Shown piece after piece: positions 1-64,000 of a DNA stretch of 64,000 bases. The stretch covers positions 5,084,001-5,148,000 of the forward strand of contig CP124680.1 of the NCBI GenBank assembly GCA_029961745.1, read 5' to 3'. The notes below the pieces were generated by a model that saw only the letters and a program-made list of their open reading frames with translations, was not told where the DNA came from and searched no databases. The DNA is from Nocardioides sp. L-11A. GTDB lineage: Bacteria > Actinomycetota > Actinomycetes > Propionibacteriales > Nocardioidaceae. The translations under genes and the position numbers were made by a program. Within the stretch, counting starts at the first letter, position 1; every line of letters begins with the position of its first letter.

Positions 1-121
1 TGCGCACCGGACATCCGGTGCAGACCTGCTTGGCCTTGTTCTGCTCAGCGCCACGGACGAAGAGCTGGTCCGGCTGTTGTCCCCGACAGGCGGCGCGCGG
101 CGCCCAATCCTCAACCCACAT
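1..121 (-). CDS. wblA: WhiB-family Fe-S regulator, N-terminal part (WblA/WhiB4 type)
   Basis: Only the first 40 or so codons are inside the window; the gene runs off its left edge. Read on the minus strand from the ATG at 121, it begins MWVEDWAPRAACRG and continues through PDQLFV, GAEQNKAK and VCTGCPVR. The first cysteine (AACRG) and the CxxC pair (VCTGC) are the start of the four-cysteine [4Fe-4S] pocket of WhiB proteins. It is divergent from a PASTA-containing class A penicillin-binding protein. From family knowledge this is the arrangement of mycobacterial whiB4-ponA2 and streptomycete wblA. Those proteins are redox-sensing transcription regulators. The family call is firm; the wblA/whiB4 subgroup rests on sequence wording and synteny. 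Confidence 0.88.
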   Translation of the reverse strand, partial: MWVEDWAPRAACRGQQPDQLFVRGAEQNKAKQVCTGCPVR

Positions 122-361
122 GTGTTGTCCCCTGATGCTTCCCACAACCGACGAGCCAACGCCCCCACAGCGCTCGGTCTCCTCGACCGGTCCAAGGTAA
201 AGGACGACGCTCCGCACGGATATCACTCATCGGGCCCAACCTGTCTAGTCACATCGGACTAGACCGATCGAGACCCGGCGAGCGCGGGACGGGCGTTGGG
301 ACGGCCCGGGACGGCCTCCGTCGACTCCTTCGCCTGCCACCCCCTCACGTACCCTGAGCGC
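122..361. promoter_or_regulatory. Divergent promoter region between the WhiB gene and ponA2
   Basis: These 240 bases separate two divergent starts and must hold both promoters. I see no coherent reading frame with a plausible product and no clear palindromic operator. The segment 195-260 is less GC-rich than its surroundings, which would suit promoter elements. Confidence 0.4.
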
Positions 362-2698
362 ATGTCCCGCACCCGGTTCGACGGCCTCCCGCCGCGGAAG
401 GTCGCCTCCCACCTCGGCGTGATGCTGATCGTCGCGGCGGTGCTCGGCGTCGTCGTGTCCGGCCTGGCCATCCCGTTCGCCGGCGTCCTCGGGTTCTCGG
501 CGCGCAACGTCTCCGAGTCCGTCGACGACCTGCCCCAGGAGCTCGAGACCGAGCAACTGCCGCAGCGCACCGAGGTCAAGGACGCCGAGGGCAAGACGAT
601 CGCGACGCTCTACGACCAGAACCGGGTCAACGTCCCTCTCCGCCAGATCTCGCGCACGATGGTCGAGGCCATCGTCGCCATCGAGGACTACCGCTTCTAC
701 CAGCACGGCGCGCTCGACCTCAAGGGCACGATGCGCGCGCTGTTCACCAACCAGGCCGCGGGGGGCGTCACCCAAGGTGGCTCGTCGATCACCCAGCAGC
801 TGGTCAAGCTGACCCTGATCACCCAGGCGAACGGCGACAAGGAGGCGATCGCCGCCGCCAAGGAGGACAGCTACGGCCGCAAGCTCCGCGAGCTGCGCTA
901 CGCGATCGCCCTGGAGAAGCGGCACACCAAGGACTGGATCCTCGAGCGGTACCTCAACACGGCGTACTTCGGCGACGGCGCCTACGGCATCCAGGCGGCC
1001 GCGCAGCACTTCTTCAACGTCAACGCCAAGGACCTCAACCTGCGCCAGTCGGCGCTGCTCGCCGGCCTGGTGCAGAGCCCCGAGGCCTACAACCCGACCA
1101 AGAACAAGGCCCAGGCGACGGTCCGCCGCAATATCGTGCTCGACCGGATGGCCCAGCTGAGCGTGATCAGCGACGAGGACGCCGAGAAGGCCAAGGACCG
1201 CAAGCTCGGCCTGCGGGTGCAGAACCAGCCCAACGGCTGCGTGAACTCCGAGGCCCAGTTCTTCTGCGACTACGTGGTGCGCTGGCTGATGACCGACCCC
1301 GCGCTGGGCGCCAACCCGGAGGAGCGGCGGCAGCTGATCTTCAACGGCGGCCTCACCATCAAGACCACCGTCGACCTGCGCTACCAGGCGGCCGCCAACG
1401 ACTCGGTCACCTCCCAGGTCTACAAGGACGACCTCGCCATCGGAGGCCTCGCGCTGATCGAGCCCGGCACCGGCAACGTCAAGGGCCTCGCCCAGTCCCG
1501 CCCGATGGGCAAGAAGAAGGGCGAGACCTTCCTCAACTACACCGTGCCCACCCGGTACGGCGACGCGGCCGGCTTCCAGCCCGGTTCGACCTTCAAGGCC
1601 TTCGTGCTCGCCGCGGCGATCAACCAGGACATCCCGCTGACCCAGCGGTTCCCGGCCCCGAACCCGGGGCGGTTCCCGCTCAACGAGTTCGAGACGTGTG
1701 ACGGGCCCTACCAGAGCACCGAGGTCTGGGAGCCCAAGAACTCCACGAGCTCCTCGTCCGCCCCCGATCTCTACGAGGGCACCCGGAACTCCGTCAACAC
1801 CTTCTTCGTCAACCTCGAGCTGGCCACCGGGCTCTGCGAGCCGTGGAAGCTGGCCCGCGAGATGGGCATCACCGAGCTCACCGAGGCCAACATCATCCCG
1901 TCGTTCACGCTCGGCGTCGCCGACGTCAGCCCGCTGGAGATGGCCGAGGCCTACGCCACCTTCGCGGCCGAGGGGCTGCACTGCGACGCGCGACCGGTCA
2001 CCGAGATCGCCGATGCCCAGGGCAATGTGCTCAAGAAGTACGAGAAGAACTGCACCCAGGTGCTCGCCAGCCCGGTCGCCAACGCCGTCAACGACGTCCT
2101 CCGTGGCGTCATCGAGGGCGGGTTCGCGAGGGCTCAGGCCCCGGGCCAGCCCGCGGCCGGCAAGACCGGTACCACCAACGGCAACAACTCCGTGTGGTTC
2201 GTCGGCTACACGCCCAACCTCGCGGGTGCCGCCATGGTCGCCGGCGTGAACGGCGAGGGACACCCCGAGTCCCTCGACGGCAAGTCGGTCGGCGGGCGCA
2301 CCCTGTATGCATCGTCCGGCTCGACGACAGCCGGCCCGATCTGGGGCGACGCCTTCAAGGCGATCGCCCCGCTGCTCGACGACATCGACTTCACCCGGCC
2401 GTCCTCGACCGACATCCGCGGGCTGCTCACCACCGTGCCTGCCGTCTCCGGCAAGTCGTACGACGACGCGAAGGCGATGCTCGAGGGCCTCGGCTTCACC
2501 GTGGTCAACGGCGGCTCGGTCGACTCCGCGGTCGGCCAGGGGCTGGTCGCCTGGTCCGCCCCCGGCACCGGCGCCCGGCTGGCCGCCGGCGACACCGTGA
2601 CCCTGTTCATCTCCGACGGCACGCCCAAGGTGAAGAAGGGCAAGAAGAACAAGGGCCGGGGCAACAACGGGAATGGGAACGGGAACGGGCAGGGCTGA
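362..2698 (+). CDS. ponA2: Bifunctional class A penicillin-binding protein with C-terminal PASTA domain (PonA2 type)
   Basis: A membrane-anchored peptidoglycan glycosyltransferase and DD-transpeptidase of 778 residues. A short cytoplasmic N-terminus is followed by one membrane helix (about residues 15-40). The GT51 domain shows EDYRFYQHGALD with the catalytic Glu near 108, then GGSSITQQLVK and RYLNTAYFGDGAYGIQ. The transpeptidase has the SxxK motif in PGSTFKAF (Ser about 409), an SVN motif in RNSVNTFF, and KTGTTNG (Lys about 601). A single PASTA domain lies near 690-755, followed by a Lys/Asn/Gly-rich tail. I chose the ATG at 362 rather than an upstream frame extension because it places the basic N-terminus and helix normally. 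PASTA domains bind muropeptides. Neighbours match the mycobacterial ponA2 region: a WhiB gene upstream and a metallophosphoesterase downstream. Confidence 0.95.
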   Translation: MSRTRFDGLPPRKVASHLGVMLIVAAVLGVVVSGLAIPFAGVLGFSARNVSESVDDLPQELETEQLPQRTEVKDAEGKTIATLYDQNRVNVPLRQISRTMVEAIVAIEDYRFYQHGALDLKGTMRALFTNQAAGGVTQGGSSITQQLVKLTLITQANGDKEAIAAAKEDSYGRKLRELRYAIALEKRHTKDWILERYLNTAYFGDGAYGIQAAAQHFFNVNAKDLNLRQSALLAGLVQSPEAYNPTKNKAQATVRRNIVLDRMAQLSVISDEDAEKAKDRKLGLRVQNQPNGCVNSEAQFFCDYVVRWLMTDPALGANPEERRQLIFNGGLTIKTTVDLRYQAAANDSVTSQVYKDDLAIGGLALIEPGTGNVKGLAQSRPMGKKKGETFLNYTVPTRYGDAAGFQPGSTFKAFVLAAAINQDIPLTQRFPAPNPGRFPLNEFETCDGPYQSTEVWEPKNSTSSSSAPDLYEGTRNSVNTFFVNLELATGLCEPWKLAREMGITELTEANIIPSFTLGVADVSPLEMAEAYATFAAEGLHCDARPVTEIADAQGNVLKKYEKNCTQVLASPVANAVNDVLRGVIEGGFARAQAPGQPAAGKTGTTNGNNSVWFVGYTPNLAGAAMVAGVNGEGHPESLDGKSVGGRTLYASSGSTTAGPIWGDAFKAIAPLLDDIDFTRPSSTDIRGLLTTVPAVSGKSYDDAKAMLEGLGFTVVNGGSVDSAVGQGLVAWSAPGTGARLAAGDTVTLFISDGTPKVKKGKKNKGRGNNGNGNGNGQG

Positions 2699-3095
2699 CC
2701 GCGCTGGTCGTCGGGTAGTCCGAGCCCCTGGGCGGGAGCGCATCGAGACGCGGGTGAGGAGTCTCGATACGCCACTCGCTGGCGCTCGCGCGCTACTCGA
2801 CGAACACGGGCGCGAGGCACGCCGGCGAGCCCGGTATCCGACACGCTCGGCCCGAGCGATCAGCCCGGCCGGCAGCGTGGCGCCCGGCGGCGAAGCCGCG
2901 TCGCGAGGCGACCGCGGTCCGAACGCAGCGAGCGACCGTGCGCGCCTCTCGACAGGGCGACACGCTCGACCCAATCGATCAGCCCGGCCGGCAGCGTGGC
3001 GGACGGCGGCGCAGCCGCACCGGGCGAAGCCCGCGGGGCGAGCGGAGCGAGGTCCGGGCGGCGAGCCCGGTATCCGACACGCTCGGCCCGAGCAA
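2699..3095. repeat. Gene-free spacer with dispersed and local repeats
   Basis: These 397 bases hold no credible gene; the long open frames across them are products of high GC. Three related segments occur at about 2823-2882, 2957-3001 and 3060-3110. They share ACACGCTCG, a CGATCAGC or CAATCAGC core and, in the first two, CCGGCCGGCAGCGTGGCG. The stretch around 2741-2806 (GTCTCGATACG plus CACTCGCTGGCGCTCGCG) looks like a genome-wide dispersed repeat of nocardioform actinobacteria, which is an inference from style. The third copy runs into the stop codon of the minus-strand yqeY-like gene. Confidence 0.6.
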
Positions 3096-3554
3096 TCAGC
3101 CGAGCTGGCGGCGTACCTCCGCGGCGACGGCGGCGCCGTCGGCCCGGCCCTTGACCTGTGGCTGCACGATGCCCATCACCTGGCCCATCGCCTTCGGCCC
3201 GGCGCCAGCGGCCCCGGCCTGCTCGACGGCGGCGGTCACGATCGTCGCGATCTCCTCCGGACCGAGCTGCGCGGGCAGGTAGTCCTGGATCACCGCCGCC
3301 TCGGCGCGCTCCTTGGCGGCGCTCTCGGGACGGTCCCCCTCCTCGAACGCGACCGCGGCCTCGCGGCGCTTCTTGGCCTCGGCGGCGAGGACGGTGAGGA
3401 CCTCGTCGTCGGTGAGCTCCTTGGCGACCTTGCCGGCGACCTCCGCATTGGTCACCGCGGTCAGGATCATCCGCAGGGTCGAGGACCGCACCTCGTCGCG
3501 GGCCTTCATGGCGGTCGTGAGGTCGGTGCGCAGCTGGTCCTTGAGGGTGCTCAT
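3096..3554 (-). CDS. GatB/YqeY domain-containing protein
   Basis: A 152-residue cytoplasmic protein beginning MSTLKDQLRTDLTTAMKARD. The middle shows EEGDRPESAAKERAEA and IQDYLPAQL, and the end shows KAMGQVMGIVQPQVKGRADG; these are hallmarks of the YqeY family. YqeY is related to the tail domain of GatB, the tRNA-dependent amidotransferase subunit, and may touch tRNA, but its exact function is unsettled. Full length for the family. It is transcribed away from the divergent metallophosphoesterase, only 36 bp from that start, so the two share a promoter region. The stop codon falls inside the third copy of a local repeat. Confidence 0.9.
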   Translation of the reverse strand: MSTLKDQLRTDLTTAMKARDEVRSSTLRMILTAVTNAEVAGKVAKELTDDEVLTVLAAEAKKRREAAVAFEEGDRPESAAKERAEAAVIQDYLPAQLGPEEIATIVTAAVEQAGAAGAGPKAMGQVMGIVQPQVKGRADGAAVAAEVRRQLG

Positions 3555-3590
3555 GCCTCGATTCTGCCTGTCGTGGGCGAGACTGGACGA

Positions 3591-4535
3591 ATGGGATTCG
3601 GTACGGCGCTGCTGCGGACCGTCGGCGCCGGGGCCGCCCTCGGGACTGCCGTGACGTCGTACGCGCTCTGGGAGGCGCGTCAGTACACCCTGCGCCACGT
3701 CGACGTGCGGGTGCTCCCCGCCGGCATGCGGCCGCTGCGGGTGCTCCACCTCAGCGACCTCCACATGACCCCCGGGCAGGCGCGCAAGCAGGAGTGGCTG
3801 CGCGCCCTCGCGCGGCTGGAGCCGGACCTCGTCGTCGACACCGGCGACAACCTCGCCCACCGGGCCGCCGTCCCCGTCGTCCTCGACAGCCTCGGCGGGC
3901 TGCTGGAGCGTCCGGGCGTGTTCGTGCACGGCTCGAACGACTACTTCGAGCCCGGGCTCCGCAACCCGCTCGGCTACGTCCTGCCGGACAACGGCAAGCG
4001 GCACACCTCGACCCCGCAGCTCCCCTGGCGCGAGCTGAGCGCCGGCCTCACCGGCGCGGGCTGGGTCGACCTCACCAACCGCCGCGACCGGCTCACGGTC
4101 GGCGAGACCGTCCTCGCCCTCGCCGGTGTCGACGACCCGCACCTCGCCTACGACGACCTGGCCGCCGTCGCGGGGCCCGCCGATGCCACCGCCGACCTGC
4201 GTCTGGCACTCGCCCATGCGCCGTACCTGCGGGTGCTGGACCGGTTCGCCGCCGACGGGTACGACGCCGTCCTCGCCGGCCACACCCACGGCGGCCAGGT
4301 CCGGCTCCCCTGGCCCGGCGACTCCCGCGCGTACGCCACCAACTGCGACCTCGAACCCGCCCGGGCCCGTGGCCTGCACCGCCACCCCGCCGACGCACGT
4401 CCCGGCGACCCGGGATCGGCCTGGCTGCACGTGTCCGCCGGTCTCGGCACCAACCCGTACACCCGGATCCGGATCGCCTGCCGCCCCGAGGCCACGCTCC
4501 TCACCCTGCTGCCGGGTGCGTCGTCTCGCGCCTGA
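3591..4535 (+). CDS. Membrane-anchored metallophosphoesterase (YkuE-like)
   Basis: A 314-residue calcineurin-like phosphoesterase. An N-terminal hydrophobic segment (about residues 5-25) suggests membrane anchoring. Metal-binding motifs appear in family order: SDLHM (Asp about 56, His about 58), DTGDN (Asp about 86), GSNDY, the His of LAHAPY, and GHTHGGQ (about 230-236). The substrate cannot be told from sequence; relatives act on phosphodiesters, including lipid-linked ones. Its position beside ponA2 is conserved in mycobacteria, where the equivalent gene follows ponA2, so a cell-envelope role is plausible but inferred. The ATG at 3591 lies 36 bp from the divergent yqeY-like start. Confidence 0.88.
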   Translation: MGFGTALLRTVGAGAALGTAVTSYALWEARQYTLRHVDVRVLPAGMRPLRVLHLSDLHMTPGQARKQEWLRALARLEPDLVVDTGDNLAHRAAVPVVLDSLGGLLERPGVFVHGSNDYFEPGLRNPLGYVLPDNGKRHTSTPQLPWRELSAGLTGAGWVDLTNRRDRLTVGETVLALAGVDDPHLAYDDLAAVAGPADATADLRLALAHAPYLRVLDRFAADGYDAVLAGHTHGGQVRLPWPGDSRAYATNCDLEPARARGLHRHPADARPGDPGSAWLHVSAGLGTNPYTRIRIACRPEATLLTLLPGASSRA

Positions 4536-4616
4536 GGGCACCGGCGATTGCGGGTCCGGCCAGCCGCTCCGCTATGCTCCCGTGCTGGTGAGCCGCTCCT
4601 CGGAGCCGGTTCATGG

Positions 4617-4690
4617 CGGGCTGTGGCGCAGCTTGGTAGCGCGCCTCGTTCGGGACGAGGAGGCCGCAGGTTCAAATCCTGTCAGCCCGA
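4617..4690 (+). tRNA. tRNA-Pro (anticodon CGG)
   Basis: A 74-base cloverleaf. The acceptor stem CGGGCTG pairs with CAGCCCG, the anticodon stem is CCTCG/CGAGG with loop TTCGGGA (anticodon CGG), and the T arm is GCAGG TTCAAAT CCTGT. The discriminator base is A and no CCA is encoded. It is followed almost at once by a strong terminator. Confidence 0.95.
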
Positions 4691-4695
4691 CCGAT

Positions 4696-4738
4696 CGACG
4701 GGCGGATCCGGTGAGACCGGATCCGCCCGTCGGGTTTT
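4696..4738 (+). terminator. Rho-independent terminator after tRNA-Pro
   Basis: A perfect 17-bp stem (4696-4712 with 4716-4732) closed by the triloop GAG, followed by GGGTTTTC. It begins six bases after the tRNA. Confidence 0.9.
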
Positions 4739-4801
4739 CACGCCCGTGTCGCCCTGCGGCCACCACTCGCTCACCTGTGCGTTCGTGACACACTGCATGC
4801 C

Positions 4802-5839
4802 ATGTCTGACGAGCAGGACAAGCTGAAGCTCAGCTTGGAGCCGCCGAAGCTGTTCGGGCGGAAGAAGAAGGCGACCGGTCAGGCACCGGCCGCCCCGGCC
4901 CGCCCTGCTCGCCCTGCCGCCCGTCCTGAGCCCGAGGTCGCCGCGGAGCCCGAGGTCGAGGTCGTCCCGGAGACGGAGCCCGCGATCTCTCCGGAGACTG
5001 CCCCGGAACCCGAGCCGGAACCCGAGCCGGAACCCGAGCCGGAACCCGAGCCCGAACCCGAGCCCGAACCCGAGCCCGAGCCGGAACCCGAGCCGGAGCC
5101 CGAGGCCGAGCCGGAGCCCGAGGCCGAGCCGGAGCCCGAGGCCGAGCCGGAGCCCGAGGCCGAGCCGGAGCCCGAGCCCGAGCCGGAGCCCGAGCCCGAG
5201 CCGGAACCCGAGCCGGAACTCGAGCCGGAACTCGAGCCCGAGCCCACCGTCGTGCTCCCCGAGACGGAGGAGCCCGCCGCCGACCGGGAGTCCGCGCCGA
5301 AGTCCGCACCGAAGGCGAGCCCCCCGCCCGCCACCAAGCCCGCACCGAAACCTGCCCCGAAGCCCCGGCCCGCCGCGGTCGAGGTGGAGCCCGAGCCGGT
5401 CAGCGCCGCGGAGCTCGAGGACGCCGAGATCGCCGCGTTGGGCGCCGGCGGCGCCCTCCTGACCGCCTACCGCGCCGCGGCCCTCTCCGGCCTCGTGGTG
5501 GGCGCGGCGATGGTCGTCCTCACCTGGCTGTCCCTGCGCGGCTGCGAGGCCGTGCGCGGGACGTCCTCCTGCGGTGGCGGCCCCGGCTTCCTGCTGCTGA
5601 TCGCGACCTTCGCCCTGTGCGTCCTGCTGGGCGCCCAGCTGCTGAAGGCGTTCGCCATCCCGGATCCCGGCAGCAGCAGCTTCCTGGCGGTCGGCCTGGT
5701 CGCGGTCGTGGCCCTGCTCTTCCTCATCGACCTGCTCGACCACTGGTCGACGCTGATCATCGTGCCGATCCTCAGCATCGGCGCCTACCTCGCCTCGGTC
5801 TGGGTCACCAAGACCTTCGTCGATCCCGCCGACACCTGA
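4802..5839 (+). CDS. Pro-Glu-repeat membrane protein of unknown function
   Basis: 345 residues, not recognised as a named family. Residues 1-40 are basic and mixed ([11 protein letters not shown]). About residues 70-150 are an almost pure Glu-Pro repeat with occasional Ala or Leu, encoded by degenerate 12- and 18-base repeats of GAGCCGGAGCCC type. A Lys/Pro/Ala-rich linker follows to about 205. The last 130 residues hold about four membrane helices (for example [54 protein letters not shown]). The layout suggests a long, rigid, acidic cytoplasmic or wall-crossing stalk on a small membrane domain. The repeat tract may vary in length between strains. The ATG at 4802 gives a sensible soluble start. 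Confidence 0.75.
5008..5243 (+). repeat. In-frame GAGCCC/GAGCCGG-type repeat tract coding for Glu-Pro
   Basis: Short-period repeats built from GAGCCCGAGCCGGAACCC-like blocks, all in frame, form the Glu-Pro stalk of the surrounding gene. Four near-identical 18-base blocks coding PEPEAE lie near 5096-5165. Confidence 0.85.
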
Positions 5840-5840
5840 T

Positions 5841-5904
5841 CGACCCGGCGCATCTGAACGCCGAAATCGCATCGACCCGTCGCGTTCAAACGCGACGGGT
5901 CGAT
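5841..5904. repeat. Palindromic intergenic repeat, copy 1 (GACCCGGCGC/GACCCGTCGC family)
   Basis: A half-element CGACCCGGCGCATCTGAACG at 5841-5860 is followed by a perfect 16-bp hairpin (5871-5886 with 5889-5904, two-base loop) on ATCGACCCGTCGCGTT. It lies between the converging ends of the Pro-Glu protein gene and asd, so it can act as a two-way terminator. Related copies are at 49377-49440 and 52083-52147. Confidence 0.8.
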
Positions 5905-5915
5905 GGTGAGGTGGA

Positions 5916-8242
<2,327 letters not shown>

Positions 8243-8333
8243 GGGGGCTCACTCCTGGCGTGGTCTCGGGGACGGTGCTACTTCTAGGGCAAGGCCACAT
8301 CGACGGGGCCGCCCCCGAGTCTACGAGAGGGGG

Positions 8334-8993
8334 CTAGCCCTTTTCCGCGCTGTCCAGTACGGCGGCCGCCGCCTCCACCAGGGCGAGCTCCTGGGTGGTG
8401 TCCAGATCGACGTCGAGCCGGTCGTGGGCGACGACCGAGAGCAGCGCCTTCATCGCCGACCCGGCGAGCGCGCCCCACGAGGACACATAGGAGAACTGCC
8501 ACCACCACAGCGCCTCCTCGACGTCACCCGCCTCGTAGTGGCGCACGCCGACGGCGAGGTCGGCGGCGATGCTGGTGAGGTCGTCGGACAGCAGACCCTC
8601 GACGACCTCGGAGTCGTAGGGGTCGAAGACGTAGCTGTAGGTGTCCAGGTCGCCGAGCAGCCGCGCCAGCTGGAGACGCAGCTCGTCGATGTCATCGGGG
8701 TCGGGACCGTCGTCGGGCTGGTACTCGTCGCGCGGCGCGAAGTCGCGATGCACTCCCAGCCGGGCGCCGGTGAGCGCGATCTGGCTGATCTGGAGCAGCA
8801 GCAGGGACACCGCCTGCCCGCCGCTCGCCTGTGCCGCGACGACCCGTACGCCGTCGAGGAAGGACCGCACCGACGCGGCGATGTCGTCGGCCAGTCGCAC
8901 GGTCTCCGTCTCGACCGCGATCAGCGCCTCCAGCGCCGCGAGGCCGGGGAGCTGCTCGGTGGTGGTGCTGTCGTCGCTCATGTTCCCGTTCAT
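8334..8993 (-). CDS. DUF5063-type protein of unknown function
   Basis: 219 residues, acidic, helical, no signal peptide or membrane helix. Conspicuous segments are [25 protein letters not shown] written across two acidic stretches, and [16 protein letters not shown]. Genes of this kind are regularly found after recR in actinobacteria and are assigned to DUF5063; the function is unknown. The start at 8993 overlaps the recR stop as ATGA, implying translational coupling; an alternative ATG lies four codons on at 8981. It closes the dnaX-ybaB-recR cluster. Confidence 0.8.
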
Positions 8994-9586
8994 GTCGCTG
9001 TCTGCCTTCCCACGAATGCCCGACCCAGGGTGACCTCGTCGGCGTACTCCAGGTCTCCTCCCACCGGAAGTCCACTGGCCAAACGCGTCACGCGCAACCC
9101 CAGGGGGCCGAGCATGCGCGTGAGGTACGTCGCGGTGGCCTCGCCCTCGAGGTTCGGATCGGTGGCCAGGATCACCTCGGTGACGGTGCCGTCGCCGAGC
9201 CGGGTGAGCAGCTCGCGGATGTGGAGCTGCTCGGGACCGATGCCGTCGATGGGCGAGATCGCACCGCCCAGGACGTGGTAGCGGCCACGGAACTCGCGGG
9301 TCCGCTCGATCGCCACGACGTCCTTGTACTCCTCCACGACGCACAGCACCGCCGGGTCGCGACGCGGGTCACGGCAGATCCGGCACTGGTCGTCCTCGGC
9401 GACGTTGAAGCAGACCGAGCAGAACTTGACCTTGTCCTTGACCTCGATCAGGACCTCGGCGAGCCGTCGTACGTCGGCGGGGTCGGCCTGCAGCAGGTGG
9501 AACGCGATCCGCTGGGCGCTCTTCGGACCGACCCCGGGCAGCCGCCCGAGCTCGTCGATGAGGTCCTGGACGACGCCTTCGTACAA
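8990..9586 (-). CDS. recR: Recombination mediator RecR
   Basis: 198 residues, the usual length. RecR works with RecO and RecF to load RecA at gaps in damaged DNA. It shows the N-terminal helix-hairpin-helix ([20 protein letters not shown]), a C4 zinc finger (Cys56, Cys59, Cys68, Cys71 in CSVC and CRIC) and a Toprim domain with [13 protein letters not shown] and [14 protein letters not shown]. It sits in the classical dnaX-ybaB-recR order, 15 bp after ybaB. Confidence 0.97.
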
Positions 9587-9601
9587 GAGTGCCGCCCTCG
9601 C

Positions 9602-10006
9602 TCAGAAGCCGAGCTGGCCGGGCACCTGGCCCGGTCCGCCCGGACCGGGGAGACCACCCAGGTCGGGGAGCCCGCCGGCCAGTGGTCCGAGCATCTGCTC
9701 GGCGAGCTCGTCGACCTTGGCCCGGGCGTCGCGGAACGCGGCGACGACCAGGTCGCCGAGGTCGGCGAGCGCCTCCGCGTCGGTGCCGTCGATCGCGTCG
9801 GGACTGATCGTGACGGCGGTCAGCTCGCCGGCTCCGGTGACCGTCACGGTCACGGCGCCGCCGGCGACGGAGCCGTCGACGGTGGCCTCCGCCAGACGCT
9901 GCTGGGCGCCCTGGAGCTGGTCCTGCATCTGCTGGGCCTGCTGGAGCAGGGCACCGAGGTCGAGGCCGCCGGCGCCACCGAGGGCGTCGAAGGGGTTCTG
10001 GCTCAT
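9602..10006 (-). CDS. ybaB: YbaB/EbfC nucleoid-associated protein
   Basis: 134 residues. A small DNA-binding protein of the YbaB/EbfC family, always close to recR. The N-terminal helix is LLQQAQQMQDQLQGAQQRLAEA, followed by the typical strand GAVTVTVTGAGELTAVTISP. The C-terminus is a Gly/Pro/Leu-rich tail (PLAGGLPDLGGLPGPGG) longer than in the E. coli protein. It likely forms a dimer bound to DNA. Confidence 0.93.
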   Translation of the reverse strand: MSQNPFDALGGAGGLDLGALLQQAQQMQDQLQGAQQRLAEATVDGSVAGGAVTVTVTGAGELTAVTISPDAIDGTDAEALADLGDLVVAAFRDARAKVDELAEQMLGPLAGGLPDLGGLPGPGGPGQVPGQLGF

Positions 10007-10062
10007 GGTGAGGGTCTCTTCTCTGTGGTCCGGGCGGTTGGCTCGAGTGCGGCGGCAGCGGC

Positions 10063-12285
10063 TCAGTCGCCGCGGGGGATCTCCTCGATCATCTGGGCGC
10101 CCAGCTCGCGGGCGAGGAGCTCGGCGCTGGACTCGGCGTCGACCTCACGGTCGTTGAGGTCGACGGCGGCGTCGGGGTCCTCCGGCGGCGCCTCCGCGGC
10201 GGCATCGGCCTGCGCCTGGATGTCGGCCACCCGCGAGCGACGCGACACCGGCTCCTCGGGCGGTCCGTCGGCCGGCGGGGGCTCGGTGGCCCACGGCGGC
10301 GGGTCGTCCGGGGGCGGTGCGGACGGTCCGGTGGAGGAGGACGGGACGGCGGAGGAGGGCGGCGCGGTGACCTCCGGCCAGCCACCGGACTCGGCCGCCG
10401 CCGGGGCCGGGGCGGCCGGGGTGGCCGGGGCGGCCGGGACAGAAGCGGCGGCCTGGGTGGCCGGGGCAGAAGCGGCGGCCGGCTCCGGGGTGCGTGCCCC
10501 CGGGTCGGCGGCGGGGTCGACGATCGCCTCGACCCGCACGTCGGCACCGATCTCGTCGATCACTGCCTGCTGGACGATCTCGGCGTGCCCGCCCGACTCG
10601 AAGGAGCGGCGCGGGCCGTCGGTCTGGAAGCCGAGGCTGAGCACCTTGCCGTTGAAGCCGACGACCTGGGAGTTCTGGGTGAGGTGGATCCAGGTGACCC
10701 GCTTGACCCCCTTGACCCGGTCGATGACGGAGGGCCACAGCCGGCGGACGTCGACCAGGCTCAGGCCGCTGCCGCCGGCGCTGCTCCCGGCACTGCCCCC
10801 GGCCTGCTCCGGACCGGCCGCGGCCGGCTCCGCGGCGGCAGCGACCGACACCGACGGCGGGGGCTGCTGCGCGACGGGCTCGGGAACCGGCTCGGGCTCG
10901 GGTGCATGGGCCGGCTCGGGCGTCGCCTCGACCACCGGCGTGGGCGCCGGAGCCGGAGTGGGCGGCGGCGTGGGTGCCGGGGCGGGAGCCGGGGCGGGAG
11001 CCGGGTCCTCGACCCGCTCCGGCGCCGCCCGCTCGGCCCGCGACGGCACCGGCCGGTCCTGGGCCGGGACGACGGCCGGAGCGGCTGCGGGTGCGGACTC
11101 CGCGGACGTCGTACCGCTGATCGAGGCGCGGCGCTCGAGCCGGTCGAGGCGGGCGAGCACGCCCTCGGTGGTGTGGTCGGCGGCGGGGAGCAGGATCCGG
11201 GCGCAGATCAGCTCGAGCAGCAGCCGGGGCGCGGTGGCGCCGCGCATGTCGGTGAGACCGGCCGCGACCAGGTCGGCGGCGCGGGTCAGCTCAGCCCGGC
11301 CGAAGGCGGCGGCCTGCGCGACGAGGCGGTCGGCCTGGTCGCCGGAGAGGTCGAGCAGACCGGAGGCCGCAGCGTCGGGGACGGCGGAGATGATGACGAG
11401 GTCGCGCAGCCGGCGGAGCAGGTCCTCGGTGAACCGGCGGGGATCCTGCCCGGTCTCGATCACCTTGTCGACCACACCGAAGACCGCCGAGCCGTCGCCG
11501 GCGGCGAAGGCGGACACGACGTCGTCGAGCAGCGTGTCGGGGGTGTAGCCGAGCAGGCCGCTCGCCAGGTCGTAGGTCACGCCCTGCGGGCCCGCCCCGC
11601 CGAGCAGCTGGTCGAGCACCGAGAGCGTGTCGCGGGCCGAGCCCGCGCCGGCCCGCACGACGAGCGGCAGCGCCGCCGGCTCGATGGAGACACCCTCGCG
11701 CTCGCACAGCTCGGTGAGGTACGACGTCAGCAGCCGCGGCGGGATCAGCCGGAACGGGTAGTGATGGGTGCGCGAGCGGATGGTCGGGATGACCTTCTCC
11801 GGCTCGGTCGTGGCGAAGATGAACCGCAGATGGGGCGGCGGCTCCTCGACCAGCTTGAGCAGGGCGTTGAAGCCCTGCGTGGTGACCATGTGGGCCTCGT
11901 CGATGATGTAGACCTTGTAGCGGCTCTTCACCGGCGCGAAGAAGGCCTTCTCGCGCAGGTCGCGGGCGTCGTCGACGCCGCCGTGGGAGGCGGCGTCGAT
12001 CTCGATCACGTCGATCGAGCCCGGCCCGTTGCGCGCCAGGTCGCGGCAGCTCTCGCACTCCCCACACGGATCGGAGATCGGCGCCTTCTCGCAGTTGAGC
12101 GCGCGGGCGAGGATCCGCGCACTCGTCGTCTTGCCGCAGCCGCGGGGACCGGAGAAGAGGTAGGCATGGTTGACCCGGTTGCCGGCCAGCGCGGCCCGCA
12201 GCGGCTCGGTGACGTGCTCCTGCCCGATGACCTCGGCGAAGGTCTCGGGCCGGTAGCGGCGATAGAGCGCGAGCGGGGAGTCCAC
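10063..12285 (-). CDS. dnaX: DNA polymerase III subunits gamma and tau
   Basis: About 740 residues. This is the clamp-loader ATPase of the replicative polymerase. Domain I holds YRRYRPETFAEVIGQEHV, Walker A GPRGCGKT (about 46-53), a zinc module with cysteines in NCEKAP and CGECESC, Walker B YIIDEAHM, and the sensor region GSARDTLSVLDQL. After about residue 360 comes a long Pro/Ala-rich linker with two folded segments (RRLWPSVIDRVKGVKRVTWIHL), as in actinobacterial tau. I prefer the GTG at 12285, which starts directly at the conserved DSPLALYRRYRP; another GTG lies at 12315. No programmed frameshift site is obvious. Confidence 0.95.
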   Translation of the reverse strand: MDSPLALYRRYRPETFAEVIGQEHVTEPLRAALAGNRVNHAYLFSGPRGCGKTTSARILARALNCEKAPISDPCGECESCRDLARNGPGSIDVIEIDAASHGGVDDARDLREKAFFAPVKSRYKVYIIDEAHMVTTQGFNALLKLVEEPPPHLRFIFATTEPEKVIPTIRSRTHHYPFRLIPPRLLTSYLTELCEREGVSIEPAALPLVVRAGAGSARDTLSVLDQLLGGAGPQGVTYDLASGLLGYTPDTLLDDVVSAFAAGDGSAVFGVVDKVIETGQDPRRFTEDLLRRLRDLVIISAVPDAAASGLLDLSGDQADRLVAQAAAFGRAELTRAADLVAAGLTDMRGATAPRLLLELICARILLPAADHTTEGVLARLDRLERRASISGTTSAESAPAAAPAVVPAQDRPVPSRAERAAPERVEDPAPAPAPAPAPTPPPTPAPAPTPVVEATPEPAHAPEPEPVPEPVAQQPPPSVSVAAAAEPAAAGPEQAGGSAGSSAGGSGLSLVDVRRLWPSVIDRVKGVKRVTWIHLTQNSQVVGFNGKVLSLGFQTDGPRRSFESGGHAEIVQQAVIDEIGADVRVEAIVDPAADPGARTPEPAAASAPATQAAASVPAAPATPAAPAPAAAESGGWPEVTAPPSSAVPSSSTGPSAPPPDDPPPWATEPPPADGPPEEPVSRRSRVADIQAQADAAAEAPPEDPDAAVDLNDREVDAESSAELLARELGAQMIEEIPRGD

Positions 12286-12395
12286 GGGAGCCACCCTAGT
12301 CGCTGGCCCCGACACGTCCGGGGGCCGTGGCGCCGTCCCCTGCGGCGCGGCCCGACCCCTATCGTGAGGCGCGAGCCACAGGGAGGACGAGCATC

Positions 12396-13463
12396 ATGAC
12401 GACGATGGACCGGGACGAGGCGAGGGCGTTCCAGAAGCGGATGGTCCGGGTGCGCGAGGACGCTGCCCTGGGCCTGCTCCTCGGCATCGGCGACGAGCTC
12501 GGGCTGCTCGACGTGCTGGCCCGCACGGGGCCCGCGGACACCGCCACCCTGGCCACGGCGGCGGGGGTCGACGAGCGGTACCTGCGGGAGTGGCTGGACG
12601 GGATCGTGGCCGGGGACGTCGCGACGTACGACGCCGCGACCGGCCACTACGCGCTGTCCCGCGAACGCGCCGCCTGCCTGACCCCCGCCGACGGACCGGT
12701 GAACCTCGCCCGCAGCATGAAGATGCTCACCATGCTCGCCGGCGTGGAGCCCGAGCTGCGCGAGCGGTTCCGGCACGGCGGCGGGCTCGGCTACGACCGC
12801 TTCCCCCGGTTCCACGAGCTGATGGCCGCCGACGCCGCCGCCGTCCACGATGCCGGCCTGCTCGACGTCGTGGTGCCGACCGTCCCCGGCCTCCACGAGC
12901 GGCTGACCGAGGGCGCCGCGCTCGCTGACATCGGCTGCGGCTCCGGCCATGCCGTCAACCTGCTCGCCCGGGCCTACCCCGCGAGCCGGTTCGTCGGCTA
13001 CGACCTCGGTGCCGAGGCGATCGCGGCGGCGCGCGCGGAGGCCGCCGCGTGGGGACTCACCAACGCGGCCTTCGAGGTCCGCGACGTCGCCGAGCTGGGT
13101 GAGGCTGCGGCGTACGACGTCGTGACGGCCTTCGACGCGATCCACGACCAGGCGTTCCCCGACCGGGTGCTCGCCGGCATCGCGGCGGCGCTCCGCCCGG
13201 GCGGAACCTTCCTGATGGTCGACATCAAGGCCGAGACGGGTGTCGAGAACAACCTGGGCCTGCCGTGGGTGACCTACCTCTACACGATCAGCCTGATGCA
13301 CTGCATGACCGTGTCGCTCGCCCACGGCGGCGCCGGGCTCGGCACCGTGTGGGGCCGGCAGACCGCGATCCGGATGCTCGAGGAGGCGGGCCTGGTCGAG
13401 GTGGAGGCCCGCGAGGTCCGGAGCGACCCGTTCAACTACTTCTACCTCGCGCGCAAGCCGTAA
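12396..13463 (+). CDS. SAM-dependent methyltransferase with N-terminal winged helix
   Basis: 355 residues. A helical, winged-helix-like domain (about 1-90, with DELGLLDVLARTGPADTATLA and ERYLREWLDGIVAG) is followed by a class I methyltransferase fold. Its SAM-binding motif I is LADIGCGSGHAVNLLA, followed by GYDLGAEAI and ALRPGGTFLMVDIK. The layout matches the Mycobacterium tuberculosis Rv2258c group and small-molecule O- or N-methyltransferases; the substrate is unknown. The start at 12396 follows a strong GGGAGGA site. It is divergent from dnaX and converges with the SRP RNA. Confidence 0.85.
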   Translation: MTTMDRDEARAFQKRMVRVREDAALGLLLGIGDELGLLDVLARTGPADTATLATAAGVDERYLREWLDGIVAGDVATYDAATGHYALSRERAACLTPADGPVNLARSMKMLTMLAGVEPELRERFRHGGGLGYDRFPRFHELMAADAAAVHDAGLLDVVVPTVPGLHERLTEGAALADIGCGSGHAVNLLARAYPASRFVGYDLGAEAIAAARAEAAAWGLTNAAFEVRDVAELGEAAAYDVVTAFDAIHDQAFPDRVLAGIAAALRPGGTFLMVDIKAETGVENNLGLPWVTYLYTISLMHCMTVSLAHGGAGLGTVWGRQTAIRMLEEAGLVEVEAREVRSDPFNYFYLARKP

Positions 13464-13501
13464 GCCGGGCGGGACGAACCGGGAACGAACCGGGCGGAAC
13501 G

Positions 13502-13597
13502 AAGAGGCCCCCCACGTACCCGATAGAGCTCACTTACCCTTGCTGCCTTCCGGCCCTGGGGGAGTTGGGTGAGATACCGCCACGTGGGGGGTTGCGG
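13502..13597 (-). ncRNA. ffs: Signal recognition particle RNA, small bacterial type (4.5S)
   Basis: On the minus strand the RNA carries the invariant domain IV tip GGGCCGGAAGGCAGCAAGGG. Its 5' and 3' ends pair through CCCCCCACGT (13582-13591) with ACGTGGGGGG (13508-13517). Length and fold are those of the short bacterial SRP RNA, which binds Ffh to target membrane proteins. In actinobacteria it commonly lies near dnaX. Exact ends are estimated to within a few bases. Confidence 0.93.
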
Positions 13598-13660
13598 GCC
13601 ACTTTAGAGGATGGGGTGCGCCCGATTCACATCGACCGCGGCATCGGGACGGGGGCGAGC

Positions 13661-13882
13661 TCAGCGCAGCAGGTCGAGCACGGTCAGCAGGACCGGCGTG
13701 ACCATCACGACCAGGAGCACCCAGGCGACCATCCGATGGGAGCGCTTCGCACTGTCCAGGGAGCCCGCGAACTCGAGCAGGGCACCGTCGGGCACGGACC
13801 GGTTGAGCCCCATCCGCTGGGCGTCGGTGGGCAGGTGCTCGGCGCGAGCCCACGGCTCCGGCTCGTCGCCCCGCGCGGTCAT
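13661..13882 (-). CDS. Small single-pass membrane protein, unknown function
   Basis: 73 residues. A soluble N-terminal half (GDEPEPWARAEHLPTDAQRMGLN) is followed by a C-terminal membrane helix, RMVAWVLLVVMVTPVLLTVL. I do not recognise the family. The clean separation of charged and hydrophobic parts and its place between two RNA genes support a real gene. The predicted topology is a C-tail anchor. Confidence 0.6.
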   Translation of the reverse strand: MTARGDEPEPWARAEHLPTDAQRMGLNRSVPDGALLEFAGSLDSAKRSHRMVAWVLLVVMVTPVLLTVLDLLR

Positions 13883-13964
13883 GCTTCGATGGTACGCCGC
13901 CGAGCCGGTCGGGGGACGAGTCCCGATTCCACCCCACCGTCCATCTGCCGGTAACCTCCTCCGC

Positions 13965-14049
13965 GGAGGTATCGCCTAGTGGCCTATGGCGCTCGCTTGG
14001 AAAGCGGGTTGGGTTAACGCCCTCGGGGGTTCGAATCCCCCTACCTCCG
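13965..14049 (+). tRNA. tRNA-Ser (anticodon GGA)
   Basis: An 85-base class II tRNA. Acceptor stem GGAGGTA/TACCTCC, anticodon stem CTCGC/GCGGG around loop TTGGAAA (anticodon GGA), a long variable arm, T arm GGGGG TTCGAAT CCCCC, discriminator G. Confidence 0.95.
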
Positions 14050-14057
14050 CCGCAGAT

Positions 14058-14097
14058 ACCGACGGCGCCGACGAGAGTCGGCGCCGTCGGTGCTTTT
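14058..14097 (+). terminator. Rho-independent terminator after tRNA-Ser
   Basis: A perfect 15-bp stem, ACCGACGGCGCCGAC (14058-14072) with its complement at 14077-14091, tetraloop GAGA, then GCTTTT. Confidence 0.88.
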
Positions 14098-14126
14098 CGG
14101 GCATGGGGCGAGCGGCTCGGCAGGCA

Positions 14127-14235
14127 AGTAACACGCCGTCCACCGCACCACCGGGACGCTCTCAGCACGAACGCGGCGAGAATGCGGCCTCGCGCGCTGA
14201 CAACTGCCGACCAGTCACGCGGACAGCGTGTTACT
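14127..14235. repeat. Imperfect 15-bp inverted repeat beside the mycP end
   Basis: AGTAACACGCCGTCC at 14127-14141 is matched by GGACAGCGTGTTACT at 14221-14235 (14 of 15 complementary). About 79 bases lie between the arms and hold no gene. The 235 bases from tRNA-Ser to the mycP stop otherwise show only the tRNA terminator. Confidence 0.45.
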
Positions 14236-14285
14236 GGTCCACCCCGCACCGACCCCGCGCCCCACCCGCGGCCGGTCCGGCGGGC

Positions 14286-15545
14286 TCAGCGGCGACGGGC
14301 GAGCAGCGGGCGCAGCAGGAGCAGGACGACGAGCGCGGCGCCGCCGCCGAGTCCCCACCAGATCGCGTCGTGGCGGGCACCGGCGAGGACGTCGGCCTGG
14401 GCGCGGGGTGGCTGGGCGGGCCGGACCTGCTGGGTGCGCTCGGCGCCCATGTCGGCGATGTCGCGCTGGATCGCCTCGACCGGCTGGACGACGCCGTACC
14501 CCGTGATCGGGCTGGACGGGCCACCGTTGCCGCTGGCGGTCTGCTCCAGGCGGGTCCGCAGCTGCTCGGCGTTCTCGTCGGGGTGGGCGGACCACACGAG
14601 GGCGGCGACACCGGCCACCTGGGCGGCGGCCCACGCGGTCGAGGCGCCGTCGACGACGCACCAGCCACCGTTGAGGGCCTTGGAGACCGCGCCGGCGCCG
14701 GGCGCGGCGAGGTCGATGGCCGAGCTGCGGAGCACGGTGCCGCGACTGCCCGGCGTCGAGACCCCGACCGCGATCGCCTTCGGGTGGGCGGCCGGCCAGA
14801 TCACCTCGGCGGCGTCCTCGCCCTTCTTCGCCTCCCCCTCGTAGCCGTCGGGGAAGGCACCCTCACCGGAGGGGCGGTCGCCGGAGGCGGCGACCAGCAG
14901 GGCGCCGGTGCCGACCAGCCGGTCGACCTGCGCCTCGAGCTCGGCGGAGTACGGGACCTGCGCGGGCACGACCACGACGGTCCGGGGCCGGGCACCGCCC
15001 TCGCGGGCGGCGGCGATCTCGCCGAGCTTCTGGGCGAGGTCGGCGGCCGTGGGGACGCGCTGCCCCTCCTGGGAGCGCTCCAAGGTGTCGTAGAAGCGTC
15101 CGTCGACGACCTCGGCAGCGGGGGCGATCCCGACGTCGACACGACTCGGCTCGGCCTGGTCGGGACCGGCGACGATGCCCGCGACGGCGAAGCCGTGGCC
15201 GCTCGGCAGCTCCACCGGCGCCGTCCCCCGGAACCCGTCGATGCCGCTGTCGACGACGACCACCTGCACGCCGGCACCGGGCTGCGTCCCGGTCTTGCGC
15301 ACCAGCGCCCGGGCCTCCTCGACGTGCAGCGCGAGGTTGGCCGGGTTGTCTCCCCTGACCGAACGCTGGTCGGTCGTGCTCGCACTGACCTGCAGGCAGC
15401 GAGGTCCCTCGACATCGGCCGCGACATGCCCGCGCGGGACCGCAGCGGCCGGCGTACCGACCAGGGCGGCGCCGGCGAGAGACAGCCCCACGGCGACGCC
15501 GGACAGCCCACCCACGGCGACGCGGGCGGGCCACCCTAGCCGCAC
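14286..15545 (-). CDS. mycP: Mycosin, type VII secretion subtilisin-like protease
   Basis: 419 residues. Mycosins are membrane-anchored serine proteases that stabilise ESX complexes and cleave some substrates. There is an N-terminal signal helix (about 8-35). The catalytic residues appear as VVVDSGIDG (Asp about 99), PSGHGFAVAG (His about 117) and DGASTAWAAAQVAG (Ser about 302). A C-terminal membrane helix WGLGGGAALVVLLLLRPLL ends in basic residues. The Asp motif is DSG rather than the usual DTG. The GTG at 15545 overlaps the eccB stop by 10 bp and follows GAGGGA. It is the last gene of the esx-eccD-eccB-mycP series. Confidence 0.92.
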   Translation of the reverse strand: MRLGWPARVAVGGLSGVAVGLSLAGAALVGTPAAAVPRGHVAADVEGPRCLQVSASTTDQRSVRGDNPANLALHVEEARALVRKTGTQPGAGVQVVVVDSGIDGFRGTAPVELPSGHGFAVAGIVAGPDQAEPSRVDVGIAPAAEVVDGRFYDTLERSQEGQRVPTAADLAQKLGEIAAAREGGARPRTVVVVPAQVPYSAELEAQVDRLVGTGALLVAASGDRPSGEGAFPDGYEGEAKKGEDAAEVIWPAAHPKAIAVGVSTPGSRGTVLRSSAIDLAAPGAGAVSKALNGGWCVVDGASTAWAAAQVAGVAALVWSAHPDENAEQLRTRLEQTASGNGGPSSPITGYGVVQPVEAIQRDIADMGAERTQQVRPAQPPRAQADVLAGARHDAIWWGLGGGAALVVLLLLRPLLARRR

Positions 15546-16942
15546 GACCGGTCCCTCGACGGCGGGCAGAGCGCGGCATCCTGCGACAGCTCGGGACCGG
15601 CCTCGAACAGCTTGTTCCACACGTCGGGGACGACCAGCCCGGGGACCTTGCCGTAGCCGAGCTGGGCGAGATCGTCGGTGCTGGCGACCGGATAGCTGTA
15701 GCCGCGGTCGTCGATCAGGTGGATGGTGCCGCCGGCGCTGGTGATCCAGTCGGCCGAGCGGATCACCGCGCCGTGACCGGAGGCGACGGTGACCTCGCGG
15801 TCGCCGGTGGCGACGTCCTCGGCGCTGGCCGCGCCCGTGGGCGCGGAGACCAGCCGTACGGCGGGCTCGGTGTCCTCGTCGGTCGTCAGCTGGGCGCAGG
15901 CCTGCTCGGTGGCGGGCAGCGAGCCGGCCAGGACCTGCTCCGGCCAGTGCTCGCCGGCGCCGGCGGCACCGCGCACGATGTCGAACGGCGCGCCTGGTAC
16001 CTCGGTCACCGCCTGCGGCGCGCGCTTGCCGAGAGGCGTGTTGCGCAGCACCGCCGCCTCGAAGGGCGAGAGCTCCACGAAGCCGGTCCTCGTGAAGGCG
16101 TACGTCGTGCCGGAGCGCTCCAGCCAGTCCCCGACGCGGGCACCGTCGTAGCCCGGGAGGCGGGCCGGCTGCCCCCAGCCGTCGATGCCGAGGCCCTCGG
16201 CGTCCAGGGACGCGCCGGGCGGGAACAGCTCCAGCCAGGCGTCCGGCACGGCGATCATGTTGTTGGGCGAGATCCGCAGGTCGCTGTAGAGGCCGTCGCT
16301 GCCGTTGGTGAGCTCGTAGCGGTACGCGCGGCGCGGCAGGCCCGGCACATCGGCCTCGGCGATGAGGTAGACCGCGTCCTTGGCGGCCGAGCGCACCACG
16401 AAGCCGGTGGTCGGCACCGGCGTCACGCCGGGCGAGGCCTCGACCGACGTCTGCATGCCGAGTCCGCTGCCGGTGCACGACGTCCAGCCGCTCTCGACCA
16501 GGTCATCGGCGCCCGGCACGGTGGCGGGGGCGTCGAGGATCCCGATCGGCGGCCCCTTCCGCTCCCCCGCAATCTCGTCGTCGGGCACCTTGCGGGCCTC
16601 GACGCCGGCACCGAGGATGAGCTGGGCCGACGTCACATTGATGACCGGCCGCACCCGCGGCAGGCCCGACGCGAGGTCCTCGTCGAGGATGACGTAGAGC
16701 GCGCCACGGTCGTCGGCGACGAGTCCGGGCTTGTCCCAGTCGACCTCGGCGCGGTCCGAGAGGGCGCCGGCGATGGCGGCACCGGCGACGAGCAGGACGG
16801 CGAGCGCGATGCCGCCGACGATCATCCGGCCGGGGCGCGCGGGCTCCACCTCGCGGCCGCCCGGCGCGCCGGACACGAACGCGGTGACCAGCCGGCGACG
16901 GCTGAAGGCATAGGCCTCGACGAGGTCCTTCTTGGTGGCCAC
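15536..16942 (-). CDS. eccB: Type VII secretion protein EccB
   Basis: 468 residues, the family length. It begins MATKKDLVEAYAFSRRRLVTAFVSG, the cytoplasmic start shared by EccB proteins, followed by one membrane helix (VGGIALAVLLVAGAAIAGAL, about 40-60). The large extracytoplasmic part contains DWDKPGLVADDRGALYV, RPVINVTSAQLILG, a repeat-like pair of such segments and two likely disulphide cysteines. EccB is a core membrane-complex subunit reaching into the periplasm-like space. It lies 12 bp after eccD and overlaps mycP. Confidence 0.93.
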   Translation of the reverse strand: MATKKDLVEAYAFSRRRLVTAFVSGAPGGREVEPARPGRMIVGGIALAVLLVAGAAIAGALSDRAEVDWDKPGLVADDRGALYVILDEDLASGLPRVRPVINVTSAQLILGAGVEARKVPDDEIAGERKGPPIGILDAPATVPGADDLVESGWTSCTGSGLGMQTSVEASPGVTPVPTTGFVVRSAAKDAVYLIAEADVPGLPRRAYRYELTNGSDGLYSDLRISPNNMIAVPDAWLELFPPGASLDAEGLGIDGWGQPARLPGYDGARVGDWLERSGTTYAFTRTGFVELSPFEAAVLRNTPLGKRAPQAVTEVPGAPFDIVRGAAGAGEHWPEQVLAGSLPATEQACAQLTTDEDTEPAVRLVSAPTGAASAEDVATGDREVTVASGHGAVIRSADWITSAGGTIHLIDDRGYSYPVASTDDLAQLGYGKVPGLVVPDVWNKLFEAGPELSQDAALCPPSRDRSCG

Positions 16943-16954
16943 GGACCGTCCGTC

Positions 16955-18337
16955 CTATCCGAGCCAGTCGCGCACCTGGTCGAACAGACCGGTGGCGACG
17001 ACGAGCAGTGGGAGCAGGGTGAGGAGGGCGACGGACTCGAGCAGGTCGCCGAGCCGGCCCCGGCGTACCGACGGGGCGGCGGGGCTGAGCGTGGCGACGA
17101 GGAGCACCGCGCCGACGACGGCGAGGACGACAGCCAGCGTCGGGCGCCAGTCGGGGTGGAAGGCGAGGACGGCGACCGCGGTCGCGGCGATGCCGGCGAC
17201 ACCGGAGGCGAGGCCGAGCAGGACCTCGCTGCCGGTGCGGTACTGGCGGGTGCGGAGCACGACGATCAGGCAGGCGTCGACCGCGAGCAGGGTGCCGGTG
17301 ATCCCGAGGCTGACGGCCAGCGGGGCGACGAGGACGAGGAGCAGGCCGACGGTGCCGCTGATCGCGAGCAGGATCTCGTGGGCGACCCGGGCGTCGGCGG
17401 CGACCCGGGCGCGCTCGATGTCGTCGGGGTCGGCGGTGATGTCGGCGGGCGAGTACAGCTGATCGACGCGGGTCGTCGTGGCCCCGAGGGCCAGCCACGG
17501 GAAGACGCTGCCGGCGAGGACCACGAGCACCAGGACCGTGGTCAGCAACGGCGCGGGGGCGAAGCCGTCGGGCGAGGAGCGGACGTAGATGCCGACGCCC
17601 ACGCCGAGCGCGCCGACGACGATCGGCGGGAACGCCAGGGTCCGGCCGGGGCCGAGGCCGATCAGGCAGACCACTCCGGCCACGAGCGCGCCGGCGCCGG
17701 CGGCGGCGAGCGGGTCGGCGAACCAGCTGTCGCTGTCCGGGGCGAACATGATGCCGGCCACGGCGGCGTACCCAGCGCCCAGCCAGGCCACGGCGACGCC
17801 GGCCTCGTGCTCGCGCTGCGCCCGGGAGAGGACGATCGCGCCCGCGCAGAGCGCGACGGCGACCAGCGCGGTGGCCGCGGCGGCGATGTCGGAACCGCGC
17901 TGGACCAGCAGGGCACCGGCACCGAGAGCGAGGAACAGGCCCGCCGCGACGAGCGCCGTACGACGCCCGGCGGCCGGGTGCCAGGGCTCGAGATCGTGCT
18001 CGACGACATCGGTCATCGCCTCGACGACGTCGTCGTAGACCCGGGGCGCGGGGTCGTCGACGCCTGCGGTGACCGTCAGCAGGCCGCCGTCCTCGATGCC
18101 CTGGAGGGTCAGGCCGGTGTCGAGCGCCAGCCGGCGGCCGTCGGCGGTGCCGACGCGGTAGCCGCCGTGCACGGTCGCGGGATCGAGCAGGCCGACGCTG
18201 CGGGCCAGCTCGGGCAGCAGCTCGGCGACCGGGATGGCGCCCGGAAGGACCAGGTCGACCCGCCGGGTGCCGGAGGTGACCGTCACCCGGACCAGCCCGG
18301 AGGTGACGGCGGCGCTCGTGCGCGGCGCTTGTGTCAT
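16955..18337 (-). CDS. eccD: Type VII secretion integral membrane protein EccD
   Basis: About 460 residues. An N-terminal ubiquitin-like domain (roughly 10-90, with LVRVTVTSGTRRVDLVLPGAIP written in two strands, then AELLPELARSVGLLDP) precedes a linker and some eleven membrane helices. EccD lines the ESX membrane pore, and its ubiquitin-like domain contacts EccC. I place the start at the ATG at 18337, nine bases after GGAAGG; an ATG at 18346 would have no spacing. It is separated from the upstream esx genes by a hairpin and a tandem array. Confidence 0.9.
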   Translation of the reverse strand: MTQAPRTSAAVTSGLVRVTVTSGTRRVDLVLPGAIPVAELLPELARSVGLLDPATVHGGYRVGTADGRRLALDTGLTLQGIEDGGLLTVTAGVDDPAPRVYDDVVEAMTDVVEHDLEPWHPAAGRRTALVAAGLFLALGAGALLVQRGSDIAAAATALVAVALCAGAIVLSRAQREHEAGVAVAWLGAGYAAVAGIMFAPDSDSWFADPLAAAGAGALVAGVVCLIGLGPGRTLAFPPIVVGALGVGVGIYVRSSPDGFAPAPLLTTVLVLVVLAGSVFPWLALGATTTRVDQLYSPADITADPDDIERARVAADARVAHEILLAISGTVGLLLVLVAPLAVSLGITGTLLAVDACLIVVLRTRQYRTGSEVLLGLASGVAGIAATAVAVLAFHPDWRPTLAVVLAVVGAVLLVATLSPAAPSVRRGRLGDLLESVALLTLLPLLVVATGLFDQVRDWLG

Positions 18338-18407
18338 CTGCCCCATCCTTCCCGAGAGCCCGCGCTCCGGATCCTAGTGACCTTGCGGCAAGGTACCCGC
18401 ACAGCAG

Positions 18408-18439
18408 CGAAGGGACCGACCAGGAGGTCGGCCCCTTCG
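18408..18439 (-). terminator. Stem-loop between the esx pair and eccD
   Basis: A 14-bp stem with one mismatch (18408-18421 with 18426-18439), loop AGGA. It lies in the leader of eccD and after the esx genes, with no clear T run. It could act as an attenuator or as an RNA-stabilising hairpin. Confidence 0.55.
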
Positions 18440-18447
18440 GCGCGGGA

Positions 18448-18776
18448 GGCCGGCAGCACGGCGAGAGGCGACCTCCGGGAACTTGCTTTGCTTTCGCGTC
18501 GCCGCAGCCGCGCTCGGCCCAGAGAACCCCGGCCGGCAGCACGGCGAGAGGCGACCTCCGGGAACTTGCTTTGCTTTCGCGTCGCCGCAGCCGCGCTCGG
18601 CCCAGAGAACCCCGGCCGGCAGCGCGGCGAGAGGCGACCTCCGGGAACTTGCTTTGCTTTCGCGTCGCCGCAGCCGCGCTCGGCCCAGAGAACCCCGGCC
18701 GGCAGCACGGCGAGAGGCGACCTCCGGGAACTTGCTTTGCTTTCGCGTCGCCGCAGCCGCGCTCGGCCCAGAGAAC
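18448..18776. repeat. Four tandem copies of an 83-bp unit inside the ESX locus
   Basis: Units begin at 18448, 18531, 18614 and 18697 with GGCCGGCAGC and are nearly identical; unit 3 has GCGCGG where the others have GCACGG. The last unit ends exactly at the stop codon of the adjacent WXG100 gene. Each unit contains GGCGAC and GTCGCC as short inverted arms and an odd low-GC stretch, CTTGCTTTGCTTTCGCG. The unit length is not a multiple of three and no conserved product is likely. The whole 18338-18776 interval carries no gene. Confidence 0.92.
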
Positions 18777-19091
18777 TCAGAACCGGCCGGCGCCGCGCTT
18801 GTCGGCCTGGATGTACTCCGAGTTGGACTGGTAGGTCGTCTTCGAGACGCCGTCCAGCAGGTCGAGCAGCTCCTTCATCGCCCAGTCCCAGGCGGACTTG
18901 GCCTGGTCGTAGCTCAGTCGCTGCTCGCTGTCGGGAGCCCAGGTGCTGATGTAGGGCTGGGCGTCGCTCTCGAGCTGGTCGAGGCGGGCGTTCATGGCCT
19001 TCGCGGTCTCGTACATGTTCTGCGCCGCGGCCTCGAGGGAGGCGTGCTTGACGCGCAGGCCGTCGAGGGCACCGAAGTCAGGTCCGGTCAT
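18777..19091 (-). CDS. WXG100-family protein with C-terminal YxxxD secretion signal
   Basis: 104 residues, helical. The hairpin turn normally formed by WXG reads WAP (Trp about 51), so the motif is degenerate. The C-terminus holds YIQAD (about 93-97), a clear YxxxD/E type VII export signal. It probably pairs with the WXG100 protein encoded 45 bp upstream, as ESAT-6 and CFP-10 do, with this one playing the CFP-10-like, signal-bearing part. The 3' end abuts the 83-bp tandem array. Confidence 0.87.
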   Translation of the reverse strand: MTGPDFGALDGLRVKHASLEAAAQNMYETAKAMNARLDQLESDAQPYISTWAPDSEQRLSYDQAKSAWDWAMKELLDLLDGVSKTTYQSNSEYIQADKRGAGRF

Positions 19092-19136
19092 GGTTGTCTC
19101 CTGGAGTTCGTCGAGTTCGTGGGTGGGTGGCGGGGA

Positions 19137-19454
19137 CTACTGCTGGCCGAGGCGGTTGAGGAGGTTGACCATCTCCGAGCCGGCCTGCTCGTCGACCGCG
19201 ACGTTGTCCTTCTCGGTCTCGGTCAGGGACGCGTGGAAGCGGTCGAGGGCCGTGGTGACGACCTTGTGCTTCTCGAGCCACGCGTTCTTGAGGTTGTCGA
19301 AGGAGAGACCGGCGGTGCCGACCCACTCCTGGCGCATGCTCTCGAGCTGGCCCTCCATCGTCTGGGCCTGCTTGCCGAGGTCCTGCTTGGCGGTGATGAC
19401 CAGATCGGCGACCTTCCCGAGGGCGCCCTCTGCGTGTCCGAACTCGACTGCCAT
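19137..19454 (-). CDS. WXG100-family ESX substrate
   Basis: 105 residues. Two amphipathic helices flank a canonical turn, QEWVGTAG (Trp44-Val-Gly46). There is no signal peptide and no cysteine. No YxxxD tail is present, so export would depend on the partner at 18777-19091, which has one. It is the first gene of the esx pair; the 133 bases upstream contain a short GGCGGGC/GCCCGCC hairpin and probably the promoter. Confidence 0.9.
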   Translation of the reverse strand: MAVEFGHAEGALGKVADLVITAKQDLGKQAQTMEGQLESMRQEWVGTAGLSFDNLKNAWLEKHKVVTTALDRFHASLTETEKDNVAVDEQAGSEMVNLLNRLGQQ

Positions 19455-19587
19455 GTCTGCTCCTTGGTGCTGGTTGGCGGGCGGTGAGGCCCGCCCCGTG
19501 CAATTCGGTTTCCTCGATCTGGCTCCCCGAGTGCTGCCAAAGAGCCGACGCGTGTGGTGCTACCCCTCGCCCGCGCAGGGCTAAACC

Positions 19588-20982
19588 TCAACCCGTGACT
19601 TCCCACAGGTGACGGAAGAAGCCGACGGCGACGACGAGGGAGCCGACGGCGACGGCACCGCAGATCGCCTCGGCGATCTCGGCGCGTCGCGACCACCACG
19701 CGGACCGCCAGCCACGGCCCACGAGGACCGCCGCCAGCACCAGGGTCCCGGCCAGGGCGACGGCGACCGCGGCCACCGCTCCCGGCGAGACGACCGGGCT
19801 CCCGCTCGCCGGGGCGAGACCGAGCAGGACGACGGCCAGGGCGGCGAGCGCGACCACGCCGGCCAGGCGCAGCAGCCGGCTGGCAGTGGCGTGCCGATAG
19901 CTGCGGGCGGCGAACAGCAGCGTCGCACCGCCGAACCCGATCAGGCAGCGGGCGCCCGCGCTGTCGAGGGGCAGGTGCGCGGTGGCGAGCAGCAGGGGCG
20001 TCGTGACGACCACGACGAGCAGCACCGCGGTGGCCGCCGCCGTCACGACCCGGGCGCCGCGGGCCGCGACGGCCTGCACGGCCTGCTCCGGGACGACGAT
20101 CCGGCCGCGTCGCCCCGTGGGTCGCTCGCGGGCCGACCAGGCGGTGACGGCGAGGCGCTCGAGGTCGAGGAGGTACTGGTCGGGTACGTCGACCGCGAGC
20201 TCCGGCACGAACCGGGCGGCCAGGACCGCGGCGAGGAAGAGCACCGCCCACACCGCCTGGGGCGCGACACCGATCAGCGCGCCGAGCCCGGCGACGGCGA
20301 ACCAGCCGGCACCGACCGCGATCCAGACCCGGAGCCCGTCGACCGCGGGGTCCTCGGGGGCCGCCAGCGCCCGGCCGACGCCCGCGGTGATCGCCGCGCA
20401 GAGGGCGGCGATGCCGGCGACCGTCGGCAGCCGCTCCGGCAGCGGGTCCCAGGCGAGGGCGAGCCCGGCCGCGGCGGCGTACGCCGGGGCGGCGAGCGCT
20501 CGCTGGGAGCGCAGGACGCCGATCGGCAGGCAGCCGACGGCGGCCGCGGCGAGGAGCACCGCCACCACCGGCCAGCGGTCCTCGGTCGGCAGTCCGGCGG
20601 CGCACCACCCGGCCACGGCGGCGACGCCGACGGCGAGCGCGAACCAGAGCGCCGAGGCCGGTCCCGCGGTCAGCATCGCCTCGCCCGCCTCGCCCGGTCG
20701 GAACCTGCTGCGCGGCGGCGCGGGCCGCGACGACGGATCGACCGCGACGACCACGGAGCCGGCGACCAGGCCCGCGGCGCCGACGACGGCGGTGGGCTGG
20801 AGCGGCTCCCCCGACCGGGTGACCAGCGGGAGCACGACGGGCAGGCCGGCCTCGGCGGAGTAGGTCCGGGAGACGTCCTCGAGGGTCGCGTCGACCGGCA
20901 CGGTCAGGTCGAGCACGCCTCGCGGGCCGTGCACGCTCACCGCGGTGACCGTGCCGGGGGCCGGGCTACGGGTCCCACTCAC
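19588..20982 (-). CDS. Second EccD-like type VII secretion membrane protein
   Basis: 464 residues. A beta-rich N-terminal domain (about 10-85, AVSVHGPRGVLDLTVP and DVSRTYSAEAGLPVVLP) resembles the EccD ubiquitin-like fold. About eleven membrane helices follow. It differs greatly from the eccD at 16955-18337 and is 4 residues longer. Its GTG at 20982 is divergent from eccC. A second, non-identical EccD beside eccC suggests either a mixed EccD pair in the complex or two versions of it; this is inference. Confidence 0.75.
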   Translation of the reverse strand: MSGTRSPAPGTVTAVSVHGPRGVLDLTVPVDATLEDVSRTYSAEAGLPVVLPLVTRSGEPLQPTAVVGAAGLVAGSVVVAVDPSSRPAPPRSRFRPGEAGEAMLTAGPASALWFALAVGVAAVAGWCAAGLPTEDRWPVVAVLLAAAAVGCLPIGVLRSQRALAAPAYAAAAGLALAWDPLPERLPTVAGIAALCAAITAGVGRALAAPEDPAVDGLRVWIAVGAGWFAVAGLGALIGVAPQAVWAVLFLAAVLAARFVPELAVDVPDQYLLDLERLAVTAWSARERPTGRRGRIVVPEQAVQAVAARGARVVTAAATAVLLVVVVTTPLLLATAHLPLDSAGARCLIGFGGATLLFAARSYRHATASRLLRLAGVVALAALAVVLLGLAPASGSPVVSPGAVAAVAVALAGTLVLAAVLVGRGWRSAWWSRRAEIAEAICGAVAVGSLVVAVGFFRHLWEVTG

Positions 20983-21166
20983 CGGATGACCACCCCCAGC
21001 GCCTCCCGAGATCAGTGTCGTGCCGGACCGAGGTTCACGGCCCGGTTCGCAGGGTAGTCCTCCTACCCGTGCGCTCCGATGCTCCTTACCCCGCCGAACC
21101 CGTCTCCTATCATCGGTGCGGTCGACTGAACGGGCAGCGCGGCAGGGGACGACAGGGGACGGCAGC

Positions 21167-24100
21167 GTGACGGTGGGGATCACTCCGGGCGGCGGACCGG
21201 GCATGCACCGCGGCGTTCCGGGCGGGCCGCCCGGTGCGTTCCCTCCGGGAGCCCTCCCCCCGGGTGCGCCGGGCGGGCCGCCGGGCCGCCGAGCCGCGCC
21301 CCCGCCGGCCGCCCCGGGCAGCCTGACCCAGCGCGGCAACCGCGGCGAGCGGCCCGAGCTGCCCAGCGGACAGCTCCAGTTGCAGCCGCCCCCTCAGCTC
21401 CAGCCGAGCGAGGGCGCTGCGGGCGTCGCGATGAACGCCATCCCCATGCTCGGCAGCCTGGGCTCGATCGTCCTCGTCGCCGGGCTCGGCGGCGCGGGCG
21501 GCAACCAGGCGCTGCGGTTCATCGCCGCGGGCATGTTCCTCTTCGCGACGCTCGGCTTCATCGTCGTCCAGATCGACCGGCAGCGAAAGCAGCGCCAGCA
21601 GCAGGTCACCGGCTCGCGCACGGAGTACCTCCGCTACCTGGCGACCGTCCGCAAGGTCGCCCGCGAGGCCGCCGACCAGCAGCGCCGGGCGCTGACCTGG
21701 ATGCACCCGTCCCCGACCGCGCTGCCGTCGCTCGCCGAGGACCGGACCCGGGTGTGGGAGCGGTCCTCGTCCGACCCTGCCTTCCTCCAGGTCCGCTACG
21801 GCGTGTGCGCCCAGCCGCTCGCCCTGGAGCTGCTGCCGCCGGAGAGCGCCCCCATCGACGAGGTCGACCCGGCGTCGGCGTCGGCCCTGCACCGGCTGCT
21901 CGTCGTGCACCGACTGCAGCCCGACCTGCCGGCGTCCATCGACCTGCGGGCGTTCGACCGGATCGAGGTCTGCGGCGACGAGGAGGAGGCTCGCTCGCTG
22001 GCGCGCGCCCTGCTCTGCTCCGCGGCGACCTTCCAGTCCCCGGAGAACCTGCAGGTCGCGGTGCTGGCCGACGAGGCGACGCTGGCGCACTGGGACTGGG
22101 TGAAGTGGCTGCCGCACGCCCACAGCCAGCACCAGAACGACGCGGTCGGGCCGGCGCGGATGGTCACCACCTCGCTCAGCGACCTGGCCACGATGCTGCC
22201 GCCCGACCTCAGCGAGCGGCCCCGCTTCGGGGCCGACGAACGGCCCGCGATCCCGCACATCATCCTGGTCACCGACGGCGCCGAGCTACCGCCGGGCAAC
22301 CACCTCGTCCCCTCCGACGGCCTGCACGGCGTGACCGTGATCGACCTCCCCGCCCGCTGGGGCGAGCTGGACAGTCCGACGGCGCTCCGTCTCGAGATCG
22401 AGGACGACGCCCGCTCGGCCGCGGCCGGGCACGCCCCCGACACGGTGCCCCTGGTCGCCGTACGCCTGCGGACCGAGCCGGTGCGCGCCAAGGCGGACCA
22501 GTGCGGAGCGGCCACCGCCGAGGCCCTCGCCCGGCGGCTGACCCCGCTGTTCACCCCGACCGCGGGCGCCGCGGTCGGCGAGGAGGCGGCGGCCGACCTC
22601 ACCGGACCGACCGACTTCATGGACCTGCTCGGCCTCGGCGACGTGCACACCTTCGATCCCGGCACCGCCTGGCGGGCGCGGCCGGCCCGCGACCGGCTGC
22701 GGGTGCCGATCGGCGTGGGCGACAGCGCCGGCCCGATCCACCTCGATATCAAGGAGTCCGCCCAACAGGGCATGGGCCCCCACGGCCTGGTGATCGGCGC
22801 CACCGGCTCCGGCAAGTCGGAGTTCCTGCGCACCCTGGTCCTGGGCCTGGCGATGACCCACTCCCCCGAGCAGCTCAACATGGTGCTCGTCGACTTCAAG
22901 GGCGGCGCGACCTTCGCCGGGATGGCCGAGATGCCCCACGTGTCCGCGGTCATCACCAACCTGGCCCAGGAGCTCACCCTGGTCGACCGCATGCAGGACG
23001 CGCTGTCCGGCGAGATGGTGCGCCGTCAGGAGCTGCTGCGCGAGGCCGGCAACTTCGCGTCGATCCGCGACTACGAGAAGGCCCGTACGTCGGGTGACCC
23101 GGCCGCGGCCGGACTCGCCCCGTTGCCCTCACTCTTCCTCGTGGTCGACGAGTTCTCCGAGATGCTGTCGGCCAAGCCGGAGTTCATCGACCTGTTCGTC
23201 GCGATCGGCCGGCTCGGCCGCTCGCTCGGCCTCCACCTGCTGCTCGCCTCGCAGCGCCTGGAGGAGGGCCGGCTGCGCGGGCTCGAGTCGCACCTGTCGT
23301 ACCGGATCGGATTGCGCACCTTCAGCGCCCAGGAGTCGCGTGCCGTGCTCGGCGTACCGGACGCCTACGAGCTGCCGGCGGTGCCGGGCCTGGGCTACCT
23401 GAAGCCGGACCCGACGACGATGACGCGGTTCAAGGCGGCGTACGTCTCGGGGCCGCCGGAGACCAGCCGGCGCCGGGTCGTGCGCGACAGCGGCGGCAAG
23501 GTGCGCGGCATCCTGCCGTTCACCATCTCCGAGGTGCAGACCTTCGACGAGCCGGAGCGGGACGAGCCGGACGGTTCCGCGACCCCGGCCCCCGTCGAGG
23601 GCAGCGCGTCGCTGCTGGACATCGCCGTCACGCGGATGGACGGGCTCGGTCCGGCCGCGCACCAGGTGTGGCTGCCGCCGCTGGACCGACCCGACACCCT
23701 CGACCAGCTGATGCCCGACCTCGCGCCGCACCCCGATCTGGGCCTGATGTCGCTGCAGTGGCGCGGCGTCGGTGGCCTGACCGTGCCGCTCGGCACCGTC
23801 GACCGGCCGCGCGAGCAGCGGCGCGACACGCTCACGATCAGCCTGAGCGGTGCGGCCGGCCACGTCGCCGTCGTCGGCGGGCCCCGCAGCGGCAAGAGCA
23901 CGCTGCTGCGCACGATCGTGACCAGCCTGTCGCTGACGACGACCCCGCTGGAGTCGCAGTTCTACGTCCTGGACTTCGGCGGCGGCACCTTCGCGCCACT
24001 GACCGCGCTGCCCCACGTCGCCGGCGTCGGCTCCCGCTCGGAGCCGGAGGTCGTGCGCCGCATCGTCGCCGAGGTCAAGGGCATCGTCGACCGCCGGGAG

Positions 24101-25345
24101 CGCTACTTCCGCAACCAGGGCATCGACTCCATCGAGACCTACCGCAGTCGCCGCGGTCAGGGCCGCGCCGACGATGGCTACGGTGACGTCTTCCTCGTCA
24201 TCGACGGCTGGGGCACGCTGCGCTCCGACTTCGACGACCTGGAGCTGGAGATCCAGCAGCTCGCGGGGCGCGGCCTCACCTTCGGTCTCCACATCGTCAC
24301 CGCGTCGACCCGCTGGCCCGACTTCCGCGCCGCCATGCGCGACCTGCTCGGCACCCGGCTCGAGCTGCGCCTCGGCGACCCCATCGACTCCGAGATCGAC
24401 CGCAAGGTGGCGGCGCTGGTGCCGGGCAACCGGCCCGGCCGCGGCCTGGTCCCGGGCAAGCTGCACTTCCTCGGCGCGCTGCCCCGCACCGACGGCGAGG
24501 GCGCGGCCGAGACGCTCGGCGATGGCGTCGACGCGCTGATCGCGGCGGTCACCGCGGCCTGGCGCGGCCCGGCCGGCCCCAAGCTGCGGCTGCTGCCCGA
24601 CCGGATCACCCTCGACGAGGTGCGGGCGCAGTCCGGCACCCCGCCGCAGCGGCAGCTGCTGCTGGCCATCAACGAGAAGGAGCTGGCACCGGTCGCCCTC
24701 GACGTCGACGCCGAGCCGCACCTGCTGCTGTTCGGCGACGGCAAGTCCGGCAAGACCAACCTGCTGCGCACGTACTGCCAGGAGATCATGCGCACCCGGA
24801 CCCCGGCCGAGGCCCAGATCGTCCTCGTCGACTATCGCCGCTCGCTGCTGGGCGAGGTGCCCGAGGAGTACCTGCTGAACTACCTCACCTCCGCCACCCA
24901 GGCGCAGCCGGCGCTCAACGACCTGGCGACCTACCTCCAGAACCGCATCCCGGGCCCGGACGTCACCCCCGAGCAGCTGCGCAACCGGTCCTGGTGGACC
25001 GGCGCCGAGGTGTTCGTCGTGGTCGACGACTACGACCTGGTCGCCACCCAGCAGAGCTCCCCGGTCGCGCTGCTGCAGCCGCTGATGGCCCAGGCCCGCG
25101 ACGTCGGACTGCACATCGCGGTCGCCCGCCGCTCCGGCGGCGCCTCGCGCGCGCTCTACGAGCCGGTCATCCAGACCATGCGCGACCTCGCGATGCCCGG
25201 CGTCCTGCTCTCGGGCAGCCGCGACGAGGGGGCGTTGATCGGCAACCTGCGTCCGGGGCCGGCCCAGCCCGGGCGCGGCCGGATGCTCACCCGCGACCGC
25301 GGTGCCGAGGTGGTGCAGCTGGCCTGGACCGATCCGTCGCTGTGA
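21167..25345 (+). CDS. eccC: Type VII secretion motor ATPase EccC (single chain, three ATPase domains)
   Basis: 1392 residues from the GTG at 21167, preceded by AGGGGAC. The first 80 residues are Gly/Pro-rich and unusual for EccC. Two membrane helices lie near 89-130. Three FtsK/SpoIIIE-type ATPase domains follow: Walker A GATGSGKS (Lys about 550) with Walker B FLVVDEFSEM; GGPRSGKS (Lys about 910) with FLVIDGWGTL, lacking the catalytic Glu; and GDGKSGKT (Lys about 1196) with FVVVDDYDLV. In the family, ATPase 1 drives transport and the last domain reads the substrate signal. The single-chain form is typical of ESX-4-like systems. Divergent from the eccD-like gene. Confidence 0.95.
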   Translation: MTVGITPGGGPGMHRGVPGGPPGAFPPGALPPGAPGGPPGRRAAPPPAAPGSLTQRGNRGERPELPSGQLQLQPPPQLQPSEGAAGVAMNAIPMLGSLGSIVLVAGLGGAGGNQALRFIAAGMFLFATLGFIVVQIDRQRKQRQQQVTGSRTEYLRYLATVRKVAREAADQQRRALTWMHPSPTALPSLAEDRTRVWERSSSDPAFLQVRYGVCAQPLALELLPPESAPIDEVDPASASALHRLLVVHRLQPDLPASIDLRAFDRIEVCGDEEEARSLARALLCSAATFQSPENLQVAVLADEATLAHWDWVKWLPHAHSQHQNDAVGPARMVTTSLSDLATMLPPDLSERPRFGADERPAIPHIILVTDGAELPPGNHLVPSDGLHGVTVIDLPARWGELDSPTALRLEIEDDARSAAAGHAPDTVPLVAVRLRTEPVRAKADQCGAATAEALARRLTPLFTPTAGAAVGEEAAADLTGPTDFMDLLGLGDVHTFDPGTAWRARPARDRLRVPIGVGDSAGPIHLDIKESAQQGMGPHGLVIGATGSGKSEFLRTLVLGLAMTHSPEQLNMVLVDFKGGATFAGMAEMPHVSAVITNLAQELTLVDRMQDALSGEMVRRQELLREAGNFASIRDYEKARTSGDPAAAGLAPLPSLFLVVDEFSEMLSAKPEFIDLFVAIGRLGRSLGLHLLLASQRLEEGRLRGLESHLSYRIGLRTFSAQESRAVLGVPDAYELPAVPGLGYLKPDPTTMTRFKAAYVSGPPETSRRRVVRDSGGKVRGILPFTISEVQTFDEPERDEPDGSATPAPVEGSASLLDIAVTRMDGLGPAAHQVWLPPLDRPDTLDQLMPDLAPHPDLGLMSLQWRGVGGLTVPLGTVDRPREQRRDTLTISLSGAAGHVAVVGGPRSGKSTLLRTIVTSLSLTTTPLESQFYVLDFGGGTFAPLTALPHVAGVGSRSEPEVVRRIVAEVKGIVDRRERYFRNQGIDSIETYRSRRGQGRADDGYGDVFLVIDGWGTLRSDFDDLELEIQQLAGRGLTFGLHIVTASTRWPDFRAAMRDLLGTRLELRLGDPIDSEIDRKVAALVPGNRPGRGLVPGKLHFLGALPRTDGEGAAETLGDGVDALIAAVTAAWRGPAGPKLRLLPDRITLDEVRAQSGTPPQRQLLLAINEKELAPVALDVDAEPHLLLFGDGKSGKTNLLRTYCQEIMRTRTPAEAQIVLVDYRRSLLGEVPEEYLLNYLTSATQAQPALNDLATYLQNRIPGPDVTPEQLRNRSWWTGAEVFVVVDDYDLVATQQSSPVALLQPLMAQARDVGLHIAVARRSGGASRALYEPVIQTMRDLAMPGVLLSGSRDEGALIGNLRPGPAQPGRGRMLTRDRGAEVVQLAWTDPSL

Positions 25346-25354
25346 TCCTGGTGC

Positions 25355-25444
25355 AGGAATCGCCGGTCGACCGGCGAAACTGTCACTTGGCGGGCGTTGC
25401 AACGCACGACAAGTGAGGGAATCACCGGTCGACCGGCGATTCCT
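25355..25444. repeat. 90-bp near-perfect palindrome between converging eccC and yibE/F genes
   Basis: Everything is symmetric about 25399.5. The outer arms are 23 bp with one mismatch (25355-25377 with 25422-25444, each built on CGGTCGACCG). Middle arms TCACTTG/CAAGTGA are at 25383-25389 and 25410-25416. The centre is the perfect palindrome GCGTTGCAACGC (25394-25405). The right arm codes for the last residues (ESPVDR) and stop of the minus-strand gene. It can serve as a two-way terminator; its size also suits a MITE-like element. Confidence 0.85.
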
Positions 25445-26699
25445 TCAGGGGAGCCCCGGCATCGGCGCGCGGGGCGGCGATCACCGCGGCGATCGCAGTG
25501 GTGACCGGGACGGCGAGGACCAGGCCGATCGAGGTGACCAGGGTGCGGATGACCTCCTCGGCGAGCTGCTCGGTGGAGATCAGGTCGATCAGCGGGCGGT
25601 CGTAGACACGCAGCAGCATCAGCAGGATGAGCGCCGTGCCGACGTACGCGAAGACGATGGTGTAGATCGTCGAGGCGATGTGGTCGCGGCCGATCCGCAT
25701 CGCGCTGGTGAAGACTGCCGTGCGCGAGGCATGGGGGCTGGCGGCGCGCAGCTCCCAGACGGCGGAGGCCTGGGTGATGGTGACGTCGTTGAGTACGCCG
25801 AGCCCGGCGATCACCAGCGCGCAGCCGAGCAGTGCCTGGAAGTCGAGCGCGCCGAAGGAGGCCAGGATCGCCCCGGTCTCGTCGCTGATCCCGGTGAGCC
25901 GGGCGTCGCCGATCGCGACCACGCCGATGCCGGCGGTCAGCGCGATGCCGAGCAGGGTCCCGGCCAGCGCGGTGCTCGTGCGCAGTGAGAAGCCGTGCGT
26001 GGTGTACAGGACGACGAACATGATCGCGGTCGCGCTGGTCAGCGCCACCCCCACGCCGGGCGCGCCGTCCAGCAGCGCCGGCAGCATCCACCACCACACG
26101 ACGGCGCCGCCGAAGGCCAGCCCGACCAGGCCGAGCAGCCCCCGCCAGCGGGCGACCGCGAGCACCACGGCGACGAACAGCACGCCGAGCCAGACCAGGG
26201 TGCCGTAGCGCTCGGTGGCGAAGTAGGAGTACGACGCACCCTGGTCCGGCGCCTCCTCAGGGGCCGGCGTGCGCAGCAGCTCGACCCGGTCGCCCTTCGC
26301 GAGCCCGGACTCGACGACCTCGGGGGGCACGTCGAGACGGACCGGCTCGTCCTCGCCGTCGACCAGGACGGTCACGGTGCTGCATCCGGATCCGTCGGGG
26401 AGGCCGGTCCGGCCCGAGCAGCGCTCGGCCACGGCGACCACCTCGCCGGACGGGAAGGTCACGCCGGGCGCGGCGAACTGGGCCGCGGCACCGCCGTTCT
26501 CCGCGCTGCGGGCGGCGGCGTCTCCGGGCGGCCACCAGATCGCGAGGCCGGCCACCGTGCCGATCAGGGCGAGGGCGAGCGCGGCCAGCAGGACGGTCCG
26601 GGCCGTCGTACCGACCTGGATCTCGTCGTCGGGACCGCGGTGCGCCCGGTGGGAGTGGCCGTGCCCATGTCCGTGTCCGCGGCCCCGGTGGCTGTTCAC
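25422..26699 (-). CDS. YibE/F-family membrane protein with His-rich N-terminus
   Basis: 425 residues. The N-terminal 25 residues are rich in His (GRGHGHGHGHSHRAH), a likely metal-binding tail facing the cytoplasm. One helix (about 35-55) leads to an external domain carrying CSGRTGLPDGSGCSTVTV, with a probable disulphide. Seven or so helices of the YibE/F region follow, including LLGLVGLAFGGAVVWWWMLP and GALDFQALLGCALVIAGLGVLNDVTITQ. YibE/F proteins are membrane proteins of unknown transport role. The GTG at 26699 lies 30 bp from a Zur-like palindrome shared with the divergent COG0523 GTPase, so zinc control is likely. The C-terminal codons come from the 90-bp palindrome. Confidence 0.83.
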   Translation of the reverse strand: MNSHRGRGHGHGHGHSHRAHRGPDDEIQVGTTARTVLLAALALALIGTVAGLAIWWPPGDAAARSAENGGAAAQFAAPGVTFPSGEVVAVAERCSGRTGLPDGSGCSTVTVLVDGEDEPVRLDVPPEVVESGLAKGDRVELLRTPAPEEAPDQGASYSYFATERYGTLVWLGVLFVAVVLAVARWRGLLGLVGLAFGGAVVWWWMLPALLDGAPGVGVALTSATAIMFVVLYTTHGFSLRTSTALAGTLLGIALTAGIGVVAIGDARLTGISDETGAILASFGALDFQALLGCALVIAGLGVLNDVTITQASAVWELRAASPHASRTAVFTSAMRIGRDHIASTIYTIVFAYVGTALILLMLLRVYDRPLIDLISTEQLAEEVIRTLVTSIGLVLAVPVTTAIAAVIAAPRADAGAPLKESPVDR

Positions 26700-26729
26700 G
26701 CGGACACCCTGCCACGACCGGCCGCGATA

Positions 26730-26744
26730 TGAGAATCGTTGTCA
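26730..26744. promoter_or_regulatory. Zur-like operator 1
   Basis: TGAGAATCGTTGTCA, an imperfect 7-1-7 palindrome of the form recognised by actinobacterial Zur. It lies between the divergent starts of the yibE/F-like gene (26699) and the COG0523 GTPase (26759), close enough to block both. Confidence 0.75.
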
Positions 26745-26758
26745 ACTAGGGTGGGACG

Positions 26759-27811
26759 GTGAGTCCGCACGTGCCCGTGACCGCCCTCACCGGGCACCTC
26801 GGCGCCGGCAAGACGACCCTGCTCAACCGGCTGCTACGCCAGCCGGGGGCGCGGATCGGGGTGATCGTCAACGACTTCGGCACGATCAACGTCGACGCCG
26901 GCCTGGTCACGGGGCAGGTGGACGAGCCGGTGTCGATCGCGGGCGGGTGCCTGTGCTGCCTCGAGGACGTCTCGGGCCTGGACGCCGCCCTGGAGCGGCT
27001 CACCCACCCCCGGCTCGCGCTCGACGCGATCGTGGTCGAGGCGAGCGGCCTGGCCGAGCCCGGCGCGCTGGCGCAGATGATCCGGGCCAGCGCCGCACCG
27101 CGGGTCCGGCCCGGCGGCGTGGTCGACGTGGTCGACGCGGCGGAGCACTTCGCCACCCTCGACGACGGCGGCCTGCCGCCGGCACGGTTCTCGGTCGCCA
27201 CGCTGGTGGTGGTCAACAAGGTGGACCTGCTGCCCGAGGCGACGCGCGAGGACACCGTCGCCGCCATCGAGGCCCGGGTCCGCGAGGTCAACCCGGCGGC
27301 GCAGATCGTGCGCACCACGCGCGGCCGGATCGACGCGGCGCTGCTGCACGACGTCGCCCACGCCGAGGACCCGCCGGACCAGCTCCCCCTCGCTTCGCTG
27401 CTGCGCGCCGAGCGGGCCGCGCAGGAGACCGGCCAGGACGCGCCCGACCACGTCCACGCCACCTCGGCGAGCGCGCGCACGGACGGCCCGGTCGACCCCG
27501 CTCGGGTGGTCGACCTCCTCCTCGCCCCGCCCACCGGGGCCTACCGGATCAAGGGGACCGTCGCGGTCGACACCGGCCGGGGCCGCACGGGGTACGTCGT
27601 GCACGTGGTCGGCAGCCAGGTCCACGTCGCCGCGCTCCGGCCGGCGCCCGCGTCGAGCGAGCTGGTCGCCATCGGCGTCGGCCTGGACGCCGCGGCCGCG
27701 CGCGCCCGCCTGGAGGCCGCCCTGGCCCCGAGCGCCGGGCAGCCCGGGACCGAGCGCGACGGTCGTCAGCGGCTGGAGCGGCTCCGGCGGCTCACCAGCT
27801 CGACTTCGTGA
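26759..27811 (+). CDS. COG0523 (CobW/ZNG1-type) metal-chaperone GTPase
   Basis: 350 residues. Walker A GHLGAGKT (12-19), the signature metal site GGCLCC (Cys64, Cys66, Cys67), ASGLAEPG and the guanine-specificity motif NKVD are all present, as is a C-terminal CobW domain. These GTPases deliver zinc or other metals to client proteins during metal shortage. It is divergent from yibE/F across a Zur-like box. Its stop overlaps the 3' end of the opposing S14 gene by 20 bp. Confidence 0.93.
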
Positions 27812-28097
27812 TCCCGGGCAGCTCGCCGCGATGGGCCAGCTCGCGGAACCGGATCCGCGAGAGGCCGGCCTTGCGCAGGTAGCCGCGCGGGCGGCCGTCG
27901 ACCTGGTCGCGGTTGCGCAGCCGGACGGGCGAGGCGTCGCGGGGCAGCCGGGCGAGTGCCCGGACCGCCGCCGCCAGCTCGGCCGTGCCCGGCTCCGCGC
28001 GGCGGACCCGCTCCTTGAGGGCGGCCCGCCGCTCGGCGTACCTCTCGACGGTGGCGCGGCGCCGGTCCTGCGCGGCGACCTTCGCGCGCGAGGCCAT
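27792..28097 (-). CDS. rpsN: 30S ribosomal protein S14, zinc-free paralogue
   Basis: 101 residues, long-form S14: [21 protein letters not shown], then [20 protein letters not shown] and the end LPGITKSSW. It has no cysteines, whereas the short zinc form has two CxxC pairs. Its ATG overlaps the rpmG stop by one base. It is the last gene of the rpmB-rpmG-rpsN operon behind a Zur-like box; zinc-starvation expression is expected from the family. Confidence 0.95.
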
Positions 28098-28276
28098 CAG
28101 CGCTCCTCGCGGAACTCGACGTGGCGGCGCAGGACGGGGTCGTACTTGCGCATCCGCAGGCGGTCGGGGTCGTTGCGGCGGTTCTTGCGGGTGACGTAGG
28201 TGTAGCCGGTCCCGCCGGTCGAGCGGAGCTTGACGATCGGTCGGACGTCGGATCCCTTCCCCTTCGATCCAGCCAT
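28097..28276 (-). CDS. rpmG: 50S ribosomal protein L33, zinc-free paralogue
   Basis: 59 residues, starting [20 protein letters not shown] and ending HVEFREER, with the L33 core [18 protein letters not shown]. It has no cysteine, so the zinc ribbon is lost. It is coupled to both neighbours: one base after the rpmB stop, and overlapping the rpsN start. Confidence 0.95.
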
Positions 28277-28277
28277 G

Positions 28278-28514
28278 TCAGAGCCTCTCTCCTCGGGCGC
28301 GGAGGACGGCCACGACGGCCTCGATCCCCCGCTGGTCGATGGTCTTGATGCCGCGGGCGGAGACCCGCAGCGTGACGTGCCGTCCCAGGGACGGCACCCA
28401 GTAGCGCTTGCGCTGGACGTTGACGTCGAAGCGCCGCCGGGTACGCCGGTGGGAGTGCGACACGTGGTTGCCGAACGCGGGCCGCGCGCCGGTCACCTGG
28501 CACACCTGTGACAT
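28278..28514 (-). CDS. rpmB: 50S ribosomal protein L28, zinc-free paralogue
   Basis: 78 residues, [21 protein letters not shown] onward, with [15 protein letters not shown] and [16 protein letters not shown] single cysteine remains, so no zinc site. The ATG at 28514 has a strong GGAGG. It heads the rpmB-rpmG-rpsN operon, 23 bp from a perfect Zur-type palindrome shared with the divergent L31 operon. Confidence 0.95.
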
Positions 28515-28536
28515 CTCTTGCCTCCTGCTCTATGAT

Positions 28537-28551
28537 TGAGAACGATTCTCA
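28537..28551. promoter_or_regulatory. Zur-like operator 2 (perfect palindrome)
   Basis: TGAGAACGATTCTCA, a perfect palindrome apart from its centre base, between divergent rpmB (28514) and L31 (28574). It is the best example of the motif in the window and links six ribosomal-protein paralogues to zinc control. Confidence 0.88.
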
Positions 28552-28573
28552 TTCTAAACCAGAGGAGCAAGCG

Positions 28574-28840
28574 ATGAAGCAGGGGATCCACCCCGCCTAC
28601 GGTCCCGTCGTCTTCCGCGACCGTGCCACCGGCGACCTGGTGCTCACCCGGTCGACGCTGGCCGAGCACGCCGGAGCGGACGGACGCACGGTCGAGATCG
28701 CGGGGGCGTCGTACCCGGTCGTCGACGTCGACGTGAGCGTGCACAGTCACCCGTTCTGGACCGGTCAGGGCCGGGTGCTCGACTCCGAGGGCCGGGTCGA
28801 GGCGTTCGAGCGCCGGTACGGCCGGGGCGCCGCCCGATGA
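28574..28840 (+). CDS. rpmE2: 50S ribosomal protein L31 type B (zinc-free)
   Basis: 88 residues. It begins [20 protein letters not shown] and carries the type B signature HSHPFWTGQ. It lacks the CxxC of zinc-binding L31. AGAGGAG precedes the ATG. The stop overlaps the next start as ATGA. First gene of an L31-COG0523-like-L32-L36 operon. Confidence 0.96.
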
Positions 28841-29901
28841 GGGTGCCCGTCGTGCTGCTCGGCGGCGTCGACCCGGAGGCGATGGCCGCGACCATGGTGG
28901 GCCTGCAGTTCGACCTGCCGGGCGCCGTGGCGTGCCGACACAGCATCGACGTCGAGCGCGGCGTGCTGACCCGCACCGTCAGCGACCTGAGCGGTGTCGT
29001 CGAGACGCACGAGACGCTGCTCGAGCACGCCTGCGTCAGCTGCGCGATCCGCGAGGACATCGTGCCGACGCTCGAGCGGCTCGCGCGCGACGGCCGCTGG
29101 CAGAGCATCGTGGCGCACCTGCCGGTCGGTGCCGAGGCCGCCCACCTGTGCGCCGCGCTCACCTGGGACACCCGGCTGGCGCGGTTCCTGCGGGTCTCCG
29201 CCGTCGTCACCGCCGTGGGTGCGCGGCACCCCGTGCGCGACCTGCTCGGCGACGACCTGCTCGCCGAACGCGGCCACCACTGCGCCCCCGACGACCGTCG
29301 CGGCGTCGGGGAGGTGCTGTCCGCCATGGTCGAGTACGCCGACGTGGTGGCCTTCGACGACGCCGTCGACCCGGTCGCGCGCGGTCTCGTCGCGACTCTC
29401 GCGCGTCCGGACGCGACGGTCGTGGAGGGCGGACACGGGCTCGGGGGCGACGTCCTCGTCGGACGACTCCACCAGCACGCGCGCACGGACGCATGGACCG
29501 ACCCGGCGCGCACGGACGTCCTGCCCGACGTCCGCGGGGAGGGGGTCTGGCGCGTCGACCTGCAGTCGCTGCGCCCGTTCCAGCCGGATCGGCTCCTGGA
29601 CTCGCTCGAGCAGCTCGGCGGCGGCTCGCACCGATCGCGCGGCTGCTTCTGGCTGCCCAGCCGCCCCGGCCGGGTCCTGGAGTGGGACGGCGCCGGCGGT
29701 CAGCTGAGCATCGGCGACCACGGCTCGTGGGGCACCCGCGGCCCGTTCACGCGGATCGTCCTGACGGGGGTCGGCGTCGCGCCGACCCACCTGCGCTCGG
29801 CCTTCGACGGGCTGCTGCTCACGAGCGGGGAGCCGGTGACCTGGCCGGCGGGCGAGGACGGCTTCGAACCCTGGCTCGGGCCGATCCGGGAGGTGGCCTG
29901 A
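28837..29901 (+). CDS. COG0523-like protein with degenerate GTPase motifs
   Basis: 354 residues, colinear with CobW/COG0523 proteins but altered. The Walker A position reads [16 protein letters not shown] with no GxxxxGKT, and the NKxD position reads FDDAVD. The metal motif is kept in another form as [11 protein letters not shown] (Cys66, Cys69), and a CobW-like C-terminal domain ([20 protein letters not shown]) is intact. It probably binds metal without hydrolysing GTP. It sits inside the ribosomal-protein operon, coupled by ATGA to L31 and directly abutting L32. Similar proteins occur in Streptomyces zinc regulons as far as I know. Confidence 0.82.
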
Positions 29902-30090
29902 ATGGCCGTGCCGAAGCGACGTACGTCGCGCAGCCGGACCCGGCACCGTCGCTCGCAGTGGCGGGCGAGCACCCCGGACCTGGTGACCGTCACGATCGAC
30001 GGCCGCACCCACCGCGTCCCGCGGCGCCTGGTCGGCGCGGTCATGGACGGCCTGGTCGACCCCGAGACGGGAAGGAGGAGCAGGCGATGA
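29902..30090 (+). CDS. rpmF: 50S ribosomal protein L32, zinc-free paralogue
   Basis: 62 residues, [20 protein letters not shown], the L32 start. The four cysteines of zinc-binding L32 are missing. Its ATG immediately follows the previous stop, and its stop overlaps the L36 start (ATGA). Confidence 0.94.
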
Positions 30091-30209
30091 AGGTGCGCAA
30101 CTCGATCCGGTCGCTCAAGAAGCAGCCCGGCGCCCAGGTCGTGCGGCGGCGTGGCCGCGTCTATGTGATCAACAAGCAGAACCCGCGGATGAAGGCCCGC
30201 CAGGGCTGA
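30087..30209 (+). CDS. rpmJ: 50S ribosomal protein L36, zinc-free paralogue
   Basis: 40 residues, [20 protein letters not shown] then [19 protein letters not shown]. The CxxC and CxxxxH zinc ligands of canonical L36 are absent. It ends the operon started by L31 type B. Confidence 0.95.
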
Positions 30210-30308
30210 TCACGCGGCACACCCGACGGGTCCGTCCGGTCCTCGGGTACGACAGGTCGGCACCCGAGACCGATGTCCGGCACCGTCGACCGACCTAGCG
30301 TCGGGAGC

Positions 30309-30776
30309 ATGATCCGTCGTCCCGTCGCCGCCGTCCTGCTGGCCTGCTACTCCGTCGTCATCGGGCGGCTCACCCTGGCCGACCCGGCGGCGGGCCGCTG
30401 GGCCTTCGACCTGGCCGACGCGGCGGCGCGGCGGGCCAGCCACGGCCGGCTCGACTGGAGCGAGACCGAGGTCATCGCGAACGTCGCGCTCTTCGTGCCG
30501 GCAGGCTTCCTGCTCGCCGTCCTGCTCGGCCGGCCGCTGCTCGCGGCGGCTCTGACGGTGCTCGCGTCGGCGTGCATCGAGCTGGCGCAGCAGCAGTTCC
30601 TCCCGACCCGGGTGCCGACGCTCGCCGACGTGGTGCACAACGGCCTCGGCGGGCTGGTCGGCGCGGTCCTCGCCGCGCCATTCAGCCGGGTCAGCCGGGT
30701 CAGCCGGGTCAGCCGCCGGACGACCGGGCGGAGCGGCCCCCAGGGCGCCCCCGGTCAGCGCGCGGGGCAGTACTGA
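30309..30776 (+). CDS. VanZ-like family membrane protein
   Basis: 155 residues with four hydrophobic segments: VAAVLLACYSVVIGRLTLA, VIANVALFVPAGFLLAVLL, LLAAALTVLASACIELAQQ and DVVHNGLGGLVGAVLA. The pattern (FVPxGFLL, then IELxQ and DVxxNxxG) is that of VanZ-like proteins. Function is not known outside glycopeptide resistance, and nothing here implies resistance. A 9-bp repeat (CCGGGTCAG) adds three RVS units near the C-terminus. Its 3' end overlaps the convergent gene by 22 bp. I chose the ATG at 30309 to begin at the first helix. Confidence 0.75.
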   Translation: MIRRPVAAVLLACYSVVIGRLTLADPAAGRWAFDLADAAARRASHGRLDWSETEVIANVALFVPAGFLLAVLLGRPLLAAALTVLASACIELAQQQFLPTRVPTLADVVHNGLGGLVGAVLAAPFSRVSRVSRVSRRTTGRSGPQGAPGQRAGQY

Positions 30777-31246
30777 GCGAGCCAGCCGCCGAACGCACCG
30801 ACCGAGCCCGAGGTCGAGGTCGAGCCGCCCGGGCCGTCGTCGGCCAGTGCCCCGGGCACGGCGCTCCGGTCGAGTTCCTCGCCGAGGGAGCTGTAGACAC
30901 CGGAGATCTCGACGTAGTAGCCGGTGCGCACGAGTCGACTCATCGAGTCGGGTACGCCGAGGGCGACGAGGTCGCCGGCAGCCGCCCGCAGGGCATCCGC
31001 CGCGGTGACGGGCTGCGCGGCGTACCGCCCCTGGGCGTCGGCCAGCGTGAGATAGCCGGCACAGAACTCGTCCTCGCCCGGCACCACACCGCCGGAGGAG
31101 GAGGCCTCCTCCGCCGCCGGTGGAGCGTCGCCACTGCCACCATCACCGCCACCACCACCGCGGCCGACGGACAGGGTCACGACCAGCACGACGACCAGGG
31201 CCAGGGCGAGGCCGAGGCGCGGCAACAGCGGGGAAGCGTCACTCAT
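30755..31246 (-). CDS. Membrane-anchored extracytoplasmic protein, unknown
   Basis: 163 residues. One N-terminal helix (about 10-27, LGLALALVVVLVVTLSVG), then a Gly/Ser/Pro-rich linker and a helical domain with FCAGYLTLADAQGRYAAQPV and WLAQYCPAR, whose two cysteines may pair. It overlaps the start of its own transcription unit's upstream gene by 8 bp, so it belongs to the YraQ permease operon, but I do not recognise the family. Confidence 0.7.
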   Translation of the reverse strand: MSDASPLLPRLGLALALVVVLVVTLSVGRGGGGGDGGSGDAPPAAEEASSSGGVVPGEDEFCAGYLTLADAQGRYAAQPVTAADALRAAAGDLVALGVPDSMSRLVRTGYYVEISGVYSSLGEELDRSAVPGALADDGPGGSTSTSGSVGAFGGWLAQYCPAR

Positions 31247-31919
31247 AGGGGCGCCGGGGCGGGCCCGTCAGGGTGACCTCGGCAGCGGACAGGACCGGTG
31301 CGTCCTGTGTCCCGATGCCCTCGCCGGTGCCCGGCACCCAGGTGCCGACCACCTCGACCCACTGCTCGTCGGCGGGTGCCTGCTCGCCGTCGCCCGGGTC
31401 GACGCGGACGCGGAAGGCCAGCGCGTCCGCGGCACAGCAGCTGATGGAGAGCCGGGTGACGTACCAACCGCCCTCGTCATGGGTCACGAATCCGCGCAAC
31501 CGGACCTGAGCGCCGGTCAGCACCTCGGCGTACGCCGAGGCGTAGGCGACGAACTCCGAGACCAGCATGTCGTGGACCTGTCCCTCGCGCAGCGGCGCGA
31601 CCGCGGCCTCGTCGTACCGCACGGCGCTCACGTCGTTGGACCGCCGCTCGGCGACGTAGGCGCCGAGCGCGGGGGGCTGGACGACGAAGGCGATGACGAC
31701 CGGGAGCAGCAGGGCCCACACCGCAGGGGACGACCGGTCGGCGTCGTGTCGGCTGCTGAAGACCGCGAGGAAGGCGAGGCCGACCATGGCGGCCCCGCTG
31801 ACGACGAGCGGCCATCTCATCCAGTCGTTGACATAGCGGGCGTACTCGTCGGTGAGGCCGACCCGCAGTGCGACCGCGCCGATCGCGGCGAGGACCACGG
31901 ACTGGGCGTTCCGGTTCAC
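31239..31919 (-). CDS. TIGR03943-type membrane protein (permease partner)
   Basis: 226 residues. Two or three N-terminal helices (ALRVGLTDEYARYVNDWMRWPLV region, AAMVGLAFLAVF, WALLLPVVIAFVVQPP) are followed by an external OB-like domain containing VRLRGFVTHDEGGWYVTRLSISCCAADA. The family pairs with YraQ/DUF318 permeases and is thought to take part in metal handling. Its GTG at 31919 overlaps the permease stop (GTGA). Confidence 0.85.
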   Translation of the reverse strand: MNRNAQSVVLAAIGAVALRVGLTDEYARYVNDWMRWPLVVSGAAMVGLAFLAVFSSRHDADRSSPAVWALLLPVVIAFVVQPPALGAYVAERRSNDVSAVRYDEAAVAPLREGQVHDMLVSEFVAYASAYAEVLTGAQVRLRGFVTHDEGGWYVTRLSISCCAADALAFRVRVDPGDGEQAPADEQWVEVVGTWVPGTGEGIGTQDAPVLSAAEVTLTGPPRRPYE

Positions 31920-32911
31920 AGCAGCACCCACCCGACCAGGACAGCCACGACGGTGGCGACCGTGAGCACCAGCGGCACGAACTGGACCGCGAACCCACGC
32001 CCGAACTGGCCGGCCTCCATCGCGGCGAGCTTGATGTCCATGGCCGGCCCGACGACGAGGAACACCAGCTTGGCGGTGTCGGAGAACGCCGTGAGGCTCA
32101 CCGCCACGAAGGCGTCGGCCTCCGAGCAGAGCGCGGCCAGGAAGGCGAAGGCGGCGAGCACGACGACGCCGACCAGCAGGTTGCCGGCGACGGACTCGAC
32201 GACACTGACCGGCACCAGCACGTTGACGGTGGCAGCGATGACCGCGCCGATGACCAGGAAGCCGCCCGCGGGCAGCAGGTCGTGCCAGGCCGCCCCGACG
32301 AAGCGGCCCCACCGGGTGTCGCCGCCATGGGTGTGGTGGGCCGCGCTGATCCGGGGCAACCGCAGCGCCGGCAGCCGTCCGGCGACGACGACATAGATCC
32401 AGCCGATGACGACCGCGACGAGCAGTGAGGCGACGAACCGGGCGACCACCATGTCGGTGCGGCCCTGGAAGGCGACCGCTGTGGAGATGATCACCGCCGG
32501 GTTGATCGCCGGGGCGGCGAGCAGGAAGGTCAGCGCGATCGGCGCCGGTACGCCGCGCCGGGCCAGGCCCGAGGCGACGGGGACCGCGGCGCACTCGCAG
32601 GTCGGCAGCCCGATCCCGGCCAGGCCCGCGACCGGGACGGCGAGAGCGGGGCTGCGAGGCAGCACCCGCGACACCAGTCGCTCCGACAGCAGCGCCGAGA
32701 TCAACCCCGACAGGGCGACGCCCAGGACGAGGAACGGGATGGACTGCACGACGATGGCGAGGAAGACGGTGGCCCAGGTCTGGAACGCCGCGCCGTCGAG
32801 ACGGTCGCCGAAGAGGCGCTGGACGGGCACGGCGGCGGCCAGGAGGCCCAGCACGAGCCAGACCTGCAGGTCGCCCCGGGATCGGGGCGCGGGCGTGGGG
32901 GCCGTGCTCAT
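31916..32911 (-). CDS. YraQ/DUF318-family permease
   Basis: 331 residues, about eight to ten membrane helices in two related halves. Conserved cysteine/acid motifs occur within helices: GLPTCECAAVPVASGLARRG and AALCSEADAFVAVS. A His-containing loop (AAHHTHGGDTRWG) joins the halves. Members are linked to metal or metalloid transport. It is preceded by a weaker Zur-like site, so zinc control is likely. First gene of a three-gene operon. Confidence 0.88.
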   Translation of the reverse strand: MSTAPTPAPRSRGDLQVWLVLGLLAAAVPVQRLFGDRLDGAAFQTWATVFLAIVVQSIPFLVLGVALSGLISALLSERLVSRVLPRSPALAVPVAGLAGIGLPTCECAAVPVASGLARRGVPAPIALTFLLAAPAINPAVIISTAVAFQGRTDMVVARFVASLLVAVVIGWIYVVVAGRLPALRLPRISAAHHTHGGDTRWGRFVGAAWHDLLPAGGFLVIGAVIAATVNVLVPVSVVESVAGNLLVGVVVLAAFAFLAALCSEADAFVAVSLTAFSDTAKLVFLVVGPAMDIKLAAMEAGQFGRGFAVQFVPLVLTVATVVAVLVGWVLL

Positions 32912-32942
32912 CGGGCCCCTCGCCGGGACGTTGGATCGCTAA

Positions 32943-32957
32943 CGGGAATCATTATCG
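32943..32957. promoter_or_regulatory. Weak Zur-like operator upstream of the YraQ permease operon
   Basis: CGGGAATCATTATCG on the plus strand. Against TGANAANNNTTNTCA its reverse complement keeps 7 of the 10 fixed positions. It lies 32 bp before the permease ATG. Confidence 0.5.
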
Positions 32958-33051
32958 AGAACGGTAGACCACCTGTCCCCCGCGGTCCGGCGAACGCGCC
33001 GACGTGGACGAGCCGTGTCCCCCGGCAGCGCCCGCGGCCGCACCTCGCTGG

Positions 33052-33972
33052 TCACCGCGACCCACCGCTGAGCGGGACGGGGGCGCCCTCGTCCGAGGAC
33101 GGCTCGCCCGCCCGCGCCGCGCCGGCCCGCGCCATCCCGGCGAGGACGCCGTGGCGCGGTGCCGCGAGCCAGGCGACCAGGAAGGCGCCGGCCAGCACCA
33201 GGACGATGGTGGCGCCGACCGGCAGGTCCCAGGACCAGGAGAGGTAGAGGCCCACGGTCGCCCCGACCACCCCGATGCCCGGGGCGAGCACCATCATCAC
33301 GCCGAGCCGGTCGGTCAACAGCCGGGCGGTCGCGGCCGGCGCGACGAGCAGCGCCAGCACCAGGACGTTGCCGATCGTCTGCACGGACATCACCACGGCC
33401 AGGGTGACCAGGACGTAGAGGACCAGGTCGTGCAGGAAGACCCGCAGACCCAGGGCGCGCGCCATCTCCCGATCGAGCGTGACCGCGACCAGTCCGTGGT
33501 GGAGCAGGAACAGCGTCGTGAGGACCACCAGGCCGGTCACCGCGATCACCGCGAGGTCGCGGTCCGGCACGCCCGCGATCGAGCCGAAGAGGAACTGCTG
33601 CAGGGACCCGGCGTACCCGGGCGCGCGCGAGATGATCACGACACCCAGCGCGAAGGCGGCGACGAAGAAGATCCCGATCACCGAGTCCTCTTTGAGGCGC
33701 CGGCCCTGGCTGAACACCGCGATGAGGACGGCGGTGAGGACGCCGGCGACGGTGCCGCCGACGATGAGGTTGCCGGACAGCACGAAGGCGACGGCCAGGC
33801 CGGGGAAGACCGCGTGGGCGACCGCGTCGCCGATGAACGCCATGCCGCGCAGGACGACATAGCAGCCGACGACGCCGCACACGACCGACGACATCATCGC
33901 GACCGCGAGCGCCTTCGGCAGGAAGCGCAGGTCCGGGTTGGTGAGGTCGGCGAGGAAATCCAGCGGGCTCAC
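33052..33972 (-). CDS. Zinc/manganese-type ABC transporter permease (anchored-repeat system)
   Basis: 306 residues, about eight helices. The family motif FIGDAVAHAVFPGLAVAFVL and the ABC-3 segment LVLALLVAPAATARLL identify a ZnuB/MntB-like permease. The GTG at 33972 overlaps the ATPase stop (GTGA). It is the last gene of a six-gene operon that also encodes three surface proteins, the arrangement known as the anchored repeat-type ABC transporter. Confidence 0.92.
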   Translation of the reverse strand: MSPLDFLADLTNPDLRFLPKALAVAMMSSVVCGVVGCYVVLRGMAFIGDAVAHAVFPGLAVAFVLSGNLIVGGTVAGVLTAVLIAVFSQGRRLKEDSVIGIFFVAAFALGVVIISRAPGYAGSLQQFLFGSIAGVPDRDLAVIAVTGLVVLTTLFLLHHGLVAVTLDREMARALGLRVFLHDLVLYVLVTLAVVMSVQTIGNVLVLALLVAPAATARLLTDRLGVMMVLAPGIGVVGATVGLYLSWSWDLPVGATIVLVLAGAFLVAWLAAPRHGVLAGMARAGAARAGEPSSDEGAPVPLSGGSR

Positions 33973-34739
33973 ACCGTCACCCCCGCCGCCAGCACCCGCA
34001 GGAACGGGCTGTCGGCGCTCACCTCGAAGGTGTCCGACCACGCCTCGGGACGGTCCCGGAGCTCGGCGGCGCTCCCCGTGGCGACCACGGTGCGGTTGAG
34101 GAGCACGACCCGGCGGCAGGCGAAGAGCGCGGACGCGATGTCGTGGGTCGTCATCAGCACCGCGCGCGCCGGTCCGTCCACCCCGTCCGCGAGCCCGGTG
34201 AGCATCGCGAGCAGCGACTCCTGGGTGGGCAGGTCCAGGCCCGTGAACGGCTCGTCGAGGAGCAGCACCGATGGATCGAGGGCGAGCGCCCGGGCGACCA
34301 GCACCCGCTGGCGCTGGCCGCCGGAGAGCTCCCCCACCGGCCGTCGGCGCAGGTCCGTCATGGCGACCAGGCCCAGCGCCCGGTCCACCGCCCGCCAGTC
34401 CGCGACCCGCGGGCCGCGCCCCGGGCGCAGTCCACCGACCCTTCCGGTGAGCACCACCTGCTCGACCGAGATCGGGAAGTCCCAGGCGAACTCGTGGCGC
34501 TGAGGCACGTAGCCGATCTCGCCGCGCCGCCGTCGTACCGGACGGCCGTCGACGCGCACCTCCCCCGCCCGCGACCGGGTCAGGCCCAGGATCGCGCGCA
34601 GGAGCGTGGTCTTGCCCGCTCCGTTGGGACCGATCAGTCCGACGAGCTCGCCGCGGTGGAGATCGAGGTCCACGCCGCGCAGGACCGGCCGGCCGCCCAG
34701 GTCGACCTCCAGGCCGCGCACCTGCAGTCCGCTGCTCAT
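33969..34739 (-). CDS. Zinc/manganese-type ABC transporter ATP-binding protein (anchored-repeat system)
   Basis: 256 residues. Walker A GPNGAGKTT, Q-loop in YVPQRHEFAWDFP, signature LSGGQRQR, Walker B VLLLDEPF and switch His in TTHD are all intact. It couples ATP hydrolysis to import by the adjoining permease. The start overlaps the preceding stop as ATGA. Confidence 0.95.
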   Translation of the reverse strand: MSSGLQVRGLEVDLGGRPVLRGVDLDLHRGELVGLIGPNGAGKTTLLRAILGLTRSRAGEVRVDGRPVRRRRGEIGYVPQRHEFAWDFPISVEQVVLTGRVGGLRPGRGPRVADWRAVDRALGLVAMTDLRRRPVGELSGGQRQRVLVARALALDPSVLLLDEPFTGLDLPTQESLLAMLTGLADGVDGPARAVLMTTHDIASALFACRRVVLLNRTVVATGSAAELRDRPEAWSDTFEVSADSPFLRVLAAGVTV

Positions 34740-35710
34740 GACGCGACCTCGTCCAGCAGCGACCGGGAGCGGGTACGACGCCGGCGCGCCACCGTTGCCA
34801 GCAGCACGGCGACGAGGACGACGGCACCGCCGCCGACGACCCACGGCCAGATCGCCGTACCGTCCCCGTCGACCGGGTCGGCCGCGCCGGCGGTGGGCTC
34901 CGGAGCGTCCGGATCAGGTGCGCTCACTGCGGCCCGCAGTGCCTCCTCGGGATCGGTGCCGTCGCCGACCGCCAACCGCAGCGTGCCGGTGGTGGTCTGC
35001 TCGGTGCCGTCCACGAGGGTGGCACTGGCCGCGATCGACACCCGGTAGGTGCCGGGCACGCTGAACACCCAGTTGGCGTGGGTGTGGGTGTTGACGTCGA
35101 CCCACAGGTCCTGATCGGCGCTGGCGAGCGCACGGGAGTCCCAGAGCACGTCGGGCGCGCCGAAGCCGCCGTCCTGCAGGTAGACGACCAGGTGGCCGGG
35201 CCCGTCCACGCCCCGCAGGGTGAGGGTGACGCCGCGGTCGACGCTGTCGAGCACCGAGGGGTCCTGGGTGTTCCAGCCGAGCCAGACCACGTCCGGGTCC
35301 TGGGTCTGCGGCACCACGTGCACGCCGGCGCCGGGTGGCACGCCGAGGAAGGCGTAGGCAGGGTCGTCGGGCACCTGTTGGGTGGCGGCGTCGCGGACCC
35401 GGATCACGGCGTGCTCGAGCGGGCGCCACACTGAGCCCGCCAACCGGGTGTCGTCGTGGACCATCAGCGTCCACGACCCGTCGACCTCGCGGGGGCCGAG
35501 GTCGACGTGGCCGGCCTCGAGCACGACGTCGTCGGTGGCGACCTCCTGGTCAGGGTCGATGGTCTGCTGCAGCGAGCCGTCGTCCGGCGGCACCGTCGGG
35601 GCGGGGTCCCCGGGGGCGGCCGCGGCGGCCGGGACGAGCAGCAGCGACAGCGCGGCGGCCAGCACCACGGCCCGGCAGCGGTTGAGGGCGGGCCCCTTCA
35701 GGACAGGCAC
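34736..35710 (-). CDS. Surface-anchored repeat protein (choice-of-anchor M type)
   Basis: 324 residues. Signal peptide (about 1-32, AVVLAAALSLLLVPAAAAAPG). One full actinobacterial surface-anchor repeat runs from EAGHVDLGPREVDG through YAFLGVP, VVWLGWNTQ, VDGPGHLVVYLQ and HTHANWVFSVPGTYRVSI to about residue 250. A C-terminal membrane helix (WVVGGGAVVLVAVLLATV) followed by RRRRTRSRS anchors it. His and Asp residues in the repeat (GHVD, HTHAN) could bind metal. The GTG at 35710 follows GAGGAG and overlaps the substrate-binding gene by 13 bp. Confidence 0.85.
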   Translation of the reverse strand: MPVLKGPALNRCRAVVLAAALSLLLVPAAAAAPGDPAPTVPPDDGSLQQTIDPDQEVATDDVVLEAGHVDLGPREVDGSWTLMVHDDTRLAGSVWRPLEHAVIRVRDAATQQVPDDPAYAFLGVPPGAGVHVVPQTQDPDVVWLGWNTQDPSVLDSVDRGVTLTLRGVDGPGHLVVYLQDGGFGAPDVLWDSRALASADQDLWVDVNTHTHANWVFSVPGTYRVSIAASATLVDGTEQTTTGTLRLAVGDGTDPEEALRAAVSAPDPDAPEPTAGAADPVDGDGTAIWPWVVGGGAVVLVAVLLATVARRRRTRSRSLLDEVAS

Positions 35711-37251
35711 GTGCGGATCTCCTCTGCGTTGAAGCGCATCATCTGGATGTAGTCGGTCACCCGGTCGTCGAAGGCGTCGCCGTAGATCGCACAGACCGCG
35801 ACGTCCTCCTCCTCGGCGACCTGCGTGAGCACGGACGAACGAGCGCGCAGCGCCGGCTCGAGGAAGACCGCCGGGACCTCGAGCGTCCGGATGGTCTCGA
35901 CGAGCTTGCGGCGGTCGGCGAGCGACGGCTCGGTGGCCGGGTTCGGCGTGACGAAGCCGGCCACCTGCAGCCCATAGGCGTGCGCGAGATAGCCGAAGGC
36001 GTCATGGGTGGTCACCAGGTAGCGACGGCGCTGCGGCACCTGCGCGATCGTGTCGCGGACATAGCGGTCGAGCGCCTCCAGCTGCGCGAGGTAGGCGTCC
36101 GCCCGCTCGCGGTAGGCGAGCGCGTTCTCGGGATCGGCGTCGATCAGGGTGTCGCGGATCAGCTCGGCGTAGGCCATCACGTTGCCGACGTCCTGCCACA
36201 GGTGTGGGTCGATCTCGCCGTGGACGTGCTTGCCGAGCACGGCCTGCGGCAGCTGGTAGACCGGCGTGCCGGGCCGGCCGAGGAAGCCGAGGCGCTCGTC
36301 GCCCGGCACCTCGACCAGCGCCTTCGCGGGCACCTCGACGACCACCCCGGCCGGGTCGAGCTCCTCCTGGCTGTGCTCGCCGCCGCCCTCGGCGTCGTAG
36401 CGGAGATCCATGTCGGCACCGTCGCCGCCGTCGAGGTCGACCGTGACGTCGGCGTGTCCGCGGTCCAGGACCCGACCCGCCCCGGCCTCTTCCGGCGGGA
36501 CCCCGACGGCGAAGGTCACCGTCGTGGTGCCGATCGGCAGCGGCTTCGCACCGCTCTCCACCTGCAGCCGAGCGGTGAAGTCCACCGTGTAGACGCCCGG
36601 CTCGGAGAAGGACCAGGACATGTGGGTGTGCGCGTCGGCGGGGAGCACGGCGGTGTCGTCGCGGTAGCCATCGGCCGCGTCGAAGCCGTCGCCGGAATCG
36701 AAGTACACCTCCGGATCACCGAAGGACCCCGTCAGGTAGCCGACGACCCGGCCGGGCCCGGTCATGCCGGTCGCGGAGAGGAGTACGTCGGAGGCGCGCG
36801 TGGCGCCGTACCGCTCGCCGCGGCCGTGGACCCGCAGCCCCAGCCAGACGGTGTCGAGGTTGACCTTCTCGACGAGCGGGATGATCTCGGCGGCGTACTT
36901 CACCGCGTCCTCGGCCAGGGACACGTTGATCGCGTCGTCGGGCAGGTTGGCGTCGAGCACCTTGATCACGTCGTGCTCCTCCAGCAGCAGGTAGTTGCTG
37001 AAGGCCACGTCGGCGTAGACCACGTCGCGCGCGCGGCGCAGGCTGGGCTCGTGGCTGTGCGGGTCCGCGCCGTCCGGGACCAGCGACACGACGTTCACGT
37101 CCTCGCCCCCGACGTTGCGGACCAGGTCGGCGATCAGTCCGGTCGTGGTGATCACCTGGAGCCGGTCGTCGTTCGCGGAGAGGGTGGGTGGCGCGGCGCA
37201 GGCGGTCAGGAGGACCACCAGCGCCGCGCCGCCCGCGCCCCGCCTACGCAT
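35698..37251 (-). CDS. ABC substrate-binding lipoprotein with inserted, permuted anchor-repeat domain
   Basis: 517 residues. The lipobox LLTAC (Cys about 18) follows a short signal from the ATG at 37251. The ZnuA-like fold is split. Residues 30-130 hold ITTTGLIADLVRNVGG and DGADPHSHEP; residues 345-517 hold HGEIDPHLWQDVGN, TTHDAFGYLAHAYGL and YGDAFDD. Between them lies an anchor-repeat module whose halves are in reverse order: the C-half (VWLGLRVHG, TGPGRVVGYLTG, HTHMSWSFSEPGVYTV) precedes the N-half (DRGHADVTVDL, LGFLGRPG). The histidines expected to bind zinc in ZnuA are present. It overlaps both neighbours. Confidence 0.88.
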   Translation of the reverse strand: MRRRGAGGAALVVLLTACAAPPTLSANDDRLQVITTTGLIADLVRNVGGEDVNVVSLVPDGADPHSHEPSLRRARDVVYADVAFSNYLLLEEHDVIKVLDANLPDDAINVSLAEDAVKYAAEIIPLVEKVNLDTVWLGLRVHGRGERYGATRASDVLLSATGMTGPGRVVGYLTGSFGDPEVYFDSGDGFDAADGYRDDTAVLPADAHTHMSWSFSEPGVYTVDFTARLQVESGAKPLPIGTTTVTFAVGVPPEEAGAGRVLDRGHADVTVDLDGGDGADMDLRYDAEGGGEHSQEELDPAGVVVEVPAKALVEVPGDERLGFLGRPGTPVYQLPQAVLGKHVHGEIDPHLWQDVGNVMAYAELIRDTLIDADPENALAYRERADAYLAQLEALDRYVRDTIAQVPQRRRYLVTTHDAFGYLAHAYGLQVAGFVTPNPATEPSLADRRKLVETIRTLEVPAVFLEPALRARSSVLTQVAEEEDVAVCAIYGDAFDDRVTDYIQMMRFNAEEIRTCLS

Positions 37252-39547
37252 GGGCGAGGCGGCGGATCGACCGACGGCGTACGCCGAGCACGGCCGCGCC
37301 GGACACCACGAGCGTGACGCCCAGGGGCAGCAGCACGGTGAGACTGTCGTCGGCGCCGGTGGCGGGGATGCAGTCACGGATCGCCGCCCGGGGCAGGGTC
37401 GCGGGCAGGGTCAGGTGCGCGGTCAGCCCGACACTTCGGCCCCCACCGCCGGAGCCACCGCCGGAGCCACCGCCGGAGCCACCGCCGACCACGAAGGTGA
37501 GCGTCGCACTGTCGGCGACCGCCGTGCCGTCGTTCAGCGTGGCCGACTGGGTGATGGCGACCTCGTAGGTGCCGGCCGCGGTGAACACCCAGTTGCCGTG
37601 GGCGTGCACGTTGAGCGGCACGTCGAAGGACCGCGGGAAGCCGCTCACGTCGCCGAACATGCGCTGCCCGACCCCGCCGAACGAGTCGGTGAGGTAGACC
37701 GCCAGCCGGCCCGGTCCGCTGACGCCGTCGAGCCGGTAGCGCACCGGTCCGCGGACCTGCTGCCGGACCGTCTCGTGCTGGGTGTTCCAGCCCAGCCACG
37801 GCACGCCGCTGACCTGGGTCTGCGAGATCAGCCAGATCGGGTCGCCGGGCGCGCCGAGGAAGGAGTACGCCGCGCCGGCGGGCACCTCCTGCCGCGCGGG
37901 CCCACCGATCACGAACGACAGGCTCTCCGGCTCGACCCAGCTCGGCGGCTGGCTGCGGTCGTCCTTCACCCGCGCCCGCATCGCTCCGCCCTCGATCATC
38001 GAGCCGAAGTCGAAGTGACCGTCGCTCACCGTGGTCCGCGTGGTCGGCGTGGCCTGCGGCGCCGCCGGGTCCGTCGCGCCGGCATCGTTCGACGGGGCCG
38101 GAGCCTCCGCGCCGCGGGTCACCGGAACGCACTCCGGGGTGGCCCGCGCCGGAGCGAGCGACGGCGCGGCGGGCGTACCGGCCCCCGGCCCGCCCGGGGC
38201 GCTCTTGTTCTTCTCGCCCTTCTCACCCGGCTTTCCCTCGCCCCCCTTGGCACCGCTCGTGGCGGCGTCGGACGCCGGGCCGGGCGCCGCCTGCGCGCAG
38301 GGACCGACCCGGAACGTCAGCGTGGCGGTGCTCGACACGTCCGCGCCCGACGTGAGCCGCGCGAGGTGGGTGGTGGTGACCCGGTAGACACCGGGCCGTG
38401 TGAACGACCAGTTGCCATGGGCATGGACGTTGGCCGGGATGAGCGTGCTGCGCGGCCAGCCGTCGGCGATGCCCAGCACCGGCGTGATCGAGCCGAACGC
38501 CCCCGTCTGGTAGACGAACAGCTGCCCGGGACCCTCGACCGTGTCGAGCCGCCAGGTCGTGGCGCCCTGGATGTTGCCGGTGGCGCTCTCGTGCTGGGTG
38601 TTCCACCCGAGCCATGGCACGCCTGCCTCCTGGATCTGCCCGATCGTCCAGATGTCGCTGCCCGCCGTACCGAGGAAGGCGAGAGCGGGGTTGGCCGGCA
38701 CCTGCTTGCGGGCCGGCTCGCCGACCTCGACCAGCACCGTCGCCGGGTCGCGCCAGGTCGGAGTTCCGGTGCGGTCGTCCTTGACCCGCGAGTCGAGCCC
38801 ACCGTCCACCACCTGCACGCCGTAGTCCAGGTGGCCGTCGCTCACCCGGACCGCGTCGGCGGGCAGGCCCGGGACGGCGCACACGTCCTCCTGCGCGACC
38901 AGGGACGGCGCGGGTGCGGGCTCGGGCGGGAGGTCGGCGGCAGGAGGCGGCGCGACGGGCTCCTGCTCGGCGGGCTCCTGCTCGGCGGGCGCGGGCGCGA
39001 CGGGCGCCGGGTCGTCCGGCTCCGGCTCGACCGGCGCGGGCCCGACCGGCGCTTCGACAGGCGCGGGTACGTCGAGCAGGTAGTGCGTCGTCATGCCCGC
39101 GACGGTCGCCGCCACGGCGTACCGGCCGGGTGCGGCGAAGGACCACAGCGGCCACCCCTCGCTGCCCGGTGGCACCGCCAGCCGGCCGTGGGGGTCGACG
39201 CCCTGGACCAGGACCGGCCCGGGGCCGGTGATCGCCAGGTCGATCGCGAGCACCGCACCGGGCGCCGGCTCCGGCGCCCGGTGCGTGCTCCACCCCAGCG
39301 GCACCCCGTCGCCGAGGGCCTCCTCCCCGAGCTCGAGGACGACCTCGGCGGGGGCGTGCTCCCGTCCGTCCTGGACCAGCGCCAGCACCGGCGTACCGTC
39401 CGGCGCGGTCGCGACGTCGAACGCGGTCACGGGTCCGTCGGCGGTACGAAGCACGGCGACCGGATCGGCCTCCGCCGGGGCGGCGGTGAGCCCGCCCACG
39501 AGGAGCAGGAGCAGGAGGCAGGGCAGGGTGCGCAGGGTTGCCTTCAT
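37244..39547 (-). CDS. Large surface protein with two anchor repeats and LPXTG-like tail
   Basis: 767 residues. Signal peptide (LPCLLLLLLVGGLTAAPAEA). An N-terminal degenerate repeat-like region, then a Pro/Glu-rich spacer (EQEPAEQEPVAPPP). Repeat 1 spans about 236-416 (SDGHLDYG to PWLGWNTQHES to HAHGNWSFTRPGVYRV) and repeat 2 about 509-690 (SDGHFDFG to PWLGWNTQHET to HAHGNWVFTAAGTYEV). A GGGSGGGSGGGSGGG linker precedes IPATGADD, a membrane helix and RRRSIRR, which together resemble a sortase signal (IPATG for LPXTG). Likely wall-attached zinc-capture protein. It follows the upstream gene by 2 bp and overlaps the lipoprotein gene by 8 bp. Confidence 0.85.
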   Translation of the reverse strand: MKATLRTLPCLLLLLLVGGLTAAPAEADPVAVLRTADGPVTAFDVATAPDGTPVLALVQDGREHAPAEVVLELGEEALGDGVPLGWSTHRAPEPAPGAVLAIDLAITGPGPVLVQGVDPHGRLAVPPGSEGWPLWSFAAPGRYAVAATVAGMTTHYLLDVPAPVEAPVGPAPVEPEPDDPAPVAPAPAEQEPAEQEPVAPPPAADLPPEPAPAPSLVAQEDVCAVPGLPADAVRVSDGHLDYGVQVVDGGLDSRVKDDRTGTPTWRDPATVLVEVGEPARKQVPANPALAFLGTAGSDIWTIGQIQEAGVPWLGWNTQHESATGNIQGATTWRLDTVEGPGQLFVYQTGAFGSITPVLGIADGWPRSTLIPANVHAHGNWSFTRPGVYRVTTTHLARLTSGADVSSTATLTFRVGPCAQAAPGPASDAATSGAKGGEGKPGEKGEKNKSAPGGPGAGTPAAPSLAPARATPECVPVTRGAEAPAPSNDAGATDPAAPQATPTTRTTVSDGHFDFGSMIEGGAMRARVKDDRSQPPSWVEPESLSFVIGGPARQEVPAGAAYSFLGAPGDPIWLISQTQVSGVPWLGWNTQHETVRQQVRGPVRYRLDGVSGPGRLAVYLTDSFGGVGQRMFGDVSGFPRSFDVPLNVHAHGNWVFTAAGTYEVAITQSATLNDGTAVADSATLTFVVGGGSGGGSGGGSGGGGRSVGLTAHLTLPATLPRAAIRDCIPATGADDSLTVLLPLGVTLVVSGAAVLGVRRRSIRRLAHA

Positions 39548-39549
39548 GG

Positions 39550-41163
39550 TCAGCGACGGACCTTCACGACCTGCGCGCCGATCGACTTCTCCGTGGTCGC
39601 GTCGCCCCGGTAAACGACCTTGATCCTGTGCTTGCCCGCCTTGAGGCGGGGCAGCCGGAGGACGACCGTGCCGTCGGCGCGCACGGAGCCGGCCGCGAGC
39701 TTCTTCCCACCGGAGCGGACCACGACCTTGCCCGAGACCGGGGTGCCCGGAGCCGACGGGACCGTCACCGCGACCTTGACCTTGCCACGCTTGCCGGGCG
39801 TGATCCGCTTCGGCTTCACCTTGACGCCGACCTGGCTGACCGCCTTGCCCGCCGCGGGCGGCGGGACGGGTGCCGCGCCGGAGGCGAGGCTCACGACGAC
39901 CGGTGCCGACTCGGCGATGACCGCGTGGTCGTGGTCGAAGATCCGCGCGACGACCTCGGCCCCCTGCAGGTCGGCGGTGACGGGCAGGTCCGCCGTGGCC
40001 TGGTTGGAGTCGGGGATGTAGGCGTAGAACTCCTCGCCGGGCTTGCGGACGTACCAGTGGAAGTGGTCCTCGCCGGTCGCCGGGCTCTGGGTCGAGGTGA
40101 AGCGCGCGGTCTCCCCCACGGCGTACGACGCCTTGTCGGCGTGCGCGGTGAGCGTGGTGACCTGCGGGAGCTGCGCGACGTGCAGGGTGAGCGGGGCGGA
40201 GGACGCCACGACGTTGTGCGCGTGGTCGTACAGGTTGGCGTAGACCTGCGCGCCGTCCCAGACCAGCGAGGTCGGCAGCTTGAGCTCGGCGGTGCTGGAC
40301 GCGTTGCTGATGGCGTAGTCCGGGCCGCCGGCACGCTTGATGAACCAGTGGTAGTGGTCGAGGTCGGTCGGCGCGGTCGGCGCCGCCGTGAGCGTGATGC
40401 CCTGGCCGTAGAGGTAGTCGGCGCCCGGCTTGTTGGGCGTGACCTCGAGACCGAGGTCCGCGGGCGCCGGGTCGCCGACGCGGACGTGGTAGCTGGCCGG
40501 CGTACCGCCGATCGTGCCACCGCCCTGCAGCTGTGCGCTCGGCGTGACCTCGAGCGTGTAGTCGCCCAGCTCGGTGAAGACCCATTCCGTGTGCACGTGG
40601 GCGTTCGCGCTGACGGGGATCACGTCGGGACCGCCGTCGCTGCTGTCGACGTAGTGGTTGATGACCTCCCCGGTGGGACTGTTCATGAACGAGTGGACCT
40701 CGCCGGGCCCCTCCACCTCGACCGCCAGCTGCACCGGCATCCCCGGGGCGAGCGTGGTGCCGGCGGGCAGCGTGCCGGCGAGCCGCTCGGTGCTCCAGCC
40801 CGGCCAGGGCAGCTGCGGGTCCTGGGTCTGCGGCAGGTCGTAGACGACGTCCCCGGGCTCGCCGAGGAAGGCGAAGGACGCGGGCAGACCCTCGGGGATG
40901 GTCAGCGCCGCGAGCTCCTCGTCGACCGCGATGGTCACCTCGGCCGGGTCACGGTAGGTCGAGCCCGGGTCGTGCAGCTGGGTGTCGTCCTTGATCTGGA
41001 CCTTCAGACCGGCGGCGGTCTGGTCGTAGGTGACCTCGAACAGGTCGATGTGACCGCGGTCGAGGACCACCGGCCGGTCGGCGGCGGCCGCGGGTGCGGC
41101 CAGACCGACGGCGACCGCTCCACCGGCCAGTGCCAGCGCGGTCAGTGAGCTGATGCTTCTCAT
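39550..41163 (-). CDS. Secreted anchor-repeat protein with His-rich domains
   Basis: 537 residues, first gene of the operon. Signal peptide about 1-27. One divergent anchor repeat (LDRGHIDLFEVTYDQ, FAFLGEPGD, PWPGWSTE, HVHTEWVFTELGDYTL). Two related modules follow, each holding paired histidines: DHYHWFIKR with DHAHN, and EDHFHWYVRK with DHDHAV. The last 110 residues are an Ig-like, Lys-rich domain ending in VVKVRR with no membrane anchor. The many DH and HxH pairs suggest zinc binding outside the cell. A good Zur-like box lies 54 bp upstream. Confidence 0.8.
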   Translation of the reverse strand: MRSISSLTALALAGGAVAVGLAAPAAAADRPVVLDRGHIDLFEVTYDQTAAGLKVQIKDDTQLHDPGSTYRDPAEVTIAVDEELAALTIPEGLPASFAFLGEPGDVVYDLPQTQDPQLPWPGWSTERLAGTLPAGTTLAPGMPVQLAVEVEGPGEVHSFMNSPTGEVINHYVDSSDGGPDVIPVSANAHVHTEWVFTELGDYTLEVTPSAQLQGGGTIGGTPASYHVRVGDPAPADLGLEVTPNKPGADYLYGQGITLTAAPTAPTDLDHYHWFIKRAGGPDYAISNASSTAELKLPTSLVWDGAQVYANLYDHAHNVVASSAPLTLHVAQLPQVTTLTAHADKASYAVGETARFTSTQSPATGEDHFHWYVRKPGEEFYAYIPDSNQATADLPVTADLQGAEVVARIFDHDHAVIAESAPVVVSLASGAAPVPPPAAGKAVSQVGVKVKPKRITPGKRGKVKVAVTVPSAPGTPVSGKVVVRSGGKKLAAGSVRADGTVVLRLPRLKAGKHRIKVVYRGDATTEKSIGAQVVKVRR

Positions 41164-41216
41164 GGGTTCCGTCCCTCTCCACCGACGGCGGCTCCGTCGG
41201 GAGTCGGGACTCTACA

Positions 41217-41231
41217 TGAGAACGATTATCA
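41217..41231. promoter_or_regulatory. Zur-like operator 3
   Basis: TGAGAACGATTATCA, one base from the perfect palindrome at 28537. It lies between the divergent anchored-repeat transporter operon (start 41163) and the HU-like gene (start 41281), about 50 bp from each. Confidence 0.85.
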
Positions 41232-41280
41232 TTTGCACTAGGGTGGTCGCGGCCATGCACCCCAACCCCAGGAGGACCAG

Positions 41281-41574
41281 ATGAACCGCACCGACCTGAC
41301 CGCCGCCGTCGCCGGGGCGACCGGCCTCACGCCCCCACGGGCGGCCGCCGCCGTCGCGGCGACCCTCGACGCGATCGTGCGCGGGGTCGACGAGCACGGG
41401 AGCGTGACGCTCGCCGGCTTCGGGACCTTCGAGCGACGCAGCCGCGCGGCGCGCACCGGGCGCCACCCGCGCACCGGCGAGCCGATGGAGATCCCCGCGA
41501 GCGTCACGCCGGCCTTCAGGGCCGCCGCGGCGTTCCGGCGGCGGGTCGCCGACGGGAGTTCCGCCGAAAACTAG
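41281..41574 (+). CDS. HU-family nucleoid protein
   Basis: 97 residues. The classic HU order is seen: MNRTDLTAAVAGATGLTPPRA, VTLAGFGTFERRSRAARTGR and NP-like HPRTGEPMEIPASVTPAF, which includes the DNA-intercalating Pro arm. It lacks the long Lys/Ala tail of the main mycobacterial HU. Its upstream region is shared with the zinc transporter operon through a strong Zur-like box, so this may be a zinc-controlled HU paralogue. AGGAGGACCAG precedes the ATG. The stop codon TAG is itself part of a KstR-like box. Confidence 0.9.
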   Translation: MNRTDLTAAVAGATGLTPPRAAAAVAATLDAIVRGVDEHGSVTLAGFGTFERRSRAARTGRHPRTGEPMEIPASVTPAFRAAAAFRRRVADGSSAEN

Positions 41575-41585
41575 AACACGTTATC
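41572..41585. promoter_or_regulatory. KstR-like operator upstream of the ketosteroid-dehydrogenase-like gene
   Basis: TAGAACACGTTATC fits TNNAACNNGTTNNA except for the last base. It overlaps the HU stop codon and sits 8 bp before the ATG of the flavoprotein gene. Confidence 0.6.
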
Positions 41586-41593
41586 GTTTCGCC

Positions 41594-43150
41594 ATGAGCG
41601 GCACGGTGGTCGGGGCGGCGCCCCTGCAGCAGGAGTACGACGTCGTCGTGGTCGGGTCGGGCGGAGGCGCCCTGACCGGCGCCGCGCTCGCCGCCGCGGC
41701 CGGGCTCAGCACCCTGGTCCTGGAGCGGACGCCGCTGATCGGCGGGACGTCGGCGTACTCCGGCGGCGCGTGCTGGCTGCCCGGCACCGACGTGCAGCAG
41801 CGGGCCGGCCTGCCCGACTCGACCGAGGGGGCGCGCGCGTATCTCGCCGCCGTCCTCGACGATCCCGACCCGGCGCGGGTCGAGGCGCTGCTCACCCAGG
41901 CGCCGCGACTGGTCGCCCGGCTGGAGGCGGACCCGCTGATGGACTTCGAGTGGATCCCGTTCTCGGAGTACTACGACGCGCCCGGACGGGTCCCGATGGG
42001 TCGCTCGATCCAGCCCGTCGCTCTCCGCCGCGACGAGCTCGACCCCGCCGTCGCGGCACTCGTGCGGCCGCCGGTCGAGCGCGACCGCGCCGGGCGGCCG
42101 GGCCGGTCCACGCTGTCCGGGGGCCAGGCCCTCATCGCCCGGCTCGCCGCGATGACCGTCCGCGACGGCGGCACCATCGCGACCGGCCGCCAGGTCATCG
42201 GCTTCGGGCGCGACGCCGACGGCCGCGTGACCACCGTCCGCTACGCCGGACCGGACGGCCCCGGCGAGGTCCGGGCCCGGCAGGGGATCCTGGTCGCGGC
42301 AGGCGGCTTCGAGGGGAGCCCGGAGCGCCGTACCGTCCACGCGACGCCCGGCGACGCGGCGTGGACCATGGCCCCGCGCGGCACCAACACCGGCGAGGTC
42401 ATCGACGCGGCCGCGGAGCTCGGCGCGGCCACCGACTGGTCCGGCGAGGGCTGGTTCTGCCCGGGGCTGCAGCAGCCCGACGGCAGCGGTACCTTCACCC
42501 TCGGCTTCCGCGGCGGAGTGATGGTCGACGCCGGGGCACGGCGCTACGGCAACGAGTGCCTGCCCTACGACCGGTTCGGCCGGCTGATGGCGGCCTCGGC
42601 CGACCGGACGCCGTCCTGGCTGGTCTTCGACGCCCGCGAGGAGGGCCGACTGCCCGCCATCGCCATGCCCGAGGGCGAGCGCGCCGAGCATCTCGCGGCC
42701 GGCACCTGGGTCGAGGCGGACACCATCGCGGAGCTGGCTGCCGCGATCGGGCTCGACCCCGCGGCGCTGGTCGCGACGCTCGAGCGCTACAACCGGTTCG
42801 CGGCGGCCGGCAAGGACACGGACTTCGGGCGCGGCGAGGACGAGTACGACACCTTCTTCGCCGGTGGCGGCGGGCCGTCGGCCGCCCTCGTCCCGGTCGA
42901 CCGCCCGCCGTACACCGCCGCCCGGTTCGTGCTCTCCGACCTCGGCACCAAGGGCGGGCTGGTCACCGACGCGAGCGCCCGGGTCCTCGACACCGACGGC
43001 GTCCCCATCCCCGGCCTGTACGCCGCCAGCAACTCCACCGCCTCGGTCTTCGGCTCCGCCTACCCCGGCCCCGGCGCCCCCCTGGGCGCTGCCATGGCCT
43101 TCGCTTCGCTCGCCGTCGAGGACATGCTGGCCCCGGACCCTTGTAACTAA
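41594..43150 (+). CDS. FAD-dependent oxidoreductase, 3-ketosteroid Delta1-dehydrogenase-like
   Basis: 518 residues. The Rossmann motif is VVVVGSGGGALTGALAAA-like at 17-33, followed by VLERTPLIGGTSAYSGG. Later blocks are ILVAAGGFEGSPERR, CLPYDRFGRLM, TKGGLVTD and SVFGSAYPGPGAPLGAAMAFA, the last being typical of the fumarate-reductase/ketosteroid-dehydrogenase group. These enzymes desaturate ring A of 3-ketosteroids or act on related substrates; a FAD-dependent 3-oxo-5-alpha-steroid or other dehydrogenase is possible. A KstR-like box precedes it. The last codons (Cys-Asn-stop) lie in a 74-bp repeat element. Confidence 0.82.
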   Translation: MSGTVVGAAPLQQEYDVVVVGSGGGALTGAALAAAAGLSTLVLERTPLIGGTSAYSGGACWLPGTDVQQRAGLPDSTEGARAYLAAVLDDPDPARVEALLTQAPRLVARLEADPLMDFEWIPFSEYYDAPGRVPMGRSIQPVALRRDELDPAVAALVRPPVERDRAGRPGRSTLSGGQALIARLAAMTVRDGGTIATGRQVIGFGRDADGRVTTVRYAGPDGPGEVRARQGILVAAGGFEGSPERRTVHATPGDAAWTMAPRGTNTGEVIDAAAELGAATDWSGEGWFCPGLQQPDGSGTFTLGFRGGVMVDAGARRYGNECLPYDRFGRLMAASADRTPSWLVFDAREEGRLPAIAMPEGERAEHLAAGTWVEADTIAELAAAIGLDPAALVATLERYNRFAAAGKDTDFGRGEDEYDTFFAGGGGPSAALVPVDRPPYTAARFVLSDLGTKGGLVTDASARVLDTDGVPIPGLYAASNSTASVFGSAYPGPGAPLGAAMAFASLAVEDMLAPDPCN

Positions 43151-43210
43151 GGGTTACAGCACGAAATTGCGCACCACAGCGCCCGGGTAGAGGTCATAAC
43201 ACCCGGGTAG
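43140..43210 (+). repeat. 74-bp dispersed element, copy A
   Basis: Starts CTTGTAACTAAGGGTTACAG and ends in two CCCGGGTAG words spaced 22 bases apart. It supplies the final codons and TAA of the flavoprotein gene. Two further copies lie in reverse orientation at 43264-43337 and 44385-44458. Confidence 0.85.
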
Positions 43211-43263
43211 ATGGATCGACCACCGGCCGCAGACGCGGCCCGCATCGAGCGGGGCGCGCATCG

Positions 43264-43337
43264 CGACTACCTCGGTGCTGTTGCTACTACCCGGGCGCTC
43301 CTGCACCGGAATTCGCGCTGCAACCCTTAGTTACAAG
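43264..43337 (-). repeat. 74-bp dispersed element, copy B
   Basis: Minus-strand copy of the CTTGTAACTAAGGGTTGCAG element with one CCCGGGTAG word intact and the second degraded to ACCGAGGTAG. It faces copy A, forming a large imperfect inverted repeat after the flavoprotein gene, and ends 25 bp from the marR stop. Confidence 0.85.
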
Positions 43338-43362
43338 CGACGGAGGCCCCTGGGGGACCCCA

Positions 43363-43827
43363 TCAGTCGGCGAGGCGCCCCAGGACGGTGGTCGCGAACC
43401 GACCCAGGCTGCGCACCTGGTCGGCATTGAGTCCGTCGAAGAAGAGCTCGCGGACGAGCGCGACGTGCCCCGGGGCCGCGGCGTCGATGGCGGCCTGGCC
43501 GGCGTCGGTCAGGTCGACGAAGGCCCCCCGACGGTCGTCGGCACAGTGGCGACGCTCGACCAGGCCGCGCGCCTCCATCCGCGACACCTGCTTGGAGACC
43601 CGGCTCTTCTCCCACTGCAGCCGCTCGCCGAGCTCGTACATCCGCAGCGTGCGGTCGGGAACGTCGCGGTCGGTGAGCGCGACGAGGATCTCGTAGTCCG
43701 AGATGGAGAGGCCGCTGGCGGCCTGGAGCTCGCGGTTCAGCCGCGCGGTCAGCTGAGCATTGACGTCGATCCAGGCGCGCCAGGCCTGCTGCTCCTCGTC
43801 GTCGAGCCACCGCGTCGTCGTACTCAT
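43363..43827 (-). CDS. MarR-family transcriptional regulator
   Basis: 154 residues from the ATG at 43827; an in-frame ATG three codons upstream is equally possible, neither with a strong ribosome-binding site. The winged helix is ISDYEILVALTD, LGERLQWEKSRVSKQVSRME and the wing CADDRRGAFVDLTDAG. It is divergent from a VOC-family gene across 59 bases, so autoregulation and control of that gene are likely. Ligand unknown; MarR proteins commonly sense phenolics or oxidants. Confidence 0.9.
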   Translation of the reverse strand: MSTTTRWLDDEEQQAWRAWIDVNAQLTARLNRELQAASGLSISDYEILVALTDRDVPDRTLRMYELGERLQWEKSRVSKQVSRMEARGLVERRHCADDRRGAFVDLTDAGQAAIDAAAPGHVALVRELFFDGLNADQVRSLGRFATTVLGRLAD

Positions 43828-43886
43828 CGGTGTCATTCTAGCCGAGAATGTTGACACATCCACGATCTCGGAGGATCGTAGTTGAC

Positions 43887-44384
43887 ATGGCAACCATTGA
43901 CCTCGACGCGATCACGAGGGACCGCGAGCGGATCAAGAAGGAGTACCTCGCCCCCGAGGGCGGGCGGCCCGAGAGCAGTGCCCGTGGCATCCACCACGCC
44001 GCCCTGCTGTCGTCGGACGTGCGGCGGACCATCGACTTCTACCAGGGCCTGCTGGAGTTCCCGCTGACGGAGATCTTCGAGAACCGCGACTACGCTGGGT
44101 CCGACCACTTCTTCTTCGACGTGGGCGCGGGCAACCTGCTCGCATTCTTCACTCTCCCCGGGCTCGAACTCGGGCCGTACGCCGAGGTGCTCGGCGGGCA
44201 CCACCACCTCGCCATCTCGGTGACCCGGGAGAAGTGGGACTACCTGCGAGCCAAGCTCGACGACGCCGGCGTGACGTACCACCTCGAGTCGAAGGTCTCC
44301 CTCTACTTCCCCGGGCCGGACGGCGAGCGTCTCGAACTGCTCGCCGACCCACTCGGGGAGATGTACGGCACCAAGGTCCTCTGA
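43887..44384 (+). CDS. VOC-family (glyoxalase/dioxygenase fold) protein
   Basis: 165 residues. A 33-residue N-terminal extension leads to the fold: GIHHAALLSSDVRRTIDFYQGLLEFP, then GGHHHLAISVTREKWD and GPDGERLELLADP. The His of GIHHAAL, His of HHHLAI and Glu of RLELLA are the expected metal ligands, so an active metalloenzyme is likely. The substrate is unknown; the divergent MarR gene suggests induction by an aromatic or electrophilic compound. GGAGG lies 12 bases before the ATG at 43887. Confidence 0.85.
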   Translation: MATIDLDAITRDRERIKKEYLAPEGGRPESSARGIHHAALLSSDVRRTIDFYQGLLEFPLTEIFENRDYAGSDHFFFDVGAGNLLAFFTLPGLELGPYAEVLGGHHHLAISVTREKWDYLRAKLDDAGVTYHLESKVSLYFPGPDGERLELLADPLGEMYGTKVL

Positions 44385-44458
44385 CGACTACCCGGGCGTT
44401 GTTGCTACTACCCGGGTGCTGTTGCAGCCGAATTCGTGCTGTAACCCTTAGTTACAAG
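44385..44458 (-). repeat. 74-bp dispersed element, copy C
   Basis: Begins at the base after the VOC gene stop codon. On the minus strand it reads CTTGTAACTAAGGGTTACAG and keeps both CCCGGGTAG words. It ends 17 bp before the corA stop, so it lies between converging genes. Confidence 0.85.
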
Positions 44459-44474
44459 CACGGGGCCGGCGCGG

Positions 44475-45623
44475 CTAGATCCAGCCGCGGCGGCGGAAGA
44501 CGGCGTAGAGACCGACGCTCACCAGCGCCATCAGGACCACGGCGAAGGGGTAGCCGAGTTGCCAGTGCAACTCGGGCATCTCGTCGAAGTTCATGCCGTA
44601 GACGGTGCCGATCAGGGTCGGCGCGAACAGGATGGCTGCCCAGGCCGAGATCCGCTTGACCTCCTCGTTCTGGTCGAGGCTGGCCTCGGTGAGCGCCGTC
44701 ATCTCCTCGTTCTGCTTCTGGGCGACGAGGGTGGCGTTGACGGTGAGGATGTCGCGCAGCAGCTGGCGGAAGCCGTCGACCTGCTCGATCACCTGGGTGA
44801 GGTGGTCATCGACGTCGCGCAGGTAGCGCTGCAGCTCGTCGTCGGTGCCGTACTTCGAGAAGCCCAGCGTGAGCTGGCGCAGCACGGTCGCGAGCGGACG
44901 GGTGGCGCGCTGGAACTCGATGACCTCGCGGGTCAGCTCGTAGATGCGCCGCGACACCGCGGGATCCCCGCCGAAGACCTCGGTCTCGATCTCGTCGATG
45001 TCGTTCTCGAGGCCCGCGACGACCGGCAGGTAGCCGTCGACGACCCGGTCCAGGATCGCGTAGAGGATCGCCTCGGGCCCGAGCCGGAGCAGGTCCGGGT
45101 TGCTCTCGAGACGGCGCCGGACGGCGGCGATGTCGGGCGCCTCCGCGTGCCGGAGCGTGACGACGAAGTCCCGGCCCACGAAGAGGTGGACCTCGCCGAA
45201 CTCGACCTCCTCGACGTCGTCGAGATAGCGGGCCGCGCGCAGGACGACAAACAGGGTGTCGTCGTACCGCTCCAGCTTGGGGCGCTGGTGGGCGACGATC
45301 GCGTCCTCGACCGCGAGCTCGTGGAGGCCGAACTCCTCGGCCAGCGAGGCGAGCTCGTGGTGCTCGGGCCGGTACAGCCCGATCCAGGCGACGGCCTGGT
45401 CGTTGTCGTTGAGGGCGCGGTAGCTCTCGGCGAGCGTGGTCGGCGACGCGACCCGGTCACCGTCGACGTACACCGCGCTGTCGACCAGGCTGGCGCTGGG
45501 TGGCCGGCCGGCGCCGGACGGGACGGCGGCGCCGGTCGGGACGACTTGCGGCGGACGGCGGCTCCGGCCGGTCAGGCTGCGGATGGGCGTGCGGATGGTC
45601 CTCGCGGACCGGTGCTGGGACAT
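44475..45623 (-). CDS. corA: CorA-family magnesium/cobalt transporter
   Basis: 382 residues. A 45-residue basic, Arg/Pro-rich N-terminal extension precedes the cytoplasmic funnel domain (WIGLYRPEHHELASLAEEFGLH, AIVAHQRPKLERYDDTLFVVLRAARY). A long helix leads to two C-terminal membrane helices with the pore signature GTVYGMNFDEMPELHW, and the protein ends in FRRRGWI. It forms a pentameric divalent-cation channel. Intact. Confidence 0.94.
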   Translation of the reverse strand: MSQHRSARTIRTPIRSLTGRSRRPPQVVPTGAAVPSGAGRPPSASLVDSAVYVDGDRVASPTTLAESYRALNDNDQAVAWIGLYRPEHHELASLAEEFGLHELAVEDAIVAHQRPKLERYDDTLFVVLRAARYLDDVEEVEFGEVHLFVGRDFVVTLRHAEAPDIAAVRRRLESNPDLLRLGPEAILYAILDRVVDGYLPVVAGLENDIDEIETEVFGGDPAVSRRIYELTREVIEFQRATRPLATVLRQLTLGFSKYGTDDELQRYLRDVDDHLTQVIEQVDGFRQLLRDILTVNATLVAQKQNEEMTALTEASLDQNEEVKRISAWAAILFAPTLIGTVYGMNFDEMPELHWQLGYPFAVVLMALVSVGLYAVFRRRGWI

Positions 45624-45878
45624 GCGAGATCCTCGGGGTGGTGAGCGGGGGTGGGACTGGGAGGTTGGCCATCCATCGCCGGTCACCTCCTCGCTCCGGG
45701 AATCCACAGGTCGTGTCCAGCATAGGGACCCCGGTCGACCGGCGGCCAACCCTCGGCCGGCTCGCGTGCCGCGCACTGTGACCCAACGCACGCGTCCCAC
45801 CGAGCGGCCCGATGAGGGCGCCGCTACACCCGGGGCCTACGATCGAGCCGCTTTGGCCGACTGTTACAAGGGGAAGCG
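45624..45878. promoter_or_regulatory. Divergent promoter region of corA and gap
   Basis: 255 bases between divergent starts. I see short inverted words (GGAGGT/ACCTCC near 45660-45690 and GGTCGACCGG near 45730) but no recognisable magnesium riboswitch core and no gene. Confidence 0.4.
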
Positions 45879-47318
45879 TTGAGCACCACCGAAGACAAGT
45901 TCACCCGCTGGAAGCACCACGAAGAGCTGGCCGAGGCGATGATCCCCATCGTCGGCAAGCTCCACCGCGAGAAGGATGTGACGATCCTTCTGCACAGCCG
46001 CTCGCTGGTGAACAAGTCGGTCATCGACATCCTCAAGACCCACCGCTACGCACGCCAGATCGACGGCGTCGAGCTGTCGGTGCGCGACACCTTCCCCTTT
46101 CTCGAGGCGATCGCCGCGCTCGACCTCGGCGCCGCCAAGGTCGACCTCGCGCTGCTGATCCGGGCCTACCGGGCCACCGACGGCGCGCCGTCGATCGCCG
46201 ACTTCACCGCCGCCGCGCTGGCCGAGGCCACCGGCGAGAACAAGAGCCCGGCGCCGTGCCCGCAGGACGTGGTCCTCTACGGCTTCGGCCGGATCGGCCG
46301 CCTCGTCGCGCGCCTCCTGGTCGAGAAGTCCGGCTCCGGCAACGGCCTGCGGCTGCGCGCCGTCGTCGTCCGCAAGGGCAAGGGCGACGACCTGAAGAAG
46401 CGTGCCTCGCTGCTGCGCCGCGACTCGATCCACGGTGCCTTCAACGGGTCGATCACGGTCGACGAGGAGAAGAGCCAGATCATCGCCAACGGCAACGTGA
46501 TCCAGGTGATCTACTCGAACTCGCCCGACGAGATCGACTACACCGAGTACGGCATCGACGACGCGATCCTCATCGACAACACCGGCATCTGGCGCGATCG
46601 CGAGGGCCTGTCGAACCACCTGCGCCCCGGCATCGCCAAGGTGCTGCTGACCGCGCCCGGCAAGGGCGACGTCCCCAATATCGTCCACGGCGTCAACCAC
46701 CTCGACGTCGACCTCGACGAGAAGGTGCTCTCCTGCGCCTCGTGTACGACGAACGCGATCGTCCCGCCGCTCAAGGCGATGGAGGACGAGTTCGGCATCG
46801 TCCGCGGCCACGTCGAGACGGTGCACTCGTTCACCAACGACCAGAACCTGCTCGACAACTACCACAAGGCCGACCGTCGCGGCCGCTCCGCGCCGCTCAA
46901 CCTGGTCATCACCGAGACCGGCGCCGCCTCGGCCGTGGCGAAGGTCCTCCCCGACCTCCAGGCCCGGATCACCGGCAACTCGATCCGGGTCCCCACGCCC
47001 GACGTCTCGATCGCCATCCTGAGCCTGCAGCTCAAGCGGGAGACGACGCGCGAGGAGGTCAACGACCACCTGCGCAAGGCGTCCCTGGTCGGCCCCCTGG
47101 CCCGCAACCTCGACTACACGACCGCCTCCGACGCCGTGTCGACCGACTTCATCGGCGCCCGCGCGGCCTCGATCGTCGACGGCGGCGCCTCGATCGTCGA
47201 CGGCGACTCGGCCATCCTCTACGTCTGGTACGACAACGAGTTCGGCTACTCCTGCCAGGTGCTGCGCACGGTGCAGTACATCTGCGGCGTGGAGTACACG
47301 ACGCTGCCCCGAGCCTGA
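45879..47318 (+). CDS. gap: Glyceraldehyde-3-phosphate dehydrogenase, long form
   Basis: 479 residues, against about 335 for the ordinary enzyme. The first 125 residues are an extra N-terminal domain (FTRWKHHEELAEAMIPIVGKL) seen in a long actinobacterial GAPDH class. The NAD site is LYGFGRIGRLVARLL and the catalytic Cys is in SCASCTTNA (about 289), with the His partner in HSFTNDQN; the C-terminal WYDNEFGYS is intact. It uses glyceraldehyde 3-phosphate; this class may favour gluconeogenesis. The TTG start has GGGGAAG five bases upstream. A strong hairpin follows at 47346. Confidence 0.93.
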   Translation: MSTTEDKFTRWKHHEELAEAMIPIVGKLHREKDVTILLHSRSLVNKSVIDILKTHRYARQIDGVELSVRDTFPFLEAIAALDLGAAKVDLALLIRAYRATDGAPSIADFTAAALAEATGENKSPAPCPQDVVLYGFGRIGRLVARLLVEKSGSGNGLRLRAVVVRKGKGDDLKKRASLLRRDSIHGAFNGSITVDEEKSQIIANGNVIQVIYSNSPDEIDYTEYGIDDAILIDNTGIWRDREGLSNHLRPGIAKVLLTAPGKGDVPNIVHGVNHLDVDLDEKVLSCASCTTNAIVPPLKAMEDEFGIVRGHVETVHSFTNDQNLLDNYHKADRRGRSAPLNLVITETGAASAVAKVLPDLQARITGNSIRVPTPDVSIAILSLQLKRETTREEVNDHLRKASLVGPLARNLDYTTASDAVSTDFIGARAASIVDGGASIVDGDSAILYVWYDNEFGYSCQVLRTVQYICGVEYTTLPRA

Positions 47319-47345
47319 CCCCACGCGGTCGCCACCGACCGCCCG

Positions 47346-47393
47346 GTGTGCGCCGGTCCCGCCCCTTGCGAGGGGCCCGGGACCGGCGCACAC
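47346..47393 (+). terminator. Long stem-loop after gap
   Basis: Outer 15-bp perfect stem GTGTGCGCCGGTCCC (47346-47360) with 47379-47393, and an inner GCCCC/GGGGC stem. No T run follows, so it may stop transcription weakly or protect the mRNA end. Confidence 0.7.
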
Positions 47394-47429
47394 TGCAATT
47401 GAGGGGGGTTCACTCGTGGAGGTGGAACC

Positions 47430-48101
47430 ATGAACGACAGCCCGGAGTCCGGCGTCGACGTCCTCGCCGACACCGTCACGCAGACCCACGCGGTGCTCCA
47501 CGCCCGGATGCGCAGCGCCGAGGCCTGCCGTCCGACGCGGGACCGGCCGCGGGCGGCGTACAGCGCCGCCGACCCGTTCCTGGCCGGCACCAGCCGCCAT
47601 GTGGCCGCGGCGAACGCCGTCCTCGTGCCGGCCGCCCGCCGGCACCTGGAGCAGGGCCCCCGGCGCGCCCACGACTTCGCCCGCCAGAGCCGGCGACTCG
47701 AGGTGGCCCTGGCCGAGCTCAAGGCCAAGCTCTACGGCTCCACCTTCGCCGTACGACGGCCGTGGACCTCGATCTGGGAGGAGGTCGAGCGCGAGCTGGC
47801 CGCCACGCGCGAGCTGGAGCTCCGGCTGGTGGACGACCTGGGCGATGCCACCTCCGCCGACGAGTGCGGGCGGCTCGCCGACCGCCTGTTCCGCACCGAG
47901 CGGCGCGTGCCGACCCGGCCGCACCCCTACCTCCCCCATCGCGGTGTGTCCGGTCGGCTGGCCCGCCGGGTCGCGCTGCGGGTGGACCGCTTCTGGGACA
48001 CCGCCGAGGGCCGGATGATCCCCGAGCCGGTGCGGCCGCGCCGCTCGCGCGACGGGCGGGTCGCCCAGTACCTGTTGGCCGACCCGCACCTCCCGGGCTG
48101 A
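47430..48101 (+). CDS. Conserved helical protein of unknown function
   Basis: 223 residues, Arg-rich, no signal peptide, no membrane helix. His-containing helices (THAVLHARMRSAEA, TSRHVAAANAVLVPAARRHLE) are loosely reminiscent of hemerythrin-like four-helix proteins, but the full ligand set is not evident. The C-terminal region (PTRPHPYLPHRGVSGRLARR) recurs in actinobacterial proteins I cannot name. GTGGAGGTGG precedes the ATG. Confidence 0.7.
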   Translation: MNDSPESGVDVLADTVTQTHAVLHARMRSAEACRPTRDRPRAAYSAADPFLAGTSRHVAAANAVLVPAARRHLEQGPRRAHDFARQSRRLEVALAELKAKLYGSTFAVRRPWTSIWEEVERELAATRELELRLVDDLGDATSADECGRLADRLFRTERRVPTRPHPYLPHRGVSGRLARRVALRVDRFWDTAEGRMIPEPVRPRRSRDGRVAQYLLADPHLPG

Positions 48102-48249
48102 CCGGACGTCCCAGCACCGCGGCTGTTACATCGAACCGGGTGAGGATCACCACGCCGCGAACGTGATCTCGACCACTGCGCCGGCCCTGGCAAGTGGGTC
48201 GAATGGTCGGTCGAGACCTGCCCGACCCGGGGAGGCCGCCCGCGTCGCG

Positions 48250-48416
48250 CCGAGGCCCGCGCTCGACGGTGGGGAGACATCGACCACGATGAAGTAAGCG
48301 CGGGCACGGGGGACCCAGGCAGTACGCCGGAACGAGATCCGGCTCGGGGCGAAGGGACACGACATCCCTGGGCACCAGCAGCCCAAGCCCGACAGGTCAT
48401 CTCTCGCAGGCGCCGC
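48250..48416 (+). ncRNA. c-di-AMP riboswitch (ydaO/yuaA leader)
   Basis: The 334-base leader before the NlpC/P60 gene contains the ydaO core. Conserved words are GGGGGACCCAGGCA (about 48318), GGGGCGAAGGGACACGACATCCC in two adjoining parts (about 48347-48366), and GCCCGACAGGTCATCTCTCG then CAGGCGCC (about 48388-48415). In actinobacteria these switches commonly precede cell-wall hydrolase genes and turn them off when c-di-AMP is high. A T-rich run (TTCTTTTTC, 48425-48433) immediately before the start codon could serve as terminator. The 5' boundary is approximate; some structured sequence may reach back to about 48200. Confidence 0.87.
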
Positions 48417-48435
48417 TGACGGAGTTCTTTTTCTG

Positions 48436-48984
48436 ATGTCCACCATCGCGTCGCGCGCTGCCGCGCGCCTGCTCGTCGTCCCCGTCCTTGCGACCGCGTG
48501 CCTGCTCACGCCGGCACCGCAGGCCCACGCCGACGACGACGTCATCTCCACCCTCGCGGAGCAGAACAAGGAGCACGCCGCCGACGACCCGGCCGACGGC
48601 AAGAAGTCCAAGAAGGAGAAGGCCGAGGAGCGCGCCGAGAAGCGCATCGACAAGGTCATGGCCACCGTCCGCTCGCGTGCCGGCAAGCCCTATGCGTACG
48701 GCGCGGCCGGGCCGAACGCCTTCGACTGCTCGGGCCTCGTGCAGTGGGTCTACCGCCATGTCGGCGAGAACCTGCCCCGCACCTCCTCCGCCCAGGCCGG
48801 CGCCACACAGCGGGTGCGCAGCCCGCAGGTCGGCGACCTGGTGTTCTTCACCAGTGGCGGCCGCGTCTACCACGTCGGCATCTACGCCGGCGCGCGCATG
48901 ATCTGGCACGCCTCGCGGCCCGGCGTCCCGGTGCGTAAGGACCGGATCTGGTCCGGCTCGGTCTTCTACGGCCGGGTCCGCTGA
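48436..48984 (+). CDS. Secreted NlpC/P60 peptidoglycan endopeptidase
   Basis: 182 residues. Signal peptide (about 1-32, LLVVPVLATACLLTPAPQAHA). A highly charged Lys/Glu helix (KKSKKEKAEERAEKRIDKVM) precedes an NlpC/P60 domain: KPYAYGAAGPNAFDCSGLVQW (catalytic Cys in DCSGL), then VGDLVFF, YHVGIY (His) and IWHAS (third catalytic residue). It cleaves peptide stems of the wall. Expression is probably set by the c-di-AMP riboswitch upstream. Confidence 0.93.
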   Translation: MSTIASRAAARLLVVPVLATACLLTPAPQAHADDDVISTLAEQNKEHAADDPADGKKSKKEKAEERAEKRIDKVMATVRSRAGKPYAYGAAGPNAFDCSGLVQWVYRHVGENLPRTSSAQAGATQRVRSPQVGDLVFFTSGGRVYHVGIYAGARMIWHASRPGVPVRKDRIWSGSVFYGRVR

Positions 48985-48997
48985 GCCTCCACACCCC

Positions 48998-49034
48998 GGA
49001 CGCCGGCACTCCGTATGAGGGAGTGCCGGCGTCC
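48998..49034 (+). terminator. Stem-loop after the NlpC/P60 gene
   Basis: Perfect 15-bp stem GGACGCCGGCACTCC (48998-49012) with 49020-49034, loop GTATGAG, no T run. Confidence 0.65.
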
Positions 49035-49091
49035 GCATGCCCAGCGCCGTGCGCCCGCGGGGCGGGCCCCCAGGTCGACTAGGTTCTCCCC

Positions 49092-49394
49092 ATGACCGTC
49101 TACGTCGACGACATGCAGCGGCCCGCGATCGTGGGCCCGGTCGACGGCGTCTGGTCGCACCTGCTCTCCGACCTCCCCGGCGAGGCCGGGCGCCGCGAGC
49201 TGCTGGCCTTCGCCGAGCGGCTCGGCATCGAGGCCCGCTGGATCCAGAACCCGGGCACGGCCACCGAGCACTTCGACGTCACCGAGCCGACCCGCCAGCG
49301 GGCGCTGGCGCTCGGCGCCGCCCCGATCCGATACGGCCGCGCGGTGGCCGCGATCACCCGCGCGAAGCGGGAGTCGCCGACCCGGCGCGTTTGA
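49092..49394 (+). CDS. DUF4031 domain-containing protein
   Basis: 100 residues. MTVYVDDMQRPAIVGPVDG, WSHLLSD and RWIQNPGTATEHFDVTEP match the small DUF4031 family, found singly in many actinobacteria; function unknown. The last codons (PTRRV) and the stop TGA are inside the palindromic repeat at 49377, which then acts as the terminator. Confidence 0.85.
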   Translation: MTVYVDDMQRPAIVGPVDGVWSHLLSDLPGEAGRRELLAFAERLGIEARWIQNPGTATEHFDVTEPTRQRALALGAAPIRYGRAVAAITRAKRESPTRRV

Positions 49395-49440
49395 ACGCGC
49401 CGGGTCGGCGCCTTTTTCGCGTTCAGACGCGCCGGGTCGG
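49377..49440 (+). terminator. Palindromic intergenic repeat, copy 2, with terminator
   Basis: CCGACCCGGCGCGTT (49377-49391) pairs perfectly with 49394-49408 across a TG loop and is followed by CGCCTTTTT, a full rho-independent terminator. A second half-element, GCGTTCAGACGCGCCGGGTC, ends at about 49439. It sits between the converging DUF4031 and isomerase genes. Confidence 0.88.
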
Positions 49441-49442
49441 TG

Positions 49443-50258
49443 CTAGCGGCCCGTGAACTCCGGCGGACGCCGCTCGAGGAACGCCAGCATCGCCTCGTCC
49501 AGGTCGTCGCTGAGCAGGAAGGCCGCGTTCCACACGGCGGTGTAGCGCAGGCCCGCCTCCACCCGCGGGCCGCGCTCGGCCTCGAGGACGTCCTTGACGC
49601 CGCGCAGCACCAGGGGCGAGTTCGCCGCCATCCGCGCGGCGATCCCGGCGGCCGCCGTACGGGCCTCGTCGGCGCTCGGGTGGACGTGGTTGACCAGGCC
49701 GATCCGCGCGGCGCGGTCGGCGTCGATGTCGTCGCCGGTGAGTGCGAGCTCGCGCAGGTGCCCGTCGCCGATCACGCCGACCAGACGCTGCAGGCTGCCG
49801 AGGTCGGCGACGATCCCGACCTTGGCCTCGCGCACGCTGAACACGGCGTCGGCCGAGGCGACCCGGACGTCGCAGGCCACCGCGAGGTCGACACCACCCC
49901 CGATGCACCAGCCGGTGACCGCGGCGACCGTCGGCTTGCGGAGGTTGGCCACGACGTCGAGCGCCGCCTGCCAGCGCCGGATCAGCGCCAGCAGCTCCTG
50001 CCGGGCGCCGGCGTGGGTGGCCGCCCGCAGCGGGGCGAAGGTCTGCGCCGCGGCGGCCAGGTCGAGGCCGTAGGAGAAGTGCTTCCCGGCGCCGGCCAGC
50101 ACGACCGCCCGGACGGCATCGTCGGCGTCGAGCCCGGCGAAGGTGGCCGCAAGCTCGCCGAAGAAGGCGTCGTCCATGACGGCCTTGCCGCCCGGCCCGG
50201 CCAGGCCGACGGTCGCGACGGCGCCGTCCCGGGAGACGGTGAAGCGCGACTCGGTCAT
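49443..50258 (-). CDS. Enoyl-CoA hydratase/isomerase family protein (dienoyl-CoA isomerase-like)
   Basis: 271 residues of the crotonase fold. The oxyanion-hole segments are GKHFSYGLDL and GWCIGGGVDLAVACD. The segment EAKVGIVADLGSLQRL keeps both acidic residues in the spacing of Delta3,5-Delta2,4-dienoyl-CoA isomerases rather than the two Glu of plain hydratases. It probably acts in beta-oxidation of unsaturated acyl or steroid side chains. ATGA-type coupling to the upstream LLM oxidoreductase shows a shared operon. Confidence 0.87.
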   Translation of the reverse strand: MTESRFTVSRDGAVATVGLAGPGGKAVMDDAFFGELAATFAGLDADDAVRAVVLAGAGKHFSYGLDLAAAAQTFAPLRAATHAGARQELLALIRRWQAALDVVANLRKPTVAAVTGWCIGGGVDLAVACDVRVASADAVFSVREAKVGIVADLGSLQRLVGVIGDGHLRELALTGDDIDADRAARIGLVNHVHPSADEARTAAAGIAARMAANSPLVLRGVKDVLEAERGPRVEAGLRYTAVWNAAFLLSDDLDEAMLAFLERRPPEFTGR

Positions 50259-51310
50259 GCGGTGACCTCCTTGACGATCTCGGAGAGCCGGCGCACCTGC
50301 GCGACCTTCTCCTCGTCGCTCGCGGCCAGCGGGTTGAGCAGGAACGTCCGGACGCCCGCGGCGTGGAACTCGGCCACCTGACGACGGATCGCGTCCTCGT
50401 CACCGAGCAGGGTCACGGCGTCCACCAGCTCCTGGGGTACGGCGGCCGCGGCCTCCGCCTTCCGGCCGGACAGATAGTGGTCCTGGATCTCCTTCGCCTC
50501 GGTCTCGTAGCCGTAGCGACAGGCCAGCTGGTTGTAGAAGTTCTTGTCGCGCGCGCCCATCCCTCCGACGTAGAGCGCCAGCTGGTTGCGGACCGCCTGC
50601 ACGGCCTCGGGCGAGGGCTCCCCGAGGTGGAAGGCGATCTGGAGCTGGATGTCGAGCTCACCGAGCGCGGCGTCGCGCTTGGCGAAGCCCTCCTCGAGCG
50701 ACGGGCCCCAGGCCAGTTCGACCTTGCCCGGGTGGAAGAACAGCGGCTGCCAGCCGTTGGCGAGCTCGGCGACGAGGGCGACATTCTTGGGCCCGAGCGC
50801 GGCCACCGAGATCGGGATCTCGCTGCGCACCGGATGGTTGATGAGCTTGAGCGGCTTGCCGAGCCCGGAGCCGCCCTTCTCCTCGGTCAGCGGGACGTCG
50901 TAGTACTTCCCTTCGTACTCGACCGGCTGCCGCTTCCACACCTGGCGGCAGATCTCGATGACCTCACGGGTGCGACCCAGCGGGGCGTCGTACCTGACGC
51001 CGTGGAAGCCCTCGATCACCTGCGGCCCGCTCGCGCCGAGGCCCAGCGTGAACCGGCCGTCGGAGACGAAGTCCAGTCCCGCGGCGGTCATCGCGGTCAG
51101 CGACGGCGTGCGCGTGTAGATCTGGAAGATCGCCGACATCAGCTCCAGCCGGTCGGTCTTGGCGGCGATGTAGCCGAGCTGGCTGACCGCGTCGAAGGAG
51201 TACGCCTCCGGCATCGCGACCAGGTCGAGCCCGTTGCGCTCGTACTCCTGGAGCAGCTCCACGGTCTCGGCGAACCCGCCCGAGTAGTCGATGATCATGC
51301 CGAGTCGCAT
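50255..51310 (-). CDS. LLM-class (F420-dependent) oxidoreductase
   Basis: 351 residues of the luciferase-like TIM barrel: MRLGMIIDYSGGFAETVELL, MPEAYSFDAVSQLGYIAAKTDRL in two parts, TRTPSLTAMTAAGLD, GRFTLGLGASGPQVIEGFHG and PISVAALGPKNVALVAELANGW. The group with GLGASGPQVxEG is largely F420-dependent in actinobacteria. Substrate unknown; coupling with an acyl-CoA isomerase suggests lipid or steroid breakdown. The start at 51310 is chosen at the conserved beginning of the barrel. Confidence 0.9.
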   Translation of the reverse strand: MRLGMIIDYSGGFAETVELLQEYERNGLDLVAMPEAYSFDAVSQLGYIAAKTDRLELMSAIFQIYTRTPSLTAMTAAGLDFVSDGRFTLGLGASGPQVIEGFHGVRYDAPLGRTREVIEICRQVWKRQPVEYEGKYYDVPLTEEKGGSGLGKPLKLINHPVRSEIPISVAALGPKNVALVAELANGWQPLFFHPGKVELAWGPSLEEGFAKRDAALGELDIQLQIAFHLGEPSPEAVQAVRNQLALYVGGMGARDKNFYNQLACRYGYETEAKEIQDHYLSGRKAEAAAAVPQELVDAVTLLGDEDAIRRQVAEFHAAGVRTFLLNPLAASDEEKVAQVRRLSEIVKEVTA

Positions 51311-51420
51311 GTGCGCCCCCTGGCGGTCGTGGTGGTCGTGGCCTGGTCGGGAGCGTAGCCGTCGCGGCGCTCGTGAGCCGACCATCGCCCCCTCGTTCAA
51401 CCCGCGTGGGGAACCGAATC

Positions 51421-52052
51421 GTGACGAGACTGGCCGCGATGCTCGTCGTGGCGGGAGTACTGGGCGGGCTCACCGCCTGCAGCGCCGAGGACGCCGAGGC
51501 CGAGCCCCGCTCGGCGCCCGGGCCGGTAGCCAACCGGATCCCCGACCTGAAGCCGGCCAAGGCCGTCCAGCGGGCCCGGAAGGCCACGCGCAGGCTGTCC
51601 GACGCGCAGTACGAGGGCACGGCCGGCTCGATGCCCGCAATATCGGGGACACGACCTATCTCCGCGCGAGCCGGAAGGTCTGGACCGGGGTCGCCGAGCT
51701 CGACGAGAACAGCGCCAAGCTGGTGGCGATGGACTGGATCAGACTGCCCGTCGAGGAAGTGACCCGGTCTGCCTGCGACAGCTGGCTGTTCGTCGGCGGG
51801 CAGGAGATCCCCCGCGGCTGCGAGGCCGGCACGGAGCGGACGGTCGACGAGACCTCGACCCTGGCCTTCACCTGTTTCACCGTGGCCGGGGTGGTCACCC
51901 TGCATGTCGCCACGACCGGGAAGCCGCTCATCCTGCGGCTGACCGGCAGCAACCAACTGGGACCGTTCGAGCTGAACCTCGTCGAGCGCGAGACCGGAGA
52001 ACCGGTCAAGGCCCCCCATCCGAACGCGGTGCTCGGCTCGCCCGTCGGATAG
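51421..52052 (+). pseudogene. Frameshifted lipoprotein gene (LppX/LprAFG-like architecture)
   Basis: The first frame (GTG at 51421) gives a lipoprotein signal, LVVAGVLGGLTACSAED, and reaches DAQYEGTAGSMPA before drifting into nonsense. The matching continuation lies in another frame from about 51633: NIGDTTYLRASRKVWTGVAE, then a domain with two cysteine pairs, ending at the TAG at 52050. Related secreted lipoproteins carry some 25 more residues between GTAGSM and the GDTTYL-like strand, so a small out-of-frame deletion is likely. A sequencing error is the other possibility. The 198 bases after it hold a palindromic repeat. Confidence 0.7.
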
Positions 52053-52082
52053 CGGTCGGGCGAGGCCGCGGTCTCGTACAGA

Positions 52083-52147
52083 CACCGACCCGGCGCATCT
52101 GAACGTCGTAGAGGCGCCGACCCGGCGCGTTTGAACGCGCCGGGTCG
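52083..52147. repeat. Palindromic intergenic repeat, copy 3
   Basis: Half-element CCGACCCGGCGCATCTGAAC at 52085-52104, then a 14-bp perfect hairpin CGACCCGGCGCGTT (52118-52131) with 52134-52147, loop TG. Same order of half-element and hairpin as copy 1 at 5841. Confidence 0.85.
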
Positions 52148-52250
52148 ATGGAACTGCCCGACCGGCCGTGATCCGTGGCGGGCTGATTCGCTCTTCTCAC
52201 CGGCAGGACCGGGGCCGCGGCCCGGGTGACTGACCGATAGATTTCGACTC

Positions 52251-55082
52251 GTGTCCGGCATCGCTCAGCAGCTCCAGCGCCACGGAGCGGGCGACGTCAG
52301 CGACGACGCCGCGGTCCTCGGCGCCTACTCCTCCGACGCCTCGCTCTACCGCGTGCCGCCCGCCGCCGTCGCATTCCCGCGCTCGGCCGACGAGGTGGCC
52401 GCGATCCTGGCCGCCGCCCGCGCGGAGGGACTGACGCTCACCGCCCGCGGCGCGGGGACGTCGGTCGCGGGCAACGCGATCGGGACCGGCGTGATCGTCG
52501 ACTTCAGCCGGCACCTGAACCAGGTCCTCGCGGTCGACCCCGACAGCGAGACCGCGGTGGTCCAGCCGGGCGTCGTCCAGGCGGTGCTGCAGCAGGCCGT
52601 CGCGCCGCACGGCCTGAGGTTCGGGCCCGACCCGTCGACCAGCACCCGCTGCACGATCGGCGGGATGATCGGCAACGACGCGTGCGGGGCGCGGTCGCTG
52701 GCCTACGGCCGGACGTCGCACAACGTGCGCGGCCTGCGGGGGCTGCTGGCCGACGGGACCTCTCTCAGCACCGGGTACGACGCCGACGGCCGGCCGATCG
52801 CGACGGCCGAGGACACCGACGTACTCGACCGGCTGCGCGGCCTGGTCGCCGACGACCTGGGCACCGTGCGCACCGAGTTCGGCACCTTCGGCCGGCACGT
52901 CTCGGGCCTCGCGCTCGACCACCTCGCGCCCGAGCGCGGCTTCGACCTCACCCGCGCGCTGGTCGGCTCCGAGGGCACCCTCGCCGTGGTCACCGAGGCC
53001 ACCGTCCGGCTGGTCCGGGCGCCGAAGGCGGCGCTGATGATCGTGCTCGGCTTCCCCGACTTCCCGACTGCTGGCTTCGCGACGCCGGAGGTGCTCGCCT
53101 TCGAGCCGTCCGCCTGCGAGGGCCTGGACCGCCGCATCGTCGAGGTGATCCGCGAGCGCCGCGGCCCGGATGCCGTGCCGCCCCTGCCGGCCGGCGACGC
53201 CTGGATGTTCGTGGAGCTCTCCGGCGACGACCCCGACGAGGTACGACGACGCGCCGAGCTGCTCGCCGCCGCCGGTCTCGGCGTCTCCGCGCTGGTCGTC
53301 GACGACCCCCGCACGGCCGACCGGCTCTGGAAGATCCGCGCCGACGGCGCCGGACTCGCCGGGCGGGCGCCGTCCGGACTGCCGGCCTGGGCCGGCTGGG
53401 AAGACTCCGCCGTGCCGCCGGAGCGGCTCGGCGAATACCTCACCGCTTTCGAGGGCCTGCTCGCCACGCACGAGCTGACCGCGATGCCGTTCGGCCACTT
53501 CGGCGAGGGCTGCCTCCACGTGCGGATGGACTTCCCGTTCGCCCGTCCCGACGGGGCCGACCGGTTCCGGGCCTTCCTGGAGGAGGCGGCCGACCTGGTC
53601 ACCTCGCTCGGCGGCTCGCTGTCCGGCGAGCACGGCGACGGCCGGGCCCGCAGCGATCTGCTGCCGCGGATGTACTCCCCGCGCGCGCTCGGCCTGATGG
53701 CCTCGGTCAAGGACCTCTTCGACCCGACCGGCGTGCTCAACCCCGGCATCCTCGTCGACGCCGCGTCGAGCACCGACGACCTGCGCTACTCCTCGACGTC
53801 GCGGCTCACCCAGCAGTCGGGCGGCCTCGCCTTCGCCTACACCGACGACGGGGGCGACTTCGGCCAGGCGGTGCACCGCTGCACCGGCGTGGGCAAGTGC
53901 CGCGCCGACAACAGCGGCTCGGGCGGCGTGATGTGCCCGTCGTACCAGGCGACGAAGGAGGAGATCCACTCGACGCGGGGCCGGGCGCGACTGCTCCAGG
54001 AGATCGTCAACGGCGACAGCGACGTGTCCTGGGGCTCCCCCGCCGTGCACGACGCGCTCGACCTCTGCCTGGCCTGCAAGGGCTGCGCCTCCGACTGCCC
54101 GACCGGCACCGACATGGCGTCGTACAAGGCCGAGGTGCTGCACCAGACCTACAAGAACAAGATCCGGCCGCGCTCGCACTACTCGGTCGGCTGGCTGCCG
54201 CGCTGGGCCAAGGCGGGCTCGGCGATGCCGCGCCTGGCCAACCGGACCATGGCCGTCGGGCCGCTGCGCAAGGTCGCCCTCAAGGCCGCCGGCGTCGACA
54301 CCCGGCGGCGGATGCCGGCCTTCGCGCGCCGTACCTTCCGGCGGGCCTTCGCCGGAGCGGTCGGGACGGGCACGCCGGTCGTGCTCTTCGTCGACTCGTT
54401 CACCAATCACTTCGCCCCGCAGGTCGCCGACGCGGCGGTCACAGTGCTGCGCGCCGCCGGATACGACCCGCGGATCACCCGGCAGCAGGAGTGCTGCGGC
54501 CTGCCCTGGATCAGCACCGGCCAGCTCGACGGCGCGGCGCGCCGGATGCGCGGCATGGTCGACGCGCTCGCCGGAGACGCCCGTGCCGGTACGCCGATCG
54601 TCGGCCTGGAGCCGTCCTGCACGGCCGTCCTGCGCCACGAGCTGCGCGAGCTGGTCCCCGGACCGGACGCCGACGCCGTCGCCGGTGCGACGACCACGCT
54701 GGCCGAGCTGCTGTCCCGCACCCCCGGCTGGACCGCGCCCGACCTCACCGGCACCCGCATCGTGGCGCAGCCGCACTGTCACCACCACGCCGTCATGGGC
54801 TGGAACGCCGACCGCACGCTGCTCGAGAAGGCCGGCGCCAAGGTCGAGGCGCTGCCCGGTTGCTGCGGCATGGCGGGCAACTTCGGGGTCGAGCAGGGGC
54901 ACTACGAGGTGTCCGTGGCCGTCGCGGAGCAGCACCTGCTCCCCGCCGTACGGTCCTCCGCGGGCGACGCCGCCCGGGTCGTGCTCGCCGACGGCTTCTC
55001 GTGCCGCACGCAGCTCGACGAGCTCGCTCCCGACGCGCGGCCGCTGCACCTGGCCGAGCTACTGGCCCGCGGCCTGGGCTGA
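52251..55082 (+). CDS. FAD-binding oxidase fused to Fe-S domain (D-lactate/2-hydroxyacid dehydrogenase type)
   Basis: 943 residues. A PCMH-type FAD domain (about 30-250: ARGAGTSVAGNAIG, IGGMIGNDACGARSLAYG) and a FAD-oxidase C-terminal domain (HFGEGCLHVRMDFPF, SGEHGDGRARSDLL). A 4Fe-4S ferredoxin-like segment follows (RCTGVGKCR, then CLACKGCASDCPTGTD, about 540-620). Two CCG domains close it, with QECCGLPW and LPGCCGMAGNFG. This is the single-chain form of Dld-II or GlcDEF enzymes, membrane-associated respiratory dehydrogenases for 2-hydroxyacids. GTG start at 52251. It faces a converging SDR gene. Confidence 0.93.
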   Translation: MSGIAQQLQRHGAGDVSDDAAVLGAYSSDASLYRVPPAAVAFPRSADEVAAILAAARAEGLTLTARGAGTSVAGNAIGTGVIVDFSRHLNQVLAVDPDSETAVVQPGVVQAVLQQAVAPHGLRFGPDPSTSTRCTIGGMIGNDACGARSLAYGRTSHNVRGLRGLLADGTSLSTGYDADGRPIATAEDTDVLDRLRGLVADDLGTVRTEFGTFGRHVSGLALDHLAPERGFDLTRALVGSEGTLAVVTEATVRLVRAPKAALMIVLGFPDFPTAGFATPEVLAFEPSACEGLDRRIVEVIRERRGPDAVPPLPAGDAWMFVELSGDDPDEVRRRAELLAAAGLGVSALVVDDPRTADRLWKIRADGAGLAGRAPSGLPAWAGWEDSAVPPERLGEYLTAFEGLLATHELTAMPFGHFGEGCLHVRMDFPFARPDGADRFRAFLEEAADLVTSLGGSLSGEHGDGRARSDLLPRMYSPRALGLMASVKDLFDPTGVLNPGILVDAASSTDDLRYSSTSRLTQQSGGLAFAYTDDGGDFGQAVHRCTGVGKCRADNSGSGGVMCPSYQATKEEIHSTRGRARLLQEIVNGDSDVSWGSPAVHDALDLCLACKGCASDCPTGTDMASYKAEVLHQTYKNKIRPRSHYSVGWLPRWAKAGSAMPRLANRTMAVGPLRKVALKAAGVDTRRRMPAFARRTFRRAFAGAVGTGTPVVLFVDSFTNHFAPQVADAAVTVLRAAGYDPRITRQQECCGLPWISTGQLDGAARRMRGMVDALAGDARAGTPIVGLEPSCTAVLRHELRELVPGPDADAVAGATTTLAELLSRTPGWTAPDLTGTRIVAQPHCHHHAVMGWNADRTLLEKAGAKVEALPGCCGMAGNFGVEQGHYEVSVAVAEQHLLPAVRSSAGDAARVVLADGFSCRTQLDELAPDARPLHLAELLARGLG

Positions 55083-55100
55083 TCGGTCCGCTCCACGGGC

Positions 55101-55206
55101 CCGCAGACTCGGTTTCATCACGGTCTGTAGGTGAACCGGAGCTTCTGTAGCGGGACTCCGCTACAGAAGTGACCACTCATCGACATACCGTGATGAGACT
55201 GCGGCG
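55101..55206. terminator. Nested inverted repeat between converging genes
   Basis: Inner 12-bp perfect stem CTTCTGTAGCGG (55142-55153) with 55158-55169, loop GACT. Outer 10-bp stem TCATCACGGT (55115-55124) with 55187-55196, and CCGCAGACTC near 55101 matched imperfectly by GAGACTGCGG near 55195. Likely two-way terminator; the nested form is unusual. Confidence 0.7.
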
Positions 55207-55224
55207 GACAGGCCGAGCCCGCGC

Positions 55225-56052
55225 TCACGGCGTGGCGGCGAGCCACTCCTGCGTACGCGCATCGAGCAGGGCGCGCGCGGTCGGGTCGAGGGCCGGCGCG
55301 GACGGCTCGGCGGGCCGGCCCTTGCGGTAGTAGCCGGAGCCGGCGTCGGGATCGGTCGCGAGGCGGACGAGGTGGGCCGCCGACTCCGCGGGCGACATGA
55401 GCATCCGCCGCTCCAGCGGGCGGGCCAGGTTGCGCAGCCGACGCAGCAGGGGTCGGGTCTCCAGGCCGCGGTCGGCGATACTGGTCGACACCGCGCCGGG
55501 GTGGACGGCGAGGGCACGCAGCCCGCGGTCGCCGTACCGCTCGGCGAGCAGCGCGGCGTGGTGGACCAGGCCCAGCTTCGAGGTCCCGTACGACGCCCAG
55601 GAGTCGTAGGGCACCGGCCGGCCGAGCAGCTGGTCGGTGCTCCCCCGCTCGTGCAGCTGGGAGACGACGTGCAGCACGCAGGATGCCGGTGGCACCAGGA
55701 GTGCGGGCAGCAGGGCCGTCGTGAGGTCGACGGTGCCGAGGTAGTTGGTGCGCCAGTGGATCTCGTGGCCGTCGACCAGGTGCGGCTCGGTCCAGCGGGA
55801 GCCGAGGTCGAGGTGGATGCCCGCACTGTTGACCAGCAGGTCGAGGCGGTCCGCGCGGTCGGCGTACCAGCCGGCGAAGGCGGCGACCGAGGACCGGTCG
55901 GCGAGGTCGAGGGGGTGCCAGGCGTGGCCATCGACGGGGGCGCCACGGGTCGTGACGACGACCTCCCAGCCCTCGGCGGCCAGTGCGTCGGCGACGGCCC
56001 GTCCGATCGAGTCGCGGCCGGCACCGGTCACGACCGCGCGTGGGGCGCTCAC
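55225..56052 (-). CDS. Short-chain dehydrogenase/reductase (oxidoreductase, larger SDR)
   Basis: 275 residues. The cofactor site is VVTGAGRDSIGRAVADAL, close to TGxxxGIG but with Ser-Ile before Gly. Then LVNSAGIHLD, the catalytic Ser in VVSQLHERGS and YGTSKLG (Tyr and Lys). The C-terminal part resembles WW-domain oxidoreductase or retinol-dehydrogenase-like SDRs. It overlaps the preceding SDR by GTGA, so both belong to one operon behind a KstR-like box. Confidence 0.88.
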   Translation of the reverse strand: MSAPRAVVTGAGRDSIGRAVADALAAEGWEVVVTTRGAPVDGHAWHPLDLADRSSVAAFAGWYADRADRLDLLVNSAGIHLDLGSRWTEPHLVDGHEIHWRTNYLGTVDLTTALLPALLVPPASCVLHVVSQLHERGSTDQLLGRPVPYDSWASYGTSKLGLVHHAALLAERYGDRGLRALAVHPGAVSTSIADRGLETRPLLRRLRNLARPLERRMLMSPAESAAHLVRLATDPDAGSGYYRKGRPAEPSAPALDPTARALLDARTQEWLAATP

Positions 56053-56786
56053 CAGACGACGCCGCGGTCGACCACCAGGTTGGCGCCGGTGACCGACGCG
56101 GCTGCGTCGGAGGCGAGGTAGAGCAGCGCCTCGGCGACGTCGGCGGGCGGCATGAAGCCGGGGATGACGGAGGTGCTGCGGGCGACCAGGTCCCAGTTGG
56201 TGTCGGCGGGCAGGCCGGCCGCAGCAGCCTCGACCATCGGGGTCGCGATCCCGCCCGGCGACACGCAGTTGACCCGTACCCCCCGGGTGCCGAACTCCAC
56301 GGCCAGGGCACGCATCCCCAACAGCAGCGCGGCCTTCGAGGCACAGTAGGGCGCGTTGTACGGCTGGCCCATCACGGCGGAGATCGAGGCGACCGAGACG
56401 ACATTGCCCTTGCTCTCGACGAGGGCGTCGGCGAAGGCCTGGGCAAGCATGAGAGGCGCGAGGGCGTTGACGTCGAAGTGCCTGCGGAGCAGGTCCGCGG
56501 TGATGGCGCCGAGCTCGGCGAACTTCTGGATGCCGGCGACATTGCACAGCACGTCGAGACCGCCCAGCTCAGCGAGCACACCCGCCACGAAGGCATCGCG
56601 GGCCGCGTCGTCGGCCAGGTCGCAGGCCACGACCCCGTCGGCCGCGACCACGTCGGTGGCCACCACGGTGGCGCCTTCGGCCCGGAACAGCTCGGCGACG
56701 ACCTGGCCGAGTCCGCCGGCGGCGCCCGTGACGACGACCCGGCGGTCGGTGAAGCGCTGGGCGCGAGGAGCGGGCTGGTCGGTCAT
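56049..56786 (-). CDS. Short-chain dehydrogenase/reductase (classical SDR)
   Basis: 245 residues. VVVTGAAGGLGQVVAELF, CNVAGIQKF (NAG-like), Ser in VVSVASISAVMG, and YCASKAALL give the full SDR set; VNCVSPGGIATPM follows. Probably NAD-dependent oxidation of a hydroxyl in lipid or steroid breakdown. A perfect KstR-type palindrome lies 48 bp upstream of the ATG. Confidence 0.92.
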   Translation of the reverse strand: MTDQPAPRAQRFTDRRVVVTGAAGGLGQVVAELFRAEGATVVATDVVAADGVVACDLADDAARDAFVAGVLAELGGLDVLCNVAGIQKFAELGAITADLLRRHFDVNALAPLMLAQAFADALVESKGNVVSVASISAVMGQPYNAPYCASKAALLLGMRALAVEFGTRGVRVNCVSPGGIATPMVEAAAAGLPADTNWDLVARSTSVIPGFMPPADVAEALLYLASDAAASVTGANLVVDRGVVW

Positions 56787-56833
56787 GGTTCCTCCTGGCT
56801 CGTGGCGCCGCGGCGCGGCGTTCCGGAGAAGAA

Positions 56834-56847
56834 TAGAACCTGTTCTA
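56834..56847. promoter_or_regulatory. KstR-like operator upstream of the SDR operon
   Basis: TAGAACCTGTTCTA, with flanking A and T extending the symmetry, matches TNNAACNNGTTNNA at every fixed base. KstR represses sterol-degradation genes in mycolic actinobacteria and relatives. Confidence 0.75.
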
Positions 56848-56921
56848 TCTCATCGGAGCCGAGTCGGCCGCCACGCCCCGCCCCGGCGTCCGCACCCTCC
56901 GCGAGGAGCCCGACAGGACGC

Positions 56922-56962
56922 TGGAAAAGCACCGTGCCCCGGCTCTGAGGAGCCGGGGCACG
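56922..56962 (-). terminator. Rho-independent terminator of pckG
   Basis: 13-bp perfect stem (56932-56944 with 56951-56963 region; CCGTGCCCCGGCT and complement), loop of six. On the minus strand it is followed by TGCTTTTCC. Confidence 0.88.
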
Positions 56963-56979
56963 GTGAACGCTCGAACGGG

Positions 56980-58803
56980 TCAGGCGTTGTCGAGCGCCTG
57001 GGCGACGCGGCGGTGCGCCTCCCAGATCGCCTCGGGCAGGCCGTCGAACTGCGCGAGGTGCTTCTCGCGGAAGTCCATCTCCTGCCGCCAGCGCGCGACG
57101 TCGATCGTGAGGAGCGTGTCGAGATCGGCGAGCGCCTGCTCGTCGAGTCCCTCGAGGTTGAGCTCCTCACGCTTCGGCAGGACGCCGACGGCGGTCTGGA
57201 CGCCCTCGACCTCGCCGTTCAAGAACTCCATCAGCCAGTTCAGCGGCCGGAGGTTCTCGCGGTAGCCCGGCCACAGGAAGCGGCCGTCGTCGCCGCGCTG
57301 GAACCAGTTGACGTGCGCGAAGATCGGCTTCGTCGTCGCCCGGCCGATGACCTCGAGCCAGTGCGCGGCGTAGTCGGCCTCGGAGTACGACATGAACGGA
57401 CGCATCGACATCGGGTCGTAGCGCAGCACGCCCTCGAGACCGTCGGCCGCGGCGGTCGCCTCGGCACCCAGCGTGAGGCCGTCGTAGACGCCCTCGGCGA
57501 TGTCGGTGATCGCGCGGATCAGCGGCTCGCGGTCACGGGTGCGACCACCGAAGATGATGCCGTGGATCTCGACGCCCTTCGGGTCCTCGAAGTCCTTCGC
57601 GACGTTCGGGACGTTGGCCAGGGTGGTCGTGAAGCGGCTGTTCGGGTGCGCCCACGGGTCGTCGGCGTGCTCGGGGGCCCGGTCGGCGATGATCTCGCCC
57701 TTCCAGTCCTCCCAGCCATCGAGATCGGTCGGCTTGTCGCCCTTGCCCTCCCACCAGACCTCCTGGGTCTTGGGGTTGTAGGCGACGTTGGTGAAGATGG
57801 CCCCGGTGCCCGGGACGATCGAGTCGATCGCCGTCGGGTTGGTCTTCTCGTTGGTGTCCTTCGCGACACCGAAGACGCCGTTCTCCGGGTTCATGCCGTA
57901 GAGCTTGCCGTCGTCGCCGACCCAGATCCACGCGATGTCGTCGCCGTAGAACTCGACGTAGTAGCGGTCGCCGAGGGCGTCGGGGGCCAGCGTCATCGCG
58001 AGGTTGGTCTTGCCCGAGGCCGACGGGAAGCCACCGCAGATGTTGTACTTCTTGCCGGTCTGCTTGTCGGTGATGCCGAGCAGCATGAACTGCTCCACCA
58101 GGAAGCCGTTCTTCCAGCCGTCGTAGGAGCCCTGGCGCAGGCCGTGGGCGATCTTGCCGAGCAGCGCGTTGCCGCCGTAGGACGAACCGAAGTGCAGGAT
58201 CGTGCGCTCGTCGGCGACGGTCACGAAGTAGCGCTTGTCGTCGGGGGTGCCCTGGCCGAGGTTCTCCAGGTCGCCGGTCACGTGCACGGCCTTGACGAAG
58301 GAGTCGCCGAGGTCGTTGATGTACTCGACGCCGACCCGCGCCATGCGGATCATCTGGAGCACGACGTTGCGGTTGTCGGTGAGCTCGACGCCGGCGGCGA
58401 AGTTCTCGACCGGCGAGCCCTTGGGCGACATGAGGTAGGGAATGACGTACATCGTCTTGCCCGCCGAGGCGCCGGTCATCAGCTCGACGAGCTTCGGCTT
58501 CATCTCGGCGGCGGGCTTCCAGTTGTTGTAGACGCCCTTGTCGGCCTCGTTGGAGGTCGCGACGATGGTGCGCTCCTCGGCGCGAGCGGTGTCCTTGAAG
58601 TAGGAGCGCGAGTAGTAGAGGCCCTCGCCGGCCGGGAGGAGCTCACCGGCCTCCAGGGACTCCTGGACCAGCCGGGCGTCGTCGGCCGCGGACACGACCT
58701 CGATCCGGTCTGCTCCCGTGATGTTGGCCCAGTGTGCGACGTACTCACGAACGTGGGGGTTGGTGAGACCCCCCTCGTCGAGTGCCCGCTCCACATCAAC
58801 CAT
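56980..58803 (-). CDS. pckG: Phosphoenolpyruvate carboxykinase (GTP)
   Basis: 607 residues, the GTP-class length. It converts oxaloacetate and GTP to phosphoenolpyruvate, the entry to gluconeogenesis. The P-loop is NICGGFPSASGKTNLAM (Lys about 265), followed by GDDIAWIWVGDDGKLYGMNPENG split over two motifs, NSRFTTTLANVPN and GGRTRDREPLI. The N-terminal YSRSYFKDTARAEERT is also typical. Monocistronic, with its own terminator. Growth on fatty acids, sterols or lactate, as suggested by neighbours, would need this enzyme. Confidence 0.97.
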   Translation of the reverse strand: MVDVERALDEGGLTNPHVREYVAHWANITGADRIEVVSAADDARLVQESLEAGELLPAGEGLYYSRSYFKDTARAEERTIVATSNEADKGVYNNWKPAAEMKPKLVELMTGASAGKTMYVIPYLMSPKGSPVENFAAGVELTDNRNVVLQMIRMARVGVEYINDLGDSFVKAVHVTGDLENLGQGTPDDKRYFVTVADERTILHFGSSYGGNALLGKIAHGLRQGSYDGWKNGFLVEQFMLLGITDKQTGKKYNICGGFPSASGKTNLAMTLAPDALGDRYYVEFYGDDIAWIWVGDDGKLYGMNPENGVFGVAKDTNEKTNPTAIDSIVPGTGAIFTNVAYNPKTQEVWWEGKGDKPTDLDGWEDWKGEIIADRAPEHADDPWAHPNSRFTTTLANVPNVAKDFEDPKGVEIHGIIFGGRTRDREPLIRAITDIAEGVYDGLTLGAEATAAADGLEGVLRYDPMSMRPFMSYSEADYAAHWLEVIGRATTKPIFAHVNWFQRGDDGRFLWPGYRENLRPLNWLMEFLNGEVEGVQTAVGVLPKREELNLEGLDEQALADLDTLLTIDVARWRQEMDFREKHLAQFDGLPEAIWEAHRRVAQALDNA

Positions 58804-59012
58804 CGCTTTCGCCAGCCTTTCGGTCCTTGTCCAGGTGTGGGGACGCTACCCCACAGCCCACCCGGTTCTTACCGGGGTTCGAATCGTCCGATCCGGGGAC
58901 ACCGTCGTCCGCGTGACAGTCACCATGACACCCGTTTTGCGATGACGCACATCGGCGCGTACCTCCGCCGGACGCAGGCGTGGGCCCCGTTCCGCTTTTG
59001 ATCGATCGAATG

Positions 59013-60866
59013 TCAACGAGCCGCGGCGAGCAGCTCGCGGGCCCGGCGCAACCGGCGGAAGTACGTCGCGCGGCTGAGGTAGGTCGCCCGCATCACGGCC
59101 TCGTGGGTGGCACCGGCCGTGAGATAGCGACGTCGCACGAGGTCGTGCAGGGTCGGCTCGCCCGCGAGCGTCGCGTCGACCCGGGCCCGCAGCCAGGCCC
59201 GCTCCTGCGCGCCGGCGACGCCGAAGGTCTCGAGCGCCGCGACCAGGTCGTCGGGCCGGCCGTCCGGGCGGCCCTGCTCGGCGACCACGGCCGCGTGCAG
59301 CAGGCCGGCGAGGCCACCCGGGCCGACGTCGGCGACCCAGCTCGTGACGGGCACGCCGTCGACGTCGCGGCGCAGCTCCGGCACCTCGGCGTAGCCATAG
59401 GCCTCGAGGACCGCGCGCTCCTCCGGCAGGTCCCCGACCAGGTTGACGTGGTCGCTGCGCGGGTTGCCGATGCCGCACTGGGCCAGCCCGGCCGCATTGC
59501 GCACCCAGACGACCTCGGGCTCGTCGGCGTCGCCGAAGGTCAGCTGCACCGCACTGAGCACCGCCCGGTCGGAGGTGCCCTGCCGGCGGGCGTGCTCGAG
59601 GACCGGCGCCACCAGCCGCGAGCGCGGGCCGCGCAGTCCGGACGCGGCCTCCATCGCCAGCGCGACGACGACGGCGACCGCCCGGCCGTCGGAGCGACGC
59701 ACCACCCGCGCGCCCTCGCCCAGCCAGGGGGCCACTACCTGCCACAGGCCGGGGCGGAGCCCCTCCAGCTCCCGGCGTACGACGGGCGCGTCGGTCGTGC
59801 GCCAGCGGTCGGCGTAGTGGCTGCTCAAGGTCGTCGGCCCCAGGCCCGCGCGCAGACCGGGGTCGCGGACCAGCGCCGCCAGCCGCGGCAGCGCGCCCGA
59901 CTCCCCGGCGGCCGCGCGCGCATGCTCGTGCTCCGCGACCCGCAGCACCGTGGCGGCCGCGCGGTCCGGCTCCTCGGCCCGCAGCCGCTCCGCGAGCTGG
60001 TCGGCGAGTGAGGGGTGCAGCACGAGCCGGTTGCCGACCGGCTCGACGACGCTGGTCTCGCGCAGCGCCTCGACCAGCTCGGCGACCCGACCGGGGAAGA
60101 GGTCGGCCAACAGCGGCCCGTCGACTCCCGCTGCCAGCACGACCACGGCGAGCAGGTCCGGATCGAGCCGGTCGAGCGCGGCGTCGGCGAGATGGGCGGC
60201 CAGGTCCTCACCTGCGGCCCGGGTCAGCGCCGCGGCGTCGCGCTCGCCGGCCACCGCCCAGGCCCGGGCGCCGAGGACGAGGGCGAGGGGGAGCCCACCG
60301 GCCCGGGCCGCGAGCGCGGACCGCACGGCGGGATCGTCGACGTCGTACCGCTGGAGCAGGGCGTCGGCGTCCCGCGCTCCGAGGCCGCCCATCCGGGCCC
60401 GGACCGCCAGCGCGGCGACCGGCTCGGGCAGCCAGCGCGCGGGCAGGGTCCGGGCCGCGACGAGGAGACGGGTGTCCTCCGGCAGCCGGGCCACGGCGGC
60501 ACCGACGCCGCCCAGCGCGGGCCCGAGGGCGTCCACCTCGTCGATCAGGAGGACCACGCCGGCACCGTCGACCGCGTCGAGACCGCCCAGCACCCCGAGC
60601 GCGCGGTCGTCGCGCGCGTCGAGGGCGACGACACGGTGCCCGGAGCGCTCAGCCCGGCGACCCGCCTCGCGCAGCGCAGCGCTCTTCCCGACGCCGCCTC
60701 GGCCGGTCACCTCCAGCACCCGGACCGTCCCGCCGGGGTCCAGCAGCAGGTCGAGGCGGTGCGCCAGGTCCGCGGGGCAGGCGTAGCGCCGCGCATCCAG
60801 TCCCTCGGCGTACGTCGCCAAGGTGGGTGGGGCCGGTCGGCCCGGCCGGAGCTGCACGATCCCCAT
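59013..60866 (-). CDS. P-loop (AAA/STAND-like) ATPase with C-terminal HTH-like segment
   Basis: 617 residues. Walker A TGRGGVGKSAALRE (55-62) and Walker B GVVLLIDEVDALG (Asp109, Glu110) lie in an N-terminal NACHT- or AAA-like domain, with Arg-rich sensors later. The middle is helical and repeat-like. The C-terminus (YLSRATYFRRLRRARELLAAA) has the spacing of a helix-turn-helix, so it may bind DNA. Known relatives include regulatory ATPases that sense ligands, but I cannot name this one. It is divergent from an IclR gene over a palindromic site; the two may be functionally linked. Confidence 0.75.
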   Translation of the reverse strand: MGIVQLRPGRPAPPTLATYAEGLDARRYACPADLAHRLDLLLDPGGTVRVLEVTGRGGVGKSAALREAGRRAERSGHRVVALDARDDRALGVLGGLDAVDGAGVVLLIDEVDALGPALGGVGAAVARLPEDTRLLVAARTLPARWLPEPVAALAVRARMGGLGARDADALLQRYDVDDPAVRSALAARAGGLPLALVLGARAWAVAGERDAAALTRAAGEDLAAHLADAALDRLDPDLLAVVVLAAGVDGPLLADLFPGRVAELVEALRETSVVEPVGNRLVLHPSLADQLAERLRAEEPDRAAATVLRVAEHEHARAAAGESGALPRLAALVRDPGLRAGLGPTTLSSHYADRWRTTDAPVVRRELEGLRPGLWQVVAPWLGEGARVVRRSDGRAVAVVVALAMEAASGLRGPRSRLVAPVLEHARRQGTSDRAVLSAVQLTFGDADEPEVVWVRNAAGLAQCGIGNPRSDHVNLVGDLPEERAVLEAYGYAEVPELRRDVDGVPVTSWVADVGPGGLAGLLHAAVVAEQGRPDGRPDDLVAALETFGVAGAQERAWLRARVDATLAGEPTLHDLVRRRYLTAGATHEAVMRATYLSRATYFRRLRRARELLAAAR

Positions 60867-60886
60867 GGCCGAAGGGTAGGAGGGCT

Positions 60887-60903
60887 GTTGACGAGAGGTC
60901 AAC
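60887..60903. promoter_or_regulatory. Palindromic operator between the ATPase and IclR genes
   Basis: GTTGACGAGAGGTCAAC: 6-bp perfect arms with a 5-base centre, placed between divergent starts (60866 and 60926). A likely binding site for the IclR regulator. Confidence 0.65.
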
Positions 60904-60925
60904 GAGTTCGCGTAGGCTCGTCGAG

Positions 60926-61621
60926 GTGACCACCAGCCTCCTCCGTGGCCTGCGGGCCCTCGAGATGCTGGGCGGGGAGGCTCTCGGCGTCTCCGAGATC
61001 GCCCGACGCCTCGGCGTCGACAAGGCCGGGGTCTCGCGGATGCTGGGACAGCTGCACGCCGAGGGCTGGGTGCTGCGCACCGGTGCCCGCTACGTGCTCG
61101 GCGAGCGCGCGGTGGCGATGGTCGCCACCGACCCGGCCGCCGTACGCCGCCGGGCCGGCCGGGTCGCCGAGCGGCTGCACGAGCGCACCGGCCTGACCGC
61201 CGTCGTGGTCCGGCTGGCCGGTGACGGCGCCCGGCCGGTGGCGGTGGCCGGGCCGGCCGACTTCCTCGACCCGGAGGCGCCCTACGAGCACCTGTGGCTG
61301 ACCGCGGGCGGGATCGTACTGCTGGCCCAGCTCCCCGATCCCGAGCTCGACCGCCGGCTCGACGTCACCCCGTGGGCCCGCCCCTCCCCGGCCGCACCCC
61401 GGGACGCCGCGGCGGTCCGCGAGCTGGTCCGCGCGGTGCGGGCGGGCGCGCCGGCCGAGGAGCTCTCCTGGACGATCGCCGGCGCCGGCTGCATCGCGCT
61501 GCCGTGGCCGGTCGTGGAGCCCGGACCGCCGTACGCCGTGCTCGCACTGGGCCCCGCCGGCGACGTCGGCCGCGACGCCGAGGCGGTGCGCCAGGCCCTG
61601 CGCGACGCGGTCGGGTCCTGA
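60926..61621 (+). CDS. IclR-family transcriptional regulator
   Basis: 231 residues from the GTG at 60926. N-terminal winged helix: LRGLRALEMLGGEALGVSEIA, RRLGVDKAGVSRMLGQLHAEGWV. The C-terminal effector domain holds LTAVVVRLAG, HLWLTAGGIVLLAQL and ALPWPVVEPG. Ligand unknown. IclR proteins usually repress a divergent or nearby catabolic gene; here the divergent partner is an ATPase. Confidence 0.88.
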   Translation: MTTSLLRGLRALEMLGGEALGVSEIARRLGVDKAGVSRMLGQLHAEGWVLRTGARYVLGERAVAMVATDPAAVRRRAGRVAERLHERTGLTAVVVRLAGDGARPVAVAGPADFLDPEAPYEHLWLTAGGIVLLAQLPDPELDRRLDVTPWARPSPAAPRDAAAVRELVRAVRAGAPAEELSWTIAGAGCIALPWPVVEPGPPYAVLALGPAGDVGRDAEAVRQALRDAVGS

Positions 61622-61703
61622 GCGCGCCGGCCGGAGTCTCACGCTGGTCTCACACCGCCGGAAACCTCTCGGTCACGCGTCCCGCACAGCCGACGATCGC
61701 CGG

Positions 61704-63479
61704 GTGATCCCTCGCTCGCGCCTCCTCGCCGGCCTGCTCCTCGTCCTCGCCCTGGCCCTCGCGCCCCTCGGCGCGGTCCCGTCCCGGGCCGAGCCCGGGC
61801 CGTCGGACCGCGGCAGGGCCGTGGCCGTCACTCCCGCGCAGCCGATGGCCGGGGAGCGGGCCCGGTTCAGCGGACGGGTCGGTGCCGTCACCGGGCGCGC
61901 CACGCTGGAGCGGAAGAAGGGGAAGCGCTGGGTCGCCGTGGCCCGCGGCAAGGTGAAGAAGGGCAGGTACAAGCTCGACACGAGGGTACGCAAGGCCGGC
62001 AGCTACCGGGTCCGCGCCGGCAGGTTCACGAGCAAGAGGGTCGAGGTCCGGCTCGCCCCGCAGGCGGCACAGCTGAGCACGGGAGCGCTCTTCGTCGTCG
62101 GCCTGCCCCGCACGGTCACCGCCACGGTGACGCCTGCGCGGGCGGGTCGGACCGTCCGGCTCGAACGCCTCGACGGCGCCGCCTGGACGACCGTGGGGAC
62201 CGTCAGCACCGACAGCACCGGCCAGGCGCGGTTCGGGTACGCCGGAGGGCCGGCCGGTACCACCTCGTACCGTGTCGTCGGCGACGCCCACCAGGGCGCG
62301 GCGGGGGTGGTCTCGGCATCCCGGTCGGTGCGGACCGCCGCCTCGCCCGAGCTGGCCAGCCCGGGTACCGCACCCGGCGAGGAGTCCTTCGACCCGTCGG
62401 TGTCGGCCGACGGTCGTTGGGTCGCCTTCACCTCCGGCGCTCCACTGCTGCCGGCCGACTCCGACGGCCACGACGACGTCTACCTCTTCGACCGCGTCAC
62501 CGGCGGGCTGAGCCTGGCCGTCCCGAGCGCCGACAGCCACGTCAACTCCGGTGTGCTGTCGGCCGACGGGCGCTTTCTCGCGTTCCAGTCGACCGCATCC
62601 AACCTGGCGGGCGAGGGCGACTACGACTACGACGTGTTCGTGCTGGACCGCCAGGACGGCAGCCTCGACCTGGTCTCCACGGCCACGGGCGGCTCGGCAC
62701 CCGGCAACAACGACTCCTACCTCTACGACCTGAGCGACGACGGTCGCGTGGTCGCCTTCACCTCGACGGCCAGCGACCTGGTGACGCTGTCCCCGCCGCC
62801 GAACACCAGCGTGCGGCACGCCTATCTCCGCGACCGCGGCACGGACACGACCCGGCCGCTCGATCGGGTCGGCCTCGGCTGGTCGGACGCCAACATCTTC
62901 GGCCTCGACCTCAGCGCCGACGGCTCCCGGGTCGCGTTCACCAGCAGCGACACCGACCTCGACCCCGGGAACGTCGACGGCTCGGCCGTCTTCGCCTGGG
63001 ACATCGCCGCGAACGGCGCGATCTCGAACCGCGTCAACCTCACGCCCGACATCGACGCCGACAGCCCCTCGCTGAGCGGCACCGGCGACGAGATCGCGGT
63101 GACCACCGAGGCCGCATTGTCGCTGGCCGATCTCAACGGCGTCCGCGACACCTATCTCCGCACGCCGGCCGGGTCCTTCGCCCTCGTCGGGCCGTACGGC
63201 GCGGCCGGCAACCCCGGCGGCACCCTGTCCGACGACGGCCGGTTCGTGTCCATGGGCACCAAGAACGTGCTGCCCGGCGACACCAACGGCGGCCAGGCCG
63301 ACATCGTGGTGTGGGAGCGGGCCACGGGCACCAGCACCCTGATCACCCGGGCGGGCGCCGGCGCGAGCGGGGACGACCGGCTCTCCCCCGACGGCTCGGT
63401 GCTGGTGTTCGGCTCGGCGGCGGCGATCGTCCCGGGTGCCACGGGCGACTACGACGTGTACGTCCAGGTCCTGCGGTGA
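61704..63479 (+). CDS. Secreted beta-propeller (PD40/TolB-like) protein
   Basis: 591 residues. Signal peptide (about 1-29). Two Ig-like domains rich in Lys/Arg (about 38-115 and 125-210). A propeller then shows repeated blades: SVSADGRWVAFTSGAP, VLSADGRFLAFQSTASN, LSDDGRVVAFTSTASD, LSADGSRVAFTSSDTD and LSDDGRFVSMGTKN. The DGRWVAFTS-type blade is typical of PD40 repeats. Secreted, with no anchor; role unknown. The GTG at 61704 gives a proper signal. Its stop overlaps the next start (GTGA). Confidence 0.85.
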   Translation: MIPRSRLLAGLLLVLALALAPLGAVPSRAEPGPSDRGRAVAVTPAQPMAGERARFSGRVGAVTGRATLERKKGKRWVAVARGKVKKGRYKLDTRVRKAGSYRVRAGRFTSKRVEVRLAPQAAQLSTGALFVVGLPRTVTATVTPARAGRTVRLERLDGAAWTTVGTVSTDSTGQARFGYAGGPAGTTSYRVVGDAHQGAAGVVSASRSVRTAASPELASPGTAPGEESFDPSVSADGRWVAFTSGAPLLPADSDGHDDVYLFDRVTGGLSLAVPSADSHVNSGVLSADGRFLAFQSTASNLAGEGDYDYDVFVLDRQDGSLDLVSTATGGSAPGNNDSYLYDLSDDGRVVAFTSTASDLVTLSPPPNTSVRHAYLRDRGTDTTRPLDRVGLGWSDANIFGLDLSADGSRVAFTSSDTDLDPGNVDGSAVFAWDIAANGAISNRVNLTPDIDADSPSLSGTGDEIAVTTEAALSLADLNGVRDTYLRTPAGSFALVGPYGAAGNPGGTLSDDGRFVSMGTKNVLPGDTNGGQADIVVWERATGTSTLITRAGAGASGDDRLSPDGSVLVFGSAAAIVPGATGDYDVYVQVLR

Positions 63480-64000
63480 GGGCCGGCGTGGCCGGCGCCG
63501 CGGTCCTCGCGCTCGCCGCGGCGACGATGGCCGCGACGGTGGCCGCCCCGCCGGTCCGCGCCGCCGACGTCGACCCGTGGGACGGCGTCGGCTGGACCAC
63601 CCCCGTCGCCGTCTCCCCGGCCGGGGTCGACGTGGCGGCGGGCGGGGTGTGGCCGCTGGCCGACGGCTCCCTGCTGGCGCTCTGGTCGGTCGCCGACGAC
63701 CCCACCGCTGCCGGCGACGGGCCGGCCCAGGTCTGGTCGCGCACCCGGACATCCGACGGGCTGTGGGGGCCGCCGGAGCAGGTGAGCGACTATCAGCAGT
63801 ACTTCACGTCGTACCCGAACTTCAGCTGGGACGTGACCGCCGCCGGTGCCGCGATCGTCGCCTGGACCCAGTACGACCCCGGCACGTCGTCGTGGACCTA
63901 CCGTGCCGTCTCCCGGTCCTCGTCCGGGGCGTGGGCGGCGCCGCACACCGTCGCCGTCGAGGACACCGGCGCCGTGGGCTCGATCAGCCTCGGCGGCAGC
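63476..64000 (+). CDS. Secreted protein, 3' end beyond the window
   Basis: The first 175 codons are present. Signal peptide (MRAGVAGAAVLALAAATMAA with AAPPVRAA following), then a beta-rich domain with repeated WSR or WT blades (LWSVADDPTAAG, VWSRTRTSDGLWG, IVAWTQYD, YRAVSRSSSGAWA), suggesting another propeller or carbohydrate-binding fold. GTGA coupling to the preceding propeller gene implies one operon. Family not identified. Confidence 0.75.
   Translation, partial: MRAGVAGAAVLALAAATMAATVAAPPVRAADVDPWDGVGWTTPVAVSPAGVDVAAGGVWPLADGSLLALWSVADDPTAAGDGPAQVWSRTRTSDGLWGPPEQVSDYQQYFTSYPNFSWDVTAAGAAIVAWTQYDPGTSSWTYRAVSRSSSGAWAAPHTVAVEDTGAVGSISLGGS

Follow-up and report, generated by a model that had tools for sequence, protein, structure and literature searches.

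Zinc starvation is already known to swap ribosomal proteins and to turn on uptake, and a single block of DNA in a soil bacterium, Nocardioides sp. L-11A, raises the question of how much of such a response can be gathered in one place and whether it extends to genes of other kinds. The block occupies positions 25355-41231 of the window, a stretch of 64,000 nt that was analysed as a whole (GCA_029961745.1, CP124680.1, 5,084,001-5,148,000 of the forward strand). Our analysis suggests that most zinc-starvation genes of this 5.68-Mb genome are packed, with matching repressor sites, in this one 16-kb block. We put a probability of roughly 0.78 on the reading that the island is the main part, or core, of the Zur regulon, with a small HU protein and a YibE/F membrane protein as new elements. 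If a special HU is under the same repressor, zinc status reaches the chromosome too, an effect through HU of which we found no description in the parts of the Zur and nucleoid-protein literature searched. Recurrent Zur linkage would also give a testable job to the membrane families YibE/F and YraQ-DUF1980, for which the zinc and Zur literature searched yielded, as far as its accessible text goes, no assigned one.

The three near-identical 15-bp sites of the original prediction, at 26730, 28537 and 41217, are exact and match the consensus TGANAAYSRTTNTCA perfectly. Box 1 (26730-26744) lies between the YibE/F and COG0523 genes, box 2 (28537-28551) between the genes for ribosomal proteins L28 and L31 type B, and box 3 (41217-41231) between a surface-protein operon and the HU gene. 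Scanned genome-wide with up to one mismatch, the consensus returned four palindromes in 5.68 Mb, all perfect, of which three are in the island and the fourth (C1:2325341) overlaps the first start codon of a separate, second znuA; the reversed pattern, used as a control, returned none. Under a first-order Markov model built from the window, 0.015 boxes would be expected genome-wide by chance, and the probability of three of four random sites falling within 14.5 kb is about 7.7e-5. Chance as the source of the three boxes is rejected on the four perfect matches, the empty control and this expectation. The prediction could also have failed through an equal density of the motif at unrelated promoters, which the genome scan did not find: the sole perfect box outside the island is the one at znuA. 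At up to two mismatches there are 37 places genome-wide against 8 for the reversed control, and such matches are therefore mostly noise. When the window alone was scanned more loosely, the result lacked significance: the six matches (3.76 expected) were those three sites read on each strand. A weaker Zur-like site had also been proposed at 32943 (32943-32957), which we discard: it has three mismatches, and because the window holds six three-mismatch matches, including one that overlaps the box at 41217, it is not above background; the stretch is absent in the relative G133.

A regulator that could read these boxes is encoded in the genome. The product of the gene at C1:942244 is closest to the structures 3mwm and 2o03 (best PDB match 3mwm, E 4.8e-49), and this actinobacterial Zur is closest to Zur of S. 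coelicolor; a two-mismatch box lies 29 bp before its start codon. Two further Fur-family genes are present. The island and all three boxes are kept in G133, the one full relative aligned, with one base of box 2 changed there within the consensus.

Profile searches bore out the predicted gene content. On the forward strand beside box 1 is a COG0523 (CobW-type) GTPase with a P-loop and a CLCC motif (26759-27811, +; PF02492, E 2.3e-37). Six ribosomal proteins had been described as cysteine-poor, and profile matches and cysteine counts agree: S14 (27792-28097, -), L33 (28100-28276, -), L31 type B (28574-28840, +; NF002462 above cut-off), L32 (29902-30090, +) and L36 type B (30087-30209, +; NF002021 above cut-off) have no cysteine, L28 (28278-28514, -) has one, and none has a CxxC. 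The families in the original gene list were thus confirmed, but the list had missed a second CobW protein, at 28837-29901 (+), which lacks the P-loop. MRF is a hibernation-factor recruiter, and we call this protein only MRF-like because it scores 131.2 bits with NF047431, below the cut-off of 375.

The right-hand part of the block is an anchored-repeat type zinc ABC and surface-protein operon on the reverse strand. The ZnuG-like surface protein (39550-41163, -; NF038134 above cut-off) is the first gene behind box 3, followed by a two-domain ZnuF-like protein ending in an IPATG-type tail (37244-39580, -; TIGR03773 above cut-off in two domains), a ZnuA-type substrate-binding protein with an inserted domain (35698-37377, -; TIGR03772 above cut-off, 725 bits, E 3.7e-218), a ZnuE-like surface protein (34736-35710, -; NF038134 above cut-off), the ATPase (33969-34736, -; TIGR03771 above cut-off, 321.3 bits) and the permease (33052-33915, -; TIGR03770 above cut-off, 406.9 bits); the starts of the ZnuF-like, ATPase and permease genes are not fixed. 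HxD and HxH motifs occur in the ZnuE-like, ZnuF-like (twice) and ZnuG-like proteins and, in reverse order, in the ZnuA-type protein, which makes four exported proteins with both motifs when the substrate-binding protein is counted. Beyond the permease are a YraQ/ArsP_1 permease (31916-32911, -; PF03773, E 5.6e-49) and its partner of the DUF1980/TIGR03943 family (31239-31919, -; TIGR03943 above cut-off; PF21537). Of 28 loci with this pair, 23 have a zinc partner no more than 1.5 kb away; the 28 exclude one YraQ row, L315, at 35% identity. Taken together, the rarity of the motif, the gene content, the presence of a true Zur gene and the conservation seen in relatives make the predicted core Zur zinc-starvation island well supported.

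The original prediction named four candidate new members, which fared differently. For HU and YibE/F, membership of the Zur regulon has good comparative support, as set out below. The protein at 30755-31246 (-), which overlaps the end of the DUF1980 gene and has no family in profile searches, is a moderate candidate, with homologues adjoining YraQ-DUF1980 in seven genomes. The VanZ-like membrane protein (30273-30776, +; PF04892) is a weak candidate, dropped as a firm member; it stands behind L36 in one arrangement, in four genomes (here, G133, G194 and G196).

The YibE/F protein (25422-26699, -; PF07907, E 1e-67) has a His-rich N-terminus and in this genome stands across box 1 from the COG0523 gene. 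Among its 19 close orthologues (at least 64% identity; fragment G216 left out), 16 are linked to Zur by a box, whether at the gene itself or at a Zur operon; the linkage takes three arrangements and points to YibE/F as a putative regulon member. Beyond the close orthologues YibE/F is seldom box-linked: a perfect box lies upstream in only 4 of 30 loci read in a family sample, and 32 of 41 regions around distant YibE/F genes lack a zinc neighbour among the genes queried.

The small HU (41281-41574, +; PF00216, E 3e-25) starts 49 bp downstream of its box and in this genome stands across box 3 from the ZnuG-like gene. A box with up to one mismatch was found within 200 bp of 17 of 110 HU homologues (12/73 plus 5/37), at distances of 18-97 bp, against 0/110 for the reversed control; the other 93 have none at this threshold. 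Excluded from this count were G361, G367, G307, G023, G347 and G372 outside the genus and G082, G338, G344, G356, G376 and G383 within it, and G139, which groups with housekeeping HU in the tree, was kept among the 73 proteins. The boxes at HU occur in several arrangements, and two further families of the order, f4 (G241) and f2 (G354), have them too; the HU scan of named genomes returned five distant relatives, all of them outside the group. The box label needs only two changes on the tree, which therefore does not indicate many independent gains. These comparisons argue for HU as a probable member of the regulon.

The Zur regulon could be real and HU and YibE/F mere bystanders, each box serving only the known gene opposite (ZnuG or COG0523), a reading that we consider unlikely. 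Both genes do face a classic target across a box in this genome, and many box-bearing HU homologues face L31 likewise. However, three genomes (G143, G167 and G310) have the order box-HU-YraQ-DUF1980, HU or YibE/F also lies within box-led ribosomal operons (HU in G196, and in G004 of another genus), and G105 has two boxes, one near each gene. Furthermore, a TAGGGT after box 3 is present where HU is present and broken in G133, which has the island but no HU (n = 1).

Next to HU is a steroid-dehydrogenase-like flavoprotein (41594-43150, +; PF00890) that in many relatives lies beside MRF or another gene of the island. A KstR-like motif, by what we take to be the KstR consensus and in a count with no chance control beside it, marks the start of the gene in 29 relatives out of 30 (27 TAGAAC, 2 TGGAAC), and only 2 of the 30 have a perfect Zur box no farther than 120 bp away, on which grounds we reject it as a Zur member. 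A gene can be kept beside the island and yet carry a KstR-like motif; a steady neighbourhood can therefore mislead.

From the motif, the gene content and the linkage across genomes we infer repression, a zinc response and roles for YibE/F and HU. With enough zinc, Zn-Zur would sit on the three boxes and shut the six surrounding promoters; in zinc starvation it would leave them. A surface relay of HxD/HxH proteins would then feed the ABC importer, the COG0523 metallochaperone-type GTPase would be made, and zinc-free ribosomal proteins and the MRF-like protein would spare zinc. The YraQ-DUF1980 pair would be made as well, probably because transcription of the ABC operon reads through into it, together with YibE/F, most likely for zinc handling at the membrane, and the small HU, whose most likely role is to repack the nucleoid or to tune transcription. 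We regard as evenly balanced the farther-reaching proposal that a dedicated Zur-controlled HU reshapes the chromosome once zinc is exhausted, in one programme with zinc-free ribosomes and the MRF-like factor and in several Propionibacteriales families, and that in YibE/F the regulon has a new membrane protein that handles zinc under Zur control.

Somewhat less probable than the bystander explanation is that YraQ-DUF1980 and YibE/F export metal, to prevent an overshoot once zinc is back or as protection from other metals that enter via the importer. Among NCBIfam models YraQ matches one for Cu/Zn efflux best (NF033936), although its 72.5 bits fall short of the cut-off, 300; these genes, however, sit among genes for uptake and zinc sparing, downstream of usual repressor-type boxes. 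That the boxes are sites of a different Fur-family regulator, or arose by chance, is very improbable: related regulators can have similar boxes and the genome has two more Fur-family genes, but all four perfect boxes are at zinc-type genes, one Fur-family protein is clearly Zur, and chance predicts far too few sites (0.015).

A Zur-controlled zinc island is thus the preferred reading, and parts of it can be recognized elsewhere. As described in the accessible text on S. coelicolor, the Zur regulon there likewise has znuABC, a yciC-type GTPase and alternative L31, L32, L28, L33 and S14 (PMC6103462); YibE and VanZ do not occur in that review. For C. glutamicum, where Zur binding was shown, the available account of cg0794-cg0795 has a Zur-controlled COG0523 gene divergent from another gene, the partner being an oxidoreductase there and YibE/F here (PMC2823685). 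Titles and abstracts of the zinc and Zur literature searched held no link of HU, YibE/F or YraQ to Zur. The zinc- and Zur-repressed znuAECB-znuFG genes of C. diphtheriae, as far as the available texts describe them, share the substrate-binding protein, the ZnuE-, ZnuF- and ZnuG-like proteins with HxD/HxH, the ATPase and the permease, whereas here these form a single gene run of different order, ZnuG-like first behind one box, followed by YraQ-DUF1980 (PMC12445094, PMC6711530). A clustered layout of this sort is the "exceptional genomic clustering" of Zur genes at MSMEG_6045-6071 of M. smegmatis, where, by the accessible text, one region also combines znuABC, two CobW proteins (one of them MRF), alternative S14, L33, L28 and L31 and further transporters (PMC7174638). 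S18 and the porin MspD are found only there; only the Nocardioides block has L32 and L36, the surface operon of anchored-repeat type, YibE/F, YraQ-DUF1980 and HU; "histone" and "hup" do not occur in the available text of that paper. The island is thus a block of a known kind, with precedents in M. smegmatis and C. diphtheriae, and its candidate new elements relative to known Zur regulons are YibE/F and the small HU.

The window (C1:5084001-5148000, C1 being contig CP124680.1) lies in a 5.68-Mb single-contig genome in which the palindrome TGANAAYSRTTNTCA occurs four times at up to one mismatch, each time perfectly: at 26730, 28537 and 41217, and at C1:2325341, on the start of a znuA located elsewhere. 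Chance would yield approximately 0.015 boxes genome-wide under a first-order Markov model of the window, the reversed pattern has no match in the genome at up to one mismatch, and the probability of three of four random sites falling within 14.5 kb is approximately 7.7e-5. This confirms the three near-identical Zur-like sites of the original prediction. At up to two mismatches there are 37 genomic places versus 8 for the reversed control. The weaker site predicted at 32943 carries three mismatches, which is background level, and is not retained as a Zur box; its stretch is also missing in G133, the one relative, from the same genus, that was aligned in full. The genome has three Fur-family genes, one of which encodes Zur (closest solved structure S. 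coelicolor Zur, 3mwm, E 4.8e-49; also M. tuberculosis 2o03), with a two-mismatch box 29 bp ahead of its start codon. The host zur is distant from the island, at C1:942244; in the relative G129 it lies inside the island (L339, 2002-12202) with ribosomal genes, HU, YraQ-DUF1980 and YibE/F. All host boxes with up to one mismatch are single; many genus relatives have box pairs 21-22 bp apart, for example at znuA in loci L091 and L113.

Profile scans bore out the gene types originally named, among them the COG0523 GTPase (26759-27811, + strand), alternative ribosomal proteins and a zinc ABC operon. An additional CobW-type protein (28837-29901, + strand) is without a P-loop, has CVSC where CxCC is expected and resembles MRF at 131 bits, below the model cut-off of 375. 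HxD and HxH motifs are present in four exported proteins of the ABC operon, the substrate-binding protein included. The flavoprotein gene (41594-43150, + strand) adjoining HU likewise keeps company with island genes in relatives, and was rejected as a member given a KstR-like motif at the gene start in 29 of 30 relatives. As this case shows neighbourhood alone to be insufficient, HU and YibE/F were assessed by counting their distances to boxes and their positions within operons.

In G133 the island is preserved together with its three boxes; the HU and 30755 genes are missing there. At least one perfect box is found in 28 of 29 genus genomes (one to five apiece; reversed pattern 0 of 29) and in 97 of 120 genomes of the family sample. 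The compared genomes were mostly sampled, and their regions were annotated with the window proteins and a few others only, so that unknown partners escape notice. In three relatives (L092 6997-7770, L096 and L099; G120, G130 and G134) a type I methionine aminopeptidase starts 10-24 bp from a perfect box (TIGR00500 above cut-off for L092, near-identical starts in the others), and may be a further zinc-regulated gene. The zinc metallochaperone AztD (L111 7296-9523, NF038015 above cut-off for L111; also in L110, L114 and L116) lies across two boxes from an NAD(+) diphosphatase gene. In L106 (6953-7944, G122) a perfect box precedes a phage major capsid gene (TIGR01554) by 30 bp, which may be coincidence or a box exploited by a prophage.

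YibE/F (25422-26699, - strand), of family 9.B.141 (PMC3924187), shares 94 and 96% identity with proteins labelled Nocardioides sp., which makes a Nocardioides host most likely, and occurs in 97 of 116 genus genomes and 81 of 120 family-sample genomes. Zur linkage is seen in 16 of 19 close orthologues (at least 64% identity; 18 from the genus set, one from the family sample): nine are immediate neighbours of a box, opposite COG0523 in five and an MRF-like gene in four, and seven lie behind L33 or S14 in a box-led same-strand gene run. G105 carries a pair of boxes, each close to one of the two genes; the exceptions are G196 (a three-mismatch site only), G121 and G139. Across the family-sample loci read, a box with up to one mismatch is present in only 4 of 30 (the host's own, G006, G102 and G105). 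Distant genus YibE/F genes are near zinc genes in 9 of 41 regions, seven of which are recO-YibE/F-uppS beside zur-znu, a matter of proximity only. A distant YibE/F faces znuA across two boxes in G209 and adjoins YraQ-DUF1980 in the G129 island. The His-rich N-terminus is seen in most of 50 aligned relatives and is therefore, alone, no marker of Zur control. Tail to tail with YibE/F is an EccC-like (FtsK-type) ATPase gene (21020-25345), a position kept in 18 of 19 close relatives read; the genome-wide scan placed no perfect box at it.

The small HU gene (41281-41574, + strand), opposite the surface operon in the host, is present in 73 of the 116 genomes of the genus, with a box within 200 bp upstream in 4 (perfect), 12 (up to one mismatch) or 14 (up to two) of the 73 and the reversed pattern in none. 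A profile search across 293 genomes of the order supplied a further 37 HUs, of which 5 (up to one mismatch) or 9 (up to two) have boxes, again with no reversed match. The profile was built mostly from box-linked HUs and favours them; 23 of 29 matches outside the genus were examined for boxes, and two of the five boxed HUs come from other families (G241, G354). Over both sets, a box at up to one mismatch accompanies 17 of the 110 HUs and is absent from the other 93. Other arrangements are HU opposite L31-MRF across a box, box-HU-YraQ-DUF1980 (G143, G167, G310), HU behind L28-L33-S14 (G196) and, in another genus, behind MRF-L32-L36 with the box ~1.7 kb upstream (G004). On the HU tree, built on few columns and with many forks left open, the box label requires 2 changes (bootstrap 2-4) versus 13.1 when shuffled; it thus marks certain lineages, and a small number of independent gains suffices. 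A TAGGGT hexamer 3' of box 41217 on the HU side is intact in the host and broken in G133, where the box itself is unchanged (n = 1, by eye), which would fit a promoter serving HU.

YraQ (31916-32911, - strand) occurs in 26 of 116 genus genomes. A zinc partner, meaning a box with up to two mismatches, zur, alternative ribosomal genes, HU, YibE/F or zinc ABC genes, lies within ~1.5 kb at 23 of the 28 orthologous loci read; for L295 a two-mismatch box is the sole support, and L297, L304, L307, L311 and L313 have no such partner. Seven genomes have a homologue of the 30755 protein (30755-31246, - strand) next to YraQ-DUF1980, sharing the strand of the pair in G206, G176, G105, G143 and G215 and lying on the opposite one in G126 and G189.

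HU, YibE/F and YraQ were not found as Zur targets in a search of titles and abstracts, mostly of the open literature, and YibE and VanZ do not occur in the review PMC6103462. The island is of a known kind. In C. glutamicum, Zur controls a COG0523 protein and an oxidoreductase (PMC2823685). The counterpart of the host surface operon in C. diphtheriae is znuAECB-znuFG, whose proteins are described as binding zinc via HxD/HxH (PMC12445094, PMC6711530), and M. smegmatis is reported to show 'exceptional genomic clustering' of Zur genes, its cluster containing znuABC, two CobW proteins and alternative ribosomal proteins (PMC7174638).
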